Position numbers and translations under genes: made by a program. Source: a virus. From it: a stretch of 59,970 nucleotides of DNA. Below, piece after piece: positions 1 through 59,970 of the stretch; position 1 is the first letter of the stretch, and each line of letters begins with the position of its first letter. Below the pieces are notes generated by a model. That model ran no database searches and was not told where the DNA came from. It was given only the letters and a program-made list of their open reading frames with translations. The stretch is taken from positions 1 through 59,970 of the IMG/VR virus record IMGVR_UViG_3300044953_000493. One strand, given 5' to 3'.

Positions 1-130
1 TTGCAGTTTGAACATCTTTAAATCCAAGTCCATGAATAGTTCCTTTTGGGTTTTCATCAGTGTATAAATCAGAGTGTTTTTTAGATCTTGCTGGTTGTCC
101 AGGTTTTCTTGGAATTCTTGGGTTATTCAT
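1..130 (-). CDS. Small conserved cyanophage protein, partial at window edge
   Basis: Only the first 43 codons are visible; the gene runs off the left edge. It contains KHSDLYTDENPKGTIHGLGF, a string I recognise from short proteins that recur in T4-like cyanophages (from memory, the DUF5872 type). The visible part is rich in Lys, Arg and Pro and has no membrane segment. Its ATG (128-130) overlaps the TGA of the preceding 51-aa gene as ATGA, which suggests translational coupling. It lies directly downstream of the small terminase gene. Function unknown. Confidence 0.75.
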   Translation of the reverse strand, partial: MNNPRIPRKPGQPARSKKHSDLYTDENPKGTIHGLGFKDVQTA

Positions 131-282
131 TCAACTGATTTGGATTTAGTTTCTTCACCTCTTGCTCTTTTTTTTCTTCCTGCACAATGAGCACGTTGAG
201 AAAATCCTTTTGGATTGGAGCAATCAATACTCTTTTTATATTTATTAGTCCACTCTTCTCTAAACTGTTTAAAAGTTTTCAT
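127..282 (-). CDS. 51-aa conserved cyanophage protein
   Basis: A 51-aa basic protein starting MKTFKQFREEW and containing SIDCSNPKGFSQRAHCAGRK, with two Cys and a Lys/Arg-rich tail. Both strings recall small proteins seen repeatedly in cyanomyoviruses. The reading frame is open further upstream, but ATG at 282 is preferred because it gives the conserved MKxFxQF N-terminus and only a short overlap with gp16, whose stop is at 269. The start resembles the T4 capsid targeting peptide (MKTYQEF), but this is only suggestive. Function unknown. Confidence 0.7.
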   Translation of the reverse strand: MKTFKQFREEWTNKYKKSIDCSNPKGFSQRAHCAGRKKRARGEETKSKSVE

Positions 283-697
283 TTTTAGATTGTTGTTTAA
301 GTATTTTAGATAGTTGTGCTGTTGAACCAACAAAAAGTGCATTGGTTACATTTGTTGGTCCTTTTGATTTTCCTTCATCAATATCCTTCAGTTTCTTTTG
401 AAGTTCCATTAGTTTATCAGTTGCATCTGCAACATTTTTAATTAATTGTCCAGCAACTTCATATGCTCTTGGCATTTCACTTTCTTGAGCAAGTTCAAGA
501 ATACCATTGATTGCCTCTTGACCTTTTTCAATTAGAGAATATAAGTTCCCTCTTGTGTACTCATAATCTTTTTTGATATCATCAACGGAGGATGATATTT
601 TTTCAATTTTTTTTTCATTAGTTTCAACTTGTTTAGATACTATCTCACTAGTGATTTCGAAGGTATTATCTAAACTTTCAAATTTTTTTTTTGCCAT
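269..697 (-). CDS. 16: Terminase small subunit, T4 gp16-like
   Basis: A 142-aa protein, close to the T4 gp16 length of 164 aa. The central region matches gp16 in pattern: the YEYTRGNLYSLIEKGQEAI helix, then SEMPRAYEVAGQLIKNVADA, and the C-terminal sequence NVTNALFVGSTAQL (T4 has NIQNATVFVGSPTDL). The family binds concatemeric DNA and stimulates the large terminase gp17 during packaging. The ATG at 695-697 was chosen over the upstream in-frame ATG because it removes the overlap with gp15, which ends at 702. A long Lys/Glu coiled-coil segment occupies the N-terminal third. gp17 should follow outside the window. Confidence 0.88.
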   Translation of the reverse strand: MAKKKFESLDNTFEITSEIVSKQVETNEKKIEKISSSVDDIKKDYEYTRGNLYSLIEKGQEAINGILELAQESEMPRAYEVAGQLIKNVADATDKLMELQKKLKDIDEGKSKGPTNVTNALFVGSTAQLSKILKQQSKNENF

Positions 698-701
698 TTT
701 T

Positions 702-1703
702 TCATTGTATAAAACCACTAAATCCAAAATTGTCACCTTCTTCTATTAATAAGTTATCTGATTGCGTAATTGATTTTACTTTTTCTCCTCTCAAGTGTGT
801 TGTAATTTGTGTATCATCTTTTCCTCTTTCTACTGTTAAGACATTACCATTTTTAGATTTTACATATACTTCTTCACCTTCAATTTCCAAGTATGTATTT
901 ACAGCAATTCCATTTGCATTTTCAACATTTATTATTATATCAGTAATTGATACATCTTTTGAGACTGTTGTAAGAACATTACCAGTATAATTTTTTATAG
1001 CTCTTGGAGTTGCAGTATAAACAACCTCTCTTTTTGTATTTGTAATGTCTGTACCTGTAAGGTAGCTGATTTTTGATGTTTTGATGATATCTTTTGTTGC
1101 ACTTAAAACTGGTCCGAACAGATATGTTTTTGCAGTAAATCTTAATGTATATAAAAGAACTCTTCTTGTGGAAAAGTCACCTTCATAGTCATCTTGCATT
1201 GTAATATTTTCTAGAACAATAGGTATATCTTTTTTTTCCTCAATAGAATCAACTAAAGAAACTGTTAGATTATATGATGGTTGAAAATAAGGTAAAATTT
1301 GCTCTACAATCTGCAAAACATCATCATTTAATTTTGACATCACAGACAATTCAAATTGCATATTATATGGTACTGGCATATACATTTTTTTTGTCTCAGT
1401 TCCAGTATTTGAATCCTTTGCAATAAATGTTTGAGTTGTAGTTAACTTTCGAGATGAGTCGTAGGTTAGACCAGTAAATTCAAAAGACATTCTAGGCAGG
1501 GTAATTGCTATTGACTTATCTAAATCAGGAGATTGTTGCAATCTTGCTAGAAATTTTTCAGTTGGTCCATATCCAAGAGGAACTTTTATAGTGCTTATTA
1601 CATCACCTGAAGAATTTGTATGTTTAATTGAAATATTATTAAACAGAGTTCCAAAAGATATAATTGTTTTTCTTAAAATTTCGTTGTAAAAATATTCAAA
1701 CAT
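702..1703 (-). CDS. 15: Tail sheath stabiliser and completion protein, gp15-like
   Basis: 333 aa. The N-terminal FEYFYNEILRKTIISFGTLF and the central LNDDVLQIVEQILPYFQPSY are close to T4 gp15 (MFGYFYN and YEDDMFQIVEQILPYFQPHF). gp15 caps the contractile tail and joins it to the neck. The protein is about 60 residues longer than T4 gp15 (272 aa). The extra C-terminal part (about residues 245-315) reads like a beta module (IINVENANGI, EIEGEEVYV, LTVERGKDDT) that also occurs in the large baseplate proteins of this window. It sits between gp14 and gp16, as expected. The last residues are FGFSGFIQ. Confidence 0.92.
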   Translation of the reverse strand: MFEYFYNEILRKTIISFGTLFNNISIKHTNSSGDVISTIKVPLGYGPTEKFLARLQQSPDLDKSIAITLPRMSFEFTGLTYDSSRKLTTTQTFIAKDSNTGTETKKMYMPVPYNMQFELSVMSKLNDDVLQIVEQILPYFQPSYNLTVSLVDSIEEKKDIPIVLENITMQDDYEGDFSTRRVLLYTLRFTAKTYLFGPVLSATKDIIKTSKISYLTGTDITNTKREVVYTATPRAIKNYTGNVLTTVSKDVSITDIIINVENANGIAVNTYLEIEGEEVYVKSKNGNVLTVERGKDDTQITTHLRGEKVKSITQSDNLLIEEGDNFGFSGFIQ

Positions 1704-1745
1704 TTTTAGATACCTATTGTAATATTACTTAAACTCAATAAACAT

Positions 1746-1753
1746 TATTTATG
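1746..1753 (-). promoter_or_regulatory. T4-type late promoter, CATAAATA
   Basis: The minus strand reads CATAAATA, 7 of 8 matches to the T4 late consensus TATAAATA. It lies about 43 bases upstream of the gp15 start and overlaps the gp14 stop. Late promoters are read by RNA polymerase carrying gp55-gp33-gp45. Confidence 0.45.
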
Positions 1754-3203
1754 GAATACCGAATGGATTATTTTCACTAAAATCTATGAGTAAATCTGCC
1801 TCTGTTTCAATTGAAGAATTGTCAGCAAATCCGTCGTTGTTTGGATTTGTATCCACGGTTCTTAATTGATAAGATGCACTTGATGCTGCTCCAACAATAT
1901 TTTCTCCAATTGTAAATTGGCCAGAAACATTAGAAACTTCTAAAATATTAGTTGAGGAATTCCAAGTTCTTACTATTGCAGTTGTTCCACTTAATGAACC
2001 GGTAACTGTTTCGTTAAATGTGAAACTTCCAGATGATGACATTGATGGATTACCAATTACTATAGATGGAGCAACACTATATCCTAAACCAGCATTAGTA
2101 ATTCTAATTGCAGTTATAGTTCCTGCCGCACTCACTATTGCAGTTGCTGCTGCAGAAACAGTAGAAACACCAACATTAAATATTTGATTCGTAAATGTCA
2201 CTTTTGGTGTTGTTGAATAACCAGAACCGCCATTTGTCACGGTAACAATACCGACGATATTATTACCTATTGTAGCCACTGCTGCTGCTCCTGATCCTCC
2301 CCCACCAATAAATCTAACTCCAGGATTACTGGTGTATCCTGCACCAGGGTTTATAATTTGAACACTTTGTACTGATCGTGCATTTGAATTTACATTATCT
2401 GTGCATACAACTATTCCACCTATCATAGTTGCGGTAGCAATTCCAGTTATTCCTCCTGCAGGAGCAGATGAGATTCCAACAGTTGGTATTGATGTATACC
2501 CACCACCTCTATTTGAAACCGTAATAAATCTAATACCACCAAAAGTAACTATACCAACAACAGCAGTTGCCGTAATACCAACTCCAACTAAAGTAAGAAT
2601 TTGAGTTTGTTCAATGATAGGATCAATTCCAACGAGTCTATCGTCTATATTTCCTTTTGATTTATCTCCAATTAAAATATTGTCTATTTCATCAACATCT
2701 GTATTAATAACTTCATCTTCATATCTAAATAATTCACATTTTAAAGAATATACATAATTTTTTTGAAGTTGATAAAAAGGTTTTTCGTGCTCTACAAATT
2801 TTATTTCAAATAATCTGTTTCCTAATGGAAAATATATTAAATCACCTTCTTTTGGTCTTGTTGAAAGTTTAATGTTTGGTTTATTTTTAATCAACGGTGA
2901 AATATAAGTTTTAAATCTTTCTTGAGATATAATTAAAACTATTTCTTGAGATGATTGAATTCCAAATTTTGTTAATAATGTGGTATTTTCTGCATATCCC
3001 TCATAGTTTTCTACATACGCTTCTAATGGGTATGCATCAACAAATTCCGATTGAATTACCTCCTTTATAATAGTTTTCTCGGTCATATATTTTCTTGGTA
3101 AGTAATAAACTTCAATACCATACATTCTTAACTGTTCGTTAATTAAGTCTTGTATTAGATTTTGTTCGGTATTAGAACCTTGAAGAAAAAATGGATTTAG
3201 CAT
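1749..3203 (-). CDS. 14: Neck protein gp14 with a Gly-rich repeat insertion
   Basis: 484 aa, against 256 aa for T4 gp14. Residues 20-170 match gp14 in order: EQLRMYGIEVYYLPRKYM, VENYEGYAENTTLLTKFGIQ, RPKEGDLIYFPLGNRLFEI and PFYQLQKNYVYSLKCELFRYEDE. gp13 and gp14 form the neck that closes the filled head and receives the tail. The extra length is a Gly/Ala/Val/Ile-rich stretch (about residues 200-400) with repeated GxGYxxxPxVxF units. The final residues (FSENNPFGIP) resemble the acidic T4 gp14 end. The start overlaps the gp13 stop by one base. Confidence 0.9.
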   Translation of the reverse strand: MLNPFFLQGSNTEQNLIQDLINEQLRMYGIEVYYLPRKYMTEKTIIKEVIQSEFVDAYPLEAYVENYEGYAENTTLLTKFGIQSSQEIVLIISQERFKTYISPLIKNKPNIKLSTRPKEGDLIYFPLGNRLFEIKFVEHEKPFYQLQKNYVYSLKCELFRYEDEVINTDVDEIDNILIGDKSKGNIDDRLVGIDPIIEQTQILTLVGVGITATAVVGIVTFGGIRFITVSNRGGGYTSIPTVGISSAPAGGITGIATATMIGGIVVCTDNVNSNARSVQSVQIINPGAGYTSNPGVRFIGGGGSGAAAVATIGNNIVGIVTVTNGGSGYSTTPKVTFTNQIFNVGVSTVSAAATAIVSAAGTITAIRITNAGLGYSVAPSIVIGNPSMSSSGSFTFNETVTGSLSGTTAIVRTWNSSTNILEVSNVSGQFTIGENIVGAASSASYQLRTVDTNPNNDGFADNSSIETEADLLIDFSENNPFGIP

Positions 3204-4048
3204 TATCCAATCATATCCATAGGAGGAAGTTCATAAGTATTTGTCATTTTTTCTATAATAGTATCTAATTCTTTTTGAGCATCATCGTATATTTGCCTTC
3301 CATTCAATTCTATTCCACCAGGAAGTTTTACTCCTTGAAATTTAATTAAATTTTGTCCCCATTGCCTCTTAATTAACGAAGTTAGATATGGTTTCAAAAA
3401 TGAATCATTCCAAATTCGACTATAATCGTTTGGATCTAAAGTACTAAAACAATCAATAATTAAATAATTTCCAACACCAACAGATCCCCAATCAATATCT
3501 AGATATAATCTATCTTGTCTCTTGTTAAATCTGATTTGTTTTTGAGGATTTAAAAGAAAATCAAGATCTTCAAGATATGTCTTGACCATTGCATAACTCA
3601 ATAATTCAGTTGTTCCCCAATAATAAATATCATTTAAAAATAATTGATATTTAACACTAAACATATTATGAGTAATGGTATTTGAACCATCAAATTTAAA
3701 AATTCTATTTACTCCGATTATATTTGGTGGTACTTGTAAGTAATTACTATTTTCAGTATATGTAAATGTTGTTGCAGTTCCTACAATATTTGTTGTTGCC
3801 GATGTGGTTGCAAGTCCAACTACAGAGTTATTTCCTGTAGCTCTTCCTCTATTAATATCGTTTTGAGTTACCAGATATTTAAAATAAGCCTGATAAACTC
3901 CATCAAAATGACGTTCTTGAAATAATTGTATTGCATCATCAACTAAATCATCAATTTGCTCATCTGCAACATTAATTTCAAGCACTGGCGCACCTAACTT
4001 TCTTTTACAATAATCTATTAATTCTTGTCGATTAGTTGGTTGTGCCAT
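3203..4048 (-). CDS. 13: Neck protein gp13
   Basis: 281 aa, close to T4 gp13 (309 aa). The N-terminus RQELIDYCKRKLGAPVLEIN followed by VADEQIDDLVDDAIQLFQER and HFDG is the conserved gp13 opening, and the C-terminal LNGRQIYDDAQKELDTIIEK also fits. gp13 assembles with gp14 on the DNA-filled head before tail joining. An exact late promoter (4070-4077) lies 22 bases upstream of the ATG, so this gene opens the neck operon 13-14-15-16. Confidence 0.93.
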   Translation of the reverse strand: MAQPTNRQELIDYCKRKLGAPVLEINVADEQIDDLVDDAIQLFQERHFDGVYQAYFKYLVTQNDINRGRATGNNSVVGLATTSATTNIVGTATTFTYTENSNYLQVPPNIIGVNRIFKFDGSNTITHNMFSVKYQLFLNDIYYWGTTELLSYAMVKTYLEDLDFLLNPQKQIRFNKRQDRLYLDIDWGSVGVGNYLIIDCFSTLDPNDYSRIWNDSFLKPYLTSLIKRQWGQNLIKFQGVKLPGGIELNGRQIYDDAQKELDTIIEKMTNTYELPPMDMIG

Positions 4049-4069
4049 TTATTCTCACTACTTTTTAAA

Positions 4070-4077
4070 TATTTATA
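4070..4077 (-). promoter_or_regulatory. T4-type late promoter, exact TATAAATA
   Basis: The minus strand reads TATAAATA, an exact match to the T4 late consensus, 22 bases upstream of the gp13 ATG in the short gap before the 74-aa gene. Confidence 0.75.
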
Positions 4078-4092
4078 GTTATAAACTAATCT

Positions 4093-4317
4093 TTAAGATT
4101 TTTCAATTAAATTACGCAGTAATAATTTAATTTCATCTAAATCATTTTTTATATGAGAAACATCATCTTCAAGATTTTTTATTTTTTCATTTTCATTTGT
4201 TTTTATGTTTCGTCTATTTAAATATTCTTGATACTCTATCATATTTGTATTAATAATTGAATTTGTTTTAGAGTCTCTTAAAAGGTGAGAATGACCTTCA
4301 ACTTTTATATAATTCAT
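4093..4317 (-). CDS. 74-aa conserved small protein with C-terminal coiled coil
   Basis: The protein begins NYIKVEGHSHLLRDSKTNSI and ends in a heptad-like helix (NLEDDVSHIKNDLDEIKLLL). The opening is familiar from small cyanophage proteins beside gp13, but no function is known to me. The ATG follows the stop of the 2492-aa gene at once (4319), so it is in the same transcript. The helix suggests oligomerisation or a partner-binding role. Confidence 0.7.
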   Translation of the reverse strand: MNYIKVEGHSHLLRDSKTNSIINTNMIEYQEYLNRRNIKTNENEKIKNLEDDVSHIKNDLDEIKLLLRNLIEKS

Positions 4318-4318
4318 A

Positions 4319-7300
4319 TTATGCTAATGCAATTACTCTTAAATCCTTAAATCTTGGAACATAAACTTGATTTGTAGATGTCATAATAATTTTAATTCGA
4401 TAAGATCTAAATGCAGGTAATTGATCTGCAGTAAATGTATATTCACTAAATGGGACATCGTTTTGTGAAAATCCAGAAATTGATGTTAATGGAACAAATG
4501 TATCTGGGTGTCCATTGTTGTTTTGAACATCGATTACTTGTCCTCTGCTATTAAGATTTTCATATCCAGGAAATGGAATAAAAATAGGATTAAAGTTTTC
4601 ATTTTCACTGATTGCATAAAATGCACGAATATCAGAATAAAGATTATTATATGCATTGAGTAATATTTTAATCGATGTTCCTGGATTTTCTAAAGTAATT
4701 TCCTTCGAAAGATACTGAAATGCAGTTGGATCATCAAATATACTATTAACTCTTGAATCTTCTGCATAATTTGTAATTAAACTATTAACTCGATTTGAAG
4801 TTAATATTACACTTACTCTTTGAGTATCGATAACTGGACTTAATCTACTATCAATTGTATTTAAAAATACTCTTAAATTCATTGATTTATTGCCTGGAAG
4901 TGTAGAAAGGTATTGAGTTTCATTCACTTTCGATGCGATTATTCTTGGACTATCAAGATAATTTACTTGATTTAATGTAATATTATCAAATCCAGTATCA
5001 ATAAATGGTATTTCATTTCCACTAATACTGGATGCAGTTATTGTTCTAATTTCTGAACTCAGTGATGTTCCAGTTATGGTAACATTTTGTACCATTGGAG
5101 TAATAATTTCAAATGGCATATTTTGTGATGCTTTTACATTATATCCTCCTGCAGATTTTGTCTGATTCAAATAAAGAATGGGATATCCAGATGATGTACT
5201 TCTTGCTGTTCCAGTATTCGATGAAGTATCTAATTTGATTGTATAAGAATCAAATGTAATTGAATTTGCTGTAGTTATATCTGATAAATTATGAGTCTTA
5301 TTTATTCTTCTTAGAGAAACTCCAGCCAATTCATACTTATAAACTGGAGTTCCAGTTACGTAGTTAATTGGATTTGAACCTCTTATAATTTTACCACCAA
5401 TGGAACCAGTAAAAGTTGATGTATATGAAATAATTTCATTTCCAATTAAAATATATCCTACATTTGTTGTTCCTACACCAACATTTTCAAAAATTGAAAA
5501 TGAAGAAGAATCATCAACAAGAATTGCTGATGTGGAATCTGAAGTATAGTCTGATGTTAATTTTGTTGGTTTAACATCGGAAATTGCTCCAGAAATTGAT
5601 ACCAGATTTGTGTTTGAATACATTCCATGATTTTTATGATTTACCACGATACTTAATCCATCACTTACTACATCAATAGTAGAAATTAAAACATTTCCCC
5701 CATAAGCAGAATTTAAAGTTGTCTTAACTCCAGAGTTATTAATGTATTGAACAATTTTACCGGCACCAGTTATAAAATCTCCTTGAACATTATCAAGAAT
5801 TAATTGATCGACTCCTATAATATTACTAACAGAAAATCTTGCATTTTGTCCAATTGTAAGGCTACCAATCGTTGTAATTCCAAGAACATCACCAACTTGA
5901 TATCCAGATCCACCAGAAACAATTGTAACTCCTGTAGATACAACTGAACCATTTGATATTGTTATATTTGCCGTTGCTCCTTTTCCATTTCCGGTTATTG
6001 TGTCTAAATTTACGGAACTGTACGTAGCAGATCCTGATGATGGAGTATAACCAATACCAGCATTAATTATGCTTAATGTACCTGTTGATATTCCTGCACT
6101 TCCAACATAATTACCAGTTGCATTACTTCCTAATTGAAGGATAGTATTTCCAAAAGTTAACCCACTATCTTGTACCGTTGTTCCCAATCCTACTCTAATT
6201 TTTCTTGAATTTAATTTCAAAGAATCTGGAAGTAAAGTTGAGATCTGTTTATTTCCTTCTGTTAATTCTGGACTATAAAATTCTACAGAACCAGATTGAA
6301 TGAAATCAGCTCTATAAAGTGTGAATTTTAAATCTTCCCACTGACTTGATTCCCAAGTAGAAGCATTTTGAGATTTAAATAGAGAACCTAAAGTTGGTTG
6401 ATTTGAAATAAATGTCTGAGTTAAAAGATCATTTTCACCAATTCTACAAATATAAACACTATATTTTGTAGAATTTGATGCAAGACAAACACAATATTCT
6501 TGACCACCCTCAAGATATACTGGTGCCTTAAATACAAATGATGTCGCAACAGATCCATCATTAGATGTAGAAATTTGATTGGGTTCTAATATAATTTCTG
6601 AAAAAGGAAGAATTTTTGTTGTTGGAAACCCTCCCTGCATAGTCCTAATCTGGAAAGTTACAGGAATATCTACATCATCTTTCGAGTTAAAAAATACATC
6701 ACATCTTGTTAGAAATACTCCTGTAGGATCTTCCACTAAAAATGATTGTGCAAGAGGATCATACCAACCAACGATACGCTCTGAAGTATTTCCACCAATT
6801 GTTTGTGTAGAGATTACTTGTGATCCAGTTGTTCTTGAAACTGCTCTATTTTCAAATTCTTGTTTATTTTGAATTCTTGAATTTCTTACAGAAATGATAT
6901 TCTCTTGAACTGTTTCTAAAGTTCCACTTGAAATAAATCCTTCTTCAGCAATTGTTGTTGCTACATTTTGATCATTTGAATCGTTATTAATTATTGTAAA
7001 AACTTTTGATCCAGTTTCAAATTTTGGATGAATATCGATATTTGGGTTTGGTATGTTAAAACTTCCGATCAAAGTTGCAGATGCATCTGAAATTAATCTT
7101 ACATTTGTGATTAATGCCTGAGCACCACTTGTACTTCCCTTAAGAATCATTCCATCTTCAACTCTTCCACTAAATTGTCCTTGAGGTTCATTTGATAGTG
7201 AAAAAGTATCAACATTCAAGATAGTAGAAGTTGATGAGTATGTTCCCTGAAGAATTTGGTTTGTATATGGATTTGAAGAAAATGTAGTAGTTGCTACATC

Positions 7301-10300
7301 ATATGGTCCTTCTTTATGATTTTGTTGGGCAACTCTAAACGTTATTCTAGGCTTTGTATTATCTTCATTTGATCCAAGTCCAGTATTCGTAACTGTTCCA
7401 ACAACAGTCTCTCCAATTTGAAAAACTCCAGAAATCATATTAATCTCTAAAAGTTTTGGAACACAGTATTTTGTTACATTAACTCCATCAAAAAACGCAT
7501 ATAATTGAGTAAATGGTTTAAGTTTTTTGCATAAAAATTGTATATTTCTAGATCTCATAAAAGAAATTAAATTTCTACTTACAACACGATCTCCAACAGA
7601 AGTTCTATCAAATTGTTCAGTAACAATAGTTCTATTTCCAGTTCTAGTTTGTACTCCAGTATCTGTTATTGTTCTTAAAGTCTCTTCAACTATTGTATTT
7701 GTAGTTATTTCAACCCAAGCTGCTGGACCACCAACTCCACCATTTGGCCAACCACCCCTACCAACTGTATTGGATGAACTCTCTGTTCTTGTTCTAGTTC
7801 CTTGTGTAATATCTTGTCCAGTCCAATTTGTTTGCCAAGAATTCCATATTGTTGGTGAAAATCCTGTCTGTGGATCCACATTTAGAGTTCTACTTGCTTT
7901 AGAAAGAGTTTCTGCATAATCTCCTTCAGTATTAATTATTTTTGCTTCGAGTCTTGTAGTGTCTACCCAAGTATCAGATGAGGGAGTAAGTTCTAAAGTT
8001 CCTTGCCAAAAACTAATTAAAAACGGAGTTACACTTTCAGCTCTTGTTGCAAAGGTTTGTTTAAACCACTCTCTTTCTGCATAATCTAAAGTAATAATAT
8101 CTGAAGATTTTCGAATATTGACTCCTTCTGGTGGTGAAAATTGAAGATCGGCAATTGGATCAACATTAATTGCAGGACCTGTAATTAAATCTACAGAATT
8201 TGTATAATGTTGAGGTCTTAATTCTTTGTTTTTTAAATCAATACTGTTTTTGTAAGGAACTGCATCTTCCTGTGCAAGAAGAGAAGTAAAATTGTCTACA
8301 AAAAATCCAGATTTAAATCTATTTAAACCATTCGAATCTGGAACAAAAAGTCCTGCAGTATTTGTTTCTAATAATGAAAGAGAAGTATAATATTCTAATT
8401 TTTTAATACGATCTTCAAGTTGTTTAATATCAACCATTCGATATCTTTTATAATCTAAAAATTCTATAGAAGATTGTGAAACTTTGTATAAATATGGCGG
8501 CAAAAATATAGAAGCAACTTCTATTGCATCATCGACTGATACTGGTTTTTCTGGTCTTTCTGCAGGAGTACCATATTTAACTTGAAATTTACCATCCTTT
8601 GAAAGATAAATTCTATCTATTCTTCCTAAGTAAAAAGAAAATGTCGCAACGATTGATTCATCTGAGGCAAGAATATTTGCTGCAGAATTTCCAGATGAAC
8701 TAAAATTTCTTCCATAAAATTCTAATGGAGATCTAGAGTTTTCAGAAACAGTATATGATGAAGTTCTTGGGCGAATATCAATAATATCTGAATTTGAAAT
8801 AGTGTTTACGTTCTGTATTTCTTTGTCATAATCAAAAGTATCATATGAATTTACTGTTGTAATATCTCCGTCATCTGAAGATTGATAATAACCACTTTGA
8901 AAATAAATCTTTAATTTTTTAGTTGGTTCATCGGAATCTGGTTTTCTAGTTATTGAACCATAATCATAGAATGTTCCTTTTTGTCCGGTAAAAAAAGTAT
9001 AATTAGATGATATATTAAAACTATTAATATTTAATGATATTACGATTGCACTAATATTTGACTCTTGAAATATTAATGTTTCTCCTTCTTTAAATGTATT
9101 TTGATTCTTATATACAAATGAAATTTGAGTGCTTGTTAATTTTTCTGCACAAATTGCAATCGCACCACTTGTTTGCCCTATGATTTTTTCCCCAATAATC
9201 AATTCAGAAGTTGTAGTGGATGGGCTTGTGATTGAAAATAAAGTAGCAGTTGGTGCTGATGGATCTGTTGTATCTAATGATTCATAAATTGAATAAATCT
9301 CAATAATGTCTGGAACATTTAAGCAAATATTTTCATCTTGAACTCTAGTGCCATAGGGGTAATTACCATAAGTTAAACCATCATTGATAGTGGTTCCACC
9401 AATTCCAGAATAATTATATTTTGATTTATTTACAATTACACTACTCACTCTATTTTTAAGTTTTAATTTTGCTTTTGGTTTTATTTTAGTTAATGTTGTA
9501 ATCAGTGTGGCACCAGTATTGTTTGATCCAAGATTATAAATTTGAAGTTGTGTTGATCCACTTGTAAATGAAAATTTATCAGATGTCAAAACTTCTGTAG
9601 ATCCATCGGATCTAATTAAAGAATATCTCTCATCATCAAATGGTAAAAAGGTTTCATTAGACCCAGCAACAGCGACTGTTGAAAGTTGATTATTTAAGAT
9701 ATTAACAGTATAAGATTTTCTAATTGTTAAACTTGCATTTGTCAAGTCTACAGATGATATATTATTTTTTGGTAGTTTTGTGTAAAGCGTATTATCTGTA
9801 GAATTTTCTAAATTTGTGGTTAAAACTTGTAAATCAGTTACTGATAGTGTTGATGTTGGTAATTTTCCTTGAACAACTCCAGTAACAGTAGTAACACCAG
9901 CAATTGTAATTGTAGTTGATCCAACACTAACAACTTTTGCAAAAACTGAATTTGATAATGAAGTATCACTATATGAAATTAAATTATCCTTTTTAACAAT
10001 ATTTTCTGGAAATAATACATTTGGACTTTTAACTATACTGATATCAGAAGATAAAGGTGAAATCGTAGCAATTCCAACAAAAAATTTTGACGATTGAATT
10101 GTATCGGCAGTAAATGTAGATCCAGAACCAATAATACCATAAACAGATTTAACATCAGAAATTCCATATGATGTAATTGCTGTTGCCACTCTTCCATTTG
10201 GAATTCCATTAATTGTAAGTGATTCATTTGTTACAAATTCTCCCGTTTTTTCATAAACTTTTAATAATGAAGAATTTGAAACAGATTCTTTTAAAAAAGC

Positions 10301-11797
10301 AGTGGCTCCACTGTTGTTTCCTTTGATGAATATTGGAATAGTAAGAGTGATTGGTTCATTTAAACTAATTTCAGTAATTGTTTGAATGTCATATAATGAA
10401 ATATACCACTGATTAGTATTTGAATTTGAAGTATCATATGATCCAGATTTTAATTTAAAGTCATAAACTCTTGCTAACCCAATCTCTTTTCCTGGAGCAG
10501 TTATTTGTGAAATGCCAACTCTTTCATTCCTCAGACTCAATACATAAGTATTTCCAATTCCAATTACAGGAGATCCATAAACTCTATTCAGAATTAAAGT
10601 TGGACCAGTGTTATAATTAATTGCTTGATTTTCTAAAGTTTTTGTGGTTCTTGGTTTTGGTACATCTAAAAATGTTGGGCTAATAGTTTCAATTTCATAA
10701 CCACGAACAAATGCTTTGCCCGGAGAAATTTGATAAACTGCTAAATCATCAGTAGGAACTGATCCACCATAAGTAAATTGTCCAACATTAAAAATACCAC
10801 GATTTCCTAATTGATCATTTAAAGATTCTTTAACTGATACATCAAAGGGAGATACATAATAGTCACCAGATTCTGCATAAGTTCTTCTTGCAAGTTCGTT
10901 TGCTAAGTTATTATATTCGGTATTAATTTTTTGTGACTTTAAAATTCCATCACTAACAGAGGCAAGTTCTACAAAATTATTATCATTAAAATCATTTAAA
11001 CTTTTTTTAAAAAGAGATACTGATATTTTAAATCTATCTGCACCAGGAGCAGAATAATTATTAAATCCTTGAGAATTATCATTTAAGTCTTCATCAATGT
11101 CTGATGTTACAATTTCTTCATTTACTAACAACCCAATTCTATAATTTGGAGTATTACTATATTGATCTAAAATTAAAGTTTCTTTTGCTACTCTTACAAA
11201 TTGACCGCGAACAAAATAAACTCCCTCAGTGATAGTGAATGAAGATCCAACAGAAGTTGCATTGTTTGCGAGAGTAATCGCAAAAGTTTGCCCTGTTTGA
11301 ATTAAACCATTTCCTAAAAGTCCAGAAGATATTGTTAATCCGGCAAGAAGTCCTTCTCCATCTGAAAAAGTTTTTGTCGAGTTATCTTGAGTGTTTGAAG
11401 AAAGATAATTTACATATAAAGTTAAATTTCCTCTTTCAGAATTTGCTGCAAAAAGTACGTTTTCAACAATAGCAGTTACACCAGAAGTTTGTCCTGTAAT
11501 TTTTGTTCCAACCAACTGAGAAATATATGCCTCAACAGGAACACCTAAGTAAGTATTATTTAATTCAACTGCATAATATAGTGAATTATATCCTGTATTT
11601 CCTGGAATAACTTTTGCACCCTCTTTGAAAAAATGCTGCCCAAACTTTTCAATCTGATTTTGTAGAATTGATTGTAAAGTTGTAAGCTCTCTTGCCTGTA
11701 CAGGATATCCCGGTTTAAATAAAACTTTGGAATAATTGTTGTCAGAATTAAAGTCGTCAAAGTATGGAAATACGTTAAGATTAGTTTGTTGAGGCAT
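4319..11797 (-). CDS. Giant DUF4815-type virion structural protein, 2492 aa
   Basis: The N-terminus (FPYFDDFNSDNNYSKVLFKP, GYPVQARELTTLQSILQNQI, then FGQHFFKEGAKVIPG) is the opening I associate with DUF4815 structural proteins of cyanomyoviruses. The middle (about residues 1090-1500) includes RYRMVDIKQLEDRIKKLEYY and a YDPLAQSFLVEDP segment typical of the family. The rest is Ser/Thr/Asn/Ile-rich beta sequence with GxGY units. It lies between gp8 and gp13, where T4 carries genes 9-12, so a baseplate-periphery or fibre-attachment role is inferred. No enzymatic motif was seen. The length appears intact, without frameshift. Confidence 0.85.
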   Translation of the reverse strand: MPQQTNLNVFPYFDDFNSDNNYSKVLFKPGYPVQARELTTLQSILQNQIEKFGQHFFKEGAKVIPGNTGYNSLYYAVELNNTYLGVPVEAYISQLVGTKITGQTSGVTAIVENVLFAANSERGNLTLYVNYLSSNTQDNSTKTFSDGEGLLAGLTISSGLLGNGLIQTGQTFAITLANNATSVGSSFTITEGVYFVRGQFVRVAKETLILDQYSNTPNYRIGLLVNEEIVTSDIDEDLNDNSQGFNNYSAPGADRFKISVSLFKKSLNDFNDNNFVELASVSDGILKSQKINTEYNNLANELARRTYAESGDYYVSPFDVSVKESLNDQLGNRGIFNVGQFTYGGSVPTDDLAVYQISPGKAFVRGYEIETISPTFLDVPKPRTTKTLENQAINYNTGPTLILNRVYGSPVIGIGNTYVLSLRNERVGISQITAPGKEIGLARVYDFKLKSGSYDTSNSNTNQWYISLYDIQTITEISLNEPITLTIPIFIKGNNSGATAFLKESVSNSSLLKVYEKTGEFVTNESLTINGIPNGRVATAITSYGISDVKSVYGIIGSGSTFTADTIQSSKFFVGIATISPLSSDISIVKSPNVLFPENIVKKDNLISYSDTSLSNSVFAKVVSVGSTTITIAGVTTVTGVVQGKLPTSTLSVTDLQVLTTNLENSTDNTLYTKLPKNNISSVDLTNASLTIRKSYTVNILNNQLSTVAVAGSNETFLPFDDERYSLIRSDGSTEVLTSDKFSFTSGSTQLQIYNLGSNNTGATLITTLTKIKPKAKLKLKNRVSSVIVNKSKYNYSGIGGTTINDGLTYGNYPYGTRVQDENICLNVPDIIEIYSIYESLDTTDPSAPTATLFSITSPSTTTSELIIGEKIIGQTSGAIAICAEKLTSTQISFVYKNQNTFKEGETLIFQESNISAIVISLNINSFNISSNYTFFTGQKGTFYDYGSITRKPDSDEPTKKLKIYFQSGYYQSSDDGDITTVNSYDTFDYDKEIQNVNTISNSDIIDIRPRTSSYTVSENSRSPLEFYGRNFSSSGNSAANILASDESIVATFSFYLGRIDRIYLSKDGKFQVKYGTPAERPEKPVSVDDAIEVASIFLPPYLYKVSQSSIEFLDYKRYRMVDIKQLEDRIKKLEYYTSLSLLETNTAGLFVPDSNGLNRFKSGFFVDNFTSLLAQEDAVPYKNSIDLKNKELRPQHYTNSVDLITGPAINVDPIADLQFSPPEGVNIRKSSDIITLDYAEREWFKQTFATRAESVTPFLISFWQGTLELTPSSDTWVDTTRLEAKIINTEGDYAETLSKASRTLNVDPQTGFSPTIWNSWQTNWTGQDITQGTRTRTESSSNTVGRGGWPNGGVGGPAAWVEITTNTIVEETLRTITDTGVQTRTGNRTIVTEQFDRTSVGDRVVSRNLISFMRSRNIQFLCKKLKPFTQLYAFFDGVNVTKYCVPKLLEINMISGVFQIGETVVGTVTNTGLGSNEDNTKPRITFRVAQQNHKEGPYDVATTTFSSNPYTNQILQGTYSSTSTILNVDTFSLSNEPQGQFSGRVEDGMILKGSTSGAQALITNVRLISDASATLIGSFNIPNPNIDIHPKFETGSKVFTIINNDSNDQNVATTIAEEGFISSGTLETVQENIISVRNSRIQNKQEFENRAVSRTTGSQVISTQTIGGNTSERIVGWYDPLAQSFLVEDPTGVFLTRCDVFFNSKDDVDIPVTFQIRTMQGGFPTTKILPFSEIILEPNQISTSNDGSVATSFVFKAPVYLEGGQEYCVCLASNSTKYSVYICRIGENDLLTQTFISNQPTLGSLFKSQNASTWESSQWEDLKFTLYRADFIQSGSVEFYSPELTEGNKQISTLLPDSLKLNSRKIRVGLGTTVQDSGLTFGNTILQLGSNATGNYVGSAGISTGTLSIINAGIGYTPSSGSATYSSVNLDTITGNGKGATANITISNGSVVSTGVTIVSGGSGYQVGDVLGITTIGSLTIGQNARFSVSNIIGVDQLILDNVQGDFITGAGKIVQYINNSGVKTTLNSAYGGNVLISTIDVVSDGLSIVVNHKNHGMYSNTNLVSISGAISDVKPTKLTSDYTSDSTSAILVDDSSSFSIFENVGVGTTNVGYILIGNEIISYTSTFTGSIGGKIIRGSNPINYVTGTPVYKYELAGVSLRRINKTHNLSDITTANSITFDSYTIKLDTSSNTGTARSTSSGYPILYLNQTKSAGGYNVKASQNMPFEIITPMVQNVTITGTSLSSEIRTITASSISGNEIPFIDTGFDNITLNQVNYLDSPRIIASKVNETQYLSTLPGNKSMNLRVFLNTIDSRLSPVIDTQRVSVILTSNRVNSLITNYAEDSRVNSIFDDPTAFQYLSKEITLENPGTSIKILLNAYNNLYSDIRAFYAISENENFNPIFIPFPGYENLNSRGQVIDVQNNNGHPDTFVPLTSISGFSQNDVPFSEYTFTADQLPAFRSYRIKIIMTSTNQVYVPRFKDLRVIALA

Positions 11798-11803
11798 AAT
11801 TTC

Positions 11804-13360
11804 TTAGAATTGCAAAATAACTTTGATATCTTCTTTTTGGTTTGATGATCTAGTAATTGATGGCCTATTATCAACATAAATTATATTTCCGGAATATTTT
11901 TTAACTTCCGGATTTGCTAAACCATTTGTAAAAGATTGACCTAAGTAATATGTTCTATTATTTATTGTAGTAGAAATACCCGTAAATGATGTATTAATCG
12001 AAAGAGTTGTTGTACCATTACTTGGTACAATAGATAAACTTCCTCCATTAGATGGAGAATTTGTAAAAAGATTTAAATTGAATCCATATGCTGGAGTGGT
12101 TTGTGCTGTTCCAACAGTATTAAATCCAGAAACAGATCTATCCTGCCAATATTTTAAAACTCCGGTTGTCTGATCATAATTTATAACTTTTCCGGCAGCA
12201 GTAACACCAGTTCCAATTGTTTGTGTAATAAAACTATCTTCTACAAAAGTTGCTGAACTATATCCGATTCCCGTCAATCTTAGTGCATACACTGCACTTG
12301 CCTTATCCAATGACATAATTTGTGTAGATCCAAACGATTTTGGATTTTGAACAATTCCAATTCTTGCAATTTGATTTCCTGTTATAAAATCTGGATTTTC
12401 AATATCATTTTCAATTCTTGAATATAAAAGAACATTAATTGAACCGAGTTCTCGATAAATGTCATATCCGTGACCTCCTTGAGGTGATATAATCACATCA
12501 AAAGTAGGTCTTGTAGTTCCAGTTGGAAATCCACCAGAAACTAAATCAACATTTCCATAAGTATATCCAGAACCTTGATTTGATACTGTAATCGACTGAA
12601 CTTTTTGATCATTATCAACTACAATTGTGCATTCTGCTCCACTGCCATCACCTTTAATTGGAACTTTTGTATAAGTTCTATTTGCTGTACCTAAACCAAC
12701 TCCTCTGTTTGTAATCGTTATAATCTTAAGAGATCCATCCACTGCATTATTTCGAACTGTTGCACTTTCAGAACTTGTTTCCCAGTCCGATGGAACTGGT
12801 ATAAAATCGGTAGATTCAAATTTTATGATCTCACTAGGTTTGATTGTATAAAGATATTTCCACATGTAATCATCGCCAGAAGATCCTGCAGATCTTGGTT
12901 CTAAATCTGTAAATTTTGGTTCATCTAATGATGGTTTTCCTGTGGGATTATCTGGATTAATTCCATTATGTAAGCAAATATAAACTTGATAATTACTATT
13001 AATTACATAATAATTCGCAGAATATAAATTAGTTGCTCCAGATATTGGAGCTGTATTTGAACTACTATAGTCGTGACGATACATATCATAAACAATTCCA
13101 GAAGACCAAAATCTTTTTTGAATTACTAATCGAACATCACTCGCATTAATTTTTTTTAATGCAATCATTGTATCCCAATAATTGTTTTCCTCATTAAAGT
13201 TATCTTTTGGTGAAGGAGGACTTACATTCCAATCTGACTGAAAATCTGTTGGATTTGGAAGAGCAATAAAAGTGTAATAAGAGTTTGTTCCGGTACTTAT
13301 TCCAGAAACAAAATTCTTTGCATTTAATATTCTAATTTGATCAGTTATAATTGCAGCCAT
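11804..13360 (-). CDS. 8: Baseplate wedge protein gp8
   Basis: 518 aa. The N-terminus AAIITDQIRILNAKNFVSGI, followed by SYYTFIALPNPTDFQSDWN, SPPSPKDNFNEENNYWDTMI and VYICLHNGINPDNPTGKPSL, is the cyanophage form of gp8. gp8 dimers belong to the T4 baseplate wedge with gp6, gp7, gp10, gp11, gp25 and gp53. It is longer than T4 gp8 (334 aa) because of inserted beta segments carrying GxGY units (about residues 205-290). A near-consensus late promoter lies 19 bases upstream. Confidence 0.9.
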   Translation of the reverse strand: MAAIITDQIRILNAKNFVSGISTGTNSYYTFIALPNPTDFQSDWNVSPPSPKDNFNEENNYWDTMIALKKINASDVRLVIQKRFWSSGIVYDMYRHDYSSSNTAPISGATNLYSANYYVINSNYQVYICLHNGINPDNPTGKPSLDEPKFTDLEPRSAGSSGDDYMWKYLYTIKPSEIIKFESTDFIPVPSDWETSSESATVRNNAVDGSLKIITITNRGVGLGTANRTYTKVPIKGDGSGAECTIVVDNDQKVQSITVSNQGSGYTYGNVDLVSGGFPTGTTRPTFDVIISPQGGHGYDIYRELGSINVLLYSRIENDIENPDFITGNQIARIGIVQNPKSFGSTQIMSLDKASAVYALRLTGIGYSSATFVEDSFITQTIGTGVTAAGKVINYDQTTGVLKYWQDRSVSGFNTVGTAQTTPAYGFNLNLFTNSPSNGGSLSIVPSNGTTTLSINTSFTGISTTINNRTYYLGQSFTNGLANPEVKKYSGNIIYVDNRPSITRSSNQKEDIKVILQF

Positions 13361-13377
13361 TTGACAGAGTTTTTTAT

Positions 13378-13920
13378 CTATTTATTGTAAACACCTCTTG
13401 GAAATACCTGTCCACTTACAGGTCTTCTTCCTGATAACCATCCAGGTATTGTTCCTGTAATGACAGAACTAAGATTTAAATTACCAACATTTATACCTCC
13501 AATTGAAGTTTCAATATTAATAACAGAAGTTAAATTTAAAATATTAATTATTCCTTTCATATTACTATGATATTGGCAGATATAGTAATATGTTCCTGTA
13601 CTTATTCCTGCTGTATACCAAGTAATTGTTCCAGATTGTGTCCCATTGTTAGTTATTCCAGTAGTAACTGAAGATCCAATTCCAGTATCTGCCGCAGTTT
13701 TAATCCAAAATGGATGCCCAGACGCATTAACGTTGAGAACAACTTTATCACCTTTTATGACTGTAAATGTTGGATTTGAACCTGAAATGTTACCAGAAAA
13801 AGAATATGCACTTGCACCATTATTGACAACTGTTGCGGTAATTGTTTTGCCAGTAGATGGTGCTGTACTAGCAAATCCGACAATAGCAGTCGTTAAAGTT
13901 GGAAAAATAAAATCTGCCAT
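13378..13920 (-). CDS. Virion protein with cupredoxin-like domain
   Basis: 180 aa. Residues about 25-130 read as a small cupredoxin fold: FTVIKGDKVVLNVNASGHPF supplies a first His, and GTYYYICQYHSNMKGIINI supplies Cys, His and Met in a C-x2-H-x2-M arrangement, the four ligands of a type-1 copper site. The C-terminal third (INVGNLNLSSVITG and GWLSGRRPVSGQVFPRGVYN) looks like a virion-attachment tail. No signal peptide is seen, and the gene sits inside the baseplate/fibre operon, so a structural role is more likely than soluble electron transfer. Related cupredoxin-like segments occur in other marine phage tail proteins (from memory). Copper binding is untested. Confidence 0.7.
   Translation of the reverse strand: MADFIFPTLTTAIVGFASTAPSTGKTITATVVNNGASAYSFSGNISGSNPTFTVIKGDKVVLNVNASGHPFWIKTAADTGIGSSVTTGITNNGTQSGTITWYTAGISTGTYYYICQYHSNMKGIINILNLTSVINIETSIGGINVGNLNLSSVITGTIPGWLSGRRPVSGQVFPRGVYNK
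13379..13386 (-). promoter_or_regulatory. T4-type late promoter, AATAAATA
   Basis: The minus strand reads AATAAATA (7 of 8), 19 bases upstream of the gp8 ATG and overlapping the stop codon of the cupredoxin-like gene. Confidence 0.55.
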
Positions 13921-15386
13921 TAGGTTGTTCTTGCACAGAATAGAATTCCACGAGTTCTTGTAGTTTGATTATAAGCTCCAGTAATAACTGTATAAACTTC
14001 AGATCCACTGATTGTAACTGTATCTCCTTGCTGAATATTTGCAGATGGTGACCCATAATCAAAGTCAATCAATACAAAATCATCAGGAATATAATATGGA
14101 CATGGAACTAACTTACTACAGATTGGGATTCCTTTAATTACAGAATTAAAGTTTGAGGCTTCTGGAAGAATATCTAAAGAATTGTAACCACCAGTATTAC
14201 GACTTTGATTTCTCATATAAATTGTATTATAATATGTATAAGTTGTTTGCGGAAAAGATAATGAAGCATACTCATCAGATTTTTCTTTATCAACAGAACC
14301 ACTATAACCACTTCGTAACCCGGCATATCCAAATTCAGCAGCACGTTTTGATGGATTATAATTAGAATCTTCTGATTCCCCTGAAATAAAAGTTTTAAAT
14401 CTTAATGTTGGGTAATTATTACTATCAACATTAATGTAAGTTAACCCACTTAAAAATAAATTATCATAATCCCATATGGTAGAGATATAATTGTGAAGTA
14501 TAAAAGTTGTGAAAGTATTGTCAGTCAAAATAAGAGATGAAAGTGTTGGTTGCTTAAAAGATAAGACTGCAAATTTTGGATCTATTCCTGATCTATAAAC
14601 ATTTAAGTCTAATCGATAAGAATTTGAAGATGCTACACTATTATAACTTTCTCCATGGTAAAAACTAGAATGAGATGATTGATTTATATTAAAATATACA
14701 CCTTGAGTAGGATTATGAGGAGTGTCTAATAACACATTTCCTGCAAATCTATTTGGATATCCATGAGTTTTATCATTGTTGTAATTATTATTATTTGAAG
14801 GATGAAAACCAGATCCAACATGGAATACTAAATTAGTATTACTAGTCATCTGAAATCCTCTATAAGTATCTCCAAATTTCTTATTTGGTTGAATTGTATG
14901 TCGTAAAACTCCCCAAGGATAAGATGATCCTGCAGTCACATCTTTATCATAAAAAGCAGTTGTTGTTCCATAACCAACAGGAGATGCTCCACCATCAACA
15001 AGAACAGTAATACCAATTGCGACAGCACCATTTGCAGTACCACCAATATTTGCTGCTGATAGTGTTACATACTCTCCACTTGTATATCCATATCCAGGAC
15101 GATTGACCGTAATTCGATTTACACTTCCATTAGAATTACCTCTATCAACATTAAAACTTGCACCAGTTCCAATTCCAGTAGTAGTTACTGGAAAAACATC
15201 ATAGTAAACTGAATTATAAATTCCTGTTCCACTTCCACCACCACTATAAGTGCTGATACCAGTTACAATACCAGTTTTGGTTTCACCGTGAAAACCTAAC
15301 CAAGTGAATGCCTCTTCTAACTGATAAATTACATCAGTTCTTGCCCAACCTATATTTTTTGTAATTGTAGTAGTTGTGATAGCCAT
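13920..15386 (-). CDS. Adhesin-like virion protein, 488 aa
   Basis: The N-terminus TITKNIGWARTDVIYQLEEA followed by FTWLGFHGETKTGIVTG suggests a virion-anchoring segment. The remainder is Gly/Ser/Tyr/Asn-rich beta sequence, with a GYGYTSGEYVTL unit near residue 100 and aromatic-rich loops (SSFYHGESYNSVASSNSYRL). It overlaps the cupredoxin gene by one base and lies 6 bases from the fibre gene upstream. Position and composition suggest a fibre or baseplate decoration protein. I do not recognise a named family. Confidence 0.65.
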   Translation of the reverse strand: MAITTTTITKNIGWARTDVIYQLEEAFTWLGFHGETKTGIVTGISTYSGGGSGTGIYNSVYYDVFPVTTTGIGTGASFNVDRGNSNGSVNRITVNRPGYGYTSGEYVTLSAANIGGTANGAVAIGITVLVDGGASPVGYGTTTAFYDKDVTAGSSYPWGVLRHTIQPNKKFGDTYRGFQMTSNTNLVFHVGSGFHPSNNNNYNNDKTHGYPNRFAGNVLLDTPHNPTQGVYFNINQSSHSSFYHGESYNSVASSNSYRLDLNVYRSGIDPKFAVLSFKQPTLSSLILTDNTFTTFILHNYISTIWDYDNLFLSGLTYINVDSNNYPTLRFKTFISGESEDSNYNPSKRAAEFGYAGLRSGYSGSVDKEKSDEYASLSFPQTTYTYYNTIYMRNQSRNTGGYNSLDILPEASNFNSVIKGIPICSKLVPCPYYIPDDFVLIDFDYGSPSANIQQGDTVTISGSEVYTVITGAYNQTTRTRGILFCARTT

Positions 15387-15392
15387 TAGTCC

Positions 15393-16553
15393 TTATGCCT
15401 CCAGTTGAAGAATAGTTAGATTTGCTGTAATTGATTGTGTAGAACCAGAAAGATTCGTAATTGCTGCATAAATTGTGGTTGAAGGAGTAGAATCTAAATT
15501 TCCTCCCGTTACAAAAGGGGAAATGATTTGAGTTGTTGATACACCTGTAGTAACAACTTCAGCAATCACTCCACTTCCAGGTGTTGGGTCAATTCCTTGA
15601 CTTCTGGAAGCATCATTTGCTCTAGATGTACTATCAGTATATAGTCTTAACCAACCTGCAGTAGAAAGACCAACCTTCATCAGTGCATAAGATTTGAACC
15701 CAGTAATGTTTGTATTACCAATTCCATTATTTGCGATAGATGTAGTTACTCCAGAAACGATTGTTCTTGATTGTAGAGAACCACCAGATGCAACAACAGT
15801 AGCAATACCAGAATTAAATGTGACATCAAGACCAGTTCCAAAATTAATTGTAGATGCAGATCCAATAATTGAATTATCATCACGAATTGCAACACCAGTT
15901 CCTACTGCCGTTACATTCAAAAGAGCACTCCCATCAATTGCAGGAAGTGGACCAGTAAGTTGTCCCGCATTTAACGCTCCATAAAAGCTTGTGGCAGATA
16001 CAATACCAGAAATAAATGCATTTCCAGAAGAAGTAATAATACCACCAATAGTTACATTTGTGCTTATAGCGACAGTAGTAGCATAAATGCTTAATGATGT
16101 AGGACTTTCTATTACTGGAGTTCCAGAAGATCCTATAAGATTAAGTTCTCCAGAAACTGTTAATGCACTTGTTGGATTTGTAGTTCCGATTCCAACATTT
16201 GATAGTGTATGAATACCTGCTGATGTTGTAACCCACTGCGATGAACCACCTCCACCATCACCAGTTGCAGTAATCGTTACATTACCTGTAGATTGATTAA
16301 GTGAAATACCAGATCCGGCAGCAAGAGAAGTTACAATACCCGTTAGTGAAGAACCAGAACCACTAAAACTTGATGCAGTAACAACACCAGAAATATTAGC
16401 TCCAAAAGAAGTAATAATACCACCAATAGTTACATTTGTGCTTATAGCGACAGTAGTAGCATAAATGCTTAATGATGTAGGACTTTCTATTACTGGAGAT
16501 CCAGAAGATCCTATAAGATTAAGTTCTTTTATACCAAAACTTTTATTTGCCAT
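15393..16553 (-). CDS. Tail-fibre-like modular protein, 386 aa
   Basis: Contains two copies of a module with PVIESPTSLSIYATTVAIST (near residues 18-47 and 144-173), plus TAGIHTLSNVGIGTTNPTSALTVSG-type units shared with the 519-aa fibre at 19265-20824. The C-terminal part (ALMKVGLSTAGWLRLYTDST and TPGSGVIAEVVTTG) recalls small terminal domains of cyanophage fibres. Composition is Gly/Ser/Thr/Ile-rich. The repeats offer substrate for recombination between fibre genes. An exact late promoter lies 20 bases upstream. Host-receptor contact is inferred only. Confidence 0.75.
   Translation of the reverse strand: MANKSFGIKELNLIGSSGSPVIESPTSLSIYATTVAISTNVTIGGIITSFGANISGVVTASSFSGSGSSLTGIVTSLAAGSGISLNQSTGNVTITATGDGGGGSSQWVTTSAGIHTLSNVGIGTTNPTSALTVSGELNLIGSSGTPVIESPTSLSIYATTVAISTNVTIGGIITSSGNAFISGIVSATSFYGALNAGQLTGPLPAIDGSALLNVTAVGTGVAIRDDNSIIGSASTINFGTGLDVTFNSGIATVVASGGSLQSRTIVSGVTTSIANNGIGNTNITGFKSYALMKVGLSTAGWLRLYTDSTSRANDASRSQGIDPTPGSGVIAEVVTTGVSTTQIISPFVTGGNLDSTPSTTIYAAITNLSGSTQSITANLTILQLEA
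16029..16526 (-). repeat. Long direct repeat inside the 386-aa fibre gene, 378-bp spacing
   Basis: About 119 bp (16029-16147) is repeated nearly perfectly at 16408-16526, spaced 378 bp (126 codons), so the frame is kept. It encodes the PVIESPTSLSIYATTVAIST module. The difference Gly-Thr-Pro versus Gly-Ser-Pro shows only slight divergence. Confidence 0.85.
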
Positions 16554-16572
16554 TACCTATAACACTTTTATG

Positions 16573-16580
16573 TATTTATA
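16573..16580 (-). promoter_or_regulatory. T4-type late promoter, exact TATAAATA
   Basis: Exact TATAAATA on the minus strand, 20 bases upstream of the 386-aa fibre gene and overlapping the stop codon of the protease gene. Confidence 0.7.
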
Positions 16581-19263
16581 ATCGGTATTTAATTACAACT
16601 CCACTTATTTTTAATCCCCCAGAAATTATCATTATATTGTCAATATTGTCAAGAGGTTCATTTCCTGTTAAGGCATCCCATATGACTATTGGAGAGCCTC
16701 CCTCTAAACTATTCACATTAGCCCAATTGGCATCGTTTGCTGTAACAGATTCAGTACCAGTATAAAATTGATTTGTATTCGCAATTCCAACAGAATTTTT
16801 TAACCAATTTCGGACATCCAGCCAAGTCCAATTTCTATTATATTGCAATTTAGTCGCTATAAGTCCTGTAGCCACTGGACAAGCAGAACTTGTTCCAGAA
16901 AATTTTCTATCATAGGAAACTAGTGAAGATCCTGGGTAAGTATCTGCTCTTCTATATCCCGAGGCAATACCTCGTGCGCTTAGAGTTCCGTCTGCAGGTG
17001 CATAACAATCAATCTCATTACCCATATCACTGTAATCTACTTTTCTTTCTTTTCCACTAGAATCAAAAGCATCATCAAGAGCACCAATATTAATTACAGG
17101 ATAAACAATATTTCCATCTGTATTAATAAATTTACCAAGTTGTTGGGGGAATCCTCTACGATTTGTTGAATTATATGCTTCTAGTCCAAATTCAAAGTGT
17201 GTTGCTTGATCAAAACTTGATGTTGAACCAAAACCAATGATGGTGTATCTATTATTAATTCCAATATGAATATCAATTTGACTTGGAGCATTTTCATAAA
17301 AAACTGCTTCATATAATATACCAGGTGATCCTAGTGTACCTGTTGTACTATTGTTTCCCTCATACCTTATTCGATAAGTTCTATTTGGGGGAGATCCCTC
17401 AGTACCATAATACAATCTCTGACAAGAATTGTCAGCAGCAGAAATCATAATTTTACGAAATGGGGGGTTACTAAAAGATAAAAAAGAAAAATCAATTGAT
17501 CCCCCACCAAAAGTAATATAAGTATTGGTTCCTGGATAAACTGTATTTGTAGTGAGCCCAATAAATTCCACATTAAATGGTAAAGTTAATTCCCAATATC
17601 CATCATCATTGGTTCCAAAGGTAGGTGTTGTTGATGCTATTCCTGTGAATCCTCCTAAAAGACTGTTTGATATAGTCGTTACAGTTCCAATACCAGAACT
17701 GGTGGTGATTCTTTTTGAAGTATTATCAGCTGCAGAAAAAGAAGCTGTTCCAGAAAGTTGTGTGCTGGTTGATGATATTCCTGTGAATCCAGTGTCGATG
17801 GGTGAATAAGACCAAAAATTATTGAAATCTGGGTGCGTTGATGAAACTTGTTTTTGATTACCATTTCCTGCAGCAACGATGAAAATTACACCCGCATTTA
17901 TAAGTTCCTCACCTGCAGATAGATACGCATTAGGTAAAAGCTCACCTTTCATTCTATTACCATCACCATAATTTCCAACATATTTCATAAAACCAGGTAA
18001 CGTTGTTACATTGTATTCCGTCCCCACTGCTAGATTAGTTGCATTGAGTCCTACTCTATAAAAATAACATCCTGTTGTTCTATGGGAATTTGAACGATAT
18101 CCCCAACTATTACTACTTATTGTTGGATCTTTTGTTCCATAAATTGGATTTATTGGTTTATATAAATGAAACAGTTTCATTATATTAAAGTATTGTTCAA
18201 TATCGGATCCATTATTTCCGATAACATTGATAAACCACTTATTGCAATTAAATGCCCAGCCTTGGGTTCTTCCATAAGTATTCGCAGCACAATCAGTTCC
18301 ATGATCCGAGTTGTTAGTTGGTATAGCCGTATTACTACCAAGACAAGAATCTCGTGTATAATTTGTAGTTACTTGAACTGTTCCTATGGTAGAAAATTCA
18401 ACAGATCTCTGAGATGAATTTCCCCACCAAGATCTTGCAACATCCTCAACAGGAACTTTTGTTCCATCCCAACGAGTTGTTAATCTTGTACCAGGAGAAG
18501 CTTCAAACCATTGTGGATCTATGTAATAAGGGGCATCTAAAACTAAATCTAAAAGATCGCAAGTTCCACTTGTTGAAGAGGCTGAAAATCCCGACTTTAA
18601 TAAGTTTCCTCCAACATAATTTGTTGGGCCCTTTCCAGTTGCATTGCTTTGGAATTCCACATGACCAAACCAACAACCATTATCGCCAACAATAACATCC
18701 ACATTAGATCCATCACCATAGTACTGAATTTTATTGTTTATAATTTGATTTGATCCAGTTGATAGTCCAGTATACCAGGGATCTGCTTTATCTACGCATC
18801 TTAAGAGTTGATAACCACCTCTATTAAGATCCGAACTATTGGGTGATCCGGGTAGTTGATCATTATCTGACCAATTTCTATATTGTTTTGTTGCTGTATC
18901 ATAACGAAAATTTCTAATCGCACCGAACTCCAATTCCTCTGGTGGTGCTTTATATTTTTGTGGATAACTTTCAAAATTCTCATGAACATATAAAACTTTT
19001 GGATGATTGCGAAGTTCAGTCGCTTCCTCATCATTTAAAAGATAAACTGCTCTTGTTGAACTATGTTCTTTTAAATCAACACATTCAATAGAATTTTTAG
19101 GAATCTTATCTTCAAGAGTCCCATCTCTGAGTAATACTTCATGGATATATTCCCAGTCTTCTGGAGAATGACATCCAACCGCATACAATTTTTTTGCACC
19201 GGATTCTGTTGGATACTCTACGGCTTCTAATCCATATGTCTTAGGATTTGTAAATTTTTTCAT
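16576..19263 (-). CDS. Subtilisin-like serine protease (S8 family) in the tail operon
   Basis: 895 aa with the complete S8 triad. Asp194 is in NVDVIVGDNGCWFG, His321 in SDHGTDCAAN (the HGT motif), the oxyanion Asn is in FIVAAGNGN, and the nucleophile is in FSGTSSACPVATGL (GTSxxxP, Ser about 791). Residues about 60-100 (EEATELRNHPKVLYVHENFE) resemble the end of an I9 inhibitory propeptide. A large insertion with beta-sandwich character separates the AAGN and GTS motifs. No signal peptide is present. Its place between two fibre genes suggests a virion-borne enzyme acting on host surface or virion proteins, which is inference. All catalytic residues are intact. Confidence 0.85.
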   Translation of the reverse strand: MKKFTNPKTYGLEAVEYPTESGAKKLYAVGCHSPEDWEYIHEVLLRDGTLEDKIPKNSIECVDLKEHSSTRAVYLLNDEEATELRNHPKVLYVHENFESYPQKYKAPPEELEFGAIRNFRYDTATKQYRNWSDNDQLPGSPNSSDLNRGGYQLLRCVDKADPWYTGLSTGSNQIINNKIQYYGDGSNVDVIVGDNGCWFGHVEFQSNATGKGPTNYVGGNLLKSGFSASSTSGTCDLLDLVLDAPYYIDPQWFEASPGTRLTTRWDGTKVPVEDVARSWWGNSSQRSVEFSTIGTVQVTTNYTRDSCLGSNTAIPTNNSDHGTDCAANTYGRTQGWAFNCNKWFINVIGNNGSDIEQYFNIMKLFHLYKPINPIYGTKDPTISSNSWGYRSNSHRTTGCYFYRVGLNATNLAVGTEYNVTTLPGFMKYVGNYGDGNRMKGELLPNAYLSAGEELINAGVIFIVAAGNGNQKQVSSTHPDFNNFWSYSPIDTGFTGISSTSTQLSGTASFSAADNTSKRITTSSGIGTVTTISNSLLGGFTGIASTTPTFGTNDDGYWELTLPFNVEFIGLTTNTVYPGTNTYITFGGGSIDFSFLSFSNPPFRKIMISAADNSCQRLYYGTEGSPPNRTYRIRYEGNNSTTGTLGSPGILYEAVFYENAPSQIDIHIGINNRYTIIGFGSTSSFDQATHFEFGLEAYNSTNRRGFPQQLGKFINTDGNIVYPVINIGALDDAFDSSGKERKVDYSDMGNEIDCYAPADGTLSARGIASGYRRADTYPGSSLVSYDRKFSGTSSACPVATGLIATKLQYNRNWTWLDVRNWLKNSVGIANTNQFYTGTESVTANDANWANVNSLEGGSPIVIWDALTGNEPLDNIDNIMIISGGLKISGVVIKYRL

Positions 19264-19264
19264 T

Positions 19265-20824
19265 TTACAACATTGCCCCCCTTAAAAATCTACAAGTAAT
19301 TATACCACTAATTCCAGTCTCTGGAGTAAGTTGCAACTTACAAACTCCTGCAGAAATTGTTGCTCCAACAGAAACAATAATTGCAGGTTCATACATTACA
19401 CCATATTCTTGAGCAAAAGCAAAAGTTTGGTTCTGCATAATAAGAACTTTTTGTGCTTGAATATGAGTTCCATATTCAACATGCAAAGTATACTCTGCTA
19501 CTTTAAAATCAGTTTGTGATATTGTAAAAGCATCAATATCTGTAGTAATTCCAGCAGAAGCAATAAACGTACCAATGCCAGTTTTTAAACCATATCTCTC
19601 AACTTGAAGTGGAGATTGTGGATTTGTAGTTCCGATTCCAACATTAGAAAGTGTATGAATACCTGCTGCCGTAGTTACAAATTGAGAAGATCCAGCACCA
19701 CCAGTTGCAGTAATCGTTACATTACCTGTGGATGGATTAAGTGAAATACCAGATCCGGCAGTAAGAGAAGTTACAATACCCGTTAGTGAAGAACCAGAAC
19801 CACTAAAACTTGATGCAGTCACCACACCAGTAACTCTTGCATTACCAGAAACTGTTAATGCACTTGTTGGATTTGTAGTTCCGATTCCAACATTAGAAAG
19901 TGTATGAATACCTGCTGCCGTAGTTACAAATTGAGAAGATCCAGCACCACCAGTTGCAGTAATCGTTACATTACCTGTGGATGGATTAAGTGAAATACCA
20001 GATCCGGCAGTAAGAGAAGTTACAATACCCGTTAGTGAAGAACCAGAACCACTAAAACTTGATGCAGTCACCACACCAGTAACTCTTGCATTACCAGAAA
20101 CTGTTAATGCACTTGTTGGATTTGTAGTTCCGATTCCAACATTAGAAAGTGTATGAATACCTGCTGCAGTTGTAACCCACTGCGATAGTGCAGTGATAAT
20201 ACCAACATTAAATGGTGCAGCATCAACCCAATATGCATCTCCACCAATACCTAATGAAACCTCATCGTAATAGACAAAGATTTTTCCATAGTCAATATGA
20301 TAAAATAAATTGCCATTTCCAGTCAATGCTGGAAAAGTACTTCCAATTCCAATCGTTCCACTTCTACCTTCAAAGAAGATAGTCGCAATACCAGAAGCAA
20401 AAGAAACACTTAAGTTTGTTCCAAAATCTATAGTTCCTGCAGTTCCAACCGCAGAACCATCATCTTTAATTATAATTCCATTATTACTACTAACAACATT
20501 AATGAGAGCAGAACCATCAATTGCTGGAAGTGAACCAGTAAGCTGCCCCGCATTTAACGTTCCATAAAAACTCGTAGCAGATACGACACCAGAAACCGTT
20601 AATGCACTTGTTGGATTTGTGGTTCCGATTCCAACGTTTCTTAATATATTAATACCAGCATTTGTGGTATTCCAAACAGGTGCGGATAAAGTTGTTGTGC
20701 TTCCTGCCCCAAGATAAGTATATACTTCAAGAAAGTTGTCATTAATAATACCACCAGCGGCTCGAAGAGTATCACCTGTCCCATCATTAGCCTTTGCTCC
20801 TGTGTTTATTGCTACTCTTGCCAT
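19265..20824 (-). CDS. Tail-fibre-like modular protein with 83-aa repeats, 519 aa
   Basis: The N-terminus (ARVAINTGAKANDGTGDTLR, then AAGGIINDNFLEVYTYLG) is a familiar opening of cyanophage structural and fibre proteins. Residues about 220-405 consist of 83-aa repeats (AGIHTLSNVGIGTTNPTSAL, then a VTGVVTASSFSGSGSSLTGI element and SAGSGISLNPSTGNVTITATG-type element). The C-terminal about 100 residues are non-repetitive and may form the tip. Only two bases separate it from the protease gene. It shares modules with the fibre at 15393-16553, so the two are partly paralogous. Confidence 0.78.
   Translation of the reverse strand: MARVAINTGAKANDGTGDTLRAAGGIINDNFLEVYTYLGAGSTTTLSAPVWNTTNAGINILRNVGIGTTNPTSALTVSGVVSATSFYGTLNAGQLTGSLPAIDGSALINVVSSNNGIIIKDDGSAVGTAGTIDFGTNLSVSFASGIATIFFEGRSGTIGIGSTFPALTGNGNLFYHIDYGKIFVYYDEVSLGIGGDAYWVDAAPFNVGIITALSQWVTTAAGIHTLSNVGIGTTNPTSALTVSGNARVTGVVTASSFSGSGSSLTGIVTSLTAGSGISLNPSTGNVTITATGGAGSSQFVTTAAGIHTLSNVGIGTTNPTSALTVSGNARVTGVVTASSFSGSGSSLTGIVTSLTAGSGISLNPSTGNVTITATGGAGSSQFVTTAAGIHTLSNVGIGTTNPQSPLQVERYGLKTGIGTFIASAGITTDIDAFTISQTDFKVAEYTLHVEYGTHIQAQKVLIMQNQTFAFAQEYGVMYEPAIIVSVGATISAGVCKLQLTPETGISGIITCRFLRGAML
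19621..20170 (-). repeat. 249-bp tandem repeat, two full units plus a partial third
   Basis: Units start at 19621, 19870 and 20119 with an exact 249-bp period (83 codons). The first two are nearly identical at the DNA level, and the third diverges after about 50 bp. Near-identity implies recent duplication or ongoing homogenisation. Confidence 0.9.
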
Positions 20825-20846
20825 TATGGGTGTTTTAGTTTAGAAG

Positions 20847-20854
20847 TATTTAGA
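20847..20854 (-). promoter_or_regulatory. Possible late promoter, TCTAAATA
   Basis: TCTAAATA on the minus strand (7 of 8 to TATAAATA), 23 bases upstream of the 519-aa fibre gene and overlapping the end of the 4045-aa gene. Confidence 0.35.
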
Positions 20855-23800
20855 TTACATAATTTTTAAATTTAAAAGGATTTGTTCTTTGAACAATTGC
20901 TGAAGTTGTAATTCCTCCAACTCCTCTATCACCATAAAAATTAAATTCATTCTCTTCATTTCTTGCGGTTAATTCAATTTTACCCCAACTAAAGTTTCCA
21001 AAGTAATTTGATGCTATGATGTCTCCAGAATAACCACCGCCAGAATCAGTTCTAAGAGAGTCGAAAGTAAAAATAGTTGAATCAAATCGAATATTTGTAT
21101 TGTCAAATGTAAAAGTAGAAATTCCACTAATTCTTGCAAAAACTCTTCTTATTGTAGTGGTTGCAGAACCAACTGTTGCGATTCCAATCATAGTATTTGC
21201 AACACTTACATTACTTACACTTTCTACTTGATAAACATTATCTACAAAATTAGTTCCAATTCCTATAATATTATTACTATTGTCTCTTGATTTTATTGAT
21301 GTCTTTGCAAAACCAACATTTGAACTGTGAATTAAGAAGTAATCACCAGTTCCAATTCCACTAACTGTAATTGCAGTTCCAACTACAGAAGTATCTCTTA
21401 AGTATGAAGCAGTTGGAATAAAAAAATCAAATATCACTTGATCAATTGAAGAAACTGTAGTGGTTCCAAATCCAACAATTACACCAGAATCACCACTATA
21501 AGTATTAACAGAGTCTGATTCTAAAATTAAAGTTGGAGATTCAATTAATACCTGTGGAACAGAAGTAGATATATATCCACTTCCTTCAAATGTAACTGCA
21601 ATATCTGTTATTGTTCCATTAGTCATAGTTGCGGATGCAAGAGCAGTATTTTGTGCTGCTGTCGTTCCGAATCCAATTGGTTGAGAAATTGATACTGTTG
21701 GTGTAATTGTATATCCAACTCCACCATCACTAATTACAATAGAAGTAACAGTTCCTCCAGAAGAAACTATAGAAGTTGCAGTTGCTCCTACTCTATTGTC
21801 TTGAGAAATTAATGTAATATTTTTTTGGAAAGTTAAAGATGCATCATTTTCATTAATCGGATTGAAAAATGGACGAATATTATCCACATAAATGATTGTA
21901 GATCCAATACCAACCGATTTGATTAGATATGCTGTTGGATATATTAACGGTTCATATAAAATTCTATTTTTTCCAATTATTTGTGCATTAATAATTTTGT
22001 CTTCAGTTTGTCTACACCAGACAACAGGCCTTAATAAATTAGAATTACTAGTATTCCCTGGTCCAAAATATGGTAAAGTATCAACTGTGTCTGTGGATGT
22101 AATTCTAGTAACAGTTCTTTCATCTTCTTGAAAAAATGCAGATTGTTTGAGATAGGCATCATATCCAATAGTTAATTCATCTCCTTCTTTCACTGTTTCT
22201 AAAATGTTTCTGCTAATAACATCAATAGAACCACTTCCTTTATAAAAAAGTATTTTTGATGTATCTCCAGATTTTGGTGCTTCTGTAAATGTGATAACAC
22301 TTCCACCATTAAAAATATATCCATCTCCAGGAATTTGTAAAATGTCATTAATAAAGATTAATAAAACATCTTGAACGTTTATTGGTGAACCTAATGAAGG
22401 ACGAATTGAAATAAGACTTCCAGAGTCCAAAATCGGAAATTGTGTTCGTGAACCATCAAATAATGCATCATAATTATCAAGAACTTTTAATTCTCCAATT
22501 GACCATCCAGAAAACTTATCGCTGTTTGTTTTTTCTATTGAAAGTTGAAATTCTCTAAAAGAAGCAGATCCTGTAGTAGGAATTCCTGCTGTTCCACCAA
22601 TTGCAACAGTTAAAATTTGCTCCTGCTCATAACCATAACCAAGATTTACAAGTTCAAAATCAATTACACTTGATCCTTGTCCTACTATAATATTTGCAAC
22701 AGCATTAACACCACTTCCAGAGACTGAAGAATTGCTATAAATTAATGGTATTTCTGAATATGAAAGTGGTGGATCGATAATTACCTCTGGTGGATTAGTA
22801 GAAGTATAACCTGTTCCCGGATTTGTAATTGCAATACTTACAATATTTCCAGTATTTACTGAAGCTATGCCAATATATTGTATGCTTGGAGTTCCTGTTG
22901 ATGAAGTTGTGACACCTACTCGAACATTTGTTTGTATTCCAGATCTATATCCAGAACCACTATTTCCGATACTGATTGCAGAAATAGTTCCAGCAATAGA
23001 AATAGTAACAGTTGCCCCAGCAGAAACAAGTGGTTGATATCCAAAACCTCCTGTGGATCCAACAGATACGATAATTCCACCTCTGGGTAATTTTGAAGTG
23101 TTTACATCATAAATTGCTGATACACCAGTTCCTGTAAAACTAATACTTGTGATTCCTGAATTTTCTAATAATGTATAATTTGAATTTGATCCAGGGCCTT
23201 GAAAAATATCATTAATTAGAATGACTGAATTTTCATTACCAATTCCTGTAACATTAGATTTATTGGAAGTAAGAGTAAAAGATTTTTTATCACCATTAAA
23301 GTTTTGAGAGATGTCATCAAAAATATAATTTTTAGAATATGCCTCATCACTCGAATTTGGAGTTCCAGATCTTAAGAACACTCTTCCTTGAAAAGATGAA
23401 GATACTGATATTTCAGTCCAATCTCTTTCATCTGAATCATTTGTAGGTAAACTTACTGGAATATTTCCATATGGAGCTTCAGAGAAATTAAGAGTGTTAT
23501 TTACAATATTATAATTTCCAATCACTTTAGTAACCAAAGATCCTGCTAAATGTCCAACAACTGTTGTTCCTAAACGTGGTCTTTTTAGAAGAAATGCATT
23601 TGTAGATCCAATTCCTACACGATCAATTCTCATAATTTCATCATTAATTTTGATTAAATCTCCACCAAAAAAGGAGGTGATTCCGGTAAAATATGCAATG
23701 TCTTCTGATATTAATAAATGTTTAGACAATAAGGAAGTGACTGATGTTGATACGATAGGAGATTGAATTAAATTATCAAGAGCAATAATAACTTTTTCAT

Positions 23801-26800
23801 TTTGATTGATCGCATTAAATGTGTGAAAAGAACCAATACCAACAGAAGTAAAATTTAAAACTTCCGGAGTTGATTTTAATGCATTTTTAGCACTAGATGC
23901 TAATTTAATTAAATTATTACTTACCTTTACAGCGTAAACTGTTGCTGGTAATTTATCAGTAATTCCAATTCCAACAAAACTAGTCGATGCAATTCCAATT
24001 GCTTGAGTTGATCCCGCACCAGTATTTGAATAAATAAATTCTTCTCCGGTTACCATAAAGTGATTTGGTATCTTTATCGTATTGTTTAATATGTCAACGA
24101 TTAAAGGATCACTTCCATTAAAATTTCTTCTAAATATATCATCAGTTTTGTGCTGTAAGTTAAAGTCTCTTTTTATAAGAGTTTCCGTTCCCTCATATAT
24201 ATTGCTATTGGTGACTATTGAAGAGTTTGTTAGATCAATTTTCGTAATATCACTCGCTTCATCTGCAATTTGTAATGCATTCATAAAAGATTTGACTTGA
24301 ACTTCAATATTTGGATTTGGAGTAAAAGTAATTTTTGTATGTGTGTCTGTTCTAGATACACCAACTGTTCCAAGTCCAGATGCAGTTTCTATGTTTGCAA
24401 ATTCAGTAATAAAGGTGTCCGTAGAATTATGAAAAACCAAAACTTCAGATAATTGATGATGGTTATTAACTGAATCTGATACTTGAACTAAAAAATGAGC
24501 ACAATCATAGTCAAAATTGTCACTATTAATATTAGTATAATGGCCGATTGGAGTTGCAATTGGTGATGTAGATGATGCAATTGATGTTGTTCTTGCCTCC
24601 AATAAAGAGTATTTCATATCGAAAGTTCCTACACCAGTATATGATGTGTTCGCAATAGATATTTTTAATGTATTGCAAGTAACTGCTAATCCAGTATTTG
24701 GAATAAAATCTACAATTAAATTTGAACCTGAAAAATATGAATGATATGTTCCTAAACCAGAACTTGAATATGGAGACATAGAATTACTTGTCAATTGTCC
24801 ATATTCTAAAAATTGAATATTTGATCCATCATGAATAATATTTAACTCATCAAATTCATATTGTCCATTACTTCCAGTAACTTCGACTAAAACTTTTGAT
24901 GAGGTGTATGTATTAGCAACGCTTACAATAGTGCAAGTAGATCCGAGAGAAGCTGAAGAAACGCTTGTTCCTACAACATCTACAATTCCACCATAATTAG
25001 CACTACTGATACCAGATAAAATACCTTTTACATTATATGAAATAATAGAAATGTTATAGTTGTTAACAATATATTTTATTGGATAAAATTGTAATATTCC
25101 ATCTTTTCCCTGAATGGTAAAATCGAAAGAACCCAAATCATTAACACTATAAACTTTTGCATATTGGTTTAAAAATCCTGTTGTGTCGTCATGTAAAAGT
25201 GTAACAAATTCACATTGTCTTTCATCAGTATATCTTCGATCTTTTACATAAATTAAATATTTTTGAACTCTTGCATCTGATAATTTAAATGTATGAATGT
25301 CTCCATAACGAGTTGCTCTTGGATTACTGTTAAATTGTGAACTTATGTCATCAATAGAAAGAACTCTATTTCCTACAGATTCTTCGTAGTCTGTGAGAAT
25401 TCGACTTGAAAATATAATTTCATCAGAAAATGATGAATTTCCAATCTGTAAATAATTTTCTTTTACTAAATCAAAATCATGAACGCAATTTAAATTTACT
25501 TCACTAACAATAATATTTGTAACTTCAACAGATGTTAAATTTGTAGGAATTCTTACCACTAGTGAATTTTTATTTGTCTCTGAAAGAGATGATTCTAATT
25601 GATAATCAGCAAATTTCCTAAATCCTGAAGTATGATTTAAAGTACTTACAACATCATTCCAAGTATCATAGTCGATTTTTGATTTTATTGAATAAGAAAA
25701 ATTTTGATAGTAAAAACTATCTTGTATTTTTTGTAAATTGTCATTTAAGAATCCTGAATTAAATTTCCACCCGCGTTTAACTTTAGATGTTGATCCAGTT
25801 TTAAAAAAAGAATCTCTTCTTTCGACAGAAGTTATATTTCCTTGAGTTTTTGAAGTAAAACCTTCTATACTAAAATTAGTATAAAAATTATCCTTTGAAC
25901 TTACTATAAGTAAATTATTTTTTTGATCCCAATTTTCAACCGTTCCTGTGGAAGAATTTGAATTTATTGTTTCACCAGTTAAAAAATTGTTTTTAGATAA
26001 AATCGGATTGAATATTGGAAAATGTTTCTGAGGAATAATTCTTCCTGATGAATTAGTTGAGTCATAGTCTCCAGGAATTTCAGATGAACCGAGAAATTCA
26101 GAAAGACTATAACTTACTGATCCAATTCCACCTAAGTTTGGAGTCACAGAAGTGAGTGTGAATAAATTATAATTATAATCTTTAGAATTATATCCTCTTC
26201 CGATCGATCCGATTCCAATACTTATGTTTTCAATTAAAACTTTATCATTAACCTGAAATGGAAATGAGTTTGCCGTGCTGAATCCAACTGATAAAGTTAC
26301 AGTTACAATCTTAGTAAAATTGTTAAATGTAATAGAACTAATACCAACACCATTTGTATTTTCTGTTGGAAGAATGATTGGTAGAGAATTATTAATTCCA
26401 AATGTATTTTTTAAAATCGTAACTTGAGTATCTCCTAAAGAATATCTTAAATCAACTTCTGGAATAACATTTTTTGTTTTATTGTCAATGACAATTAATT
26501 TTGGTGCGGATCTATATCCCTTTCCTGCCGAAGAAATTCCAATTGATAAAAATGATGATAAAGGATCTACTTTTATAATTTGTGGAAAATACACAGTAGG
26601 CCTAACTGTATTGTCTGAAGAAAAATCAAACCCAATATCAGATATTTTTGTTTTTTTAATTTTTCCAATGCTAGAGCTAAAAACTTCTACAATCGCATTT
26701 GTTCCAAATGCACTGGTAATTGTTGCAACTCCCGGTAATGAATAATAATTTTTTCCTTTATTTCGTATTTTAAATTCTGCAATCGGTCCAAATGCTGAAG

Positions 26801-29800
26801 ATGATGATGTTTCATATGTTATAGATGAAGTTAAGGATGTATATGAAACAGATTCTGGAGATTGTATTAAATTATAAGTAAAAGAACTTGGTGTTGTAAC
26901 AGAAATATTGTATTCTCCATTATATTCACTATTTTCAATTTGAAGTTCATTATAGTCTTTGACTAAAGTATCAATGACAACTTCTCTTTTTATTTGCGGA
27001 GTATTATTATCATATATTGGAATAAGATTGTAATATAATTTTTCTGGAGTATTTTCATTTACATTCAATACTATTTTTGCAGTTGTAGTTACACCAATTA
27101 TTCCTGTTTTTTGAACTTCAAAAATATTAGAAGTTTTTGAAGTATTAAATTCTTCAATAAAATTGCAATCTTTATAGAATTTAAATTGAAATGCTGGATA
27201 TAACGTAGATTGATTTACATATGATAATGAAGAATCTGAGAGATTAAATGTTATACTAGAATTTTTATATAACTTAATTGCCGGATTAACTGGAGATAAA
27301 GTGCCATTTGACGCACTAGTGATTTCAACAATTTCTGGAATCAAACTTGTTGCACTGTAGTAAGTGTTTGAAAGTTTAAAAGTATCACTATCTACAATCA
27401 CTACATAATAAATTTGATTATTTTGAAGTCCTCCAGATGGAGAACTTGAAATGTGAATAATTTTTTGTCCGTTAAGAAATCCGTGATTAACGATACTAAT
27501 AGTGTTTGTAGATGTATTTACTCCTGCAGAGATAAAATCTTTAGAATTAATAACCACTCTTCTATTATGATCATTATATTTCACAGAAAATGTTGTACTA
27601 ATAGACGGATTTATTGAAATAAAAACAGAATCTTCTGTTGTTAAACCGTGAGTTTGTGAGGTAGAAACTGTGACTAAATTTCTAGAAATTTTTCCAGTAA
27701 TTGAATCATAATTTGTTTTAAAACTATGATGTGTTCCCGTTCCAATTCCTGTAAAAAAAAGAGTGCTTAATCCATTTGTTGTAGAAGCAATTCCAACAAA
27801 AACTCCTGTAGATCCTAATCCAACCTTTACTGTCGAAATACCGATTAAGTCTTGCGATATTTTTGCAACAAAAACTTGAGATTGATTTGTAAGAGTAACA
27901 GACGTAGAAATACCATTTGTAGAAACGCCGATTGGAGATCCGATATTTGGAGAGTATGTCAGTATGTCTCCAGTTTCTAATTTATGATTCGGAAGATAAA
28001 TTGTCTTTGTTGGAATGAAAATCTGAGTTATTCCTGCTCCAGGATTTGATAATGTAAGAGTAGTTCCAATTCCAACTCCGGCAGTGGTTCCAAGCCCAAC
28101 AGAATCTAAAGGATTAAAGTATATTTGACGATTTAATTTATAATCATATGAAGTGGTGATTCCAGTAATAATTTTTAATTTTTTTGGGTTTTCATATAAA
28201 ATTTCCGTTGCAGTATGTGAAACACCAACTGTATTGTCAATTTGTCTTAAAACTCTAATTCTTGAATTGAAAGAATCGATATTTAATATTTTTATTCTTT
28301 CTGTTGATATTGTAAAAATATCGTTTTCACGGATATTTGTTGGACTTAAATTTCCTGTAACATAAAAATAAGTAACGATTCCAGTTGCACCAACAGTACC
28401 AACTCCCATGTTAAGTGAAAGAGTAGATGTTGTAACATTGATATTATATGAACTTAATTGTAAAGATGTTGATGTTGTGTTTAATCCAGAAATACTAATT
28501 ACATCATTATTATTTAAATTATGAGGATTTTCTGTATATATTGTAAAAGAATTTTTTTCTTCACCAGATAAAAACTCTGCATTACTAATTGTACTCGTTG
28601 CAGTGCTAACTAGAGTTACAGATTTTCCTTTTATTCTAGAAACTTTTGCATCAGCACCACTCCCATTTGTATCACTATTATCGAATACGATAGAATCATT
28701 TATTTTATAACCATCTCCACCACTATCAATTCCAACACTTTCAATTGATCCTGGCATTGCAAATTCAACATCAACCGTTTGATTTAAGTTATTTGGAGTT
28801 GATAAGTATGGATATGATGCAGTTTTATTAATAATGTTGTAAGGAGTTGTAAACCTCAACCAAGATGTTTCGTTTATATTAAAATCATCTTGATTTGATG
28901 CAACCTTGAAATTAAATTCATTTGGAATTGATTTAAAGTTATTTCCAATTAGATATGGAAATACTGGTCTTCTATAATTTTTAAAAGGACCTGAATTATC
29001 AACAGAAATATTATTAATAGTTGCAAAATATGCATACGTTCCATTAGGATATTCTGGAGTAACGCAGAATCTTCCATTATTTTCATCAAGAACTGTTTCA
29101 TCACTTTTTTTAGAGCATACATAATCTTCTACAAAAAAACCAAGTGGGAAATTTGGTCTTTGTTGTGAGGAATTTAATTCGTATCCAGATTTCATAGGAG
29201 AAACTATTCCTCCTTGTCTGGTTATGTACCCATAAGGACCATAAATTGGGTTTCCATCATAAGCCCAACCAATAATAGGAGAATGTTTTGAGTTTAATTG
29301 TTCTTCATTATTAACCTTTATGAGATCTGGACTCCCATATAAAATTTCTCCGTTTTGGTTTACAGAATAAATTATTTCTCTTAGTTTTCTTGGGGCATAT
29401 AAATGAGAATATTCTAATTGATAATTTTTGTTTATTCCATTAGATAAAATTCCATCATCATTAGAGATATTATTAAAATATTTTTCAAATAAGTTTACTC
29501 TCCAGGTTTGTATTTTGGAATCAAATTTACAGGAGGATCCTGGAGATGTAATAGAGATAAAGGTTGATTTTTGAGAATATCCAATTCCACTATTAATAAT
29601 TTTAACTGAAGTTATAGATCCATTTTGAACTATTGGAGTTATGGATGCACCAGATCCACTTCCAGTAATAAAAATATTTGGAGTAGAATAGTTTATACCA
29701 GATTTATTAATAATTACATCAACAATTTTTCCATTTTGAATAATTGGAGTTAATTGTGCATTTGATCCACTATCTAATATTATATTTGGTTGACGATTAT

Positions 29801-32800
29801 AGTTTAATATTTCTGAAGATCCATATCCAATTCCATTGTCTGATAAATGTACGGAAGTAATTTGACCTCTAAATATTGGTTTAATTATTGATTTAAAAGT
29901 TTCAGATCCTACTGAAGAAATTCCAACATCTCCAACAATTTCAACATTAATTTCCGGATAATTAAAAATATGTGTTCCAGATCCAGTGGAATTGAAAATA
30001 ACAAATTGCTTTGTTCGATAATATAAATCTTGATTTGTAGATCCTATACCTACTTGAGATAATCTAAATTTATTGTTATCAACTGTTGTGACATAATAAG
30101 AAGTGTTTGTTGTGAGACCACTAATTAAAGTTCCATCAACATTGTAAGTTACAATTTCTCCTGACTTATAATCATGATTTTCAATTTCAACGATACTTAA
30201 AGCAGTGTTAATTCCTGATGATAATACGGTTCTTTTTTTATTTTCATATCCACTTCCAGTATCGATAATGTTGATTGAACCAACTACTGATTTTTTGTTA
30301 TATGATTGAAAAGTATGATTTCCAACTCCGTATGACGATAAAACAACAGTATTAATTCCAGAAACCGCATCGTCTAATGTTTTGTGTAGTTTAATTACAT
30401 GTGGAGAAATTGTAGATACGTAGTATGAAGAATCTGTCGAAAGACCTCCAACTCCAGTTTGTCCATATGTTCTATAGAGGACTCTTTCAGAATTTTGAAA
30501 TTTATGATAGGTTCCAAATCCAATTGTTGAGACTGTACTTCCAATTCCTACAAAAGCAGATTTACTCTCAGAGTTAAATGATGTTTCGTGATCAATCAGT
30601 TTCATATTGACACTGGCACTTGCACCAAAACCATTTCCACCAGTTATGTTTATAATTGGAGTGCTTTGATAGTCAAATCCAGAATCAATAATTCTAATCT
30701 CAGATAAAAATCCTTTTACTGCACAATATCCAGTAGCTCCATATCCAACAGCATCGGATATGATCAAGGTTGGAGGAGTAATTATATCGTATCCAAATCC
30801 TGGTGAGATTACATCGATATTTTTAAGTTTTCCATAATAAACTAAATCAGATGACTTATAATTTAATATTTCAACACCATTAATTAATATTCCAGTGAAT
30901 CCAGGGTTAGTTGGATATATATTTCCATCGTTGATTGGAGGACATACTTCTCTTAATAATTTTTGAGGAAGAAGTGTTTTCGATTTAAAATCATAAAGTT
31001 CTATTTTATTGTCAGATACCGTTGTTGAATCACTTACATATTCAAAATTTGAATAATATATACTATCTTTACTCTTTGCAAATTGAATATTGTTTTGATC
31101 GATTCTTTTAACATAATAAATTCCCTCATCAAAAAGAGAATTTGTAGGAGTAGGAGGAGTATAATAAACAATATCTCCAGTGTAAAATCCGTGATCTCTT
31201 GTAGAAGTTATATTAAATATGTTAGTTGATCCGATTCCAGATGAAGGAAAAGTTCCAGAAAATATTATAGACTTATTGTATAAATTTAAAGGTTGATTAT
31301 AATATGATGGTAAAGATGGAGAAGCAACTAATAATTTTTCATTTAATTTATATAAGTTTTGAACATTTGAATTTATATTTGATAAGTTTTGAAAAGTATC
31401 TGATTTTGTTTTTAATAAATTTCTTCTTATAATATATTGATCTTTTGAAAGAATTCCCTGACCAGAAATTGAAAACGATGTAGAAGAAATTATATTTGTA
31501 ATTGTTGATACTTTTTCACTTCCACTGAAATTTAAAATCTTAATTGAATCTCCGATTTTAAAAATATGTGGAGTCTTAACAACAATATTGTAAGTATAAT
31601 CAAATGTATTTTGTAAAATTATTGAATCAATTTCAATTTCGTAGGATGATGCAATATTTAAAAACCAGTTATTAAAGAGATAATCATCAACATCAACTCC
31701 AAGAGTTTTTATTTGTGCGGTATCTCCGACATGATAATATCGAGTGTTGTCTTCGATTGAACATGATTTAATAACAGAATTAATTCTTACTTTAATTAAT
31801 TCGTTCGATACTTTTGCATATGCATAAGTATTAATTCCAACTTCAGATTTATCTTTAATAGTTTTTAGTATTTCAGAACAATCAAAAAATTGTGTGAATG
31901 ATTTGTTTGAATATGATATCACTCCCACAGTATTATCATCGTAAATTACTGAAAGATTTCCACTTTGTGGAAATCCGATTGTAGAATCTACTGATAATGT
32001 TGTAGTTCCTGTAGAAACAGACTCAATTAATCTTGTTTTTGAATGAACCGAAAAATTACCATATATTGCACCTCTTACTCTAATATCGCGGCTGTAATTA
32101 GAATCTAAACTTAATTTATAGTAAGTTTTTCCTATTCCAGAATTTATAATCTCTACATTTGTAATTGGTGCATATGCTTTTGAAATATCATGATATTCGT
32201 CTTGAAATAATGTTGCTTTTATCAAATTTAAGGGATTCCCTTCAATACTTTCTACAACTAAATCGTCTGTAATTTGATAATTTGCATCTGATGATCGAAA
32301 CAAATAATCTTTAGGACGAATAATAACTGCTCTTTCTCCATACAGTGCATTAAATAAAATTTTAAATGACTCGTCAGTTCCTTTACTTAAATAAAAATCT
32401 TTTGCTTGTTTAATAAAGAGAGATTGATTGATATTTGAATTCAAAGTTCGGTTTTCAAGTCCTGGTAGTAATTGATATTTGATTTTAAGTAAAAATTCTT
32501 TTAAAAATAAAGAACTTAAGTTTTTAATTACTGATCCTGAGGCATGTTCTGCTACCTCACTTTCTGCAAAAACTAATTGATCTGGATGATTTTGTTTCGT
32601 AAGTGATGTAACTCCAGAAAATCCTCTAATACATCCAGTAAAAGAATTTGGTGTTTTTTTTGTATATGCGATAATTTCGTCATCAATTTGCAAAATTCCG
32701 TAAGAATCTGGAAATCCCTCTGTTGCCGTATTACTTAAATCTACAATAATTTCCGTATCAAAAAAAGAAATACTTGATTTAAGAATCGTTGAGTCTGCTT

Positions 32801-32987
32801 GTTTAGTTATTTCATCAACATTGATATATCTATCAATATTTTGAATTAAATCTGCAGGAGCTCCTTTAAACTCTTGAGAAACATAATATTGTGATAAAAA
32901 TTCAGAAATTAACGGAAATTCTTCTATTACATAATTTGGAAGTTGATTTTTAACAATATTGTTAAATTGAATTCTTTTTTCTTTCAT
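20850..32987 (-). CDS. Giant baseplate-wedge-position structural protein with YHYH-type motif, 4045 aa
   Basis: The largest gene of the window. It follows gp6 by nine bases, the position of T4 gene 7 (1032 aa). The N-terminal 230 residues (NNIVKNQLPNYVIEEFPLIS, SEFLSQYYVSQEFKGAPADL, LFIKQAKDFYLSKGTDESFK) form a predominantly helical cyanophage baseplate-like domain. The rest is beta-rich with dozens of short modules: GxGY units (IRIIDSGFDYQSTP) and Ile-Asp-Asp-Glu-Ile units (GILQIDDEIIAYT). Near residues 1240-1256, GWAYDGNPIYGPYGY matches the core of YHYH-domain proteins. No frameshift or signal peptide is seen. A gp7-like wedge role is inferred from position, not from clear similarity to T4 gp7. 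Confidence 0.82.
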   Translation of the reverse strand: MKEKRIQFNNIVKNQLPNYVIEEFPLISEFLSQYYVSQEFKGAPADLIQNIDRYINVDEITKQADSTILKSSISFFDTEIIVDLSNTATEGFPDSYGILQIDDEIIAYTKKTPNSFTGCIRGFSGVTSLTKQNHPDQLVFAESEVAEHASGSVIKNLSSLFLKEFLLKIKYQLLPGLENRTLNSNINQSLFIKQAKDFYLSKGTDESFKILFNALYGERAVIIRPKDYLFRSSDANYQITDDLVVESIEGNPLNLIKATLFQDEYHDISKAYAPITNVEIINSGIGKTYYKLSLDSNYSRDIRVRGAIYGNFSVHSKTRLIESVSTGTTTLSVDSTIGFPQSGNLSVIYDDNTVGVISYSNKSFTQFFDCSEILKTIKDKSEVGINTYAYAKVSNELIKVRINSVIKSCSIEDNTRYYHVGDTAQIKTLGVDVDDYLFNNWFLNIASSYEIEIDSIILQNTFDYTYNIVVKTPHIFKIGDSIKILNFSGSEKVSTITNIISSTSFSISGQGILSKDQYIIRRNLLKTKSDTFQNLSNINSNVQNLYKLNEKLLVASPSLPSYYNQPLNLYNKSIIFSGTFPSSGIGSTNIFNITSTRDHGFYTGDIVYYTPPTPTNSLFDEGIYYVKRIDQNNIQFAKSKDSIYYSNFEYVSDSTTVSDNKIELYDFKSKTLLPQKLLREVCPPINDGNIYPTNPGFTGILINGVEILNYKSSDLVYYGKLKNIDVISPGFGYDIITPPTLIISDAVGYGATGYCAVKGFLSEIRIIDSGFDYQSTPIINITGGNGFGASASVNMKLIDHETSFNSESKSAFVGIGSTVSTIGFGTYHKFQNSERVLYRTYGQTGVGGLSTDSSYYVSTISPHVIKLHKTLDDAVSGINTVVLSSYGVGNHTFQSYNKKSVVGSINIIDTGSGYENKKRTVLSSGINTALSIVEIENHDYKSGEIVTYNVDGTLISGLTTNTSYYVTTVDNNKFRLSQVGIGSTNQDLYYRTKQFVIFNSTGSGTHIFNYPEINVEIVGDVGISSVGSETFKSIIKPIFRGQITSVHLSDNGIGYGSSEILNYNRQPNIILDSGSNAQLTPIIQNGKIVDVIINKSGINYSTPNIFITGSGSGASITPIVQNGSITSVKIINSGIGYSQKSTFISITSPGSSCKFDSKIQTWRVNLFEKYFNNISNDDGILSNGINKNYQLEYSHLYAPRKLREIIYSVNQNGEILYGSPDLIKVNNEEQLNSKHSPIIGWAYDGNPIYGPYGYITRQGGIVSPMKSGYELNSSQQRPNFPLGFFVEDYVCSKKSDETVLDENNGRFCVTPEYPNGTYAYFATINNISVDNSGPFKNYRRPVFPYLIGNNFKSIPNEFNFKVASNQDDFNINETSWLRFTTPYNIINKTASYPYLSTPNNLNQTVDVEFAMPGSIESVGIDSGGDGYKINDSIVFDNSDTNGSGADAKVSRIKGKSVTLVSTATSTISNAEFLSGEEKNSFTIYTENPHNLNNNDVISISGLNTTSTSLQLSSYNINVTTSTLSLNMGVGTVGATGIVTYFYVTGNLSPTNIRENDIFTISTERIKILNIDSFNSRIRVLRQIDNTVGVSHTATEILYENPKKLKIITGITTSYDYKLNRQIYFNPLDSVGLGTTAGVGIGTTLTLSNPGAGITQIFIPTKTIYLPNHKLETGDILTYSPNIGSPIGVSTNGISTSVTLTNQSQVFVAKISQDLIGISTVKVGLGSTGVFVGIASTTNGLSTLFFTGIGTGTHHSFKTNYDSITGKISRNLVTVSTSQTHGLTTEDSVFISINPSISTTFSVKYNDHNRRVVINSKDFISAGVNTSTNTISIVNHGFLNGQKIIHISSSPSGGLQNNQIYYVVIVDSDTFKLSNTYYSATSLIPEIVEITSASNGTLSPVNPAIKLYKNSSITFNLSDSSLSYVNQSTLYPAFQFKFYKDCNFIEEFNTSKTSNIFEVQKTGIIGVTTTAKIVLNVNENTPEKLYYNLIPIYDNNTPQIKREVVIDTLVKDYNELQIENSEYNGEYNISVTTPSSFTYNLIQSPESVSYTSLTSSITYETSSSSAFGPIAEFKIRNKGKNYYSLPGVATITSAFGTNAIVEVFSSSIGKIKKTKISDIGFDFSSDNTVRPTVYFPQIIKVDPLSSFLSIGISSAGKGYRSAPKLIVIDNKTKNVIPEVDLRYSLGDTQVTILKNTFGINNSLPIILPTENTNGVGISSITFNNFTKIVTVTLSVGFSTANSFPFQVNDKVLIENISIGIGSIGRGYNSKDYNYNLFTLTSVTPNLGGIGSVSYSLSEFLGSSEIPGDYDSTNSSGRIIPQKHFPIFNPILSKNNFLTGETINSNSSTGTVENWDQKNNLLIVSSKDNFYTNFSIEGFTSKTQGNITSVERRDSFFKTGSTSKVKRGWKFNSGFLNDNLQKIQDSFYYQNFSYSIKSKIDYDTWNDVVSTLNHTSGFRKFADYQLESSLSETNKNSLVVRIPTNLTSVEVTNIIVSEVNLNCVHDFDLVKENYLQIGNSSFSDEIIFSSRILTDYEESVGNRVLSIDDISSQFNSNPRATRYGDIHTFKLSDARVQKYLIYVKDRRYTDERQCEFVTLLHDDTTGFLNQYAKVYSVNDLGSFDFTIQGKDGILQFYPIKYIVNNYNISIISYNVKGILSGISSANYGGIVDVVGTSVSSASLGSTCTIVSVANTYTSSKVLVEVTGSNGQYEFDELNIIHDGSNIQFLEYGQLTSNSMSPYSSSGLGTYHSYFSGSNLIVDFIPNTGLAVTCNTLKISIANTSYTGVGTFDMKYSLLEARTTSIASSTSPIATPIGHYTNINSDNFDYDCAHFLVQVSDSVNNHHQLSEVLVFHNSTDTFITEFANIETASGLGTVGVSRTDTHTKITFTPNPNIEVQVKSFMNALQIADEASDITKIDLTNSSIVTNSNIYEGTETLIKRDFNLQHKTDDIFRRNFNGSDPLIVDILNNTIKIPNHFMVTGEEFIYSNTGAGSTQAIGIASTSFVGIGITDKLPATVYAVKVSNNLIKLASSAKNALKSTPEVLNFTSVGIGSFHTFNAINQNEKVIIALDNLIQSPIVSTSVTSLLSKHLLISEDIAYFTGITSFFGGDLIKINDEIMRIDRVGIGSTNAFLLKRPRLGTTVVGHLAGSLVTKVIGNYNIVNNTLNFSEAPYGNIPVSLPTNDSDERDWTEISVSSSFQGRVFLRSGTPNSSDEAYSKNYIFDDISQNFNGDKKSFTLTSNKSNVTGIGNENSVILINDIFQGPGSNSNYTLLENSGITSISFTGTGVSAIYDVNTSKLPRGGIIVSVGSTGGFGYQPLVSAGATVTISIAGTISAISIGNSGSGYRSGIQTNVRVGVTTSSTGTPSIQYIGIASVNTGNIVSIAITNPGTGYTSTNPPEVIIDPPLSYSEIPLIYSNSSVSGSGVNAVANIIVGQGSSVIDFELVNLGYGYEQEQILTVAIGGTAGIPTTGSASFREFQLSIEKTNSDKFSGWSIGELKVLDNYDALFDGSRTQFPILDSGSLISIRPSLGSPINVQDVLLIFINDILQIPGDGYIFNGGSVITFTEAPKSGDTSKILFYKGSGSIDVISRNILETVKEGDELTIGYDAYLKQSAFFQEDERTVTRITSTDTVDTLPYFGPGNTSNSNLLRPVVWCRQTEDKIINAQIIGKNRILYEPLIYPTAYLIKSVGIGSTIIYVDNIRPFFNPINENDASLTFQKNITLISQDNRVGATATSIVSSGGTVTSIVISDGGVGYTITPTVSISQPIGFGTTAAQNTALASATMTNGTITDIAVTFEGSGYISTSVPQVLIESPTLILESDSVNTYSGDSGVIVGFGTTTVSSIDQVIFDFFIPTASYLRDTSVVGTAITVSGIGTGDYFLIHSSNVGFAKTSIKSRDNSNNIIGIGTNFVDNVYQVESVSNVSVANTMIGIATVGSATTTIRRVFARISGISTFTFDNTNIRFDSTIFTFDSLRTDSGGGYSGDIIASNYFGNFSWGKIELTARNEENEFNFYGDRGVGGITTSAIVQRTNPFKFKNYVI

Positions 32988-32995
32988 TTTTATGC

Positions 32996-35029
32996 TTAAT
33001 ATAAATTCCTGCTATTAGAACTACTAGAACTTGAAGTTAGATTATAGTTTGATGTTCCAGAACTTGAAGTTACATTAGAGTTTGACGTTGATGAATCTAA
33101 ACCAGATGCTCTTACCAAATTCCCATTACTATAACTTGAAGATACAATATAGTTTAATGCTGATGGATCTAAACCAGATGAAATTTTATCAATTACCATT
33201 TCAAATATACTGTTACTGATATCTAGTTGCAAATATAAATCCTGCACTCCTATTACATCATTTGAATGTGGAGTTGCTGAAATTTGTATTATTGGTTGGC
33301 CGTCTTTAATTTTTGCAGATGTAATATTAATTGGATTTAATGTAATAATTCCCTTCATATAATTAATTCTTCCAATTCCTTTTTTTACAATTGTTGGATT
33401 TAAAGAAGATACGTTAGGAAGTGTAAAAATAAATATCGATCCAGTATTTCGATTGGTATCTGGAATATCAGACATATAAACCTCTTCAGAAATTCCAAAT
33501 ATTTTAAATGCTGTTGATTTAATATTATATCCTTTCATACTATTAATATGAAATTCATTTCCAAATCCAATTGAATATTCAGCAAAAGAATTTAAAACTA
33601 CTCGTAAGTCTCTTCTCATTTGAATTATTGTAATATTTGATGTTACTGAATCGTGACTATCATCAATAATTTTTAAAAATTTACTATATTTAAATCTAGC
33701 ACCATATTTGTTAAGTTCTGATGACTCTGCATATTTAAGAGCATTTGATTGAATTATACTTGATACACTGGATGAACTTGGTGCTAAATTTGAATTATAA
33801 TAAATTTTTGAAATTACCTCTAGATATAGGTACTTTAAATCTAAAATTTCTGGAACAATTCCTGCAACTGCATATTGCTTCAACATCATTTTGATATTTT
33901 CTTTAATTAAATTAGGTATAAAATCACCGGTTCTTGGTTTAATACTAATAAAAACTTTTCCATACTGTGGAGGAATGAGTTCTTCTCCACCAAATACAGA
34001 AATTGACTCAGTTTCTGGATAAATTTTTGCAGGAATTAACGTTTCATAATCATTTGAGGTAAGTGCTCGATTTTGCGTTGCATAAATTCTAGGAGCAAAT
34101 TTACGAATCGATTCCACTGGTTCAATAGATTCTCCACCAGAAGATATTAATCCTGTTGAGAGTAAAGAAATTCCTGAAGTTACATTATATGTAATTGAAT
34201 TTCGAGTATATGAAAGTCTTCCCGAAAATGTAAATTGACTGATTCCATTTCCACTATCACCATTTGATGTGATATATGAAACCTGAATATAATTTCCATC
34301 TTTTAGTGCTTTTCCAAAAACACCGTCACCAAATATTAATTCATATCTTTCATCTTCAATTTCTTGAATATAATAAACCTCAGATTCTGAATTTACATTA
34401 AATAAACTATTTTGAAGATTATATTTAACTGATATTGTAGAAGTTTGATTTGGTTTCACAATAACAGAAATTAAATCAGTATCAATTCCAGAGTTTGGAA
34501 GAATATACTTTTGATTTGGATTTCTAGGATTATATATAAAATCATTTGTTAATAAAACTCCTTCATAAATTTGAATTTCATCGAATGATGCAATATTGTT
34601 AACAACTGGTACAGTAATATCTTCAAGTATTGAAAATACAAATGATTGATTACCGAAAGATCCTGAAGTACTTGCAATTGGGCCCTTATGTAAAGTAAGT
34701 GATACTGGAGGTGGAGTAATGTTTGAGTTATCTACAAAAAAACTGATTGTTGATGTTGCTGCCTTTCTTGATTTTGGAACATATCCAATATTTCTTGCAA
34801 GAGAAACAACATTTTCTCTGAGTGTTGCACTATCAATAAAAACTTCATTTGCAACCATATTTGCATTATATGAAGTAATATAGGTATTATATGCCAAAAC
34901 ATCAAGAATTGTTGATAGATTAGATCCCTCAAAGTCATAATCCGTAAAATTAGAATTTGACTTTAAATAATTTTTAAGAGTTGTTTTAATCTGATCAAAA
35001 TCCAGATTTGTAAAATTGACTAATGGCAT
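32996..35029 (-). CDS. 6: Baseplate wedge protein gp6
   Basis: 677 aa (T4 gp6 is 660 aa). The diagnostic region is near the N-terminus: NFTDYDFEGSNLSTILDVLA, then YNTYITSYNANMVANEVFID, SATLRENVVSLARNIGYVP and SRKAATSTISFF, the gp6/baseplate-J signature. A middle region FAPRIYATQNRALTSNDYET and KIYPETESISVFGGEE also fits baseplate J. gp6 dimers form the inner ring that joins the wedges. The last 30 residues are an unusual Ser/Asn-rich low-complexity tail (SSSSSNSRNLY). Six bases separate it from gp25 upstream. Confidence 0.93.
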   Translation of the reverse strand: MPLVNFTNLDFDQIKTTLKNYLKSNSNFTDYDFEGSNLSTILDVLAYNTYITSYNANMVANEVFIDSATLRENVVSLARNIGYVPKSRKAATSTISFFVDNSNITPPPVSLTLHKGPIASTSGSFGNQSFVFSILEDITVPVVNNIASFDEIQIYEGVLLTNDFIYNPRNPNQKYILPNSGIDTDLISVIVKPNQTSTISVKYNLQNSLFNVNSESEVYYIQEIEDERYELIFGDGVFGKALKDGNYIQVSYITSNGDSGNGISQFTFSGRLSYTRNSITYNVTSGISLLSTGLISSGGESIEPVESIRKFAPRIYATQNRALTSNDYETLIPAKIYPETESISVFGGEELIPPQYGKVFISIKPRTGDFIPNLIKENIKMMLKQYAVAGIVPEILDLKYLYLEVISKIYYNSNLAPSSSSVSSIIQSNALKYAESSELNKYGARFKYSKFLKIIDDSHDSVTSNITIIQMRRDLRVVLNSFAEYSIGFGNEFHINSMKGYNIKSTAFKIFGISEEVYMSDIPDTNRNTGSIFIFTLPNVSSLNPTIVKKGIGRINYMKGIITLNPINITSAKIKDGQPIIQISATPHSNDVIGVQDLYLQLDISNSIFEMVIDKISSGLDPSALNYIVSSSYSNGNLVRASGLDSSTSNSNVTSSSGTSNYNLTSSSSSSNSRNLY

Positions 35030-35037
35030 TTACCTAA

Positions 35038-35439
35038 TTACCGAGTAGGTTGCAGAACAAATTCAAGTTGCTGTGGCAACACATCAGCACCAATAATTCG
35101 ATATTGAATCAAAACATCAAATGTTGTATTATCATAATCAGGAGTTGTCTGAACATCAATTAATTCAACTCGTGGTTCATAGTTTGTAATTGAATTTCTT
35201 ATTTCATTTTTAATAATTGATGCGGAAATTTCATCTATATTTTCAAAAAGAGAATCTGAAATTCGAGATCCAAAATCTGAGTCAAAAAATTTCTCTCCTG
35301 GAAGAGTAAATACAATATTACGAATTGAACGAGCAATTGCATTCTCATTTTTCAAAGCAATTAGATCTAGATTCAGGGGATTTACCTGAAAAGACATGCT
35401 AATGTCTTTAAAACCTTGACTAATTCGCTCTAAAGGCAT
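35038..35439 (-). CDS. 25: Baseplate wedge protein gp25
   Basis: 133 aa, matching the T4 gp25 size (132 aa). Key region: ARSIRNIVFTLPGEKFFDSD, FGSRISDSLFENID, and IRNSITNYEPRVELIDVQTT, the gp25/IraD-like (GPW_gp25) fold conserved in contractile tails including R-pyocins and T6SS TssE. It contacts the sheath at the baseplate and starts sheath polymerisation. A near-consensus late promoter lies about 21 bases upstream, so gp25 opens the baseplate operon 25-6-(7). Confidence 0.95.
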   Translation of the reverse strand: MPLERISQGFKDISMSFQVNPLNLDLIALKNENAIARSIRNIVFTLPGEKFFDSDFGSRISDSLFENIDEISASIIKNEIRNSITNYEPRVELIDVQTTPDYDNTTFDVLIQYRIIGADVLPQQLEFVLQPTR

Positions 35440-35458
35440 TTAATACTCTAAATCTATC

Positions 35459-35707
35459 TTATTTATTACAGTTTTTTGACTCATAAAGAGGCTCTGTTCC
35501 ATATTCCCAATCATCATAATCTTCATCGTTACGAATTTTTTTGTGAAGTTCATTTTGAGTCAAAAAATCGTGTTTTTTTGGCGTTAAATTGTCATTTGCA
35601 ATTTCACGAAGCATTTTTGGAGGTGTTACTGAATAATCTGTGATTAATTTTGTAGTTCCCCACATTTTTTTCATGTAATTTTGATCTCTATCCGAAGGTT
35701 TTCCCAT
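35459..35707 (-). CDS. 82-aa hypothetical protein
   Basis: A charged, soluble 82-aa protein beginning GKPSDRDQNYMKKMWGTTKL and ending in acidic, Tyr-containing sequence (NDEDYDDWEYGTEPLYESKN). It overlaps the upstream 173-aa gene by 20 bases, which suggests co-translation, and precedes gp25. I do not recognise a function. Its conserved look and position suggest a small baseplate-operon accessory. Confidence 0.7.
   Translation of the reverse strand: MGKPSDRDQNYMKKMWGTTKLITDYSVTPPKMLREIANDNLTPKKHDFLTQNELHKKIRNDEDYDDWEYGTEPLYESKNCNK
35460..35467 (-). promoter_or_regulatory. T4-type late promoter, AATAAATA
   Basis: AATAAATA on the minus strand (7 of 8), 21 bases upstream of the gp25 ATG, overlapping the stop of the 82-aa gene. 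Confidence 0.55.
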
Positions 35708-36209
35708 TTTTTTGCTCCTGATTGGTTAAAACAGAACTTTTTACGGGGTTTTTATCCCGTTTTTTAATAATATCATAGTCATCTTTTAATATTTCTTTGA
35801 GATAATTATTATCCCACATATCATAGTAAGATGTTTTTGCTAGATCTTCTCGAAATTTACGTAATTTTTGAGTTGGTTGCCCCAAAATCAAATTATATTT
35901 ACCATTATTTGTTTGAATTCCATTAATGAATGTGTCATATTTACTACAATCTTCAAAAAATTTCCATTTATCGTATTTCAAATTGCAAACATCAACCCAT
36001 TTACAAACTTCATTTAGATTAAATTCGTCTTCAATGATATATATCACCACATCCATACCCTCAATGGGTTCTATGGCGTTTGCAGAGCACTCTACGATGC
36101 GATATTTTGACTTTGATGCAAAGGGACAAATTGCAAATCCATTTAATTCTTGTCTTATTTTAGATACTTTATGTATCCAATTAAAAATGTGTTTTTCTTT
36201 CTCAGTCAT
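35688..36209 (-). CDS. 173-aa conserved hypothetical protein (ICPFA motif)
   Basis: The protein has GFAICPFASKSKYRIVE near residue 25, a VVIYIIEDEFNLNEVCKWVD segment, and a C-terminal RKFREDLAKTSYYDMWDNNY region. CPFA followed by a basic stretch recalls DUF1415-type proteins, and similar cyanophage proteins exist next to gp25 (from memory). ATG at 36209 was chosen because the open frame upstream (19 residues) looks random and lies in the AT-rich leader. Function unknown. Confidence 0.68.
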   Translation of the reverse strand: MTEKEKHIFNWIHKVSKIRQELNGFAICPFASKSKYRIVECSANAIEPIEGMDVVIYIIEDEFNLNEVCKWVDVCNLKYDKWKFFEDCSKYDTFINGIQTNNGKYNLILGQPTQKLRKFREDLAKTSYYDMWDNNYLKEILKDDYDIIKKRDKNPVKSSVLTNQEQKNGKTFG

Positions 36210-36297
36210 AAAAAAAGAGTGTTTGTTTCTATTTAAGCACTTCAATATTTTGAAGATTGTGTACAAATTTCTATGTTTTTTGTTTTTCGGTTTTTTT

Positions 36298-36338
36298 CAA
36301 GACGAGAAACGACGGGCGGCTTGGCGTCGGCGTTTTTG
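36298..36338. other. Short GC-rich island in an AT-rich intergenic gap
   Basis: About 40 bases (core around 36306-36335, CGACGGGCGGCTTGGCGTCG) are GC-rich, while flanking DNA is over 75% AT. CGACG and CGTCG arms can form a short stem; on the plus strand the stem is followed by GCG then five T. No coding potential is evident. It could be a terminator for stray plus-strand transcription or foreign DNA. Confidence 0.4.
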
Positions 36339-36381
36339 GTAATTAATGATAAAAACATATAAAAACATATAAAAACATAAA

Positions 36382-36405
36382 AAGGTACTTAAATTTAAGT
36401 ACCTT
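36382..36405 (-). terminator. Rho-independent terminator, 24-bp perfect palindrome
   Basis: AAGGTACTTAAA/TTTAAGTACCTT forms a perfect inverted repeat six bases after the stop of the 47-aa gene (minus strand). It is followed on the minus strand by a T-rich run (TTTTTATG). Downstream lies a triple AAAACATAT direct repeat (36352-36380). Confidence 0.7.
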
Positions 36406-36411
36406 GAAAGA

Positions 36412-36555
36412 TTATTTACCTTGCCCTCTAAGAGGTTTTCGTGCATTATTTCTGCTAGTTGCAGAATATTTTGTGTGTTTCCCATTTCCCTGTCGAGTAT
36501 TTTTGGGATGAGATTCAACTTCTCCTGATCCGATCAGTGATTTACGATTTGACAT
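36412..36555 (-). CDS. 47-aa basic conserved small protein
   Basis: A short gene starting MSNRKSLIGSGEVESHPKN and continuing through TRQGNGKHTKYSATSRNNAR to KPLRGQGK. Very rich in Lys, Arg, Ser, Gly and Asn, probably disordered and nucleic-acid binding. Highly similar small proteins occur in cyanomyoviruses (from memory). It lies 17 bases after the glycosyltransferase-like gene and directly before a strong hairpin terminator, which supports it as a real last gene of the operon. Confidence 0.72.
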   Translation of the reverse strand: MSNRKSLIGSGEVESHPKNTRQGNGKHTKYSATSRNNARKPLRGQGK

Positions 36556-36572
36556 ATAAGATTACTTTGATA

Positions 36573-37343
36573 TCAAATAATTCTCATTTTTTCGTGTCCA
36601 ACACGAATTCTTGGATCGCACCAAATTTGAAAACCTTTTTCCATTGCATCAAGACAAAATGAGACATCCTCGCCACACATGTCCTGAACCGCACCAGATT
36701 CAAAAACTTGCATCTTTGGGGCAAACCAAGGGTACTCAAGACTTTCAAATACACCTTTTTTAATTAGTACCCAACCAAATCCAGTATAATCAACTGTAAA
36801 AGGCTTACGACGTTTTGAGATACTTTCTACAGTTTCATGATTCATGACACCACCATTTTTGCGGAAGTCATCTTCTTCTAACCAATGTGCGACAGATGTT
36901 GTTTGCCCATCTTCTGTTACATACCAACCACCTACAATTTCCTTTTCTTCACCTTCTTCATTCAATGCCATATCACAAAGTTGCCAGAATTTTTTTGTGT
37001 CAAAGACAATATCCGAGTCAATCCACAATTGATAATCGTAAGTTAATTTACCATCCCAGGGAATTTGTTTTGGTCCGCGTAATACATTTGCACCTAAACA
37101 TTTACAACGTGCAAAGTTTACCATTGATGAGTAATCTTGTGAGATTTGAATATTCATTCCATTTTGTACAATGTCAAAACAAAGTTGTACAAATGCCTTG
37201 AGAAAAATAAAAGAACATCCACGACCTGGAAGACAAAAAACAATTGACTTACCTTTCATTCGTTCTTTAATCGCATCATAATTCCAATCTTCTGTTGATG
37301 ATGCTCTTGGTGCCGCAGCTTTAACAGTGAATCCTTTTGCCAT
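36573..37343 (-). CDS. Glycosyltransferase-like protein (GT-A fold)
   Basis: 256 aa. WIDSDIVFD at residues 107-115 provides a DSD (DxD) metal/nucleotide-sugar motif. GKSIVFCLPGRGCSFIFLKA opens the fold, FTVDYTGFGWVLIKKGVFES resembles the acceptor region, and MCGEDVSFCLDAMEKGFQIW is the GEDxxFC motif of GT2-like phage enzymes. Similar proteins are common in cyanophages. The substrate could be phage DNA bases, virion proteins or host glycans; sequence alone does not say. A consensus sigma-70 promoter and GGGAG ribosome site lie directly upstream. Confidence 0.75.
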   Translation of the reverse strand: MAKGFTVKAAAPRASSTEDWNYDAIKERMKGKSIVFCLPGRGCSFIFLKAFVQLCFDIVQNGMNIQISQDYSSMVNFARCKCLGANVLRGPKQIPWDGKLTYDYQLWIDSDIVFDTKKFWQLCDMALNEEGEEKEIVGGWYVTEDGQTTSVAHWLEEDDFRKNGGVMNHETVESISKRRKPFTVDYTGFGWVLIKKGVFESLEYPWFAPKMQVFESGAVQDMCGEDVSFCLDAMEKGFQIWCDPRIRVGHEKMRII

Positions 37344-37369
37344 AAAAATTTAATTCTCCCTTCATTTTA

Positions 37370-37398
37370 ATTTTAACAGTTTATATATGTCTTGTCAA
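37370..37398 (-). promoter_or_regulatory. Sigma-70 promoter TTGACA-17-TAAAAT
   Basis: Minus strand TTGACA at 37393-37398, 17-bp spacer, TAAAAT at 37370-37375. Transcription would start near 37363, about 20 bases ahead of the glycosyltransferase-like ATG, with GGGAG at 37356-37360 as ribosome site. Confidence 0.75.
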
Positions 37399-37595
37399 TG
37401 AGAAGAATTTAATAACACTTCTCGATTTAAATATAGTTCTTCATATGACAAATCTTGAAGACTATAATCAGTTTGAATCAGACTTATCATTCCTCTTATA
37501 GTATTCCATGTTATATGAAAATCTTCCTCTTTAACTGAGTGAAATAAACATTTATTTTTTGCATATATGTGATATATTTTTTCGGTATTGTGCAT
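37395..37595 (-). CDS. 66-aa conserved cyanophage protein
   Basis: Contains EKIYHIYAKNKCLFHSVKEE and IQTDYSLQDLSYEELYLNRE, which match a small family I recall from many cyanomyoviruses (KIYHVYAK..CLFH..., LSYEE). Soluble, mixed charge. Its stop is just inside the promoter of the next gene. Function unknown. The ATG at 37595 gives the usual family length. Confidence 0.75.
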   Translation of the reverse strand: MHNTEKIYHIYAKNKCLFHSVKEEDFHITWNTIRGMISLIQTDYSLQDLSYEELYLNREVLLNSSH

Positions 37596-37626
37596 TATTT
37601 TTTTCTGGAAAATTTTTTTTATGATT

Positions 37627-37770
37627 TTATTTCACAACAATATTATATATCATGACTAATAAAAATCCAAGAGGAATGAATATTGTTTGTTTTGGATAGC
37701 GAATCATCCATCCAGCAAGCACAACTCTAAAGAAGTTCCAGTATGGTTTTCTTTTGCGAGAGTAATACAT
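37627..37770 (-). CDS. 47-aa small membrane protein
   Basis: Begins YYSRKRKPYWNFFRVVLAGW and continues with a hydrophobic C-terminal segment (TIFIPLGFLLVMIYNIVV), giving one transmembrane helix after a basic N-terminus. An in-frame GTG at 37827 would add 19 residues but has no spacing for a ribosome site. The ATG at 37770 is preferred. Expressed from the sigma-70 promoter at 37918-37947. Function unknown. Confidence 0.6.
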   Translation of the reverse strand: MYYSRKRKPYWNFFRVVLAGWMIRYPKQTIFIPLGFLLVMIYNIVVK

Positions 37771-37917
37771 CTTATTTTTTTCTGGGGGATTTTTTTTCTG
37801 TGTGATATTTAGAGATCGATTTGTCACCTCTGTAGGTTAGGGTAGTGATGCGTTTTTATATAAGCAACGCCGCCCACAAAGGCATCAACGAACCGCATAA
37901 ACACTGCCAGAACACTG

Positions 37918-37947
37918 ATTATAACACATAAGCACTCATGATGTCAA
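37918..37947 (-). promoter_or_regulatory. Sigma-70 promoter TTGACA-18-TATAAT
   Basis: Perfect -35 TTGACA (37942-37947) and -10 TATAAT (37918-37923), 18-bp spacer, minus strand. The start site near 37911 gives a leader of about 140 bases before the 47-aa membrane protein. This is a host-type early promoter. Confidence 0.8.
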
Positions 37948-37999
37948 TTTTCGTGAGATTGTCTCTCAAGTATCACATTTTGAGTTTGAGGTTGATTGT

Positions 38000-38284
38000 T
38001 CATAACTCAAGTGCCCCCAGTTTCTGAAACTCGGAAGGAATCAGCTTCTTTGCAATACGCTTACCGTTAATCTCAAAAGTATAACGAAACTGGCCCTTTA
38101 CAGTTTTAGAAACTTTCGTTCGAAGGCAGATGTCAAGAGGATAACAAATCTTACTTGGAAAAAAGTGCTCGCAAACACCATCTAGGCGACCGGTTAAAAA
38201 ATGAAGTTTGTTGCGTTGTTGAAAATTTTCCATTGCAATCTCTTCTGAGAGTTGAATGGAATCGAAGAGTTGTTGAGTGTTCAT
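38000..38284 (-). CDS. 94-aa hypothetical protein
   Basis: Contains ENFQQRNKLHFLTGRLDGVC and a basic C-terminal half (TVKGQFRYTFEINGKRIAKK). The first ATG abuts the GGGCCC/TATAGT element (38285-38309). If that element is a promoter, the first ATG lies upstream of the transcription start, and translation would begin at Met18 (38233), which has a good AGAAGAGA ribosome site six bases ahead. The longer form is given here. Function unknown; soluble. Confidence 0.65.
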   Translation of the reverse strand: MNTQQLFDSIQLSEEIAMENFQQRNKLHFLTGRLDGVCEHFFPSKICYPLDICLRTKVSKTVKGQFRYTFEINGKRIAKKLIPSEFQKLGALEL

Positions 38285-38309
38285 ACTATAGAGACAGTTT
38301 CAGTGGCTC
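38285..38309 (-). promoter_or_regulatory. GGGCCC/TATAGT element, copy 1 (degenerate box)
   Basis: Minus strand: GAGCCA box, CTGAAACTGT core, TATAGT at 38285-38290. Spacing box to -10 equals the other copies (13 bases). The box is the most diverged of the ten. Confidence 0.6.
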
Positions 38310-38319
38310 AGTAAGATTA

Positions 38320-38529
38320 TTAAAGACTCTCAAGAACTTCACGATAATCAATGAATTTAATACACCAACCGGTTGCAGATGTGATCTCTTCAATTAGATC
38401 ATCTTCGTCACATGCTTCCCAGATCTGTCCTAAAGTTTCATTCACAATTTCTTCTTGAAGTTGAGAAGAAATTGTACCAAAAGAATCCTCAAAATCAAAC
38501 TCAATGTTAGTAACTTGAAATTGCATCAT
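38320..38529 (-). CDS. 69-aa acidic conserved protein
   Basis: QFQVTNIEFDFEDSFG near the N-terminus and WEACDEDDLIEEITSATGWC plus IKFIDYREVL at the C-terminus match a small acidic family known to me from cyanophages. It overlaps the upstream gene as ATGA at 38526-38529. The frame has two successive ATG codons. Function unknown; pI very low. Confidence 0.78.
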   Translation of the reverse strand: MMQFQVTNIEFDFEDSFGTISSQLQEEIVNETLGQIWEACDEDDLIEEITSATGWCIKFIDYREVLESL

Positions 38530-38789
38530 TTGCCTAATAAACCTCTCTCACGCAATTCTCTATCAATACAATCGAAGATTTCACTATAAAGGTAATCATA
38601 ATCTTCCTCGATGCTGTTGAGAACTTCGAATGCAACTTCACGATTCACAGGTATCTTGATTTGCACTTTATAAGTGCAGACATCATCATTGGTGAAGATA
38701 AACGCAGCACAGGGAGCATCTTCCCCCTGATACTCAATTAACTGATTCACGCGATCGCGAAGATTTGCCAGAGTGTTGTTAGTTGTCAT
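38526..38789 (-). CDS. 87-aa hypothetical protein with duplicated start region
   Basis: Begins TTNNTLANLRDRVNQLIEYQ and continues with GEDAPCAAFIFTNDDVCTYK; soluble, acidic. A 25-bp tandem duplication (38765-38814) repeats its start codon and first codons. The upstream copy is out of frame and makes an 11-codon reading frame ending inside the second copy. ATG at 38789 is therefore the only one giving the full protein. Function unknown. Confidence 0.7.
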   Translation of the reverse strand: MTTNNTLANLRDRVNQLIEYQGEDAPCAAFIFTNDDVCTYKVQIKIPVNREVAFEVLNSIEEDYDYLYSEIFDCIDRELRERGLLGK

Positions 38790-38814
38790 TTGCCAGAGTG
38801 TTGTTAGTTGTCAT
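38765..38814 (-). repeat. 25-bp tandem duplication over a start codon
   Basis: Two identical adjacent 25-bp units (38765-38789 and 38790-38814), each containing the ATG and first codons of the 87-aa gene. Confidence 0.9.
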
Positions 38815-38824
38815 TGGATTTGTA

Positions 38825-39160
38825 TCATGCCAGACGCATTCCTGAGAAGAAAGGAATCGTGCCGTGATTCATGTTAACAAACCACTTACCTTTACGTTGG
38901 AAAATACCTTCATGAGGCAATCCAAAGGCACTCAGAATAGCATTGAGACGTGATTTGGTAGTCTGAGACTGCCAACCACCATCGAACAATTCGATCCAAG
39001 TTTCACCAATTCGAGCAATTAAATTACCATGCAAAAATACATCCACAACATTCGAACATGCAATCACTTCGGTATTAGCAACTTTGAGATCTTTGCCTGC
39101 TTTGATAGCAGCAATCATTTGAGATTCGATCTTACGCATGTTGGTTGATTGGTTGTTCAT
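38825..39160 (-). CDS. 111-aa conserved phage/cyanobacterial hypothetical protein
   Basis: RKIESQMIAAIKAGKDLKVA, then VFLHGNLIARIGETWIELFD, GGWQSQTTKSRLNAILSAFG and GKWFVNMNHGTIPFFSGMRL form a familiar compact family shared by phages and cyanobacteria. The first ATG abuts the GGGCCC element copy 2; Met8 (39139) is the alternative start if that element is a promoter. Function unknown. Confidence 0.75.
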   Translation of the reverse strand: MNNQSTNMRKIESQMIAAIKAGKDLKVANTEVIACSNVVDVFLHGNLIARIGETWIELFDGGWQSQTTKSRLNAILSAFGLPHEGIFQRKGKWFVNMNHGTIPFFSGMRLA

Positions 39161-39185
39161 ACTATAGGAACAGTTTCAGGGGCCC
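39161..39185 (-). promoter_or_regulatory. GGGCCC/TATAGT element, copy 2
   Basis: Minus strand GGGCCC (39180-39185), CTGAAACTGT core, TATAGT (39161-39166), immediately upstream of the 111-aa gene. Confidence 0.65.
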
Positions 39186-39237
39186 AGTACTATGACTGAA
39201 AGGCACTCAAAGTTGAGACAGAATGAAAGTATTCACC

Positions 39238-39315
39238 TGGTGGGGACAGTCGGACTCGAACCGACAAAGTTAAAGTTGGCGCGCCAGCTTCAACCAATTC
39301 CGCCAAGGTGCCCCC
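39238..39315 (-). tRNA. tRNA-like gene with unassignable anticodon (possibly decayed)
   Basis: 78 bases including an encoded CCA (39238-39240). A 7-bp acceptor stem (GGGGGCA with TGTCCCC, one G-U) and a perfect 5-bp T-stem with GTTCGAGTCC are clear, and the D-loop string GGCGGAATTGGTTGAAGC is Leu/Ser-like. In the anticodon region I find no 7-base loop with U33 on a good 5-bp stem; instead TGGCGCGCCA forms a palindrome, and the long variable arm expected of Leu/Ser tRNAs is missing. It could be a degenerate or recombined tRNA. It lies downstream of element copy 3. Confidence 0.6.
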
Positions 39316-39355
39316 ATGTGCCAGATGATCGCTGGGAGCATGAAATCAAACTCCC

Positions 39356-39380
39356 ACTATCGGGACACTTTCGGGGGCCC
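39356..39380 (-). promoter_or_regulatory. GGGCCC/GATAGT element, copy 3, before the tRNA-like gene
   Basis: Minus strand GGGCCC (39375-39380), CCGAAAGTGT core, GATAGT (39356-39361). It is followed by GGGAG/CTCCC arms and then the tRNA-like gene about 40 bases downstream. Confidence 0.65.
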
Positions 39381-39817
39381 TATTAGTATAAAGAACCTTA
39401 TATGGCCTTAAATTTATAGATACTAAAAAACCTTCGAATTACATCGATAATTTCAAAAGCACACAAGAAACTATTATCGGAATCCGAATTTTTTATATAA
39501 GATCTTATTAAAGTAAACTCACTCTTTATATATTTCCAAGTTGTTGAGACTTGACGATTTTATTGCGCCGGAGACCGCGTTCTAACTCCCTCTTTTTATA
39601 ACAAAAGTTTAAGTTTAATGATACCACGATGTATCACTCAACTCATTTGAATTTTAGAATCATTCAGTCTGAGTAACTTAATACTTATCATACAGGGAGT
39701 TCTTTTTATCCACTGTTAGAAGACTTATCTCACCGGGCAAAGCCGTCTGTTGTGCTCCTATGGGAAAGAACTATATAAACATTAAGCTTAAGTTTCTTTT
39801 CTGTGATTCTACGATTC

Positions 39818-39825
39818 TATTTATA
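39818..39825 (-). promoter_or_regulatory. T4-type late promoter, exact TATAAATA
   Basis: Exact TATAAATA on the minus strand directly after the stop of the 57-aa gene. No coding gene follows for more than 500 bases, so it would transcribe the non-coding region and the tRNA-like gene. Confidence 0.6.
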
Positions 39826-39829
39826 CAAT

Positions 39830-40003
39830 TTACCATCTTTCAGGCCGACTGAGATCCTCAATATATGCCTCACAATTTTCTGCAGGTTCTAATTCAAATA
39901 ACTTTTCCCAGTCTAATTGATGTGGATCAAAATCATTCAAAACATTAAGTTCTAATGTCACTCTATATCTTTGTTTTTGGGCTTGAGAATACGCAACAGA
40001 CAT
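39830..40003 (-). CDS. 57-aa conserved cyanophage protein
   Basis: YSQAQKQRYRVTLELNVLND, then FDPHQLDWEKLFELEPAENC and EAYIEDLSRPERW, match a small acidic family that I recall from cyanomyoviruses (RYRVT, NPHQIDWxKLF, YVEDLSRPERW). ATG at 40003 gives the family N-terminus; the open frame further upstream lies in the promoter. A sigma-70 promoter (40032-40060) lies 22 bases upstream. Function unknown. Confidence 0.75.
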   Translation of the reverse strand: MSVAYSQAQKQRYRVTLELNVLNDFDPHQLDWEKLFELEPAENCEAYIEDLSRPERW

Positions 40004-40031
40004 AATTGATGCTCCATTGATGTATGAGAAC

Positions 40032-40060
40032 ATGATAAGATATCTTGAGTTAATTGTCAA
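40032..40060 (-). promoter_or_regulatory. Sigma-70 promoter TTGACA-17-TATCAT
   Basis: Minus strand TTGACA (40055-40060), 17-bp spacer, TATCAT (40032-40037), driving the 57-aa gene. A CATAAATA late-type box lies just upstream (40074-40081). Confidence 0.7.
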
Positions 40061-40149
40061 GCATCCTTAAAGATATTTATGAAATTTTTGTGTTTTTGAA
40101 TGTGACTGTGAAATTTTGTAATTCTGGTGTCATGAGTTTTTCTGAGGCA

Positions 40150-40178
40150 TTGACATTTCAGCGAGTTTATGATATTAT
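40150..40178 (+). promoter_or_regulatory. Plus-strand sigma-70 promoter TTGACA-17-TATTAT
   Basis: TTGACA (40150-40155), 17-bp spacer, TATTAT (40173-40178) on the plus strand, pointing away from the minus-strand promoter at 40032-40060 and into the 38-bp repeats. No plus-strand gene follows, so a short regulatory or antisense RNA is possible. Confidence 0.5.
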
Positions 40179-40203
40179 GCGCGCAAAGATCACAAGAACT
40201 CAA

Positions 40204-40296
40204 GACATTTATAATACATTAAATCACTCAAGAACGCATAAGACATTTATAATACATTAAATCACTCAAGAACGCATAAGACATTTATAGTGCATT
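40204..40296. repeat. 38-bp tandem repeat, two full units and a partial third
   Basis: Units start at 40204, 40242 and 40280 (exact 38-bp period); the first two are identical and the third matches for about 17 bases with changes. Each unit contains TTATAATACATTAA. Not a CRISPR: units are directly adjacent without spacers. Confidence 0.9.
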
Positions 40297-40321
40297 AATT
40301 CTCAATAATATCACCTAATTG

Positions 40322-40349
40322 ATTCTCAATAATCAAACTTATTGAGAAT
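40322..40349. repeat. Inverted repeat, 11-bp arms with 6-base loop
   Basis: ATTCTCAATAA (40322-40332), loop TCAAAC, TTATTGAGAAT (40339-40349). The left arm is also repeated directly near 40299-40309. No T-run on either strand, so a protein-binding site or cruciform is as likely as a terminator. Confidence 0.7.
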
Positions 40350-40417
40350 GAGATTAACAACTCTTTTATATTAAATAATATATTAAAAAATAATATCATA
40401 TCAAAACAATATAAAAA

Positions 40418-40442
40418 AGAGAGGAATTTTGATTTCCTCTCT
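40418..40442 (-). terminator. Rho-independent terminator after the 80-aa gene
   Basis: Minus strand AGAGAGGAA, 7-base loop, TTCCTCTCT, then six T. A 9-bp perfect stem with a U-run, about 60 bases after the stop at 40501. Confidence 0.85.
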
Positions 40443-40500
40443 ATGATAAACAATCTCTTCAATGAAAATATAATGTTTATACTATAAAGTTTGACTCCAC

Positions 40501-40743
40501 TTAATAAGTTGAAATCCAGTCCAAATCTGCTAAATGATCTGCTACATCTTCCTTGAGATTGTTAAGATCAATCAATACATTCTCGATTGTAGATGATGTC
40601 CAACCGATTACAAATGGAGGATTATCATCACACTTTGCATCATCATGATAGTTCACTGATTTGCACTTTACAAGTACATCTTGCAGTGATTCAATGATAC
40701 AATCAAAACGATGTTGAATGTTCAAACGATGTTGAATGTTCAT
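40501..40743 (-). CDS. 80-aa hypothetical protein with duplicated N-terminus
   Basis: The N-terminus NIQHRLNIQHRFDCIIESLQ contains an in-frame 18-bp tandem duplication (NIQHR twice). The remainder (NPPFVIGWTSSTIENVLIDL, NNLKEDVADHLADLDWISTY) is acidic and soluble. It is followed by a strong terminator. Without the duplication the protein would start at the second NIQHR unit. Function unknown. Confidence 0.65.
   Translation of the reverse strand: MNIQHRLNIQHRFDCIIESLQDVLVKCKSVNYHDDAKCDDNPPFVIGWTSSTIENVLIDLNNLKEDVADHLADLDWISTY
40706..40741 (-). repeat. 18-bp tandem duplication at a start codon
   Basis: Two identical 18-bp units (40706-40723, 40724-40741), encoding the repeated NIQHR. Confidence 0.9.
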
Positions 40744-40812
40744 TTGAATTTCAGATGAAGAATTGAGTGTAAGACATGAGAGGTAACGATCATTGGTTTG
40801 TGTAAATACTTA

Positions 40813-41115
40813 TCAACTTGGCACATTCTCATCCAAAAGTTCAGGATAATCATTTTCAATTTCAGTAATCAGTTGTGCGTCAGTATATCCGGAAAGATTA
40901 TCTTCTAAATAATATCCTACAATACGCATCAAATCTTTAATGTCCATATCATCTAATATACTATCAATATCAGTATATGAGGAACAATCGAAAAAATTTT
41001 CTTCTAAATAATCTCCTACAATACGCATCAAATCTTTAATGTCCATATCATCTAATATACGATCAATATAAGCATCAAGAATTGTTTGTCGATTGAAATG
41101 AGTGTGTGTGTTCAT
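40813..41115 (-). CDS. 100-aa acidic protein with internal 33-aa duplication
   Basis: Begins NTHTHFNRQTILDAYIDRIL and carries ILDDMDIKDLMRIVG twice with a 33-residue period; the second copy is followed by YTDAQLITEIENDYPELLDE. ATG at 41115 is preferred because the longer frame upstream overlaps the 55-aa gene at 41144-41311. The duplication is recent: DNA copies differ at only a few positions. The single-copy ancestor would be about 67 aa, a length typical of the small acidic proteins here. Function unknown. Confidence 0.68.
   Translation of the reverse strand: MNTHTHFNRQTILDAYIDRILDDMDIKDLMRIVGDYLEENFFDCSSYTDIDSILDDMDIKDLMRIVGYYLEDNLSGYTDAQLITEIENDYPELLDENVPS
40902..41099 (-). repeat. 99-bp tandem duplication within a gene
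   Basis: A 99-bp period aligns 40902-41000 with 41001-41099; about 75 bases at the start of each unit are nearly identical (CTTCTAAATAAT...). The frame is kept. Confidence 0.85.
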
Positions 41116-41143
41116 GATTGAAAAAGTTGTTGATTGTTTTGAT

Positions 41144-41311
41144 TTATCGAGAAGGAAAGTTTGTACAAATAGCATCACAAATAATCCGAGTGAGATCATT
41201 CATTTGATCGGGATATTTATTCTTCCAAGTATCATAAAAGAAACTTTCAACTATACATTCAACATCATTCATTAACTGTTCACGAGCAGTTAACATATCA
41301 AGTTTGTTCAT
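41144..41311 (-). CDS. 55-aa conserved small protein
   Basis: NKLDMLTAREQLMNDVECIV, ESFFYDTWKNKYPDQMNDLT and RIICDAICTNFPSR. The pattern (EQLMNxVECIVESF, WxxxYPxQxxDLxxxxCDxxCxxFP) is one I recall from small cyanophage proteins. Two conserved Cys near the C-terminus. It lies 36 bases downstream of element copy 4, with a clear 5' leader, which supports that element as a promoter. Function unknown. Confidence 0.72.
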   Translation of the reverse strand: MNKLDMLTAREQLMNDVECIVESFFYDTWKNKYPDQMNDLTRIICDAICTNFPSR

Positions 41312-41347
41312 TGTTTTTGAATTGAAAGAGTTGTTGATTGTTTTGAT

Positions 41348-41372
41348 ACTATAGGGACACTTTCAGGGGCCC
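41348..41372 (-). promoter_or_regulatory. GGGCCC/TATAGT element, copy 4
   Basis: Minus strand GGGCCC (41367-41372), CTGAAAGTGT core, TATAGT (41348-41353). The 55-aa gene starts about 36 bases downstream, so here the element cannot overlap coding sequence. Confidence 0.7.
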
Positions 41373-41446
41373 AAAGAAAAAGAAGATTTAAGAGACAAAT
41401 AATCAAATATATTCATCTAGGCATAAACCTTCATAAAACTCATTCT

Positions 41447-41866
41447 CTAGGGACATTTATTTGCATATAAATAACCTCCAGACCAATCTGCTCTGCGCAG
41501 TAGTTCTTCTCTTGAATAATCATCTAAAAGATTGTAACGAACACCTTTTGCAGGTGCATGATATGATGCAGGTTTGAAACAATCACCAGTAATCATATTC
41601 ACAAACATATGAACTGATTTTGAACCACCAAAATTTGATATGTGAAAAATTCTGAAATATTTTTTACCTTTTTCAAATACATATTCATCAACACCTTCAC
41701 CTTCAGATAAGGCATCAATTTGTTGTTGATGATATTCAACATTTTTTCCCTTTTCAATCAAGTTTCGATGCGATTGAATTGCATAAGTTTGATAACGAAT
41801 ACGTAAAACCTCACAAAGAAGTTTTACATATTTCAAAACAGTTTGAGATTGTGTAGTTTGAGTCAT
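41447..41866 (-). CDS. 139-aa conserved phage protein
   Basis: Contains VFEKGKKYFRIFHISNFGGS, KSVHMFVNMITGDCFKPASY, HAPAKGVRYNLLDDYSREEL and a C-terminal DWSGGYLYANKCP. The order KYFRI, SVHxFVN..TGD.xKxAxxxAPxKGVRxNL, GGYLY is a compact family found in many phages (from memory). Function unknown, no catalytic residues obvious. It lies three bases after the 55-aa gene in the same operon. Confidence 0.78.
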   Translation of the reverse strand: MTQTTQSQTVLKYVKLLCEVLRIRYQTYAIQSHRNLIEKGKNVEYHQQQIDALSEGEGVDEYVFEKGKKYFRIFHISNFGGSKSVHMFVNMITGDCFKPASYHAPAKGVRYNLLDDYSREELLRRADWSGGYLYANKCP

Positions 41867-41868
41867 AA

Positions 41869-42036
41869 TCAGCGGCCAAAATCAACGGGAATGAATAACC
41901 AAATAGCACGATCTGTGCCCATTGTAAATTGATTATCCCAGATAAAATGCGTTGCTTCCTGATTACTCAGATTGCAATGATTCATCAGATGATTGACTGC
42001 TTCCTTGAAGGATGTAAAGCGAAAAGTGTTGTTCAT
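41869..42036 (-). CDS. 55-aa hypothetical protein
   Basis: NNTFRFTSFKEAVNHLMNHC, NLSNQEATHFIWDNQFTMGT and DRAIWLFIPVDFGR. Soluble, with a helical N-terminal half. Its ATG overlaps the stop of the 39-aa gene (ATGA) and its stop lies two bases before the next ATG. Function unknown. Confidence 0.65.
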   Translation of the reverse strand: MNNTFRFTSFKEAVNHLMNHCNLSNQEATHFIWDNQFTMGTDRAIWLFIPVDFGR

Positions 42037-42152
42037 TTGAGTTTCAGTTTGAGTGATTGAAGCACTTGTTTGCGAGATTTAAGTTTTCCTTTACAAATTC
42101 CTTTTGTATTCTTTTGTTTTCCAGAGTTGTGTTGCCAGTTTGGTGTTCTCAT
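42033..42152 (-). CDS. 39-aa very basic small protein
   Basis: RTPNWQHNSGKQKNTKGICK followed by GKLKSRKQVLQSLKLKLK: about one third Lys/Arg, one Cys. It overlaps both neighbours through ATGA junctions (42149-42152, 42033-42036), which makes translation plausible despite the small size. Possibly nucleic-acid binding; no family recognised. Confidence 0.55.
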   Translation of the reverse strand: MRTPNWQHNSGKQKNTKGICKGKLKSRKQVLQSLKLKLK

Positions 42153-42403
42153 CGTGAATAACTCTTTGCGATTTGTTTCATAACATTACGTGCCGATAAC
42201 ATAAACTGATAGGGAGTCGATAACATAAACTGATAGGGAGTCACATTTTTAGAATCATAAGAGTCGTTGAAGATGTTCGCAAAAACATCAGTTTGATTAA
42301 AAGTGTTCACAATCAGAGCACAAGCATCATAGAGTGCTGCCTTGTGCTCCTCTTCAGACTTGAAAGAAAATTCAGCCATTGAGGAAAAACGATTGGAGTT
42401 CAT
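42149..42403 (-). CDS. 84-aa hypothetical protein with 8-aa internal duplication
   Basis: AEFSFKSEEEHKAALYDACA and LIVNTFNQTDVFANIFNDSY, then TPYQFMLS twice in tandem. The first ATG abuts element copy 5; Met9 (42379, before AEFSF) is the alternative start. First gene of a four-gene operon with ATGA-type junctions. Function unknown. Confidence 0.65.
   Translation of the reverse strand: MNSNRFSSMAEFSFKSEEEHKAALYDACALIVNTFNQTDVFANIFNDSYDSKNVTPYQFMLSTPYQFMLSARNVMKQIAKSYSR
42194..42241 (-). repeat. 24-bp tandem duplication within a gene
   Basis: Two identical 24-bp units (42194-42217, 42218-42241), in frame, encoding TPYQFMLS twice. Confidence 0.9.
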
Positions 42404-42428
42404 ACTCTTGAGACACTTTCAGGGGCCC
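42404..42428 (-). promoter_or_regulatory. GGGCCC element, copy 5 (altered -10)
   Basis: Minus strand GGGCCC (42423-42428) and CTGAAAGTGT core are perfect, but the -10 position reads AAGAGT instead of TATAGT. Confidence 0.55.
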
Positions 42429-42441
42429 AGTTTTCATAAAC

Positions 42442-43290
42442 TTAAGATAAAGCATTCAACAGCGGATTGATAGTCTCAGTGTACGCGGTGACTGTGACAC
42501 GATTCTCAATTCTGCGAGTGCAAATATTGTAATACTTTTCATCAATCTCAAAACCAATATAGTTTCTGTTGGTTTCAATGCAACAAACAGCAGTTGTTCC
42601 TGCTCCCATAAAAGGATCTAGAACCAAATCACCTTCATTACTCCAGGAGAGAATGTGATCTTTTGCAAGTGCCTCTGGAAAAATAGCAGGATGCTCAAAT
42701 GCCGCATCATCTTTTGATGAATAATTCTTTCCTGTGTTATATTTCCAGATATTATTACGTGGACTAAACTCTGGAATAGGTTTAATGTTGCGTTCAACCA
42801 AAGATCCATCTTTGGCACGAATCGTACCTTTACCAAAGTGAGTATAACCTACCCAACGATTTTGCTTGTCACAGAGCAGATTTGCAGTCTTTGGTTTTGT
42901 TTTTTTAGAAAGGACAAACATATACTCAAATACTTGAGAATACCTGTTACCATCTCTACGAGCAGGAAATGGACTACCATTTTTTTCATAGATCATGGTA
43001 TCATGCAAAACAAATCCAAGATTCATAAAATGTAGTGCTTGGCGAAAAGAACTACCAGTTTCGCTAGATTTAATTACAGCATCTCCCACAACCCAAACAA
43101 CAACTCCACCAACTTTCATGACTCGATAGAGTTGTTGTGCTACTTTCTTAAATGATTCATAATTCCATGAAGAACTGTTATTATAGGAACGAAGATCGTC
43201 ATAAGGAGGAGAAGTAACGCACAAGTCGATCACTTCATTCTCCAGAGTCTTCATTCCATCAATGCAATTTGAAAGAATGATTTGATTCAT
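42442..43290 (-). CDS. DNA methyltransferase (N4-cytosine/N6-adenine, beta class)
   Basis: 282 aa. Catalytic motif IV is TSPPYDDLRSY at residues 26-36, and the AdoMet-binding motif I is LDPFMGAGTTAV near residue 225, followed by RNYIGFEID. Motif IV before motif I is the beta arrangement. The sequence VMKVGGVVVWVVGDAVIKSS and a HPAIFPEALAKDHILSWSNE stretch are typical of phage methylases. SPPY favours N4-cytosine or N6-adenine modification; the target site cannot be read. Its start overlaps the stop of the nuclease gene by four bases, so methylase and nuclease are co-translated. Confidence 0.9.
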   Translation of the reverse strand: MNQIILSNCIDGMKTLENEVIDLCVTSPPYDDLRSYNNSSSWNYESFKKVAQQLYRVMKVGGVVVWVVGDAVIKSSETGSSFRQALHFMNLGFVLHDTMIYEKNGSPFPARRDGNRYSQVFEYMFVLSKKTKPKTANLLCDKQNRWVGYTHFGKGTIRAKDGSLVERNIKPIPEFSPRNNIWKYNTGKNYSSKDDAAFEHPAIFPEALAKDHILSWSNEGDLVLDPFMGAGTTAVCCIETNRNYIGFEIDEKYYNICTRRIENRVTVTAYTETINPLLNALS

Positions 43291-43940
43291 GCTGCAGGTT
43301 CAAACTGAAGATATTTACCGTTGCGATTGGGAAGACGAAAGTTCCCCCATGCAACTTGTTCCTTGACTTTATCATAATCATTCACAGAAATCAAGAGTAT
43401 AGTGCGAGAATTGGATTTAGTTGCACTACCACGACGAATCAAATTAAGATTATCAAAAACACCAATAAAGATCTCATCAATCAAATTAACATGTCCCGAA
43501 ATAACTTGAAATACATTAGCATTTTCATTGATACCATATTTGATGCCAATGAAATCAATTAAATCATCCTCTTTTTTTGAAGCATGAGTAGAACCAGTCC
43601 AAGAATTTCTTCCACTGGTTCCTTTAATTTCCCAAATTACACCTTCAATCGTTACATCTCCAAAAGAAGTACGATATTTTTTGACATTAAACTTATCGGC
43701 AAGAGCACAGGTAAGAACAGACTCAAGAATACGTCCAAGATAAACAAAAACTTCATTACGATCCTCTGAACCAAGTTCAGAAAATTTGATTTGATCAGTA
43801 TCAATGACTTTTTTTGCAAGTTCACGATTAAGATTGCGAAAAATCGGACAATAACGAATGTCTTTATTCAATTCTTTAAGAATTGATTTTACAATCCTAG
43901 AATCAGCAAAGAAGTCACGAATGTCAGTAGAAAGAGTCAT
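43287..43940 (-). CDS. Probable type II restriction endonuclease (PD-(D/E)XK)
   Basis: 217 aa. RTSFGDVTIEGVIWEIKGTS gives a D95...E104-x-K106 arrangement of the PD-(D/E)XK fold, preceded by a helix with Glu (YLGRILESVLTCALADKF). NSWTGSTHASKKEDDLIDFI resembles a segment I know from type II endonucleases accompanying phage methylases. The gene overlaps the methylase start by four bases, the classical layout of a restriction-modification pair. Alternative: a modification-dependent or recombination nuclease. All presumed catalytic residues are present. Confidence 0.72.
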   Translation of the reverse strand: MTLSTDIRDFFADSRIVKSILKELNKDIRYCPIFRNLNRELAKKVIDTDQIKFSELGSEDRNEVFVYLGRILESVLTCALADKFNVKKYRTSFGDVTIEGVIWEIKGTSGRNSWTGSTHASKKEDDLIDFIGIKYGINENANVFQVISGHVNLIDEIFIGVFDNLNLIRRGSATKSNSRTILLISVNDYDKVKEQVAWGNFRLPNRNGKYLQFEPAA

Positions 43941-43983
43941 GAGTGAAAACTGAGTATGAGTTAAAGCTAAATGGTATTTGGCA

Positions 43984-44148
43984 TCAGGGGGAAATCACTA
44001 TGCCACTTTGCAAACTGAACTTTTTATGTTGCTTAATATATGCACGTGCCTGTGACACAGTGTTGATAACATCAAGTTGTTGGCCATTGTGTATAATAAT
44101 GTATCCTGAGTTTCCATAAGAAATTGCTGCATAGGTGTCCTTATACAT
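43984..44148 (-). CDS. 54-aa hypothetical protein
   Basis: YKDTYAAISYGNSGYIIIHN, GQQLDVINTVSQARAYIKQH and KKFSLQSGIVISP. The start at 44148 is chosen because AAAGGA lies seven bases ahead, better than the two ATG codons upstream. A compact beta-beta-alpha pattern is likely. Lies between the nuclease gene and a small membrane protein gene. Function unknown. Confidence 0.6.
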   Translation of the reverse strand: MYKDTYAAISYGNSGYIIIHNGQQLDVINTVSQARAYIKQHKKFSLQSGIVISP

Positions 44149-44224
44149 TTTGAATCCTTTTTTCATCGCCCCATTCATCATAGCAGTCAGGAAAGAAAGG
44201 CATTCTTCATCCTCATAAGATAGT

Positions 44225-44446
44225 TCATTTGATTATAACATCCGTATGAGGATTGTAAGTGCATTTCCAACTGAAACCATCGTCACCAGTGCTCATTCTC
44301 TCACTCCAAACACCGCCATTCGCAAAGCATTCTGCCTTGTCGTGGTGATACTCTGAACTGTAAAGAAAAAGAACACCAATCACAATACCAATCACTAATA
44401 GTGTTGAAAGAATGCTAGAAATTCGTTGTTGAGTTTGATAGTTCAT
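44225..44446 (-). CDS. 73-aa single-pass membrane protein
   Basis: NYQTQQRISSILSTLLVIGI followed by VIGVLFLYSSEYHHDKAECF gives one transmembrane helix (about residues 10-30) and a C-terminal domain with two Cys (CFANGGVWSERM and WKCTYNP). The start at 44446 is fixed by a strong GGGAGG ribosome site four bases upstream. The Cys pair may form a disulphide outside the membrane. Function unknown. Confidence 0.72.
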   Translation of the reverse strand: MNYQTQQRISSILSTLLVIGIVIGVLFLYSSEYHHDKAECFANGGVWSERMSTGDDGFSWKCTYNPHTDVIIK

Positions 44447-44458
44447 AAAACCTCCCAT

Positions 44459-44623
44459 TCAGTTTCCCAGTGGCAATCGTTGCTGACATTGACGAAAACT
44501 CTCGAGATATTGGTAATCAAATTTTTTTGCTTCTGCAAAGTAATCCGTCTCATATTGATTATCGTAACCAGTAAGAAAAAAATCTTCTGGATCAGGATCA
44601 CAGTATAACCTTTTAAACTCCAT
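44459..44623 (-). CDS. 54-aa acidic hypothetical protein
   Basis: EFKRLYCDPDPEDFFLTGYD, NQYETDYFAEAKKFDYQYLE and SFRQCQQRLPLGN. Its stop precedes the ribosome site of the membrane protein gene by two bases, so the two form an operon. A longer overlapping frame (44443-44670) was rejected in its favour because this one has the better gene-to-gene junction. Function unknown. Confidence 0.6.
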   Translation of the reverse strand: MEFKRLYCDPDPEDFFLTGYDNQYETDYFAEAKKFDYQYLESFRQCQQRLPLGN

Positions 44624-44673
44624 AGAAGTTTAGAGAGACAATTTAGTTCAAAAGTGTTAAAATCAATCATAAT

Positions 44674-45867
44674 TCATCTTTTAATGGTAGAAATTGCAGG
44701 TTGTCCATCACGAAATACCGTATCAACAACTGCCTGCACTTTGCGTGAGGTACTGATACCAACATTGTCATACACAGGTACACAAACCAGACCAAACTTT
44801 TTGGTTTCGTCACCCAAACGAATCACTCGTCCAATGCTCTGACTGAATCCAATGTAGTCCATATTTCGCATAAACAATACTGCTTCCAATCCAGACACAT
44901 TGATACCCTCAGACAGAATGCTATGATGTATCACAACGAAACGCTTACTGCTATTCTTACCCCAAGCATTGAGAGTATCGAAGAATACTTCACGATTCAC
45001 TTTTTTACCATCAATGATTGCACCAGTCTTGGCAGTGATATACATCCAAGAGTAATCAAGTTCTTGTAATCGAGCACAGAAATTTGATTGAGACACAAGG
45101 CCCATAATCTGCTTGGTAGAGCGAGCACAAATCAAAATCTTATTGAGATTCTGATCATAAATCGTTTCCATCAGATTGTCAGCATCACGTTGAAAAATCA
45201 TCTGACGATCTGAAATCATAGGTAGTTGCTTGATGACAACTTTAGGAGGTAATATGTAACCCTGTTTGACTAACTCAGGAGCAGGAACTTGACAAATAAC
45301 CTGATCATAAACCTCAGAAAGATTCATTCCTGGTTTAGATATTGTGTTGGAATGTTTCGGCGTTGCAGTAAAGAAATAACAACGATTCGCATAAGCACTG
45401 AAGTGTTCAGTTGCAGGAAAAAAGTGACTCTGAACGCTGTTATGTGCCTCGTCAAAGTAGATCGTATTCACATCAATCTCGGCATTCACCAGACGCGAAA
45501 GAGAGTGATAGGTAGTGAATAATAACTTATGATGAGATTTATGACTCTCTACCCAAGCACGAATTTCTGTGGATCGAGTAGATGATTGATGATGAGTTTC
45601 ACCGCTGTGAATGTGAAATACTTGTGCATGAGTGATAAACTCTAAAAACTCACTGGATAACTGTTCTGCAAGCAAAATACGCGGTGCCACAATCACAATC
45701 GTCTGTGGAGTTTCTGATTGAAACTCTCTGATACAATCTGTAATCATTGTGAGAGTTTTACCGCCACCAGTTGGTACAATCAACTGACCTCTATTGTGTT
45801 TCTGCATGGCATCAACACCACGAATCTGATGAGGACGCAGTTGAATGTTCATTGTGTTGTGATTCAT
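44674..45867 (-). CDS. SF2 (DEAD/DEAH-type) helicase
   Basis: 397 aa. Walker A is VPTGGGKT (residues 31-38), motif II IYFDEAH (136-142), motif III YFFTATP (164-170), then ILSEGINVSGLEAVLFMR and the arginine-finger motif VI FSQSIGRVIRLGD (341-353). RPHQIRGVDAM is the Q-motif-like start. Length and order fit the compact type-III-restriction/UvsW-like helicases common in cyanomyoviruses; T4 UvsW itself has an extra N-terminal domain that is missing here. ATG at 45867 abuts element copy 6; Met6 (45852) is the alternative start. Likely role: replication, recombination or branch migration. Confidence 0.9.
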   Translation of the reverse strand: MNHNTMNIQLRPHQIRGVDAMQKHNRGQLIVPTGGGKTLTMITDCIREFQSETPQTIVIVAPRILLAEQLSSEFLEFITHAQVFHIHSGETHHQSSTRSTEIRAWVESHKSHHKLLFTTYHSLSRLVNAEIDVNTIYFDEAHNSVQSHFFPATEHFSAYANRCYFFTATPKHSNTISKPGMNLSEVYDQVICQVPAPELVKQGYILPPKVVIKQLPMISDRQMIFQRDADNLMETIYDQNLNKILICARSTKQIMGLVSQSNFCARLQELDYSWMYITAKTGAIIDGKKVNREVFFDTLNAWGKNSSKRFVVIHHSILSEGINVSGLEAVLFMRNMDYIGFSQSIGRVIRLGDETKKFGLVCVPVYDNVGISTSRKVQAVVDTVFRDGQPAISTIKR

Positions 45868-45892
45868 ACTATAAGAACACTTTTGAGGGCCC
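45868..45892 (-). promoter_or_regulatory. GGGCCC/TATAGT element, copy 6
   Basis: Minus strand GGGCCC (45887-45892), TCAAAAGTGT core, TATAGT (45868-45873), directly before the helicase. Confidence 0.65.
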
Positions 45893-45908
45893 AGAGTTGA
45901 TTCAATCT

Positions 45909-46106
45909 TCACGAGTTCGAATAACTTAAGATCTTAATTTGTTCTCGAATCTGAAGCATTGCGGTACGACTATATCCTACTGCATAAGGATAAGATAGTT
46001 CTGTCAGTGTAGATTTAGAATCTACATTGTTGCACACATTAATTGCACTCTCAAGTCCCTCAATTAGAGTCTCCAGAGTTGTAATCGGAACATTCACAGT
46101 TTTCAT
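45909..46106 (-). CDS. 65-aa conserved cyanophage protein
   Basis: KTVNVPITTLETLIEGLESA, INVCNNVDSKSTLTELSYPY and AVGYSRTAMLQIREQIKILS. The pattern NVPxTTLExLIExLE...SYPYAxGYSRxAM is a small family I recall from cyanomyoviruses. ATG lies about 18 bases downstream of the -10 of element copy 7, a proper leader. Function unknown; two-helix protein likely. Confidence 0.78.
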   Translation of the reverse strand: MKTVNVPITTLETLIEGLESAINVCNNVDSKSTLTELSYPYAVGYSRTAMLQIREQIKILSYSNS

Positions 46107-46123
46107 AATTTTAGAGTGATTAT

Positions 46124-46148
46124 ACTATAGGGACACTTTCAAGGGCCT
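46124..46148 (-). promoter_or_regulatory. GGGCCC/TATAGT element, copy 7
   Basis: Minus strand AGGCCC box (46143-46148), TTGAAAGTGT core, TATAGT (46124-46129), upstream of the 65-aa gene. Confidence 0.65.
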
Positions 46149-46158
46149 AGAAAAAAGA

Positions 46159-46737
46159 TTAGGGTTGATAATATGATGCGTCTCTTTCTTTACCTCTGAT
46201 AATATCCCCATGAAGTTTTTTACCTGCTCTTATCATTCTCTTTTTTTCGTCTCTAGTATATTCATTTTTAGTTGTTCTTTCAATCCTTCCTTCACCTTTT
46301 GGTTTTTTTGGTTTCCTTTTTGATAGGATTTCAGTTGCTTGTTTTTCTAATTTTTCTAAATCTTTTGGTTTTGGTTGTTGAACTGTTGGTACAGATTCAC
46401 CTGCTTTTCGTGCAGCAATTCTTGCTAATGCTGCTTTTTTTCTTTCTTCTTTTGCTGCCGCAGCTGCTGCTGCTTTTACATCAGTAGAACCACGCTCTTG
46501 TTCTGGTTGTTGAACTCTTGTTTCTGTTGAACGTGTAGTGCCAATATCAGAGCGTGGTTTATATGGTTTTGCAGGCAATCTTGTACCTCCTGGCCCTCTT
46601 CTTGTTCTTCTTCTTTCAGGGTCAGTTTTTCTTCTTTCTGGAGCAATTCTTCCCCCTTCACCTGTACGAATAATCTGTGCCCCAGACATAAAAGAGGCAT
46701 CATATGCTTCTAAACAGAATTGAGAAAAAGACTTCAT
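46159..46737 (-). CDS. Basic Ala/Lys-rich protein with capsid-targeting-like N-terminus
   Basis: 192 aa, extremely basic (ERRKTDPERRRTRRGPGGTR; RKPKKPKGEGRIERTTKNEY) with an Ala run (VKAAAAAAAKEERKKAALAR). The N-terminus MKSFSQFCLEAYDA resembles the T4 internal-protein capsid targeting sequence MKTYQEFIAEA. A late-type promoter (AATAAATA) lies 22 bases upstream, unlike its early-type neighbours. This fits a DNA-associated internal head protein, which is inference. The exact gp21 cleavage consensus (L/I-x-E) is not obvious. Alternative: a non-virion DNA-binding protein. Confidence 0.72.
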   Translation of the reverse strand: MKSFSQFCLEAYDASFMSGAQIIRTGEGGRIAPERRKTDPERRRTRRGPGGTRLPAKPYKPRSDIGTTRSTETRVQQPEQERGSTDVKAAAAAAAKEERKKAALARIAARKAGESVPTVQQPKPKDLEKLEKQATEILSKRKPKKPKGEGRIERTTKNEYTRDEKKRMIRAGKKLHGDIIRGKERDASYYQP

Positions 46738-46757
46738 TTTTAGATTTTATTTTTTTA

Positions 46758-46967
46758 TTATTTATTCTCTTCATCTAATTTGTCTTGAGTTACTTTACTG
46801 CCTCTTGATACAAGATCATTTTCATAAAAATAAGCAACTCGATCACGTCTTGCTTGAAGAAGAAGATTATATTCTTCTTGTTGTTGTTTCGTAAATTGAA
46901 AATTTTGTTTTCTCCAGGATACTTCGAGTTCACGAAGATGTGGAAGAACATTTAGAGTGTCAGTCAT
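46758..46967 (-). CDS. 69-aa conserved hypothetical protein
   Basis: HLRELEVSWRKQNFQFTKQQ, QEEYNLLLQARRDRVAYFYE and NDLVSRGSKVTQDKLDEENK. The LLxxRRxRVxxFYxND pattern resembles small cyanophage proteins. All-helical and charged. Its ATG directly follows the TAA of the 42-aa membrane protein gene. Function unknown. Confidence 0.7.
   Translation of the reverse strand: MTDTLNVLPHLRELEVSWRKQNFQFTKQQQEEYNLLLQARRDRVAYFYENDLVSRGSKVTQDKLDEENK
46759..46766 (-). promoter_or_regulatory. T4-type late promoter, AATAAATA
   Basis: AATAAATA on the minus strand, 22 bases upstream of the basic 192-aa protein. Confidence 0.5.
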
Positions 46968-47096
46968 TTACTTGTTGAGAGGTGATTTATAGAAGGATTT
47001 GAATACTGAAACTAAAATAATGAAGGTTGAGATGACACCAACGAAACCCAAATAGGTAACGGCATCACCAGTGAAGTTCAAGGTTGCGGGATTCAT
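46968..47096 (-). CDS. 42-aa small membrane protein
   Basis: NPATLNFTGDAVTYLGFVGV, then ISTFIILVSVFKSFYKSPLN: one transmembrane helix with a basic C-terminal end. Junctions are tight on both sides (TAA-ATG with the next gene; stop of the acidic gene two bases before). I compared it mentally with small photosystem subunits (PsbN, PsbI, PsaJ, PetN) and saw no match. Function unknown. Confidence 0.6.
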   Translation of the reverse strand: MNPATLNFTGDAVTYLGFVGVISTFIILVSVFKSFYKSPLNK

Positions 47097-47098
47097 AA

Positions 47099-47257
47099 TC
47101 AATAATCAATGTTGGATTTAAGATATTCATTGATATCGAAATTTTCATCTTGTTCGATAGACTCATTCATTTCTTCAACAAAATCAAAAGAAGAAAATTC
47201 TTCAATCGAAAGATCATCAAAATCGTCCATTTTGAATTCCAAGGTTAATGTTTTCAT
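47099..47257 (-). CDS. 52-aa very acidic protein
   Basis: KTLTLEFKMDDFDDLSIEEF, SSFDFVEEMNESIEQDENFD and INEYLKSNIDY, with about 18 Asp/Glu residues. The ATG abuts element copy 8; Met10 (before DDFDD) is the alternative start. Strong acidity suggests DNA mimicry or a partner-binding antagonist, but that is speculation. Function unknown. Confidence 0.65.
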   Translation of the reverse strand: MKTLTLEFKMDDFDDLSIEEFSSFDFVEEMNESIEQDENFDINEYLKSNIDY

Positions 47258-47280
47258 AATAAGAACACTTTCAGGGGCCC
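47256..47280 (-). promoter_or_regulatory. GGGCCC/TATTAT element, copy 8
   Basis: Minus strand GGGCCC (47275-47280), CTGAAAGTGT core, TATTAT (47256-47261) before the acidic 52-aa gene. Confidence 0.65.
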
Positions 47281-47288
47281 AAACTTAT

Positions 47289-47477
47289 TCATTTATAACT
47301 TTCCTTAAAAAGTCTTATTTGATTCCAATCTTTTTTATAAACTAAAACACAAATATCAGCAGCACGATGTGTTCCTACCGAGGTACATACACTTACATAT
47401 TCATCACAAACGAATCGAATTTCTCCGATCCATTCTTTATATTGAACAAAAACACCCTCGGAAAATATTGATTTCAT
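47289..47477 (-). CDS. 62-aa conserved small protein
   Basis: KSIFSEGVFVQYKEWIGEIR, FVCDEYVSVCTSVGTHRAAD and ICVLVYKKDWNQIRLFKESY. It reads as a small beta-barrel (VxYKxWxGxIxFxCxxYVS...CxLVYxxDW) similar to cyanophage proteins I recall. Ends seven bases before element copy 8. Function unknown. Confidence 0.75.
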   Translation of the reverse strand: MKSIFSEGVFVQYKEWIGEIRFVCDEYVSVCTSVGTHRAADICVLVYKKDWNQIRLFKESYK

Positions 47478-47488
47478 GAAATTAAAGT

Positions 47489-47617
47489 TTATTTTTTTTC
47501 AATAAAACTTTTCAGTTGTTGAATTTCACCTTCATATTCACGAATTTTTTTCTCAAGATATTCAATTCGAGTTTGATGTTGTTCACGAAGTTTTTGAAAC
47601 GTTTCATTTAGATTCAT
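47489..47617 (-). CDS. 42-aa coiled-coil protein
   Basis: NLNETFQKLREQHQTRIEYL followed by EKKIREYEGEIQQLKSFIEK: a continuous heptad-like helix. Lies between two conserved small genes without room for another gene. Function unknown. Confidence 0.6.
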   Translation of the reverse strand: MNLNETFQKLREQHQTRIEYLEKKIREYEGEIQQLKSFIEKK

Positions 47618-47628
47618 TACATTACAAC

Positions 47629-47871
47629 TCATGTCAAAAATGCCTCGACAACTTTAGATTCAGTTTCTTTCAAGAGAATAAATCTTGGTGCCTTTATGAT
47701 ATTTTCACGCAAATCTGTGTAGTATTTCTCATAGAAGTTATGATTGTCCTTCTCAGTAATCAAATCAAAACACTCATTATCATCTTCTGCGATAACATTC
47801 CAAAGTCCACCATACTCACTAATAGGATAAGGACAATAATGTTGAACGATGTAAAGAAACTTTTGCGTCAT
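47629..47871 (-). CDS. 80-aa conserved small protein
   Basis: KFLYIVQHYCPYPISEYGGL, WNVIAEDDNECFDLITEKDN, and a C-terminal YTDLRENIIKAPRFILLKE...SKVVEAFLT. The pattern YIVxHYxPFPxSEYGGxWNVIAExDxECFDLI is a cyanophage family I recall. Soluble. Function unknown. Confidence 0.78.
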   Translation of the reverse strand: MTQKFLYIVQHYCPYPISEYGGLWNVIAEDDNECFDLITEKDNHNFYEKYYTDLRENIIKAPRFILLKETESKVVEAFLT

Positions 47872-47875
47872 TTAT

Positions 47876-48004
47876 TTATTTGTTTACCTCATTATTATAG
47901 AAGTTCTCATCACTCTCGTCAAGTATGTTGTCACTTGCAACAAATAAGAAGCTCCATCCAATTATAATCAGAGCACCAATCGAAAGAGTAATAAAAAAAA
48001 TCAT
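47876..48004 (-). CDS. 42-aa small membrane protein
   Basis: IFFITLSIGALIIIGWSFLF gives one transmembrane helix, followed by an acidic tail (ASDNILDESDENFYNNEVNK). Its ATG overlaps the stop of the upstream 49-aa gene as ATGA. Function unknown. Confidence 0.6.
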   Translation of the reverse strand: MIFFITLSIGALIIIGWSFLFVASDNILDESDENFYNNEVNK

Positions 48005-48150
48005 GAAGTAAATCCATGTGAAATTGCTTGTGAAATAATTTCAACGTAAGAATGTGAACGCAAAGGAATGTTACGTTCGATTAGATAATCCTCGGCATCT
48101 TCTGCCAGGGATTCTATTTCTTCGTGAGAGAGATAATCGAGATCAATCAT
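48001..48150 (-). CDS. 49-aa acidic hypothetical protein
   Basis: IDLDYLSHEEIESLAEDAED, YLIERNIPLRSHSYVEIISQ and AISHGFTS. ATGA overlaps on both sides tie it to its neighbours. Similar short acidic proteins occur in cyanophages. Function unknown. Confidence 0.65.
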   Translation of the reverse strand: MIDLDYLSHEEIESLAEDAEDYLIERNIPLRSHSYVEIISQAISHGFTS

Positions 48151-48299
48151 TTTTTGTCAAGAATGAATTCTTGTAATATGTAGTCACAAGTGACTTGATA
48201 TTTTGCTGCTTGTTCTTCAATTTTTTTCCAATAAGCATCATTTTCATGCTCACAAAACAAATCAAGAATAGATTCTGACAGGTAATTTTCTTCGTTCAT
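48147..48299 (-). CDS. 50-aa conserved small protein
   Basis: NEENYLSESILDLFCEHEND, AYWKKIEEQAAKYQVTCDYI and LQEFILDKK. The LFCEHxND..WxKIEEQAxKY..xxDYxxQEFI pattern is familiar from cyanomyoviruses. Overlaps both neighbours by ATGA. Function unknown. Confidence 0.72.
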   Translation of the reverse strand: MNEENYLSESILDLFCEHENDAYWKKIEEQAAKYQVTCDYILQEFILDKK

Positions 48300-48445
48300 T
48301 TAGAATAACGGCAATTTGAATGTGATTGAGAAAGTTCAGCACATACTTTATCATAAGCATTGAATAATTTTTTATCTCTATGAATTAGAAAAGAATTCCA
48401 TACAAGAATTGCAATTACTGCAAGAAAGATGTAAGTGGTTTTCAT
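48296..48445 (-). CDS. 49-aa small membrane or exported protein, paralogue of 51943-52116
   Basis: KTTYIFLAVIAILVWNSFLI is a hydrophobic N-terminal segment (signal anchor), followed by HRDKKLFNAYDKVCAELSQS and HSNCRYSK. The same pattern TTYIFLAxIAILxWNxFLxxRDxKLFxAYDK is found in the gene at 51943-52116, so the two are paralogues. AGGAG lies six bases before the ATG. Two Cys near the C-terminus. Function unknown. Confidence 0.72.
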   Translation of the reverse strand: MKTTYIFLAVIAILVWNSFLIHRDKKLFNAYDKVCAELSQSHSNCRYSK

Positions 48446-48468
48446 AATTAACTCCTATGCTTATGAAA

Positions 48469-48494
48469 GAGTTTCGAAAATGTTTTCGAAACTC
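48469..48494 (-). terminator. Hairpin, 12-bp perfect arms, after the 138-aa gene
   Basis: GAGTTTCGAAAA / TTTTCGAAACTC with a two-base centre, five bases after the stop at 48500 on the minus strand. Followed by a weak T-rich stretch (TTTCAT), so termination may be partial. Confidence 0.6.
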
Positions 48495-48499
48495 GATCT

Positions 48500-48916
48500 T
48501 CATACAACTTTTTTAAGTGCTTCACAGGGTATTTTAGTCAGTTCAGGTTTTTTTAACTTATTAAATTGATACATATTGTAGCATACCCATTCATCTTTTT
48601 TTGTAAATACATAAGCATATTCTTCTCCATCAGACAAATACTCTTGAAGAGAATTATCTAAATGAGGAGGACAATCTTCACCACGAGCAGAATAATAGAG
48701 TGGGCCAGTTATAGACAGAGTTTCATTTTGCCAACCAGTATTTGTCCACAAAGAACTAATGTCACCACCATCAATTAGTTCAGAAACTTTATTACGAGTG
48801 CTGAAATGTTCTTTGAGTTTGACACCATTGTGCTCAGGATAACCGTCATAATGACAATATATTGAGAGAATGGAACCATTCTCGAGTTCAAGACCGATGC
48901 GTGAGCGAGTTGCCAT
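48500..48916 (-). CDS. 138-aa conserved phage protein
   Basis: ATRSRIGLELENGSILSIYC followed by HYDGYPEHNGVKLKEHFSTR and KVSELIDGGDISSLWT is the opening of a family widespread in phages (MATRSRIGxExxxGxxxSxYCHxDGYP). Ends with a segment YAYVFTKKDEWVCYNMYQFN. Function unknown. The ATG follows the -10 of element copy 9 by about 18 bases, a proper leader, which supports the promoter reading of that element. Confidence 0.85.
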   Translation of the reverse strand: MATRSRIGLELENGSILSIYCHYDGYPEHNGVKLKEHFSTRNKVSELIDGGDISSLWTNTGWQNETLSITGPLYYSARGEDCPPHLDNSLQEYLSDGEEYAYVFTKKDEWVCYNMYQFNKLKKPELTKIPCEALKKVV

Positions 48917-48933
48917 TTGAGTGTTGTTTCTAC

Positions 48934-48958
48934 ACTATAAGGACACTTTCAGGGGCCC
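48934..48958 (-). promoter_or_regulatory. GGGCCC/TATAGT element, copy 9
   Basis: Minus strand GGGCCC (48953-48958), CTGAAAGTGT core, TATAGT (48934-48939), with a normal leader before the 138-aa gene. Confidence 0.7.
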
Positions 48959-48964
48959 AAAAAA

Positions 48965-49114
48965 TTATTTTTCTAATGAAATATCTCCTTTACCTTTTAA
49001 TGATTTTACAAAAAGTTCTGTAAATCTTTCTTGTTTTTTTGGATGCACTGATTGTGGATAACCTGTAATTGCCTCTCTTAAATAATTCAGTTCTTTTCTT
49101 TCTTCTTCAGTCAT
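48965..49114 (-). CDS. 49-aa conserved small protein
   Basis: TEEERKELNYLREAITGYPQ, SVHPKKQERFTELFVKSLKG and KGDISLEK. The YLREAITGYPQSV...ERFTELFVxSLKGKGD pattern is one I recall from cyanophages. Overlaps the upstream gene by eight bases and ends just before element copy 9. Function unknown. Confidence 0.75.
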   Translation of the reverse strand: MTEEERKELNYLREAITGYPQSVHPKKQERFTELFVKSLKGKGDISLEK

Positions 49115-49565
49115 TTTGATTTTGTGTTGAAATACTAACATTATTTAGACTTTTACAATTCTTTTTCGTTTCTTTCCAGTTTTTTAAGTCTTGTTCTTGA
49201 TACTCTATGTAAAGTGCATTATGAATATCCATAAGATCATCAATCCAAAATGCCTCTGGATAAACACCCAAAGTATTCATTAATCCTCTATGAGAGGTTC
49301 CTTCTTTTTCTGCCTTACAGATAAGATAACAAAGTGCTTCCACTGCCTTATACTTATCTTCGACAGAAAGCATATGATACCATCCTACAGATGTCTCAAT
49401 ACTTTTCTGATGTGCTTTTGCAAGATCTTCTCTCATTTTTATCATTTCTGGTGAATTCAGAGACTCTAACAAAGTATGTTTCTCTGATTGTTCTTTCTGA
49501 AACTTGGGAGAATCAATCAGTTCTCCTGTGAAAACTTCGTTAAAACCAAATGATTCATTCATCAA
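49107..49565 (-). CDS. 152-aa conserved cyanophage protein
   Basis: The core WYHMLSVEDKYKAVEALCYL, ICKAEKEGTSHRGLMNTLGV and YPEAFWIDDLMDIHNALYIE is conserved-looking and helical; the N-terminal 50 residues are charged and variable. I recall related proteins in cyanomyoviruses but no function. It overlaps neighbours on both sides (49555-49565; 49107-49114). Confidence 0.75.
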   Translation of the reverse strand: MMNESFGFNEVFTGELIDSPKFQKEQSEKHTLLESLNSPEMIKMREDLAKAHQKSIETSVGWYHMLSVEDKYKAVEALCYLICKAEKEGTSHRGLMNTLGVYPEAFWIDDLMDIHNALYIEYQEQDLKNWKETKKNCKSLNNVSISTQNQND

Positions 49566-49770
49566 ATGCTTCTCCCTCTTGTTTTTTTATCATTCCTTCA
49601 ACCTTATCCAGAAACTTATCAGTTTGAATTAGTTGATCCAATTTTGCAATCATATCTGCAATCACACAAGAAACATAAGGAGGTTCTTGACGTGCAGAAT
49701 ATGAAAGTGCATTTCTCAAATAACCCTCTGCCTCTTTTACACTTTCTTCCACAGATTTAGATAAAGCCAT
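49555..49770 (-). CDS. 71-aa conserved helical protein
   Basis: SVEESVKEAEGYLRNALSYS, ARQEPPYVSCVIADMIAKLD and QLIQTDKFLDKVEGMIKK. The LRNALxxxARQExPxxSxVIADxxxxLxxL pattern matches cyanophage small proteins I recall. The start overlaps the stop of the AbrB-like gene by one base. Function unknown. Confidence 0.75.
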   Translation of the reverse strand: MALSKSVEESVKEAEGYLRNALSYSARQEPPYVSCVIADMIAKLDQLIQTDKFLDKVEGMIKKQEGEAFDE

Positions 49771-50234
49771 TACGATTCCTCCACTTTACGAATCAAATAA
49801 GAATCTTTAGTTAATTCTACCCATTCTACATTATCACCAGGAGTAAGGTTTGCTGCATTTAATAAGTCTTCGGGAAGAATAATGTAATACTCACCATCTG
49901 CCTCTTTCTCTACTGGTAATAACCACTTAATTATCTTATCTTCTTTTTCTGATTCTGAAAACATCCAATCATTTTCATCAGTCATATCATCATAAATATT
50001 CTCCTCAACATTTTCTTGAGTTTCTGTATTAAATTTTTCATAACCTTTCAGAAGATTGAAAAGTCTTTTTGATTTTTGATAATGTATCTGATGGTGCTCT
50101 ACATTTTCTGCAACATTTTCTATGATTGTATCATAGATTTTCTCGGCACTGATATTTTCTTCACTTATTGCATCGTGCAGAAATCCCTCAAGTTGTTCAA
50201 GTGTATGTTCTGCGTGATTGAAATGAATGGTCAT
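49770..50234 (-). CDS. AbrB/SpoVT-like DNA-binding-domain protein
   Basis: 154 aa. The C-terminal about 50 residues (EADGEYYIILPEDLLNAANL, TPGDNVEWVELTKDSYLIRK) match the swapped-hairpin AbrB/MazE-type domain: xLPxxLLxxAxLxxGDxVEWxxxxxxSYxxRK. The N-terminal two thirds are acidic and helical, possibly a partner-binding region. Such proteins are common in cyanomyoviruses. Probable transcriptional regulator or antitoxin-like protein; no adjacent toxin gene is evident. It overlaps both neighbours. Confidence 0.75.
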   Translation of the reverse strand: MTIHFNHAEHTLEQLEGFLHDAISEENISAEKIYDTIIENVAENVEHHQIHYQKSKRLFNLLKGYEKFNTETQENVEENIYDDMTDENDWMFSESEKEDKIIKWLLPVEKEADGEYYIILPEDLLNAANLTPGDNVEWVELTKDSYLIRKVEES

Positions 50235-50431
50235 TTGTTGTCACCGATAATAAAATTTTCAAGAGTTTGCATTTTACTTTTAAGCATTTCAATATCAACT
50301 TCAAGTTCGTACAACATATTATTTATTCCTATATTTTCCTCTTCAAGTTTTGCGAGTCTTTTTTCAAGAGAAGGTTTATAGCACTCATTTTTCATCATAT
50401 GTTGTAATTCAACTTTCTTATGATAGGACAT
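50231..50431 (-). CDS. 66-aa coiled-coil protein
   Basis: ECYKPSLEKRLAKLEEENIG followed by INNMLYELEVDIEMLKSKMQ is a long coiled coil. The first codons (ATGTCCTATCATAAG) fall inside a stretch similar to the promoter-like DNA at 53247-53275, so translation might instead begin at Met12 (50398). Overlaps the AbrB-like gene by four bases. Function unknown. Confidence 0.6.
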   Translation of the reverse strand: MSYHKKVELQHMMKNECYKPSLEKRLAKLEEENIGINNMLYELEVDIEMLKSKMQTLENFIIGDNK

Positions 50432-50464
50432 TTATTTGAATTTGGCAAGTGTCTTATATCGGTT

Positions 50465-50662
50465 TTAGATCTGATTATTGATAGGTTCAATTCCAAGACT
50501 TGCAATCACTTCTTGTTGTTTCATAAAAAGTTTAAGTATACCTTTAAGTGCATTGCGAAGTTCTTCAATATCATCACACTCATCTATTTCTCTTACCTGA
50601 ACATGATATTGAAAAAGTTTAGATGTATTTGTAAGAACAATATCGTCGGGGTGAATATTCAT
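50465..50662 (-). CDS. 65-aa conserved helical protein
   Basis: HPDDIVLTNTSKLFQYHVQV, REIDECDDIEELRNALKGIL and KLFMKQQEVIASLGIEPINN. The DIEELRNxLKxxLKLFMKQQExIxxLG part resembles a small family in cyanophages. Soluble, acidic. Function unknown. Confidence 0.7.
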   Translation of the reverse strand: MNIHPDDIVLTNTSKLFQYHVQVREIDECDDIEELRNALKGILKLFMKQQEVIASLGIEPINNQI

Positions 50663-50692
50663 ATGATTCAGAGTTTTAGTATATTTAGGTTT

Positions 50693-51151
50693 TTACCAAT
50701 TCATTAAATTAAAAATATAAGAAAGTCCCCAGTCTAATGTATGATGAGGAATATCATATAATTTATCAAAAAGTATTGTTCGTGCCTTAAGTATTCTTTT
50801 TTTACCGATTGCATTAAGATTACAAACAGAGGCAATCATAAACTCTTCGTAATCTTCTTGTTTTTGTTGTTTAAATCCAGAAATATAAAGTTCTCTTATT
50901 TCTTTCATAATCTTTTTGGTTTCTGGTGCAAATGTAATCACCTCATCACCTAATAAAATAGTTTGAGTTTTCATACATTTCATTGAGAACTTCATTGCTG
51001 TTCTGGTATCTTCTAATGAAAGTGCATCAGAGTTTTGATTTCTGTGCATATGTTGTATCACACCATTTGTGCATTCTATTAGTCTCAAAAGAGCAAGTTT
51101 ATCTTGTTCTTCATCAGGCAATGAGTCAAATATGGTTTTCCAATCTTTCAT
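50693..51151 (-). CDS. 152-aa hypothetical protein
   Basis: DWKTIFDSLPDEEQDKLALL, RLIECTNGVIQHMHRNQNSD and, later, IRELYISGFKQQKQEDYEEF. All-helical and rich in Met, Leu, Lys. It is separated by one base from the zinc-binding-like gene upstream. I recognise no family. Confidence 0.65.
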   Translation of the reverse strand: MKDWKTIFDSLPDEEQDKLALLRLIECTNGVIQHMHRNQNSDALSLEDTRTAMKFSMKCMKTQTILLGDEVITFAPETKKIMKEIRELYISGFKQQKQEDYEEFMIASVCNLNAIGKKRILKARTILFDKLYDIPHHTLDWGLSYIFNLMNW

Positions 51152-51152
51152 T

Positions 51153-51464
51153 TTACCCTAAAAGTTTTTTAAGTTTTTCTAAATTTTGAATCCACCACGG
51201 TGAATTTGTTTCTGGAAATTTATATTCTTCAAAATACTTTGCATTTGGACCACATCTACCACTTTCTAATCTTTCAATAAAACAAAAGTTTATCTGCTCC
51301 TTACCAGTCACGACAGAAACTTTATTTTTAATTTGAGGACAGGTGCATTCGTCGTATATTGCCGATCTATAAAGAATAAATGATTTATAGTGCTTACAAT
51401 CTTTACAATAAACATCACTTTCGGCATAATCCGTCTGGAAATTAAATTCCATATTTTTGATCAT
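51153..51464 (-). CDS. 103-aa Cys-rich (zinc-ribbon-like) protein
   Basis: SDVYCKDCKHYKSFILYRSA gives CxxC, DECTCPQIKNKVSVVTGKEQ gives a second Cys pair, and INFCFIERLESGRCGPNAKY two more. The CKDCxHYK...CTxP...VTGxxxxxxCxxxRxxxGxCGPxAKxFE layout is known to me from phage proteins and suggests one or two structural zinc sites. The start at 51464 overlaps the upstream stop as TGATG and has GAGG upstream; longer frames would run through that gene. DNA or RNA binding is possible. Confidence 0.72.
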   Translation of the reverse strand: MIKNMEFNFQTDYAESDVYCKDCKHYKSFILYRSAIYDECTCPQIKNKVSVVTGKEQINFCFIERLESGRCGPNAKYFEEYKFPETNSPWWIQNLEKLKKLLG

Positions 51465-51631
51465 CAGTCTGTCCTCAAAGTCCAATGTTGAATATAAGTA
51501 AGCCAAGGTTCTTCTTTTTGTTTCATTGTCGCATACCAATGCCGTCCGAACTCATCCAGAGCATCAAGATGATGAACTCCATGAGTGTCAATTGCGCGAG
51601 TAATATGTTGAAATGTTTTTGGTTTAGTCAT
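51464..51631 (-). CDS. 55-aa hypothetical protein
   Basis: TKPKTFQHITRAIDTHGVHH, LDALDEFGRHWYATMKQKEE and PWLTYIQHWTLRTD. TGATG overlaps link it to the genes on both sides. His- and Trp-rich. I recall a similar short protein with LDALDxxGxAWxAxM in cyanophages, without function. Confidence 0.68.
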   Translation of the reverse strand: MTKPKTFQHITRAIDTHGVHHLDALDEFGRHWYATMKQKEEPWLTYIQHWTLRTD

Positions 51632-51867
51632 CAAGCAACTCCATAAGCTTCAAGAATTGCACGAGCAACAGTAATCGCAAGATCTTTGTTCCCGATGCTC
51701 ATATCTTCACGAGCACTACCTTCACAGGAAGTAATGAAGACACCATCATCATCGGCAATGAGTTCTACACGATAGGATTGTTTTTCGGCAACATTTTCAA
51801 GAGTGAAAACATCAATCTTGCTACGAAGAATATCAGTATCAGGAAGAGAAGTGTAAAAATTAGACAT
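51631..51867 (-). CDS. 78-aa conserved hypothetical protein
   Basis: SNFYTSLPDTDILRSKIDVF, TLENVAEKQSYRVELIADDD and GVFITSCEGSAREDMSIGNK. The start at 51867 is fixed by GGAGG seven bases upstream. Small alpha/beta protein. Overlaps the downstream gene as TGATG. Function unknown. Confidence 0.7.
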   Translation of the reverse strand: MSNFYTSLPDTDILRSKIDVFTLENVAEKQSYRVELIADDDGVFITSCEGSAREDMSIGNKDLAITVARAILEAYGVA

Positions 51868-51942
51868 TAGTTTGCCTCCAAAGTTTGTTTTTGAACATAA
51901 CGATTGTCTGTTGAAGTTATTCACTGAATGATGTTAACATGG

Positions 51943-52116
51943 TTATTCTACTTTACAATCTGGATGCCACACTTTAAGTTGTTTACAATACTCTTGTTTT
52001 GCAGTTTGTTTATCATATGCATCAAACAGTTTGTCATCACGTTGAGTGAGAAATGCATTCCAACCAAGTATAGCTATGAAAGCAAGAAAAATGTAAGTAG
52101 TGTTTGTGAATTTCAT
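51943..52116 (-). CDS. 57-aa small membrane or exported protein, paralogue of 48296-48445
   Basis: KFTNTTYIFLAFIAILGWNA is a hydrophobic N-terminal segment, then FLTQRDDKLFDAYDKQTAKQ and EYCKQLKVWHPDCKVE with two Cys. It shares TTYIFLA-IAILxWNxFLxxRDxKLFxAYDK with the 49-aa protein at 48296-48445. Function unknown; membrane-anchored with an exposed C-terminal part likely. Confidence 0.72.
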   Translation of the reverse strand: MKFTNTTYIFLAFIAILGWNAFLTQRDDKLFDAYDKQTAKQEYCKQLKVWHPDCKVE

Positions 52117-52122
52117 TGTAAA

Positions 52123-52299
52123 TTAAGATAACTTTTTATGCAGCATGATTGCAAGTCTATCATTGAAATGTTTCTCAATATCATTCCTTATTTGTTGCCA
52201 TTCATCAGATGATTCAAATTTGGCAATCTCATCATCAATCTTGCTACGAAGAATGTCAAGAAAAGTAATTTGTTGTTCAGTAGGATTGAGAGTAGTCAT
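52123..52299 (-). CDS. 58-aa hypothetical protein
   Basis: TTLNPTEQQITFLDILRSKI, DDEIAKFESSDEWQQIRNDI and EKHFNDRLAIMLHKKLS. All-helical and acidic. It follows the TATAAT-containing element at 52323-52368 with a 23-base leader. Function unknown. Confidence 0.65.
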   Translation of the reverse strand: MTTLNPTEQQITFLDILRSKIDDEIAKFESSDEWQQIRNDIEKHFNDRLAIMLHKKLS

Positions 52300-52322
52300 T
52301 GAGTTTGTTTGTATATGAGAGT

Positions 52323-52368
52323 ATTATAGGGCAAAACCACTCCCTTATGAGAAGTAGTGTGCCGGTTC
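52323..52368 (-). promoter_or_regulatory. GGCACA-N26-CCCTATAAT element, copy A
   Basis: Minus strand GAACCGGCACA (52358-52368), 26 bases, CCC, TATAAT (52323-52328), then 23 bases to the ATG of the 58-aa gene. The layout is repeated at 53247-53292. No TTGACA-like -35 at normal spacing. Confidence 0.5.
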
Positions 52369-52436
52369 GTCAAATGTCTTTTTACTTGTTTTTTCGATAA
52401 ACGCAGTTTATTCAGAATCCTGATATTATTCTACAT

Positions 52437-52598
52437 TCATGAATAATTCAAGGTATTGATTTCTCGGTGTTTAACAATTTCCTCAAAACATTCACCTAAA
52501 GTTTCACAATATCCAGAGAACTTATCAATATTCTCTGGTCCATCTTCCAGAGCCCAGATGTAATTTTTAGTCTCTGTTTGTTCTATTTCAATTTTCAT
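52437..52598 (-). CDS. 53-aa conserved small protein
   Basis: KIEIEQTETKNYIWALEDGP, ENIDKFSGYCETLGECFEEI and VKHREINTLNYS. The pattern YxWxxxxGPENIxxxSGYxExLGxCFEEIxxxR resembles a small family in cyanophages. Acidic. Function unknown. Confidence 0.72.
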   Translation of the reverse strand: MKIEIEQTETKNYIWALEDGPENIDKFSGYCETLGECFEEIVKHREINTLNYS

Positions 52599-52609
52599 AG
52601 TAATTTACC

Positions 52610-53044
52610 TCAAATTTTATAATCAACATTGTGAAGAATTTCTTCAGTCATTGCCTCCACTTCTTCATCAGTATAATTTGGATTATCAGGATCTTGAAGA
52701 CGTGAAAGTTTAGCAGACAAATCACGAATCTTTGAAATTAAGTTCCAGTTTTCTTTTTCTAATTCTATTTCACGACGATTTAAATTGTACTCCTTTATGA
52801 CTTTCTTCATCAATTCTGAACTTCTAAAGTCATTAAAAGCCAAAGAACAAGCACCAGACATAATACTTTGTTCATTATGTCCGATAAAAAGAAGAAACTT
52901 CTCAAATGCTCTGAACATTTGAGTTGCTGTCAAATCATTACAATCAAACTCATATACAAAGTTTTCATTTGGAAGAAAATCATCAGTATTTTTGAAGTCA
53001 GAAGTTGCTTCATATTTTAGAGTTGCTTTGGCAGTATAAGTCAT
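52610..53044 (-). CDS. 144-aa conserved cyanophage protein
   Basis: ENFVYEFDCNDLTATQMFRA, FEKFLLFIGHNEQSIMSGAC, SLAFNDFRSSELMKKVIKEY and a C-terminal coiled coil (REIELEKENWNLISKIRDLS). Related proteins occur in cyanomyoviruses (from memory). Overlaps the upstream gene by four bases (ATGA). Function unknown. Confidence 0.73.
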   Translation of the reverse strand: MTYTAKATLKYEATSDFKNTDDFLPNENFVYEFDCNDLTATQMFRAFEKFLLFIGHNEQSIMSGACSLAFNDFRSSELMKKVIKEYNLNRREIELEKENWNLISKIRDLSAKLSRLQDPDNPNYTDEEVEAMTEEILHNVDYKI

Positions 53045-53223
53045 GAAAAATCCTCATCATCAAAAGTAAAGTATTCGTGAAGAGACTCCATTACCTGCTC
53101 TTCAATATAATCACAGATAACTTCTTTACTTGGGTTTTCATTATGCTTAAAGGCACGAGAATAGCCTCTTTTTACACCTTGTTCAACTGCCATCTCTATG
53201 ATAACACGAATTTTCGGTTTCAT
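53041..53223 (-). CDS. 60-aa conserved small protein
   Basis: KPKIRVIIEMAVEQGVKRGY, SRAFKHNENPSKEVICDYIE and EQVMESLHEYFTFDDEDFS. The VIxEMAxEQGVxxGxxxAxKHxxxPxxExI pattern is familiar from cyanophages. First gene behind element copy B, with a 23-base leader. Function unknown. Confidence 0.75.
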   Translation of the reverse strand: MKPKIRVIIEMAVEQGVKRGYSRAFKHNENPSKEVICDYIEEQVMESLHEYFTFDDEDFS

Positions 53224-53246
53224 TTGTATTATGAATTTACCCTCTT

Positions 53247-53292
53247 ATTATAGGGCATTGATTTGAATTTGGAAAGAGGCTTGTGCCAGTTC
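53247..53292 (-). promoter_or_regulatory. GGCACA-N26-CCCTATAAT element, copy B
   Basis: Minus strand GAACTGGCACA (53282-53292), 26 bases, CCC, TATAAT (53247-53252), 23 bases to the ATG at 53223. Same spacing as copy A at 52323-52368. Confidence 0.5.
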
Positions 53293-53303
53293 CTAAAGTA
53301 TTC

Positions 53304-53489
53304 TTATCTTCTTTTCTTTCTATCAATCACTTCTACAGATTTACAATATGGAGATTGAATCCATCGAGAATAAACTTCATCATACCATTCCACAATTTCT
53401 ACCTTACCACTTTCCATATGCAGTTTATACTTATGTCGATCATAAGACTTATCAGAAGTTTGTGTAAAAAATTTAGGTAATCCAGTCAT
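53304..53489 (-). CDS. 61-aa hypothetical protein
   Basis: TGLPKFFTQTSDKSYDRHKY, KLHMESGKVEIVEWYDEVYS and RWIQSPYCKSVEVIDRKKRR. Small beta-rich basic protein. ATGA overlap with the upstream gene. Function unknown. Confidence 0.68.
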   Translation of the reverse strand: MTGLPKFFTQTSDKSYDRHKYKLHMESGKVEIVEWYDEVYSRWIQSPYCKSVEVIDRKKRR

Positions 53490-53686
53490 AAAGATGCTAA
53501 TTCCTCTGCAAGTTGTAATAAATCAGATTTGTCTAATACTACCAAATCATTTTGTGCATTATAAGATGTAACTTGTTCTGCAACAAGTTTGAGAACCGAT
53601 GATAATAGTTGTTCTTCTGTCATATTCTCATCAGAATTACGAATACTCCAAACAGAATTTATAAAATTTTGTGCTCTTTCAGTCAT
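53486..53686 (-). CDS. 66-aa hypothetical protein
   Basis: TERAQNFINSVWSIRNSDEN, MTEEQLLSSVLKLVAEQVTS and NDLVVLDKSDLLQLAEELAS. The second ATG (53686) is preferred over the one at 53692 because AAAGAGA is then at a proper distance. Helical and acidic. Transcribed from the sigma-70 promoter at 53745-53773. Function unknown. Confidence 0.68.
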   Translation of the reverse strand: MTERAQNFINSVWSIRNSDENMTEEQLLSSVLKLVAEQVTSYNAQNDLVVLDKSDLLQLAEELASL

Positions 53687-53744
53687 TATCATTCTCTTTT
53701 GTGTTTGAATTCAATTGGATTAGACATTGATTTTTTACTTTTAT

Positions 53745-53773
53745 AGTATAAAGCACCTCAACTCAAAAGTCAA
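53745..53773 (-). promoter_or_regulatory. Sigma-70 promoter TTGACT-17-TATACT inside a hairpin
   Basis: Minus strand TTGACT (53768-53773), 17-bp spacer, TATACT (53745-53750). The spacer and -35 lie within an inverted repeat AAGCACCT (53773-53780 and 53751-53758), which may be an operator or a weak terminator of the gene upstream. Confidence 0.6.
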
Positions 53774-53802
53774 GGTGCTTGTGGACTGTTTATGAAGTGT
53801 CT

Positions 53803-53970
53803 TTAGGTAATTAAGAGTCTTCTACAAATTCGTTTGCAAACTTGTGCAGTATCATTACACTCTGTAAGACACTCAAAATAATCATTTACCTCATTGTTTT
53901 CTGTTTCTCGAAGACGACTTTCATTTTGATATGAAAATGCAAGTTCATTGAATGAAATTAAATTGTGCAT
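53803..53970 (-). CDS. 55-aa Cys-containing conserved small protein
   Basis: HNLISFNELAFSYQNESRLR, ETENNEVNDYFECLTECNDT and AQVCKRICRRLLIT. Four Cys arranged CxxxC and CxxxC near the C-terminus suggest a helical hairpin with disulphides or metal. The YQNES...DYFECxxECxxxxxxCKxxCRRxL pattern resembles cyanophage proteins I recall. GGAGAG lies five bases before the ATG. Function unknown. Confidence 0.73.
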   Translation of the reverse strand: MHNLISFNELAFSYQNESRLRETENNEVNDYFECLTECNDTAQVCKRICRRLLIT

Positions 53971-54069
53971 AATACTCTCCTAAAGTAAATGAAATTTTTT
54001 AACGAAACCTTTTTTAGTTCATAGGCATCTTAAATTCTAATTATATTTATGAGGATATCAACACATTCT

Positions 54070-54183
54070 TCATATAAATTCATTTACTTTCTGTTGAATT
54101 TTTTCTATGATTTTTTCATATTTTCTGATTGATAATCTTTTTAAAATGGAATTTATCATCCAAAAGGGATGATGAATGAACAT
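54070..54183 (-). pseudogene. Truncated duplicate of the 69-aa membrane-protein gene at 54607-54816
   Basis: The frame reads FKLIIVNLQRAKWMFIHHPF, WMINSILKRLSIRKYEKIIE, KIQQKVNEFI, nearly the same as the C-terminal half of the protein at 54607-54816 (FKLMIVNLQRAKWMFIHHPF). A stop sits directly upstream of the shared part, so the hydrophobic N-terminal half is missing. The first in-frame ATG is at 54183 (37 codons). About 104 bp (54123-54226) align with 54624-54727. The tail beyond the shared part differs and may preserve the original C-terminus. Confidence 0.65.
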
Positions 54184-54228
54184 CCATTTTGCTCTTTGAA
54201 GATTGACGATTATCAGTTTGAAAGATAT

Positions 54229-54483
54229 TTATTTATTTTTTGGATTTTCTTTTGGTTTTTCCAAATCCTTTTTTTCTTTTAATTCTACCTCCACCGTTTC
54301 TTCGGTAATTTCTTCTTCAGTTGGAAAAGTAACTCCAGTTTGCTCAAGATACTCAATTGCACCTTGAACTTTAAGTGACATATCACGTTTTAAATTTAAT
54401 TGTGATGTCAGTGCATTAATATCTGCATTGAGTTGTTTTTGTTGTTCAACTAATTGTGAAAAGTGTTTTTGTGCTTCAGTCAT
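54229..54483 (-). CDS. 84-aa coiled-coil protein, relative of 58783-58986
   Basis: TEAQKHFSQLVEQQKQLNAD, INALTSQLNLKRDMSLKVQG and AIEYLEQTGVTFPTEEEITE, ending in a Lys/Glu-rich tail. The pattern QxxLxxxIxxLxxxLxxKxxxxLKxQGxxEYLxxxGV is shared with the 67-aa protein in the fibre locus at 58783-58986. A consensus sigma-70 promoter (54507-54535) lies 24 bases upstream, so this copy is probably early. Role unknown; oligomerisation through the coil is likely. Confidence 0.72.
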   Translation of the reverse strand: MTEAQKHFSQLVEQQKQLNADINALTSQLNLKRDMSLKVQGAIEYLEQTGVTFPTEEEITEETVEVELKEKKDLEKPKENPKNK

Positions 54484-54506
54484 AGTACGTAAATGTTTTC
54501 AAGATG

Positions 54507-54535
54507 ATTATAGAAAATAAAAGTTTAAATGTCAA
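54507..54535 (-). promoter_or_regulatory. Sigma-70 promoter TTGACA-17-TATAAT
   Basis: Perfect consensus on the minus strand: TTGACA (54530-54535), 17-bp spacer, TATAAT (54507-54512), 24 bases upstream of the 84-aa coiled-coil gene. Confidence 0.85.
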
Positions 54536-54563
54536 GAGCTCCAAGGAATTCCTGATGCTCTTG
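54533..54563. promoter_or_regulatory. Nested palindromes overlapping the -35 box, candidate operator
   Basis: CAAGAGC (54533-54539) and GCTCTTG (54557-54563) form an inverted repeat around the 10-bp palindrome AGGAATTCCT (54544-54553). The left arm overlaps the -35 TTGACA of the strong promoter. Confidence 0.45.
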
Positions 54564-54606
54564 TGGGTGCTTTTTATTCTTCAATTAAATATTTTATATT
54601 TTTTTG

Positions 54607-54816
54607 TTATGAATTAATTTTATTTCTGATTGATAATCTTTTTGAAATGGGATTTGTTAGCCAAAAAGGATGATGAATGAACATCCATTTTGCTCTTTGA
54701 AGATTGACAATCATTAGTTTGAAGGAGAGTCCAACATAGATTGCAACATTTTCGTCAATCACCATCAAATAAAAAATAATTAAAAATGGTATGAAGAAAA
54801 GATAATAGACTAACAT
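54607..54816 (-). CDS. 69-aa membrane protein
   Basis: LVYYLFFIPFLIIFYLMVID is a hydrophobic N-terminal segment, then ENVAIYVGLSFKLMIVNLQR and AKWMFIHHPFWLTNPISKRL. The IDENVxxxxxLxxKxxxVxxxRxxxxxxHHPxxxxTNPxxxxxL pattern is familiar from cyanophage small membrane proteins. Its C-terminal half is duplicated at 54070-54226. Function unknown. Confidence 0.72.
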   Translation of the reverse strand: MLVYYLFFIPFLIIFYLMVIDENVAIYVGLSFKLMIVNLQRAKWMFIHHPFWLTNPISKRLSIRNKINS

Positions 54817-54838
54817 TTTCTTACTAAAAATGAAGAGG

Positions 54839-55039
54839 TTAATTACTATTTAAGAGATTCCAATGCTCATCTTCTGTTTCAGACACCCAGAAATCGTGAT
54901 TTCCTGATATTGAACTTACAAAAAGTTTACCATTTTTCTTCTCTTTTACTTTACAAGAATGCAAACAACGCATTTCATTTACAAAGTATTCTGATGCCTC
55001 AGAAGATCTTGGTTTGACATAGATAAATTCTGATTTCAT
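54839..55039 (-). CDS. 66-aa hypothetical protein
   Basis: KSEFIYVKPRSSEASEYFVN, EMRCLHSCKVKEKKNGKLFV and SSISGNHDFWVSETEDEHWN. Compact alpha/beta protein with two Cys. A TATAAT (55064-55069) lies just after the terminator of the ParB-like gene and may act as its -10. Function unknown. Confidence 0.68.
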   Translation of the reverse strand: MKSEFIYVKPRSSEASEYFVNEMRCLHSCKVKEKKNGKLFVSSISGNHDFWVSETEDEHWNLLNSN

Positions 55040-55074
55040 TGAAAGTTTGTGACTTTGTGACTATTATAATAAAA

Positions 55075-55098
55075 AAGGGAGTCAATGAAGACTCCCTT
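55075..55098 (-). terminator. Rho-independent terminator after the ParB-like gene
   Basis: Minus strand AAGGGAGTC, 6-base loop, GACTCCCTT followed by a T-run, 19 bases after the stop at 55117. Confidence 0.9.
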
Positions 55099-55116
55099 GT
55101 GACAGTATTAAAGGTG

Positions 55117-56289
55117 TCAGGGTTGAGAAAGAGTTAGACAATCACCATCAGGGTCAAACTTGATGTTTTTGCCGTATACATCGACAAGACCCTCTTCGGT
55201 AGGACGACCTTTATCTTTAGGATTTGGTTTGGTATATTGACCCATGAATCCAGCAAGTTTCACAGGAAAATTTTCCTCATCCAAAGAACTTGACTGTCCA
55301 TCACCAACAATGTTATTGGCAAATTGTACAAACAATTCCTTTATATCATTGAAATCTTGAATATAATCCTTACGGAATTCTTCAAGATCATCAACACGAT
55401 TAGGAGAATAACCAATAATCCATGCAGGAATTCCTAGACGCGTAGCATGTGCAATACAACGAGCCCAAGTTGATTTGTTATCACCATTCCCTGCACAATA
55501 AATGATGCAACCTTGCTCAATCAACTCTTTGTCAGTGCGCTCTTCAATACCTTGCTTAGCAAATCCATGATTCTTAATGAATCCATTCAAAGTATTGTCC
55601 CCATGACCAGTGGAGTTGTAAGTACGGAAGTTAGGAAATACCTGACAGGTATTGTAGCAAGAATTTTTGATGCGTCGACGAACTTTTGCAGTCTTATCAG
55701 AAGCAATCAAATCAACAAAACTGTCGATAGAAGATTGATCAGAAGGAACAACACCTGCATCAACAGCGTTGCAGACTTCTTTTTGATAATCGCGCCAAGT
55801 CTGACTCAGTTGCGGATTGCTGTGGTGATTTGATTGGTTGCGAGCAACAATCTCCCAGTAGCGACTTTCGAAGTGATAAATATCGAATAAATAGCATTCC
55901 TGCCCAATACGATCAAGGGCTTCCCTACGATTATATCCAGCGAGACCTTTCAATTTAACTTTGCTAGCATCAGAATCATCAAAACATGTGATAGGTGGCG
56001 TTGCGTCACAACGATAACCAACGGTTTCGTAGTTATTTGTCAGGTTATTAACATGATCCGAATCATTATTTTTATCACGCGGTTGCTCCGATTCATCGTA
56101 TCGAATAAAATTAATAGGAATCAGATAACGACCCAGATGCTTAGATCCTTGATAATCCATCGGAGGAGCTTGTTTAATACTTTGTCGAAGAATTTGCTCA
56201 TCCAATCCCAGAGGATTGCTACAAGTCTTCAGTATTTTTGCCCAAACCATCAAGGTCTCGACGGAAACATAGTGTGTTTTTGGTTGCAT
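55117..56289 (-). CDS. ParB/sulfiredoxin-like domain protein
   Basis: 390 aa. Residues about 95-160 (VKLKGLAGYNRREALDRIGQ, ECYLFDIYHFESRYWEIVAR, NQSNHHSNPQ) resemble the ParB-N/Srx fold: GxxRxxAL followed by an AR-x-QSN segment comparable to the ParB Arg box. The C-terminal half (DKELIEQGCIIYCAGNGDNK, STWARCIAHATRLGIPAWII) is an alpha/beta domain I cannot name. The frame extends upstream to a TTG at 56370, but the consensus promoter (56362-56390) lies there, so ATG at 56289 is chosen. Possible roles: DNA binding, nucleotide hydrolysis or DNA modification. Confidence 0.62.
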   Translation of the reverse strand: MQPKTHYVSVETLMVWAKILKTCSNPLGLDEQILRQSIKQAPPMDYQGSKHLGRYLIPINFIRYDESEQPRDKNNDSDHVNNLTNNYETVGYRCDATPPITCFDDSDASKVKLKGLAGYNRREALDRIGQECYLFDIYHFESRYWEIVARNQSNHHSNPQLSQTWRDYQKEVCNAVDAGVVPSDQSSIDSFVDLIASDKTAKVRRRIKNSCYNTCQVFPNFRTYNSTGHGDNTLNGFIKNHGFAKQGIEERTDKELIEQGCIIYCAGNGDNKSTWARCIAHATRLGIPAWIIGYSPNRVDDLEEFRKDYIQDFNDIKELFVQFANNIVGDGQSSSLDEENFPVKLAGFMGQYTKPNPKDKGRPTEEGLVDVYGKNIKFDPDGDCLTLSQP

Positions 56290-56361
56290 TGAAGTTACAT
56301 AAAGTAAAGTTTCAAAGTGACTCAACAAAAGAACTAAGTTCTCTTTGTTTGAATCAAGGGT

Positions 56362-56390
56362 ATCATACAAGAATTTAGAACTCTCGTCAA
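56362..56390 (-). promoter_or_regulatory. Sigma-70 promoter TTGACG-17-TATGAT
   Basis: Minus strand TTGACG (56385-56390), 17-bp spacer, TATGAT (56362-56367), giving a leader of about 65 bases before the ParB-like ATG. Confidence 0.65.
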
Positions 56391-56419
56391 CCCTCTGGTG
56401 AGAAGTAATTGTCTCTCAC

Positions 56420-56444
56420 ATTACTAGAACACTTTAAGGGGCCC
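56420..56444 (-). promoter_or_regulatory. GGGCCC element, copy 10
   Basis: Minus strand GGGCCC (56439-56444), CTTAAAGTGT core, then TTCTAGTAAT. It lies about 30 bases upstream of the sigma-70 -35 of the ParB-like gene, so that gene may have both promoter types. Confidence 0.5.
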
Positions 56445-56447
56445 AAA

Positions 56448-56939
56448 TTAAATTGTCAAGGCCTCATCAGAAATCAGTCTGTCACCAAGCACTTTAATCA
56501 TCAAATTCAATGAAATCTGTTGAGGCCTTTGTTTCCATCCATACCAGCGACTTTTCTTTCCTTGAGAATGTGGTGGTATCTTACCCACAGAATAATATTG
56601 CCCTTCTGTGATATCATAAATCCTTTCACCATTCTGTAACCACCAGTGCTTTTCTTGACGATAATCATTTGCACTCATTGGTTGTAACAAATCTGTATTC
56701 ATCAAATAATAAAGTGCTTGTGAGGCATGATAACAATGTCCATACATTGAATTTGTCTTAATATCTTTTGAATATAATAACTTCTTATGACTTAATAAAT
56801 CTGATGTCAGATTTCTTTCAATCAACCCAATTACCAAACAAATATTTCTTTCATTATAATCATAAGGTTCAAAGATTAACTTACGAGTCTGATAGATTTC
56901 TTTGTTTTTGTATCGGTGTCTTAAAAGTATTTTAGCCAT
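56448..56939 (-). CDS. 163-aa phage protein with a possible Cys-His-Asp triad
   Basis: MYGHCYHASQALYYLMNTDL contains a Cys at the start of a helix, EKHWWLQNGERIYDITEGQY follows with His and Asp, then YYSVGKIPPHSQGKKSRWYG and a YGWKQRPQ motif. The C...H...D order is that of papain-like/transglutaminase-fold enzymes. Related proteins (GHCYxASxALYYL, KHWWLQ, DxTxxQYYSVG, WYGWKxRPxxRxxxLM) are widespread in phages without known function. A consensus promoter lies 25 bases upstream. Confidence 0.78.
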   Translation of the reverse strand: MAKILLRHRYKNKEIYQTRKLIFEPYDYNERNICLVIGLIERNLTSDLLSHKKLLYSKDIKTNSMYGHCYHASQALYYLMNTDLLQPMSANDYRQEKHWWLQNGERIYDITEGQYYSVGKIPPHSQGKKSRWYGWKQRPQQISLNLMIKVLGDRLISDEALTI

Positions 56940-56963
56940 TTCTTATCAACCCCCATAAGGATC

Positions 56964-56992
56964 ATTATAAAGAATTATGAAATACTCGTCAA
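56964..56992 (-). promoter_or_regulatory. Sigma-70 promoter TTGACG-17-TATAAT
   Basis: Minus strand TTGACG (56987-56992), 17-bp spacer, TATAAT (56964-56969), 25 bases upstream of the 163-aa gene. Confidence 0.8.
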
Positions 56993-57021
56993 CTTTTCAC
57001 TATCACATGATGATTCAGGAG

Positions 57022-57034
57022 TGTCAAGTTGACA
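57022..57034. promoter_or_regulatory. Palindrome TGTCAAGTTGACA
   Basis: Inverted repeat TGTCAA-G-TTGACA, that is, two TTGACA boxes facing opposite ways. On the minus strand a 17-bp spacer leads to GATAGT (weak -10) in front of the consensus promoter of the 163-aa gene. Possible operator or secondary promoter. Confidence 0.35.
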
Positions 57035-57121
57035 AAAAGTATAACATTAAGTAGGACAACTCTGTCAGGGTTAAAGATAAATTAAATTTAATAGTATCTA
57101 AAACAACTTAGATTTTTCTTT

Positions 57122-57505
57122 TTATAATTTTTGACTTTGTATGATTTTATCAATAATTTGTAATGGACATTCAGTAATATCGTCCATGTGTCCAACCAAT
57201 TTGTAATCGTAAAATTCATTTCGATATAAATGTGATATGTCTTTTTTTGATTTAAATTTATTATTGAATTTATTTAATCCAATAACTAACATATGTTTAT
57301 CAATTAATTTAATCATTCTAATACTCCCATTTATTTTTAAATCATTTGGTTTTTTAAAATACAAATGCATTCTATATTCCGAATTATTGTTTATTCTTTT
57401 AAACTTACATCTTTGAATAATATCAGGAACTAATTGAATTAATTCATTATGTTCGTAAATTGTGTCTATATCTAAAACCAGTAAATCACTATCAGTGATT
57501 ATTAA
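57122..57505 (-). pseudogene. Start-less remnant of a primase-polymerase (AEP) domain
   Basis: The frame is open from just after a TGA at 57506 and reads ITDSDLLVLDIDTIYEHNEL, IQLVPDIIQRCKFKRINNNS, EYRMHLYFKKPNDLKING and on to LQIIDKIIQSQKL. LLVLDID supplies the hhDhD motif and SxxRMHLYF the SxH-like motif of archaeo-eukaryotic primases. The first in-frame ATG is inside the second motif (57370), so the first catalytic motif has no start codon of its own. It abuts the stop of the fibre-like gene, suggesting that recombination cut off its 5' end. Expression of the 82-aa 3' part is possible. Confidence 0.45.
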
Positions 57506-58062
57506 TCAAAATATTGAACTTTGTGATAGAACAAAGTTCTATCGGAAGGTGCCCCATAAGCAGTATTCCAAGTAATTGATGTATATCCATAATTCTCATC
57601 ATTTACCGCTGAATCTGTTATTGCAGAGTCAAACCTCATAGAAGATGATCCAAAATTAAATGTAACATTTCCAATATATAACCCAACTGGGTAATCTTCA
57701 TTACTTCTCCAGGTAGTATTTAATGTGCCATCTTGATAATAGTACAAGTGGTTGCCATGATATCCTTCCCAATTATTAACATCATAACTGAGAATTATAT
57801 TAAAGGTTTTAGGACTATAAAAAGAACCTGGAGTGATAGTATTTCCATACAAAAAATCGTAGTTCGATGTATAATATCCTTCCCCAAAAATATAAGAGGT
57901 AAACTGAAAAGCACTGCTTCCATGAAAATCACCAATAGAAATTGTTCCATATGAAGGAACATCCCCAGCACCATAATATTCATTAATACCAATTGGAGCA
58001 GATCCTCCAAATTCATTTTGAATGTCTAAAAGACTAATTGGACCACTACTTTGAAGTGCCAT
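57502..58062 (-). CDS. Tail-fibre-like protein, 186 aa
   Basis: The N-terminus ALQSSGPISLLDIQNEFGGS, APIGINEYYGAGDVPSYGTI and SIGDFHGSS is the well-known opening of short fibre or structural proteins in marine myoviruses (ISLxxIQxEFGGSxPIxxxEYYG). The rest is Tyr/Asn/Gly-rich beta sequence. Lies downstream of two small fibre-associated genes. Role in receptor binding is inferred. Confidence 0.75.
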   Translation of the reverse strand: MALQSSGPISLLDIQNEFGGSAPIGINEYYGAGDVPSYGTISIGDFHGSSAFQFTSYIFGEGYYTSNYDFLYGNTITPGSFYSPKTFNIILSYDVNNWEGYHGNHLYYYQDGTLNTTWRSNEDYPVGLYIGNVTFNFGSSSMRFDSAITDSAVNDENYGYTSITWNTAYGAPSDRTLFYHKVQYFD

Positions 58063-58074
58063 TTTAAATATACG

Positions 58075-58398
58075 TTAATTCCAAGGAAAATTTGGAGCAT
58101 GTACTAAATTTTTATTATATTCAATTTGTTTCATAAGGTTTTCATTAAGTTTTTCATAATTAACATTTTCTTTTATCCAATTTGTAACTTGAGATTCTGT
58201 TAATTGTTCAAAAGGAATAAATCCTTCAGAATTGACTGGTATTTCTAAACTAATACTAGATGAAATTGAAGTTGGCACGTTTCTGGTTAAATCAAGTGCA
58301 GTATAAGTCCAAGAAATACTGTAAATTACATCTTCTAAATTATCTGTATTTTTTTTGAGAAGATTTTCAATTTTCCATGAGTATTTAATATTATTCAT
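58075..58398 (-). CDS. Fibre-locus small protein, 107 aa
   Basis: IKYSWKIENLLKKNTDNLED, VIYSISWTYTALDLTRNVPT and FIPFEQLTESQVTNWIKENV, ending VHAPNFPWN. The layout (SWKIxxL, DVIxxIxWxxxA, LTExxVxxWI, PPxPW) matches a small family common near fibre genes in cyanophages (from memory DUF7936). Paralogue of the next upstream gene. Possible fibre chaperone or decoration protein. Confidence 0.75.
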   Translation of the reverse strand: MNNIKYSWKIENLLKKNTDNLEDVIYSISWTYTALDLTRNVPTSISSSISLEIPVNSEGFIPFEQLTESQVTNWIKENVNYEKLNENLMKQIEYNKNLVHAPNFPWN

Positions 58399-58399
58399 T

Positions 58400-58786
58400 T
58401 TAATTATTCTCCATTGTAGGGATTGGTGGATTTGAAGTTAATTCTTCTTCGGGTTGCCAAGGAAATCCAGAAGTAACTTCAACTCCAGGATTTCTTTTTT
58501 CTTCTATTTGTTTTTCAATTTGTTGATTGACATGTTCATCATAAGATCTAATCACAACTTCTTGAATCCAACTAAGAATTATTTCTTCGGTCAAATCTTC
58601 ATAATTGACAAAATTATCAGGATCAACACTTGAAAGTTCAAATGGAGTTGCACCATTAAAAGTTCCAGTATTTCCATCCTCATCAGTTCCGATTTTTTTC
58701 CAATGAGTTTGAACTATAATATTTTTAAGTTTAATGTCTGAAGAATCTTTTTTCTTTAAACTTGTGAGTTGCCAGGTGTAAATCAT
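58400..58786 (-). CDS. Fibre-locus small protein, 128 aa, paralogue of 58075-58398
   Basis: IYTWQLTSLKKKDSSDIKLK, NIIVQTHWKKIGTDEDGNTG and FVNYEDLTEEIILSWIQEVV, ending GFPWQPEEEL and a Pro/Glu tail. Same order of motifs as the 107-aa neighbour. Overlaps the upstream coiled-coil gene by four bases. Function unknown. Confidence 0.75.
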   Translation of the reverse strand: MIYTWQLTSLKKKDSSDIKLKNIIVQTHWKKIGTDEDGNTGTFNGATPFELSSVDPDNFVNYEDLTEEIILSWIQEVVIRSYDEHVNQQIEKQIEEKRNPGVEVTSGFPWQPEEELTSNPPIPTMENN

Positions 58787-58986
58787 TTTTCTACTCCTTT
58801 AGGAAGTTCTACTTGTTCGTTTGCTTCTGCTTTAATACCATTTGCAGAAAGATATTCTACAATTCCCTGCAATTTTAAAAATTGTTCTTTTTTAATTGTA
58901 AGAACATTTGAAAGTTCTTGAATCTCATTTGAAAGATTTTTTTGACTTTCAAGAAATTGCTTAAGATGTGTTTCGTGATCAATCAT
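58783..58986 (-). CDS. 67-aa coiled-coil protein of the fibre locus
   Basis: IDHETHLKQFLESQKNLSNE, IQELSNVLTIKKEQFLKLQG and IVEYLSANGIKAEANEQVEL. Related to the 84-aa protein at 54229-54483. An exact late promoter is 33 bases upstream, so this copy is probably late, unlike its relative. Possible fibre-assembly helper. Confidence 0.72.
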   Translation of the reverse strand: MIDHETHLKQFLESQKNLSNEIQELSNVLTIKKEQFLKLQGIVEYLSANGIKAEANEQVELPKGVEK

Positions 58987-59018
58987 AATTTTTCAATTGA
59001 TTAATTTGTTGCTTGAGA

Positions 59019-59026
59019 TTATTTAT
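59019..59026 (-). promoter_or_regulatory. T4-type late promoter, exact TATAAATA
   Basis: Exact TATAAATA on the minus strand, 33 bases upstream of the 67-aa gene. A second exact copy (59047-59054) lies inside the 3' end of the S74-domain fibre gene. Confidence 0.7.
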
Positions 59027-59035
59027 ATCTCTTTG

Positions 59036-59970
59036 TCACTTAAGATTATTTATAATGAGTTTTAATTCTGCGATTTCGGAAGTTTGTGATTCGATCATTG
59101 CTTGTTGCTCTTTCACAGCTTCAACTAAGACTGAAACCATTTTCGAATAATCAATTGATTTGACAGTTTCATGCTCATCAATTTCAGCAGTTCCGCGTTC
59201 AGTTTCCATAACCAATTCTGGAATAACTAATTCAACTTCTTGAGCAATCAAACCATAAGAATGTTTTCCTGACTCAATCCAATCAAATGTTACGCCTCTA
59301 AGATTTTTGACAAGTTCAACAGCATTAGTGATAGTTTCAACATTCTTTTTAAGTTTTGCATCTGAATATGCGGTGACGTTGCCGCTAAAGGTCGCATTGC
59401 CACTGTAGTCAATATATGCTCGCTCTTCTCCATCACCTCTTCGGAATATAGCAAGATATCCGCCACCTGTGTTTTGAAAGTATAAGTTTCCTGAGTGCCA
59501 TTGAATCTTGTTATATTCGCCTGTCCAGCCGCCACCATGAGCTGAGTAAAGCATGTATCCTGCATTAATATAGATATTATTACTGTTAATAGTGTTTACC
59601 CTACTAGTGCCATTCGGATCTAAATAATACCCAGAGTCATTGGCGTCGTAGATGAACGGCGTAGACAAGTAGGAACTAAGGCTAATAATACGAGCAGTAA
59701 AATCACCATTCTCATCTCTTGCAACAATAGCTGATGCAGTATTTGCTGAAGTAGCATTAGAGGTAACAGTAAATGTAGCACCACTATTTCCATTATAAGT
59801 TGTAGAACCGGAAATACCATTTCCAGATGTATTCAAAGTTAATGTACCTAAGTTAGATCCTAATGAAACACCAGAAATCGTTGAATTATTTAATGCACTA
59901 TTTGGAATTGAACTTAGAGATGCTCCAGAACCACTATGAGCACCACTAAAAGTAGTAGCAGTAATAACGC
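59036..59970 (-). CDS. Tail fibre with C-terminal S74 intramolecular chaperone domain, partial
   Basis: The frame is open to the right edge, so the N-terminus is missing; at least 310 residues are visible. The C-terminal about 110 residues (YSDAKLKKNVETITNAVELV, KNLRGVTFDWIESGKHSYGL, IAQEVELVIPELVMETERGT, SIDYSKMVSVLVEAVKEQQA) are the S74 (endosialidase-type) chaperone domain, which trimerises the fibre and cleaves itself off at the conserved Ser of the SDxxLKKN motif. Upstream are a YLDPNGTSRVNTIN segment and the Ser/Thr/Gly-rich shaft. Confidence 0.9.
   Translation of the reverse strand, partial: VITATTFSGAHSGSGASLSSIPNSALNNSTISGVSLGSNLGTLTLNTSGNGISGSTTYNGNSGATFTVTSNATSANTASAIVARDENGDFTARIISLSSYLSTPFIYDANDSGYYLDPNGTSRVNTINSNNIYINAGYMLYSAHGGGWTGEYNKIQWHSGNLYFQNTGGGYLAIFRRGDGEERAYIDYSGNATFSGNVTAYSDAKLKKNVETITNAVELVKNLRGVTFDWIESGKHSYGLIAQEVELVIPELVMETERGTAEIDEHETVKSIDYSKMVSVLVEAVKEQQAMIESQTSEIAELKLIINNLK

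Follow-up and report, generated by a model that had tools for sequence, protein, structure and literature searches.

The window analysed here, a stretch of 59,970 nt, is a fragment of a T4-like cyanomyovirus. It holds ten copies of a 25-bp element and a gene for a basic protein that may read it:

38285..38309, minus strand: element copy 1, GAGCCACTGAAACTGTCTCTATAGT; the ATG of ORF 38000-38284 adjoins it
39161..39185, minus strand: element copy 2; the ATG of ORF 38825-39160 adjoins it
39356..39380, minus strand: element copy 3, ending in GATAGT; followed without a gap by a hairpin (GGGAG..CTCCC) and a tRNA-like sequence
41348..41372, minus strand: element copy 4, consensus; an A/C-rich 36-nt leader precedes the ATG
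42404..42428, minus strand: element copy 5, AAGAGT variant; the ATG of ORF 42149-42403 adjoins it
45868..45892, minus strand: element copy 6, 5' of a helicase gene (ORF 44674-45912), where one ATG abuts the element and another, in frame, lies 15 nt further
46124..46148, minus strand: element copy 7, box AGGCCC; starts just past the stop of the gene for the internal head protein, with a 17-nt leader before the ATG of ORF 45909-46106
46159..46737, minus strand: gene for the putative internal head protein, a 192-aa basic protein and candidate reader of the box; N-terminus MKSFSQFCLEAYD (T4-type capsid-targeting), and a helix near the C-terminus (residues 162-181) that covaries across phages with the box
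47256..47280, minus strand: element copy 8, TATTAT, overlapping the ATG of ORF 47099-47257 by its last T; heads a gene group that includes the internal head protein gene
48934..48958, minus strand: element copy 9, consensus; a 17-nt leader precedes the ATG of ORF 48500-48916
56420..56444, minus strand: element copy 10, AGTAAT; followed without a gap by a predicted structured leader, the first stem of which is a 7-pair hairpin (GTGAGAG..TTCTCAC)

All ten copies lie on the minus strand, and all ten are 5' of a gene or structured RNA. Allowing up to three mismatches, we recovered them at the coordinates and on the strand listed in an initial annotation of the window, and 100 dinucleotide shuffles gave none. 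The consensus in that annotation needs some amendment: the box is GAGCCA in the 38285 copy and AGGCCC in the 46124 copy, and the last six bases, TATAGT in six copies, are GATAGT, TATTAT, AAGAGT and AGTAAT in one copy each, the latter two being additions to the hexamers it named. At four of the ten sites (38285, 39161, 42404 and 45868) an ATG abuts TATAGT or its variant with zero gap, and at a fifth (47256) TATTAT and the ATG overlap by one T. Apart from these ten, a PWM scan of the window turned up one weak match, scoring 11.2 against 31-42 for true sites, and no good one on either strand or among structural genes. This bears out the earlier view of a phage-specific, promoter-like element that is limited to the accessory/early region and has no copies at structural genes.

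Judged by its sequence and distribution, the ten-fold repeat is genuine, a promoter-like element shared by a group of T4-like cyanobacterial phages. A search of related phages, which the initial annotation had proposed, found the core, AAAGTGTYYYTATAGT plus RTRAGCAC, in S-SM2, SynMITS9220M01, P-TIM68 (in diverged form) and hundreds of IMG/VR sites, while the GTDB genomes scanned gave 0 matches to the core versus at least 120 IMG/VR stretches. Clear copies number 10 in S-SM2 and 11 in SynMITS9220M01, all on the coding strand and in the early small-gene region upstream of gp25/gp6. The element had been classed as a 'middle' promoter; its phage-specific, promoter-like nature stands, but the class is not supported, as related phages have their early small genes in the corresponding region. 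Strict-core matches total 433 in 183 loci. Random or other-strand occurrence had been named as grounds for rejecting the motif, and of the 93 loci with several matches, none has mixed strands.

GGGCCC had been taken for a fixed analogue of the MotA box near -30. It is instead the form that a 7-bp box takes in this lineage, lying at about -26 to -20 if RNA starts right after TATAGT. It is one of approximately 20 interchangeable types that include GGGGTCG (the box of S-SM2), ACTCACC (that of SynMITS9220M01), TGAAGCC and CCGGCCC. Box identity is 0.955 within a contig or locus versus 0.539 between them (highest of 1000 permutations, 0.584), and a few loci have a second box type. The hexamer also varies in boxed sites, where its second base may be G or T (AGTAGT, ATTAGT), and in P-TIM68 it reads ATTAAT. 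The GGGGTCG-box sites show a sigma54-like GG-N10-GC spacing, which fails for ACTCACC, AGTAACC and other boxes; to our knowledge, sigma54 is not known in cyanobacteria. Some relatives carry other sequences instead of the present element: CTATAAGAGTCAAAGG-type elements in Syn9 (whose early region has no copy of the present one), S-SM1 and Bellamy, and the palindrome GTGCCAGTTnAnnAACTGGCACA upstream of TATAAT in S-SSM7, P-SSM2 and S-SRM01. The upstream boxes of phage promoters can turn over completely among relatives while the core stays fixed, and single-motif searches will therefore miss such promoters.

The RNA 5' end is probably the purine right after TATAGT. An ATG lies immediately 3' of TATAGT in 122 of 274 sites, setting the reading frame, and in 32 of these 122 it is the sole in-frame ATG that a long ORF offers in its first 15 codons. 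The start of GC71 (MKNTHLEHPED...) is identical in Bellamy and P-SSM2, both of which lack the motif. One gene whose ATG abuts TATAGT begins, in P-SSM2, 6 nt 3' of a true TATAAT. In the structured-RNA families, stems begin exactly at the base 3' of TATAGT. Across the full set of sites, stems are only weakly enriched by position (offset 0 has 10, versus a mean of about 5), so the stem argument rests on these families, for which Rfam gave no match at gathering thresholds.

The initial annotation had read TATAGT as a -10. In the sigma70-type model built on this, RNA starts 6-8 nt on and the box, near -30 to -35, serves a MotA-like activator. TATAGT does fit TAnnnT, and a conserved C-A follows at positions 6-7 (C 0.66, A 0.80), a spacing that would likewise suit an ordinary -10 whose start lies 7 nt away. 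Most genes have their ATG 15-21 nt 3' of TATAGT. Of the 10 elements in S-SM2, 7 begin no more than 6 nt past the preceding stop codon, and read-through from upstream could explain part of the reading-frame signal. Furthermore, a start right after TATAGT would put TGTYYY in the -12 to -7 slot, unlike any sigma70 -10, which, like the C-A distance, counts against the model we favour. An ordinary -10 is nonetheless disfavoured because the directly following ATG is the used start, as the sole-ATG sites and the unchanged GC71 start indicate, because the stems begin at the same base, and because of the TATAAT spacing in P-SSM2. G or T at the second base of the hexamer would also be unusual for a -10. 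We consider this sigma70-type model improbable.

Searching for a co-occurring phage-coded partner, another suggestion of the initial annotation, led to the basic protein encoded at 46159..46737. Among 80 loci fetched by this protein alone, 74 contain the motif and 6 have no site by the pattern used; the sites in these loci number 214 on the protein's strand versus 1 on the opposite strand. In seven phages that lack the protein, the coding strand is free of motif sites. One of these is Bellamy, which lacks both protein and motif even though the gp6 tree nests it inside the motif clade (100/100). Of those S-SM2-unique genes common to SynMITS9220M01 that were compared, the internal protein was the only one to track the motif across the phages examined.

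The protein appears to be packed in the virus head. Its N-terminal consensus is MKTFxQFxxEAYD (50 sequences), and 85 of 100 sequences have L/I/V/M/F-x-E within the first residues. The resulting arrangement, MK-T/S-F/Y-x-x-F-x-x-E-A plus an L/I-x-E-type cleavage site, is that of a capsid-targeting N-terminus, which we take to match the T4 sequence. A conserved targeting sequence has been described for T4 internal proteins (PMC3012670). The late-promoter-like sequence TATAAATA (at most one mismatch) occurs 5' of 58 of 94 genes for the protein, versus 19.3 in shuffles and 12 on the reverse strand, mostly at -34 to -30 (about -32) from the ATG; the gene is also downstream of an early-type element. 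Nothing convincing was found for the protein in Pfam, PHROGs or PDB. Its N-terminal part has no known domain, and its predicted fold is mostly of low confidence (pTM 0.23), the C-terminal helix excepted.

In a Mantel-type correlation, the C-terminus (approximately 50 residues) correlates with the box at r of about 0.54-0.559, versus 0.153 for the N-terminus. The partial correlation is 0.561, reached by 0 of 2000 permutations (maximum 0.123), and r is 0.427 once sites within 300 nt of the gene are dropped. Seven control genes gave r of 0.015-0.177. Covariation between the box and the C-terminus of an apparent head protein suggests that the factor reading a phage's early promoters may be injected by that same phage. 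At most, this covariation points to recognition and not to activation, so an activator and a repressor both fit.

A late-made internal protein acting as a repressor on its own boxes would shut off early genes late in infection, keep incoming DNA silent and give superinfection immunity among phages with the same box, with box diversity arising from immunity escape. The late-promoter-like signal before the gene agrees with this, as do the many dispersed sites in a single orientation, and boxes that diversify in concert with the C-terminus are what immunity selection would yield. However, in every phage the box is fused at a constant distance to a long invariant core and a predicted RNA start, and that core has no recognisable host -35/-10 able to act unaided. 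Bellamy has neither protein nor motif; loss of a repressor alone need not cost a phage its promoters. We regard repression as unlikely.

The covariation also bears on whether the element acts in RNA, as a 5'-UTR or intercistronic processing or translation signal inside longer early transcripts. In many places the element lies directly between a stop and a start codon, and no conserved upstream -10 was found 5' of it. Yet it also stands 5' of structured RNAs and the tRNA-like sequence, its box covaries with the basic head protein and not with any RNA partner seen, and in relatives with the palindrome the matching position holds a clear TATAAT promoter. A hairpin within the element (GTGT with GCAC, by eye) was considered and rejected: GCGT sites mostly keep GCAC, with no consistent change of partner. 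A role in RNA therefore seems very improbable. Least credible of all are promoters of a phage-coded, single-subunit T7-like RNA polymerase, an idea prompted by the resemblance of YYYTATAG to the T7-family core CACTATAG and by a contiguous 25-bp element that ends at the start site and has lineage-specific upstream bases. No RNA_pol (PF00940) was found in the complete genomes of S-SM2, SynMITS9220M01 and P-TIM68 (P-SSP7 control, 2.7e-69), and the box-tracking protein, at 192 aa, is far too small for a polymerase.

Our preferred reading, to which we give a probability of roughly 0.55, is that the repeats are lineage-specific early promoters read by an injected internal head protein that directs host polymerase to early genes. 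It starts from what was computed here: the element, its strand and gene-start placement, the uniformity and turnover of the box, the co-occurrence of the protein, the covariation of its C-terminus and the signs of RNA start. The element would have three parts: the 7-bp box (about -26 to -20), the almost invariant AAAGTGTYYY core (-16 to -7) and TATAGT (-6 to -1). RNA starting at the purine after TATAGT would be leaderless (AUG at +1) or have an A/C-rich leader of 15-40 nt. The protein would be made late, packaged in the capsid via its T4-type targeting sequence and injected together with the DNA, after which its C-terminal part would read the box and, on its own phage's boxes, direct host RNA polymerase to the early genes. 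Packaging, injection, direct binding, activation over repression and use of the host polymerase are the steps that we infer. For the broader proposal we see the odds as evenly balanced: this would be a lytic phage clade with a capsid-borne, sequence-specific transcription factor whose C-terminus changes together with the 7-bp boxes, i.e., a promoter password that travels with the genome. Early mRNAs would be nearly leaderless, and only the phage's own injected protein could read its early genes.

T4-like cyanophages start their early programme without MotA/AsiA, and we offer a defined promoter element, a named candidate protein partner and a residue-level prediction for the cultured phages S-SM2, P-TIM68 and SynMITS9220M01. 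If the proposal is true, these very abundant marine viruses bring their first transcription factor along inside the virion. Its recognition, specific to each lineage, would then be relevant to superinfection, to phage-phage recombination and to tools based on orthogonal promoters.

Several known systems are similar in part. T4 middle promoters (MotA/AsiA sigma appropriation) likewise combine a phage-specific box upstream of phage genes with a phage-coded protein. The MotA box is A/T A/T TGCTT T/C A, centred near -30, whereas neither GGGCCC in the window nor any of the approximately 20 boxes elsewhere has TGCTT. The present box also changes by lineage, is closer to the predicted start, has no canonical -10 at the expected distance, and has a partner that looks packaged. 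Marine T4-like cyanophages lack MotA and AsiA (PMC5780444). The annotations of S-SM2 and SynMITS9220M01 contain neither motA nor asiA.

The present protein resembles the internal head proteins and Alt of T4 in its N-terminus, MKTFxxFxxEA, which is similar to their capsid-targeting sequence, and its gene carries a late-promoter-like signal upstream. Alt is injected with the DNA and alters host RNA polymerase, but we know of no T4 internal protein that reads a specific DNA sequence, whereas the C-terminus of the present protein covaries with a promoter box. Among cyanophages, an early-gene regulatory element of Syn9 was reportedly described by Doron et al. 2016 (ISME J) as conserved in T4-like cyanophages; it occupies the same genome region as the present element, but Syn9 itself has the CTATAAGAGTCAAAGG type. 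In N4-type virion RNA polymerase systems, an incoming protein, delivered with the DNA, likewise serves the early promoters. That protein is the polymerase itself, while here it would be a basic protein of about 190 aa. Finally, mycobacteriophage L5 has dispersed, orientation-specific stoperators bound by its repressor, similarly pairing many oriented sites of lineage-specific sequence with a phage DNA-binding protein (here a candidate). The present sites differ from stoperators in being joined to gene starts and to a conserved core, and the protein differs in resembling a component of the virions of lytic phages.

The window, a 59,970-base IMG/VR record of a T4-like cyanomyovirus, groups with S-SM2, Bellamy, SynMITS9220M01 and P-TIM68 in a gp6 tree (100/100). 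Relatives of gp15, gp14, gp8, gp7, gp6 and gp25 lie on its minus strand, followed by a small-gene region with a helicase which matches 42-61 kb of S-SM2 and 36-53 kb of SynMITS9220M01. The structural region also encodes:

20850-32987, minus strand: very large gp7-like protein (4045 aa)
4319-11797, minus strand: very large phrog_358 protein of unknown function (2492 aa)
16576-19263: subtilase-domain protein

The initial annotation described ten copies of a 25-bp element that begins with GGGCCC and ends in TATAGT, and read TATAGT as a candidate -10 with RNA starting 6-8 nt further on. That interpretation is partly supported: a promoter-like element of the early region with a co-occurring phage-coded partner stands, and the start position is disfavoured. 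All ten sites are present (0 expected) and lie on the coding strand. A gene or structured RNA follows each of them, and the window has no other strong site. The proposed search of related phages found clear copies in S-SM2 (10) and SynMITS9220M01 (11), all on the coding strand of the early region, and in P-TIM68 a diverged version, GTTAGTTACC-TCT-AAATTGAYNYATTAAT, occurs 13 times. An exact core scan matched at least 120 IMG/VR stretches and none of the GTDB genomes scanned. Across 183 loci there were 433 strict-core matches, and no multi-match locus had mixed strands.

An ATG directly follows TATAGT at 122 of 274 non-redundant sites; for 113 of them its reading frame runs open for at least 30 codons. 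Where another ATG comes next within 45 nt, it shares the frame of the abutting one in 81 of 92 cases (p 1.5e-27), and the phase is far less biased at sites without an abutting ATG (61:43:35). ATG and GTA are favoured as the triplet after TATAGT and GTG is avoided (Fisher 3e-34); at 32 sites the first 15 codons contain no in-frame ATG other than the abutting one. In the window, ATG abuts TATAGT or a variant with no gap at four of the ten sites, and at a fifth TATTAT overlaps the ATG by its final T. The start of GC71, a gene abutting the element, is identical in Bellamy, which has no element, and in P-SSM2, where the ATG lies 6 nt 3' of a true TATAAT (TATAAT-AAGAGT-ATGAAAAAC). Structured RNAs of families A and B, as well as several simple hairpins, lie 3' of the element; their outermost stem base is the base after TATAGT, even in copies with different yet complementary stems. 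Together, these observations put the predicted RNA 5' end at the base after TATAGT or just before it. A classical -10 with a start 6-8 nt further is disfavoured, because the abutting ATG sets the frame and the stems begin right after TATAGT; a conserved C-A at positions 6-7 after TATAGT is the remaining sign in its favour.

Structured and tRNA-like RNAs were located as follows (L-numbers are individual stretches compared):

First family: L084:9340-9515, L085, L104, L179:152-280, L208 (P-SSM2), L214:23841-24020, L215:14499-14680
Second family: L127:4908-5110, L179:2510-2665, L214:29931-30130, L208 near 5800-6030 (P-SSM2)
tRNA-like sequence, GGGGGCACC...TGTCCCCACCA: window 39239-39318, minus strand

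The first family has the core GGTTCAGGTGTAAGCGATTCCC and covarying terminal stems (e.g., GTGAGGGA/TCCCTCAC, TTGAGAGA/TCTCTCAA), and at gathering thresholds Rfam gave no hit to it in any source scanned. The second has a TTGTACGGTTTACCGAG core in three of four copies and a terminal stem such as GAGAGACAGTTACAGGT/ACCTGTAATGTCTCTC; some phages' copies are driven by the window-type element, and that of P-SSM2 by a TATAAT promoter. The tRNA-like sequence drew no ARAGORN call and no Rfam tRNA match, and its anticodon arm seems to be replaced by TGGCGCGCCA.

The bases 5' of AAAG vary among phages, giving about 20 box types overall (e.g., GGGCCC-type in the window, GGGGTCG in S-SM2, ACTCACC in SynMITS9220M01). 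Box identity is 95.5% inside a contig vs 53.9% across contigs, and never exceeded 58.4% when sites were shuffled among contigs. GC71, which encodes a protein with a KxDG motif, has unlike boxes in different phages, so the box changes in concert across the whole region. Judged by these comparisons, the box is a lineage password. In a few contigs a single site deviates, which recombination would be expected to produce. Two box types share a single contig in L022, L031, L032, L047, L137 and L174, likely through recombination between phages with different boxes, and such contigs could be used to see if foreign-box promoters decay.

Gene-content comparison left one protein as a candidate partner: S-SM2 SSM2_065, which corresponds to window 46159-46737. 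With tblastn it matched S-SM2, SynMITS9220M01, P-TIM68 and the single-cell viruses AG-345-O18 and AG-345-E15, and partially S-B05 and two relatives. Every examined partner-bearing phage, a set that excludes the two S-B05 relatives, has the motif or a variant. The partner was not found by tblastn in Syn9, Bellamy, S-SRM01, S-SSM7, P-HM2, S-SM1 or P-SSM2, and the early regions of these seven have no coding-strand element site. Bellamy is the informative case, being inside the clade with neither partner nor element. The suggested check for a co-occurring phage-coded factor was borne out in 80 IMG/VR loci obtained by searching with the partner alone: 74 contain the motif, with 214 sites on the partner's strand vs 1 on the other.

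Among 100 non-redundant partner proteins, similarity in the C-terminal part (S-SM2 residues 142-193) correlates with the box at r 0.559, vs 0.153 for the rest of the protein, and a sliding window shows the jump at the C-terminus. The partial correlation is 0.561 (maximum 0.123 in 2000 permutations); Mantel-type permutations model phylogeny incompletely, and the N-terminal part and the control genes are used here to check for its effect. Seven further genes from these loci, among them the element-abutting GC71 and the neighbouring GC1185, gave 0.015-0.177. Because an element often lies directly 3' of the partner gene, the analysis was rerun without sites within 300 nt of it, giving 0.427. This C-terminus-specific covariation is strong evidence, at the level of sequence, that the box is read by the partner C-terminus or by something to which this C-terminus is tied.

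The partner is rich in Lys and Arg, has no known domain, and its AlphaFold structure is confident only for a C-terminal helix. Its N-terminus, MKTFxQFxxEAYD, matches the T4 capsid-targeting type. The targeting sequence of T4 internal proteins has been described (PMC3012670). A late-promoter-like TATAAATA lies at about -32 in 58 of 94 partner genes vs 19 in shuffles. On these two grounds the partner is probably a late product that enters the capsid and is injected. We favour an activator-type role, in which the injected sequence-specific factor would recruit host RNA polymerase to element promoters that would have no usable -10/-35. The main rival, a late repressor giving superinfection immunity, would account for the covariation equally well. 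The main interest lies beyond the initial annotation, in boxes that vary between lineages and are paired with a protein of virion type.

Relatives have other early-region designs, in these phages:

Palindrome type: L205 (S-SSM7), L208 (P-SSM2), L075 (S-SRM01), L206 (P-HM2)
Third-repeat type: L073 (Syn9), L207 (S-SM1), L074 (Bellamy)

In the first group, many genes of the early region start behind a TATAAT that has the palindrome GTGCCAGTTnAnnAACTGGCACA, possibly the published Syn9-type early element, ~30 nt 5' of it, with 14 forward copies in S-SSM7 and 12 in P-SSM2. The second group has in common the early-region repeat GTGTATnnTATAAGAGTCAAAGG, a CTATAAGAGTCAAAGG-type element. Bellamy has this repeat as in Syn9 and S-SM1, yet its gp6 groups with S-SM2, so it seems to have exchanged its promoter system for another. 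Given the palindrome and CTATAAGAGTCAAAGG types, early regions come in three or more designs, of which the window element is one.

Follow-up and report, generated by a model that had tools for sequence, protein, structure and literature searches.

The nuclease and methyltransferase locus

The window, by which we mean the whole 59,970-nt stretch analyzed here (IMG/VR virus record IMGVR_UViG_3300044953_000493), is a contig of a cyanobacterial virus, T4-like in its baseplate and neck proteins. Two overlapping genes on its minus strand had been proposed, from the letters alone, to form a restriction-modification pair, and both open reading frames were confirmed. The upstream gene (43287..43940) encodes a 217-aa protein, R, predicted to be a PD-(D/E)XK restriction endonuclease with the site GGTC/GACC. 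The residues that had been singled out as its active site are present in GDVTIEGVIWEIKG, with D95 encoded at 43656..43658 and the E104-x-K106 motif at 43623..43631; a further acidic residue, E73, is encoded at 43722..43724. The downstream gene (42442..43290) encodes M, a 282-aa beta-class amino-methyltransferase. As had also been pointed out, the nuclease gene ends four bases into the methyltransferase gene: the R stop and the M start share the bases ATGA (43287..43290), an overlap geometry that occurs in relatives as well (e.g., contigs L003 and L004).

A helicase gene is located near the pair (44674-45912); an annotated helicase is also present in Syn1, a cyanophage without the pair. Directly downstream of M (42149-42403) is a small open reading frame with a short tandem duplication, STPYQFMLSTPYQFMLS. 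In other contigs a ParB-like gene often adjoins R and/or M (L001, 6782-7774; L251, 1-923; L096, 2948-3946; L105, 2895-3995). This identity is annotated in Synechococcus phage DSL-LC02 and in Anabaena phage A-1(L) and was assigned by eye in the other contigs. The window open reading frame at 55117-56370 is also ParB-like by eye, yet lacks a PHROG match.

Predicted structure and relatives of the nuclease

Relatives of R were identified in IMG/VR (31 proteins, 54-98% identity) and GenBank (one, from DSL-LC02). Pfam, PADLOC and NCBIfam contain no match to R, and its matches in PHROG and the PDB are at chance level. Searches of GTDB genomes with the alignments of R1 (the subfamily that includes R) and R4 (a divergent subfamily described below), and of plasmids with R1, recovered no relatives. 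E73, D95, E104 and K106 are invariant in the 29 aligned R1 copies, and a WTGSTH-like stretch is almost invariant. Purifying selection acts on both genes (dN/dS 0.10-0.18; ~0.13-0.18 for the window R compared with its L003 and L004 relatives).

An AlphaFold model of R (pLDDT 88.1, pTM 0.86) resembles type II restriction enzymes. Foldseek ranked EcoRV and NaeI first (best E 6e-3), and structural realignment gave Z scores of 10.3 over 154 residues for ThaI (3ndh), 9.5 for NaeI, 8.1 for DpnI and 7.8 for EcoRV. With these enzymes R shares a predicted fold over nearly all of its 217 aa and an E-D-ExK active site. The Foldseek E values are modest, and most Z scores are near the level that the tool terms common. 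No similarity was detected at the sequence level: phmmer with R1 found no match to the EcoRV, ThaI or NaeI families, and whereas EcoRV and NaeI recognize palindromes, the site inferred for R is an asymmetric 4-bp sequence. PDB matches of a profile of R1 and its divergent relatives (R1-R4) to Tako8, which are designed proteins, covered only 17 positions and were discarded; the only other match was one chain with E = 1. R is a single domain without helicase or HsdS matches, and thus the nuclease includes no ATP-dependent motor and no separate specificity subunit.

The structural evidence supports a type II restriction-enzyme fold with a PD-(D/E)XK core, as a prediction without an assay. Absence of such a core, or membership in a non-nuclease family, would have refuted the sequence-only reading, and neither outcome was obtained: the model matches solved type II enzymes, and the catalytic residues do not vary among the aligned copies. 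Further down the structural match lists are Holliday-junction resolvases and a homing enzyme. Their presence would suit a structure-specific PD-(D/E)XK nuclease of the resolvase or homing type that rides with the methyltransferase and has no GGTC specificity, the loss of GGTC then having another cause. The best matches are, however, restriction enzymes of type II aligned across nearly the whole chain, and evidence from a related pair (see below) also bears on this point.

The methyltransferase and its nuclease partners

M matches PF01555 (N6_N4_Mtase, E 2.9e-45), the only PF01555 match in the window. Its catalytic motif IV, TSPPY (residues 26-30; 43201..43215), precedes the SAM-binding motif I, DPFMGAGTT (residues 225-233; 42592..42618), and therefore M belongs to the beta class. 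Because the PDB relatives of M include both N4-cytosine and N6-adenine methyltransferases, the identity of the modified base is undecided.

The best-scoring PADLOC model for M is an "orphan methyltransferase" (oMTase PDLC03714, E 1.4e-89). M fails the criterion for an orphan, which is the lack of a cognate restriction enzyme, in that a nuclease-like gene overlaps its start. The label is probably wrong for methyltransferases of this clade. A complete pair had been supposed to be unusual in cyanophages; this supposition was not borne out, as a nuclease-like partner occurs just upstream of the methyltransferases of Syn9, S-MbCM6, P-TIM40, S-H35 and S-RIM4, which had been filed as orphans or annotated alone. 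Two other candidates were rejected: the methyltransferases of Anabaena phage A-1(L) and Microcystis phage Mel-JY01 are ~48-52% identical, but the genes upstream of them are unlike R.

Overlap or adjacency of R and M was found again in independent viral contigs. In most contigs in which M was found, it directly follows R; the order is reversed in L021 and L025, and in G003 and G018 M is at a distance from R on the same contig. The expectation that R comes with a companion methyltransferase thus holds for the window and the recurrent contigs, but not throughout: some phages encode R without a detectable methyltransferase. In the complete 168-kb genome of DSL-LC02, R is present and no PF01555 methyltransferase was found. 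Absence of M is firm only for this phage, and there only for PF01555, as most other contigs are fragments. G004 encodes R without M in 94 kb, and G023, from the same metagenome (3300030708), encodes M without R. Thus, the two may be parts of one phage genome; GGTC observed/expected ratios are 0.02-0.04 in both.

A search that started from M showed that the same methyltransferase subfamily also accompanies nucleases that share only 23-31% identity with R. These nucleases form three further groups, R2-R4, so that four nuclease subfamilies occur beside one methyltransferase subfamily. The R2-R4 proteins that were tested matched no known family. Positions that stay invariant across the R1-R4 alignment include the E, D and ExK residues (E73, D95, E104 and K106 of R) and a T-H and N-S core.

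Depletion of GGTC in carrier genomes

Word counts on both strands were compared with those expected under a maximal-order Markov model. In DSL-LC02, GGTC/GACC is the only tetranucleotide that is entirely missing, with 0 sites against 465 expected. The zero held on either strand when the sequence was joined and the circular junction was included. DSL-LC03, from the same lake and family, has 483 GGTC sites; the two phages group together in published trees (PMC10611076). Palindromic scans of DSL-LC02 had first suggested GGWCC as the site, and the full tetranucleotide table identified the core GGTC as the real signal. As GGTC was first spotted in DSL-LC02, which also provides the strongest value, the remaining carriers and the controls constitute the test.

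Every nuclease carrier of useful length is depleted in GGTC. Pooled observed/expected counts are 12/1168 for R1 carriers in which no methyltransferase was found (DSL-LC02 included), 16/164 for those with M apart from R, 183/647 for those with M adjacent, and 231/1064 for contigs with a divergent nuclease and M. Twelve cyanophages without this nuclease have 3430/3707 (0.75-1.08 in each). When all 136 tetranucleotides were compared between nine R1 carriers and eleven non-carriers, only GGTC separated the groups completely with a large effect (mean ln difference -2.98; -0.15 for the next word). We regard this purge as independent evidence that the pair acts sequence-specifically on DNA.

The window itself, with 67 sites against 123 expected (0.55), is the mildest case among the longer R1 carriers. 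Two residues of its R that shortly precede the catalytic Asp95 are unusual: Tyr89 (43674-43676) replaces the Asp89, and Phe93 (43662-43664) the Ser/Ala93, of almost every relative; only the near-identical contig L002 shares both residues. Given these substitutions (D89Y, S93F) and the mild depletion, this copy of R may be weakened.

Depletion also extends to carriers whose fragments encode M but yielded no R (163/853). Thus, except in DSL-LC02 and the other fragments without a methyltransferase, depletion cannot separate the effect of R from that of M. It tracks both genes, and evidence that they have one common recognition sequence is only indirect. The depletion of these M-bearing carriers would be expected if methylation by M rendered the site hypermutable, so that GGTC was lost by mutation. 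We consider this scarcely tenable, as the loss is total in DSL-LC02, whose complete genome encodes no identified PF01555 methyltransferase. In that phage the loss occurred at the DNA level, through synonymous codon choice, and no GGTC remains at coding positions able to hold one: the counts, compared with those in DSL-LC03, are 0/363 vs 47/335 for aspartate GAC before C, 0/343 vs 30/279 for valine GTC after G, and 0/261 vs 158/321 for glycine GGT before C.

Restriction by a host enzyme that targets GGTC, with M as an anti-restriction methyltransferase and the upstream protein as an accessory or unrelated factor, must also be considered. Avoidance of host restriction sites is common in phages, several cyanophages without the pair have likewise lost CCGG and GTAC, and the PADLOC assignment of M as an orphan would be consistent with such a role. 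Nevertheless, we find this explanation improbable. Related cyanophages that have no R, among them DSL-LC03 from the lake of DSL-LC02, show normal GGTC counts, and the purge is strongest where R is present and M was not found. Moreover, the pattern recurs with the divergent nuclease subfamilies, including on a contig of very different composition (G051), and the upstream protein has a predicted restriction-enzyme fold with invariant catalytic residues.

Several other words were examined. CCGG was rejected as the site of R, as it is lost in many cyanophages but does not track R, and the degenerate sites GRYC and GWWC were ruled out for R by the lack of GATC depletion in carriers. M could still recognize a degenerate palindrome of this kind (GRYC or GWWC). 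CCGG is wholly missing from the examined stretches (L073-L076, L196-L198 and others) of P-SSM2, S-PM2, Syn9, Syn1 and S-SSM7, and GTAC is missing from Syn1 (0/151); CCGG counts in the window are normal (34/29). We attribute the CCGG and GTAC losses in cyanophages to other, unexplained restriction pressures. G051 (L241-L244), a 72-kb viral contig that is CCGG-rich, encodes an R4-type nuclease and M, and GGTC is its most depleted word (0.25).

A related pair associated with loss of GAAC

Syn9, initially included as a control, was an odd outlier for GAAC. Its methyltransferase, gp62, is overlapped by the "hypothetical" gp61, which belongs to phrog_11812, a family of unknown function. Syn9 gp62 and its counterparts in S-MbCM6 and P-TIM40 are in the same family as M (~54% identity), with phrog_11812 upstream in the same gene order. 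Five more isolates with a pair of this type were then examined (S-MS29, S-H35, S-RIM4, P-TIM40 and S-MbCM6). Across the six, GAAC/GTTC observed/expected ratios are 0.06-0.28, vs 0.95-1.04 in eleven controls; GGTC is normal to slightly low (0.77-0.98, with 0.75 in Syn9). Pooled counts for 38 IMG/VR loci with a Syn9-type nuclease are 286/1569 for GAAC and 1162/1236 (0.94) for GGTC. Because the GAAC signal was first seen in Syn9, the test consists of the five additional isolates and the 38 loci; these phages include close relatives and are not all independent. AGCC, AGCT and GGCC are near zero, beside GAAC, in many Syn9-type contigs (L276-L328).

The predicted fold of the gp61 family (pLDDT 88.6) has NaeI as its best match (Z 9.9). 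The profile of this family and that of R1-R4 can be aligned (E 1.2e-6, probability 91%); the match runs through the ExK and T-G-x-x-H-S stretches. With a profile built from R1 only, the gp61 family was not found, as the divergence is too great for R1 alone to align. By profile similarity and predicted structure, the Syn9-type nuclease is a remote relative of R1-R4.

The losses are doubly dissociated, in that R1-R4 carriers lose GGTC and Syn9-type carriers lose GAAC, not GGTC. Thus, exchange of the nuclease and methyltransferase together changes the lost word, which argues also against a structure-specific nuclease that only accompanies the methyltransferase, an explanation that we now consider very unlikely. 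The predicted fold, the invariant catalytic residues and the GGTC purge in carriers together support the original proposal of a restriction-modification pair. Although no activity was measured, we are confident, short of certainty, that R and M constitute a phage-borne, type II-like pair with the asymmetric site GGTC/GACC.

Proposed mechanism and biological role

Cleavage of GGTC by R, methylation of GGTC by M and the blocking of cleavage by cognate methylation are inferred, as are the modified base and the biological role. We propose that R cuts or nicks unmodified GGTC and that M may modify this sequence within the phage genome. The phage could protect itself by methylation, by purging sites, or both, and R probably leaves the viral DNA alone and attacks GGTC elsewhere. 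Asymmetric recognition is a feature of Type IIA/IIS systems, which often have two methyltransferases or one that reads a degenerate palindrome (PMC4081073). R, in contrast, was seen with a single methyltransferase. Unless M recognizes a degenerate palindrome (e.g., GRYC), replication of a non-palindromic site with one methyltransferase may yield one daughter duplex without modification. This could be the reason that M-bearing phages still purge GGTC, and prior loss of the sites may be what has allowed some phages to lose the methyltransferase. Other possible reasons for continuing depletion in M-bearing phages are leaky protection and a recent acquisition of M.

The closest parallel known to us from the literature, and from the literature only, is with the restriction-modification systems of chloroviruses (CviAII, CviJI, Nt.CviPII and others), which are also virus-borne, with adjacent nuclease and methyltransferase genes and short sites of 2-4 bp, some of them asymmetric (PMC7019647). 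Chloroviruses are NCLDVs of algae, whereas the carriers described here are tailed phages, some of which lack a methyltransferase and have purged the site instead. Degradation of host DNA has been proposed as the function of the short-site chlorovirus restriction enzymes, which were not responsible for exclusion (PMC7019647). By analogy, destruction of host DNA early in infection would be the likeliest role for R, with exclusion of competing phages ranked second. That the same enzymes serve mainly in exclusion of rivals, or as an addiction module, is compatible with a restriction-modification pair and remains possible, if not favored. Most other cyanophages examined retain GGTC and would be cut, and the use of different sites (GGTC or GAAC) by different phages fits rivalry. 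Against this, the restriction enzymes of the chlorovirus analogue were tested for exclusion and did not account for it (PMC7019647).

The literature within our scope, which did not extend to subscription journals and preprints, yielded no account of GGTC sites in cyanophages or of such a pair. The analysis suggests a function and two testable recognition sites for proteins of model cyanophages (e.g., Syn9) that are annotated as "hypothetical" or of "unknown function". A set of phage methyltransferases now called "orphan" should probably be reclassified as parts of restriction pairs. Enzymes of ~200 residues for non-palindromic 4-bp sites would be unusual reagents. DSL-LC02, whose complete 168-kb genome contains a matching nuclease gene and zero copies of a 4-bp word, clearly exemplifies a virus with a whole genome adapted to its own weapon. 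We think it somewhat likely, with less assurance than for the pair itself, that tailed phages have restriction enzymes with asymmetric 4-bp sites (GGTC, GAAC) and that some, such as DSL-LC02, have lost the methyltransferase and erase every site. Such phages would distinguish self from non-self by sequence content, not by DNA modification.
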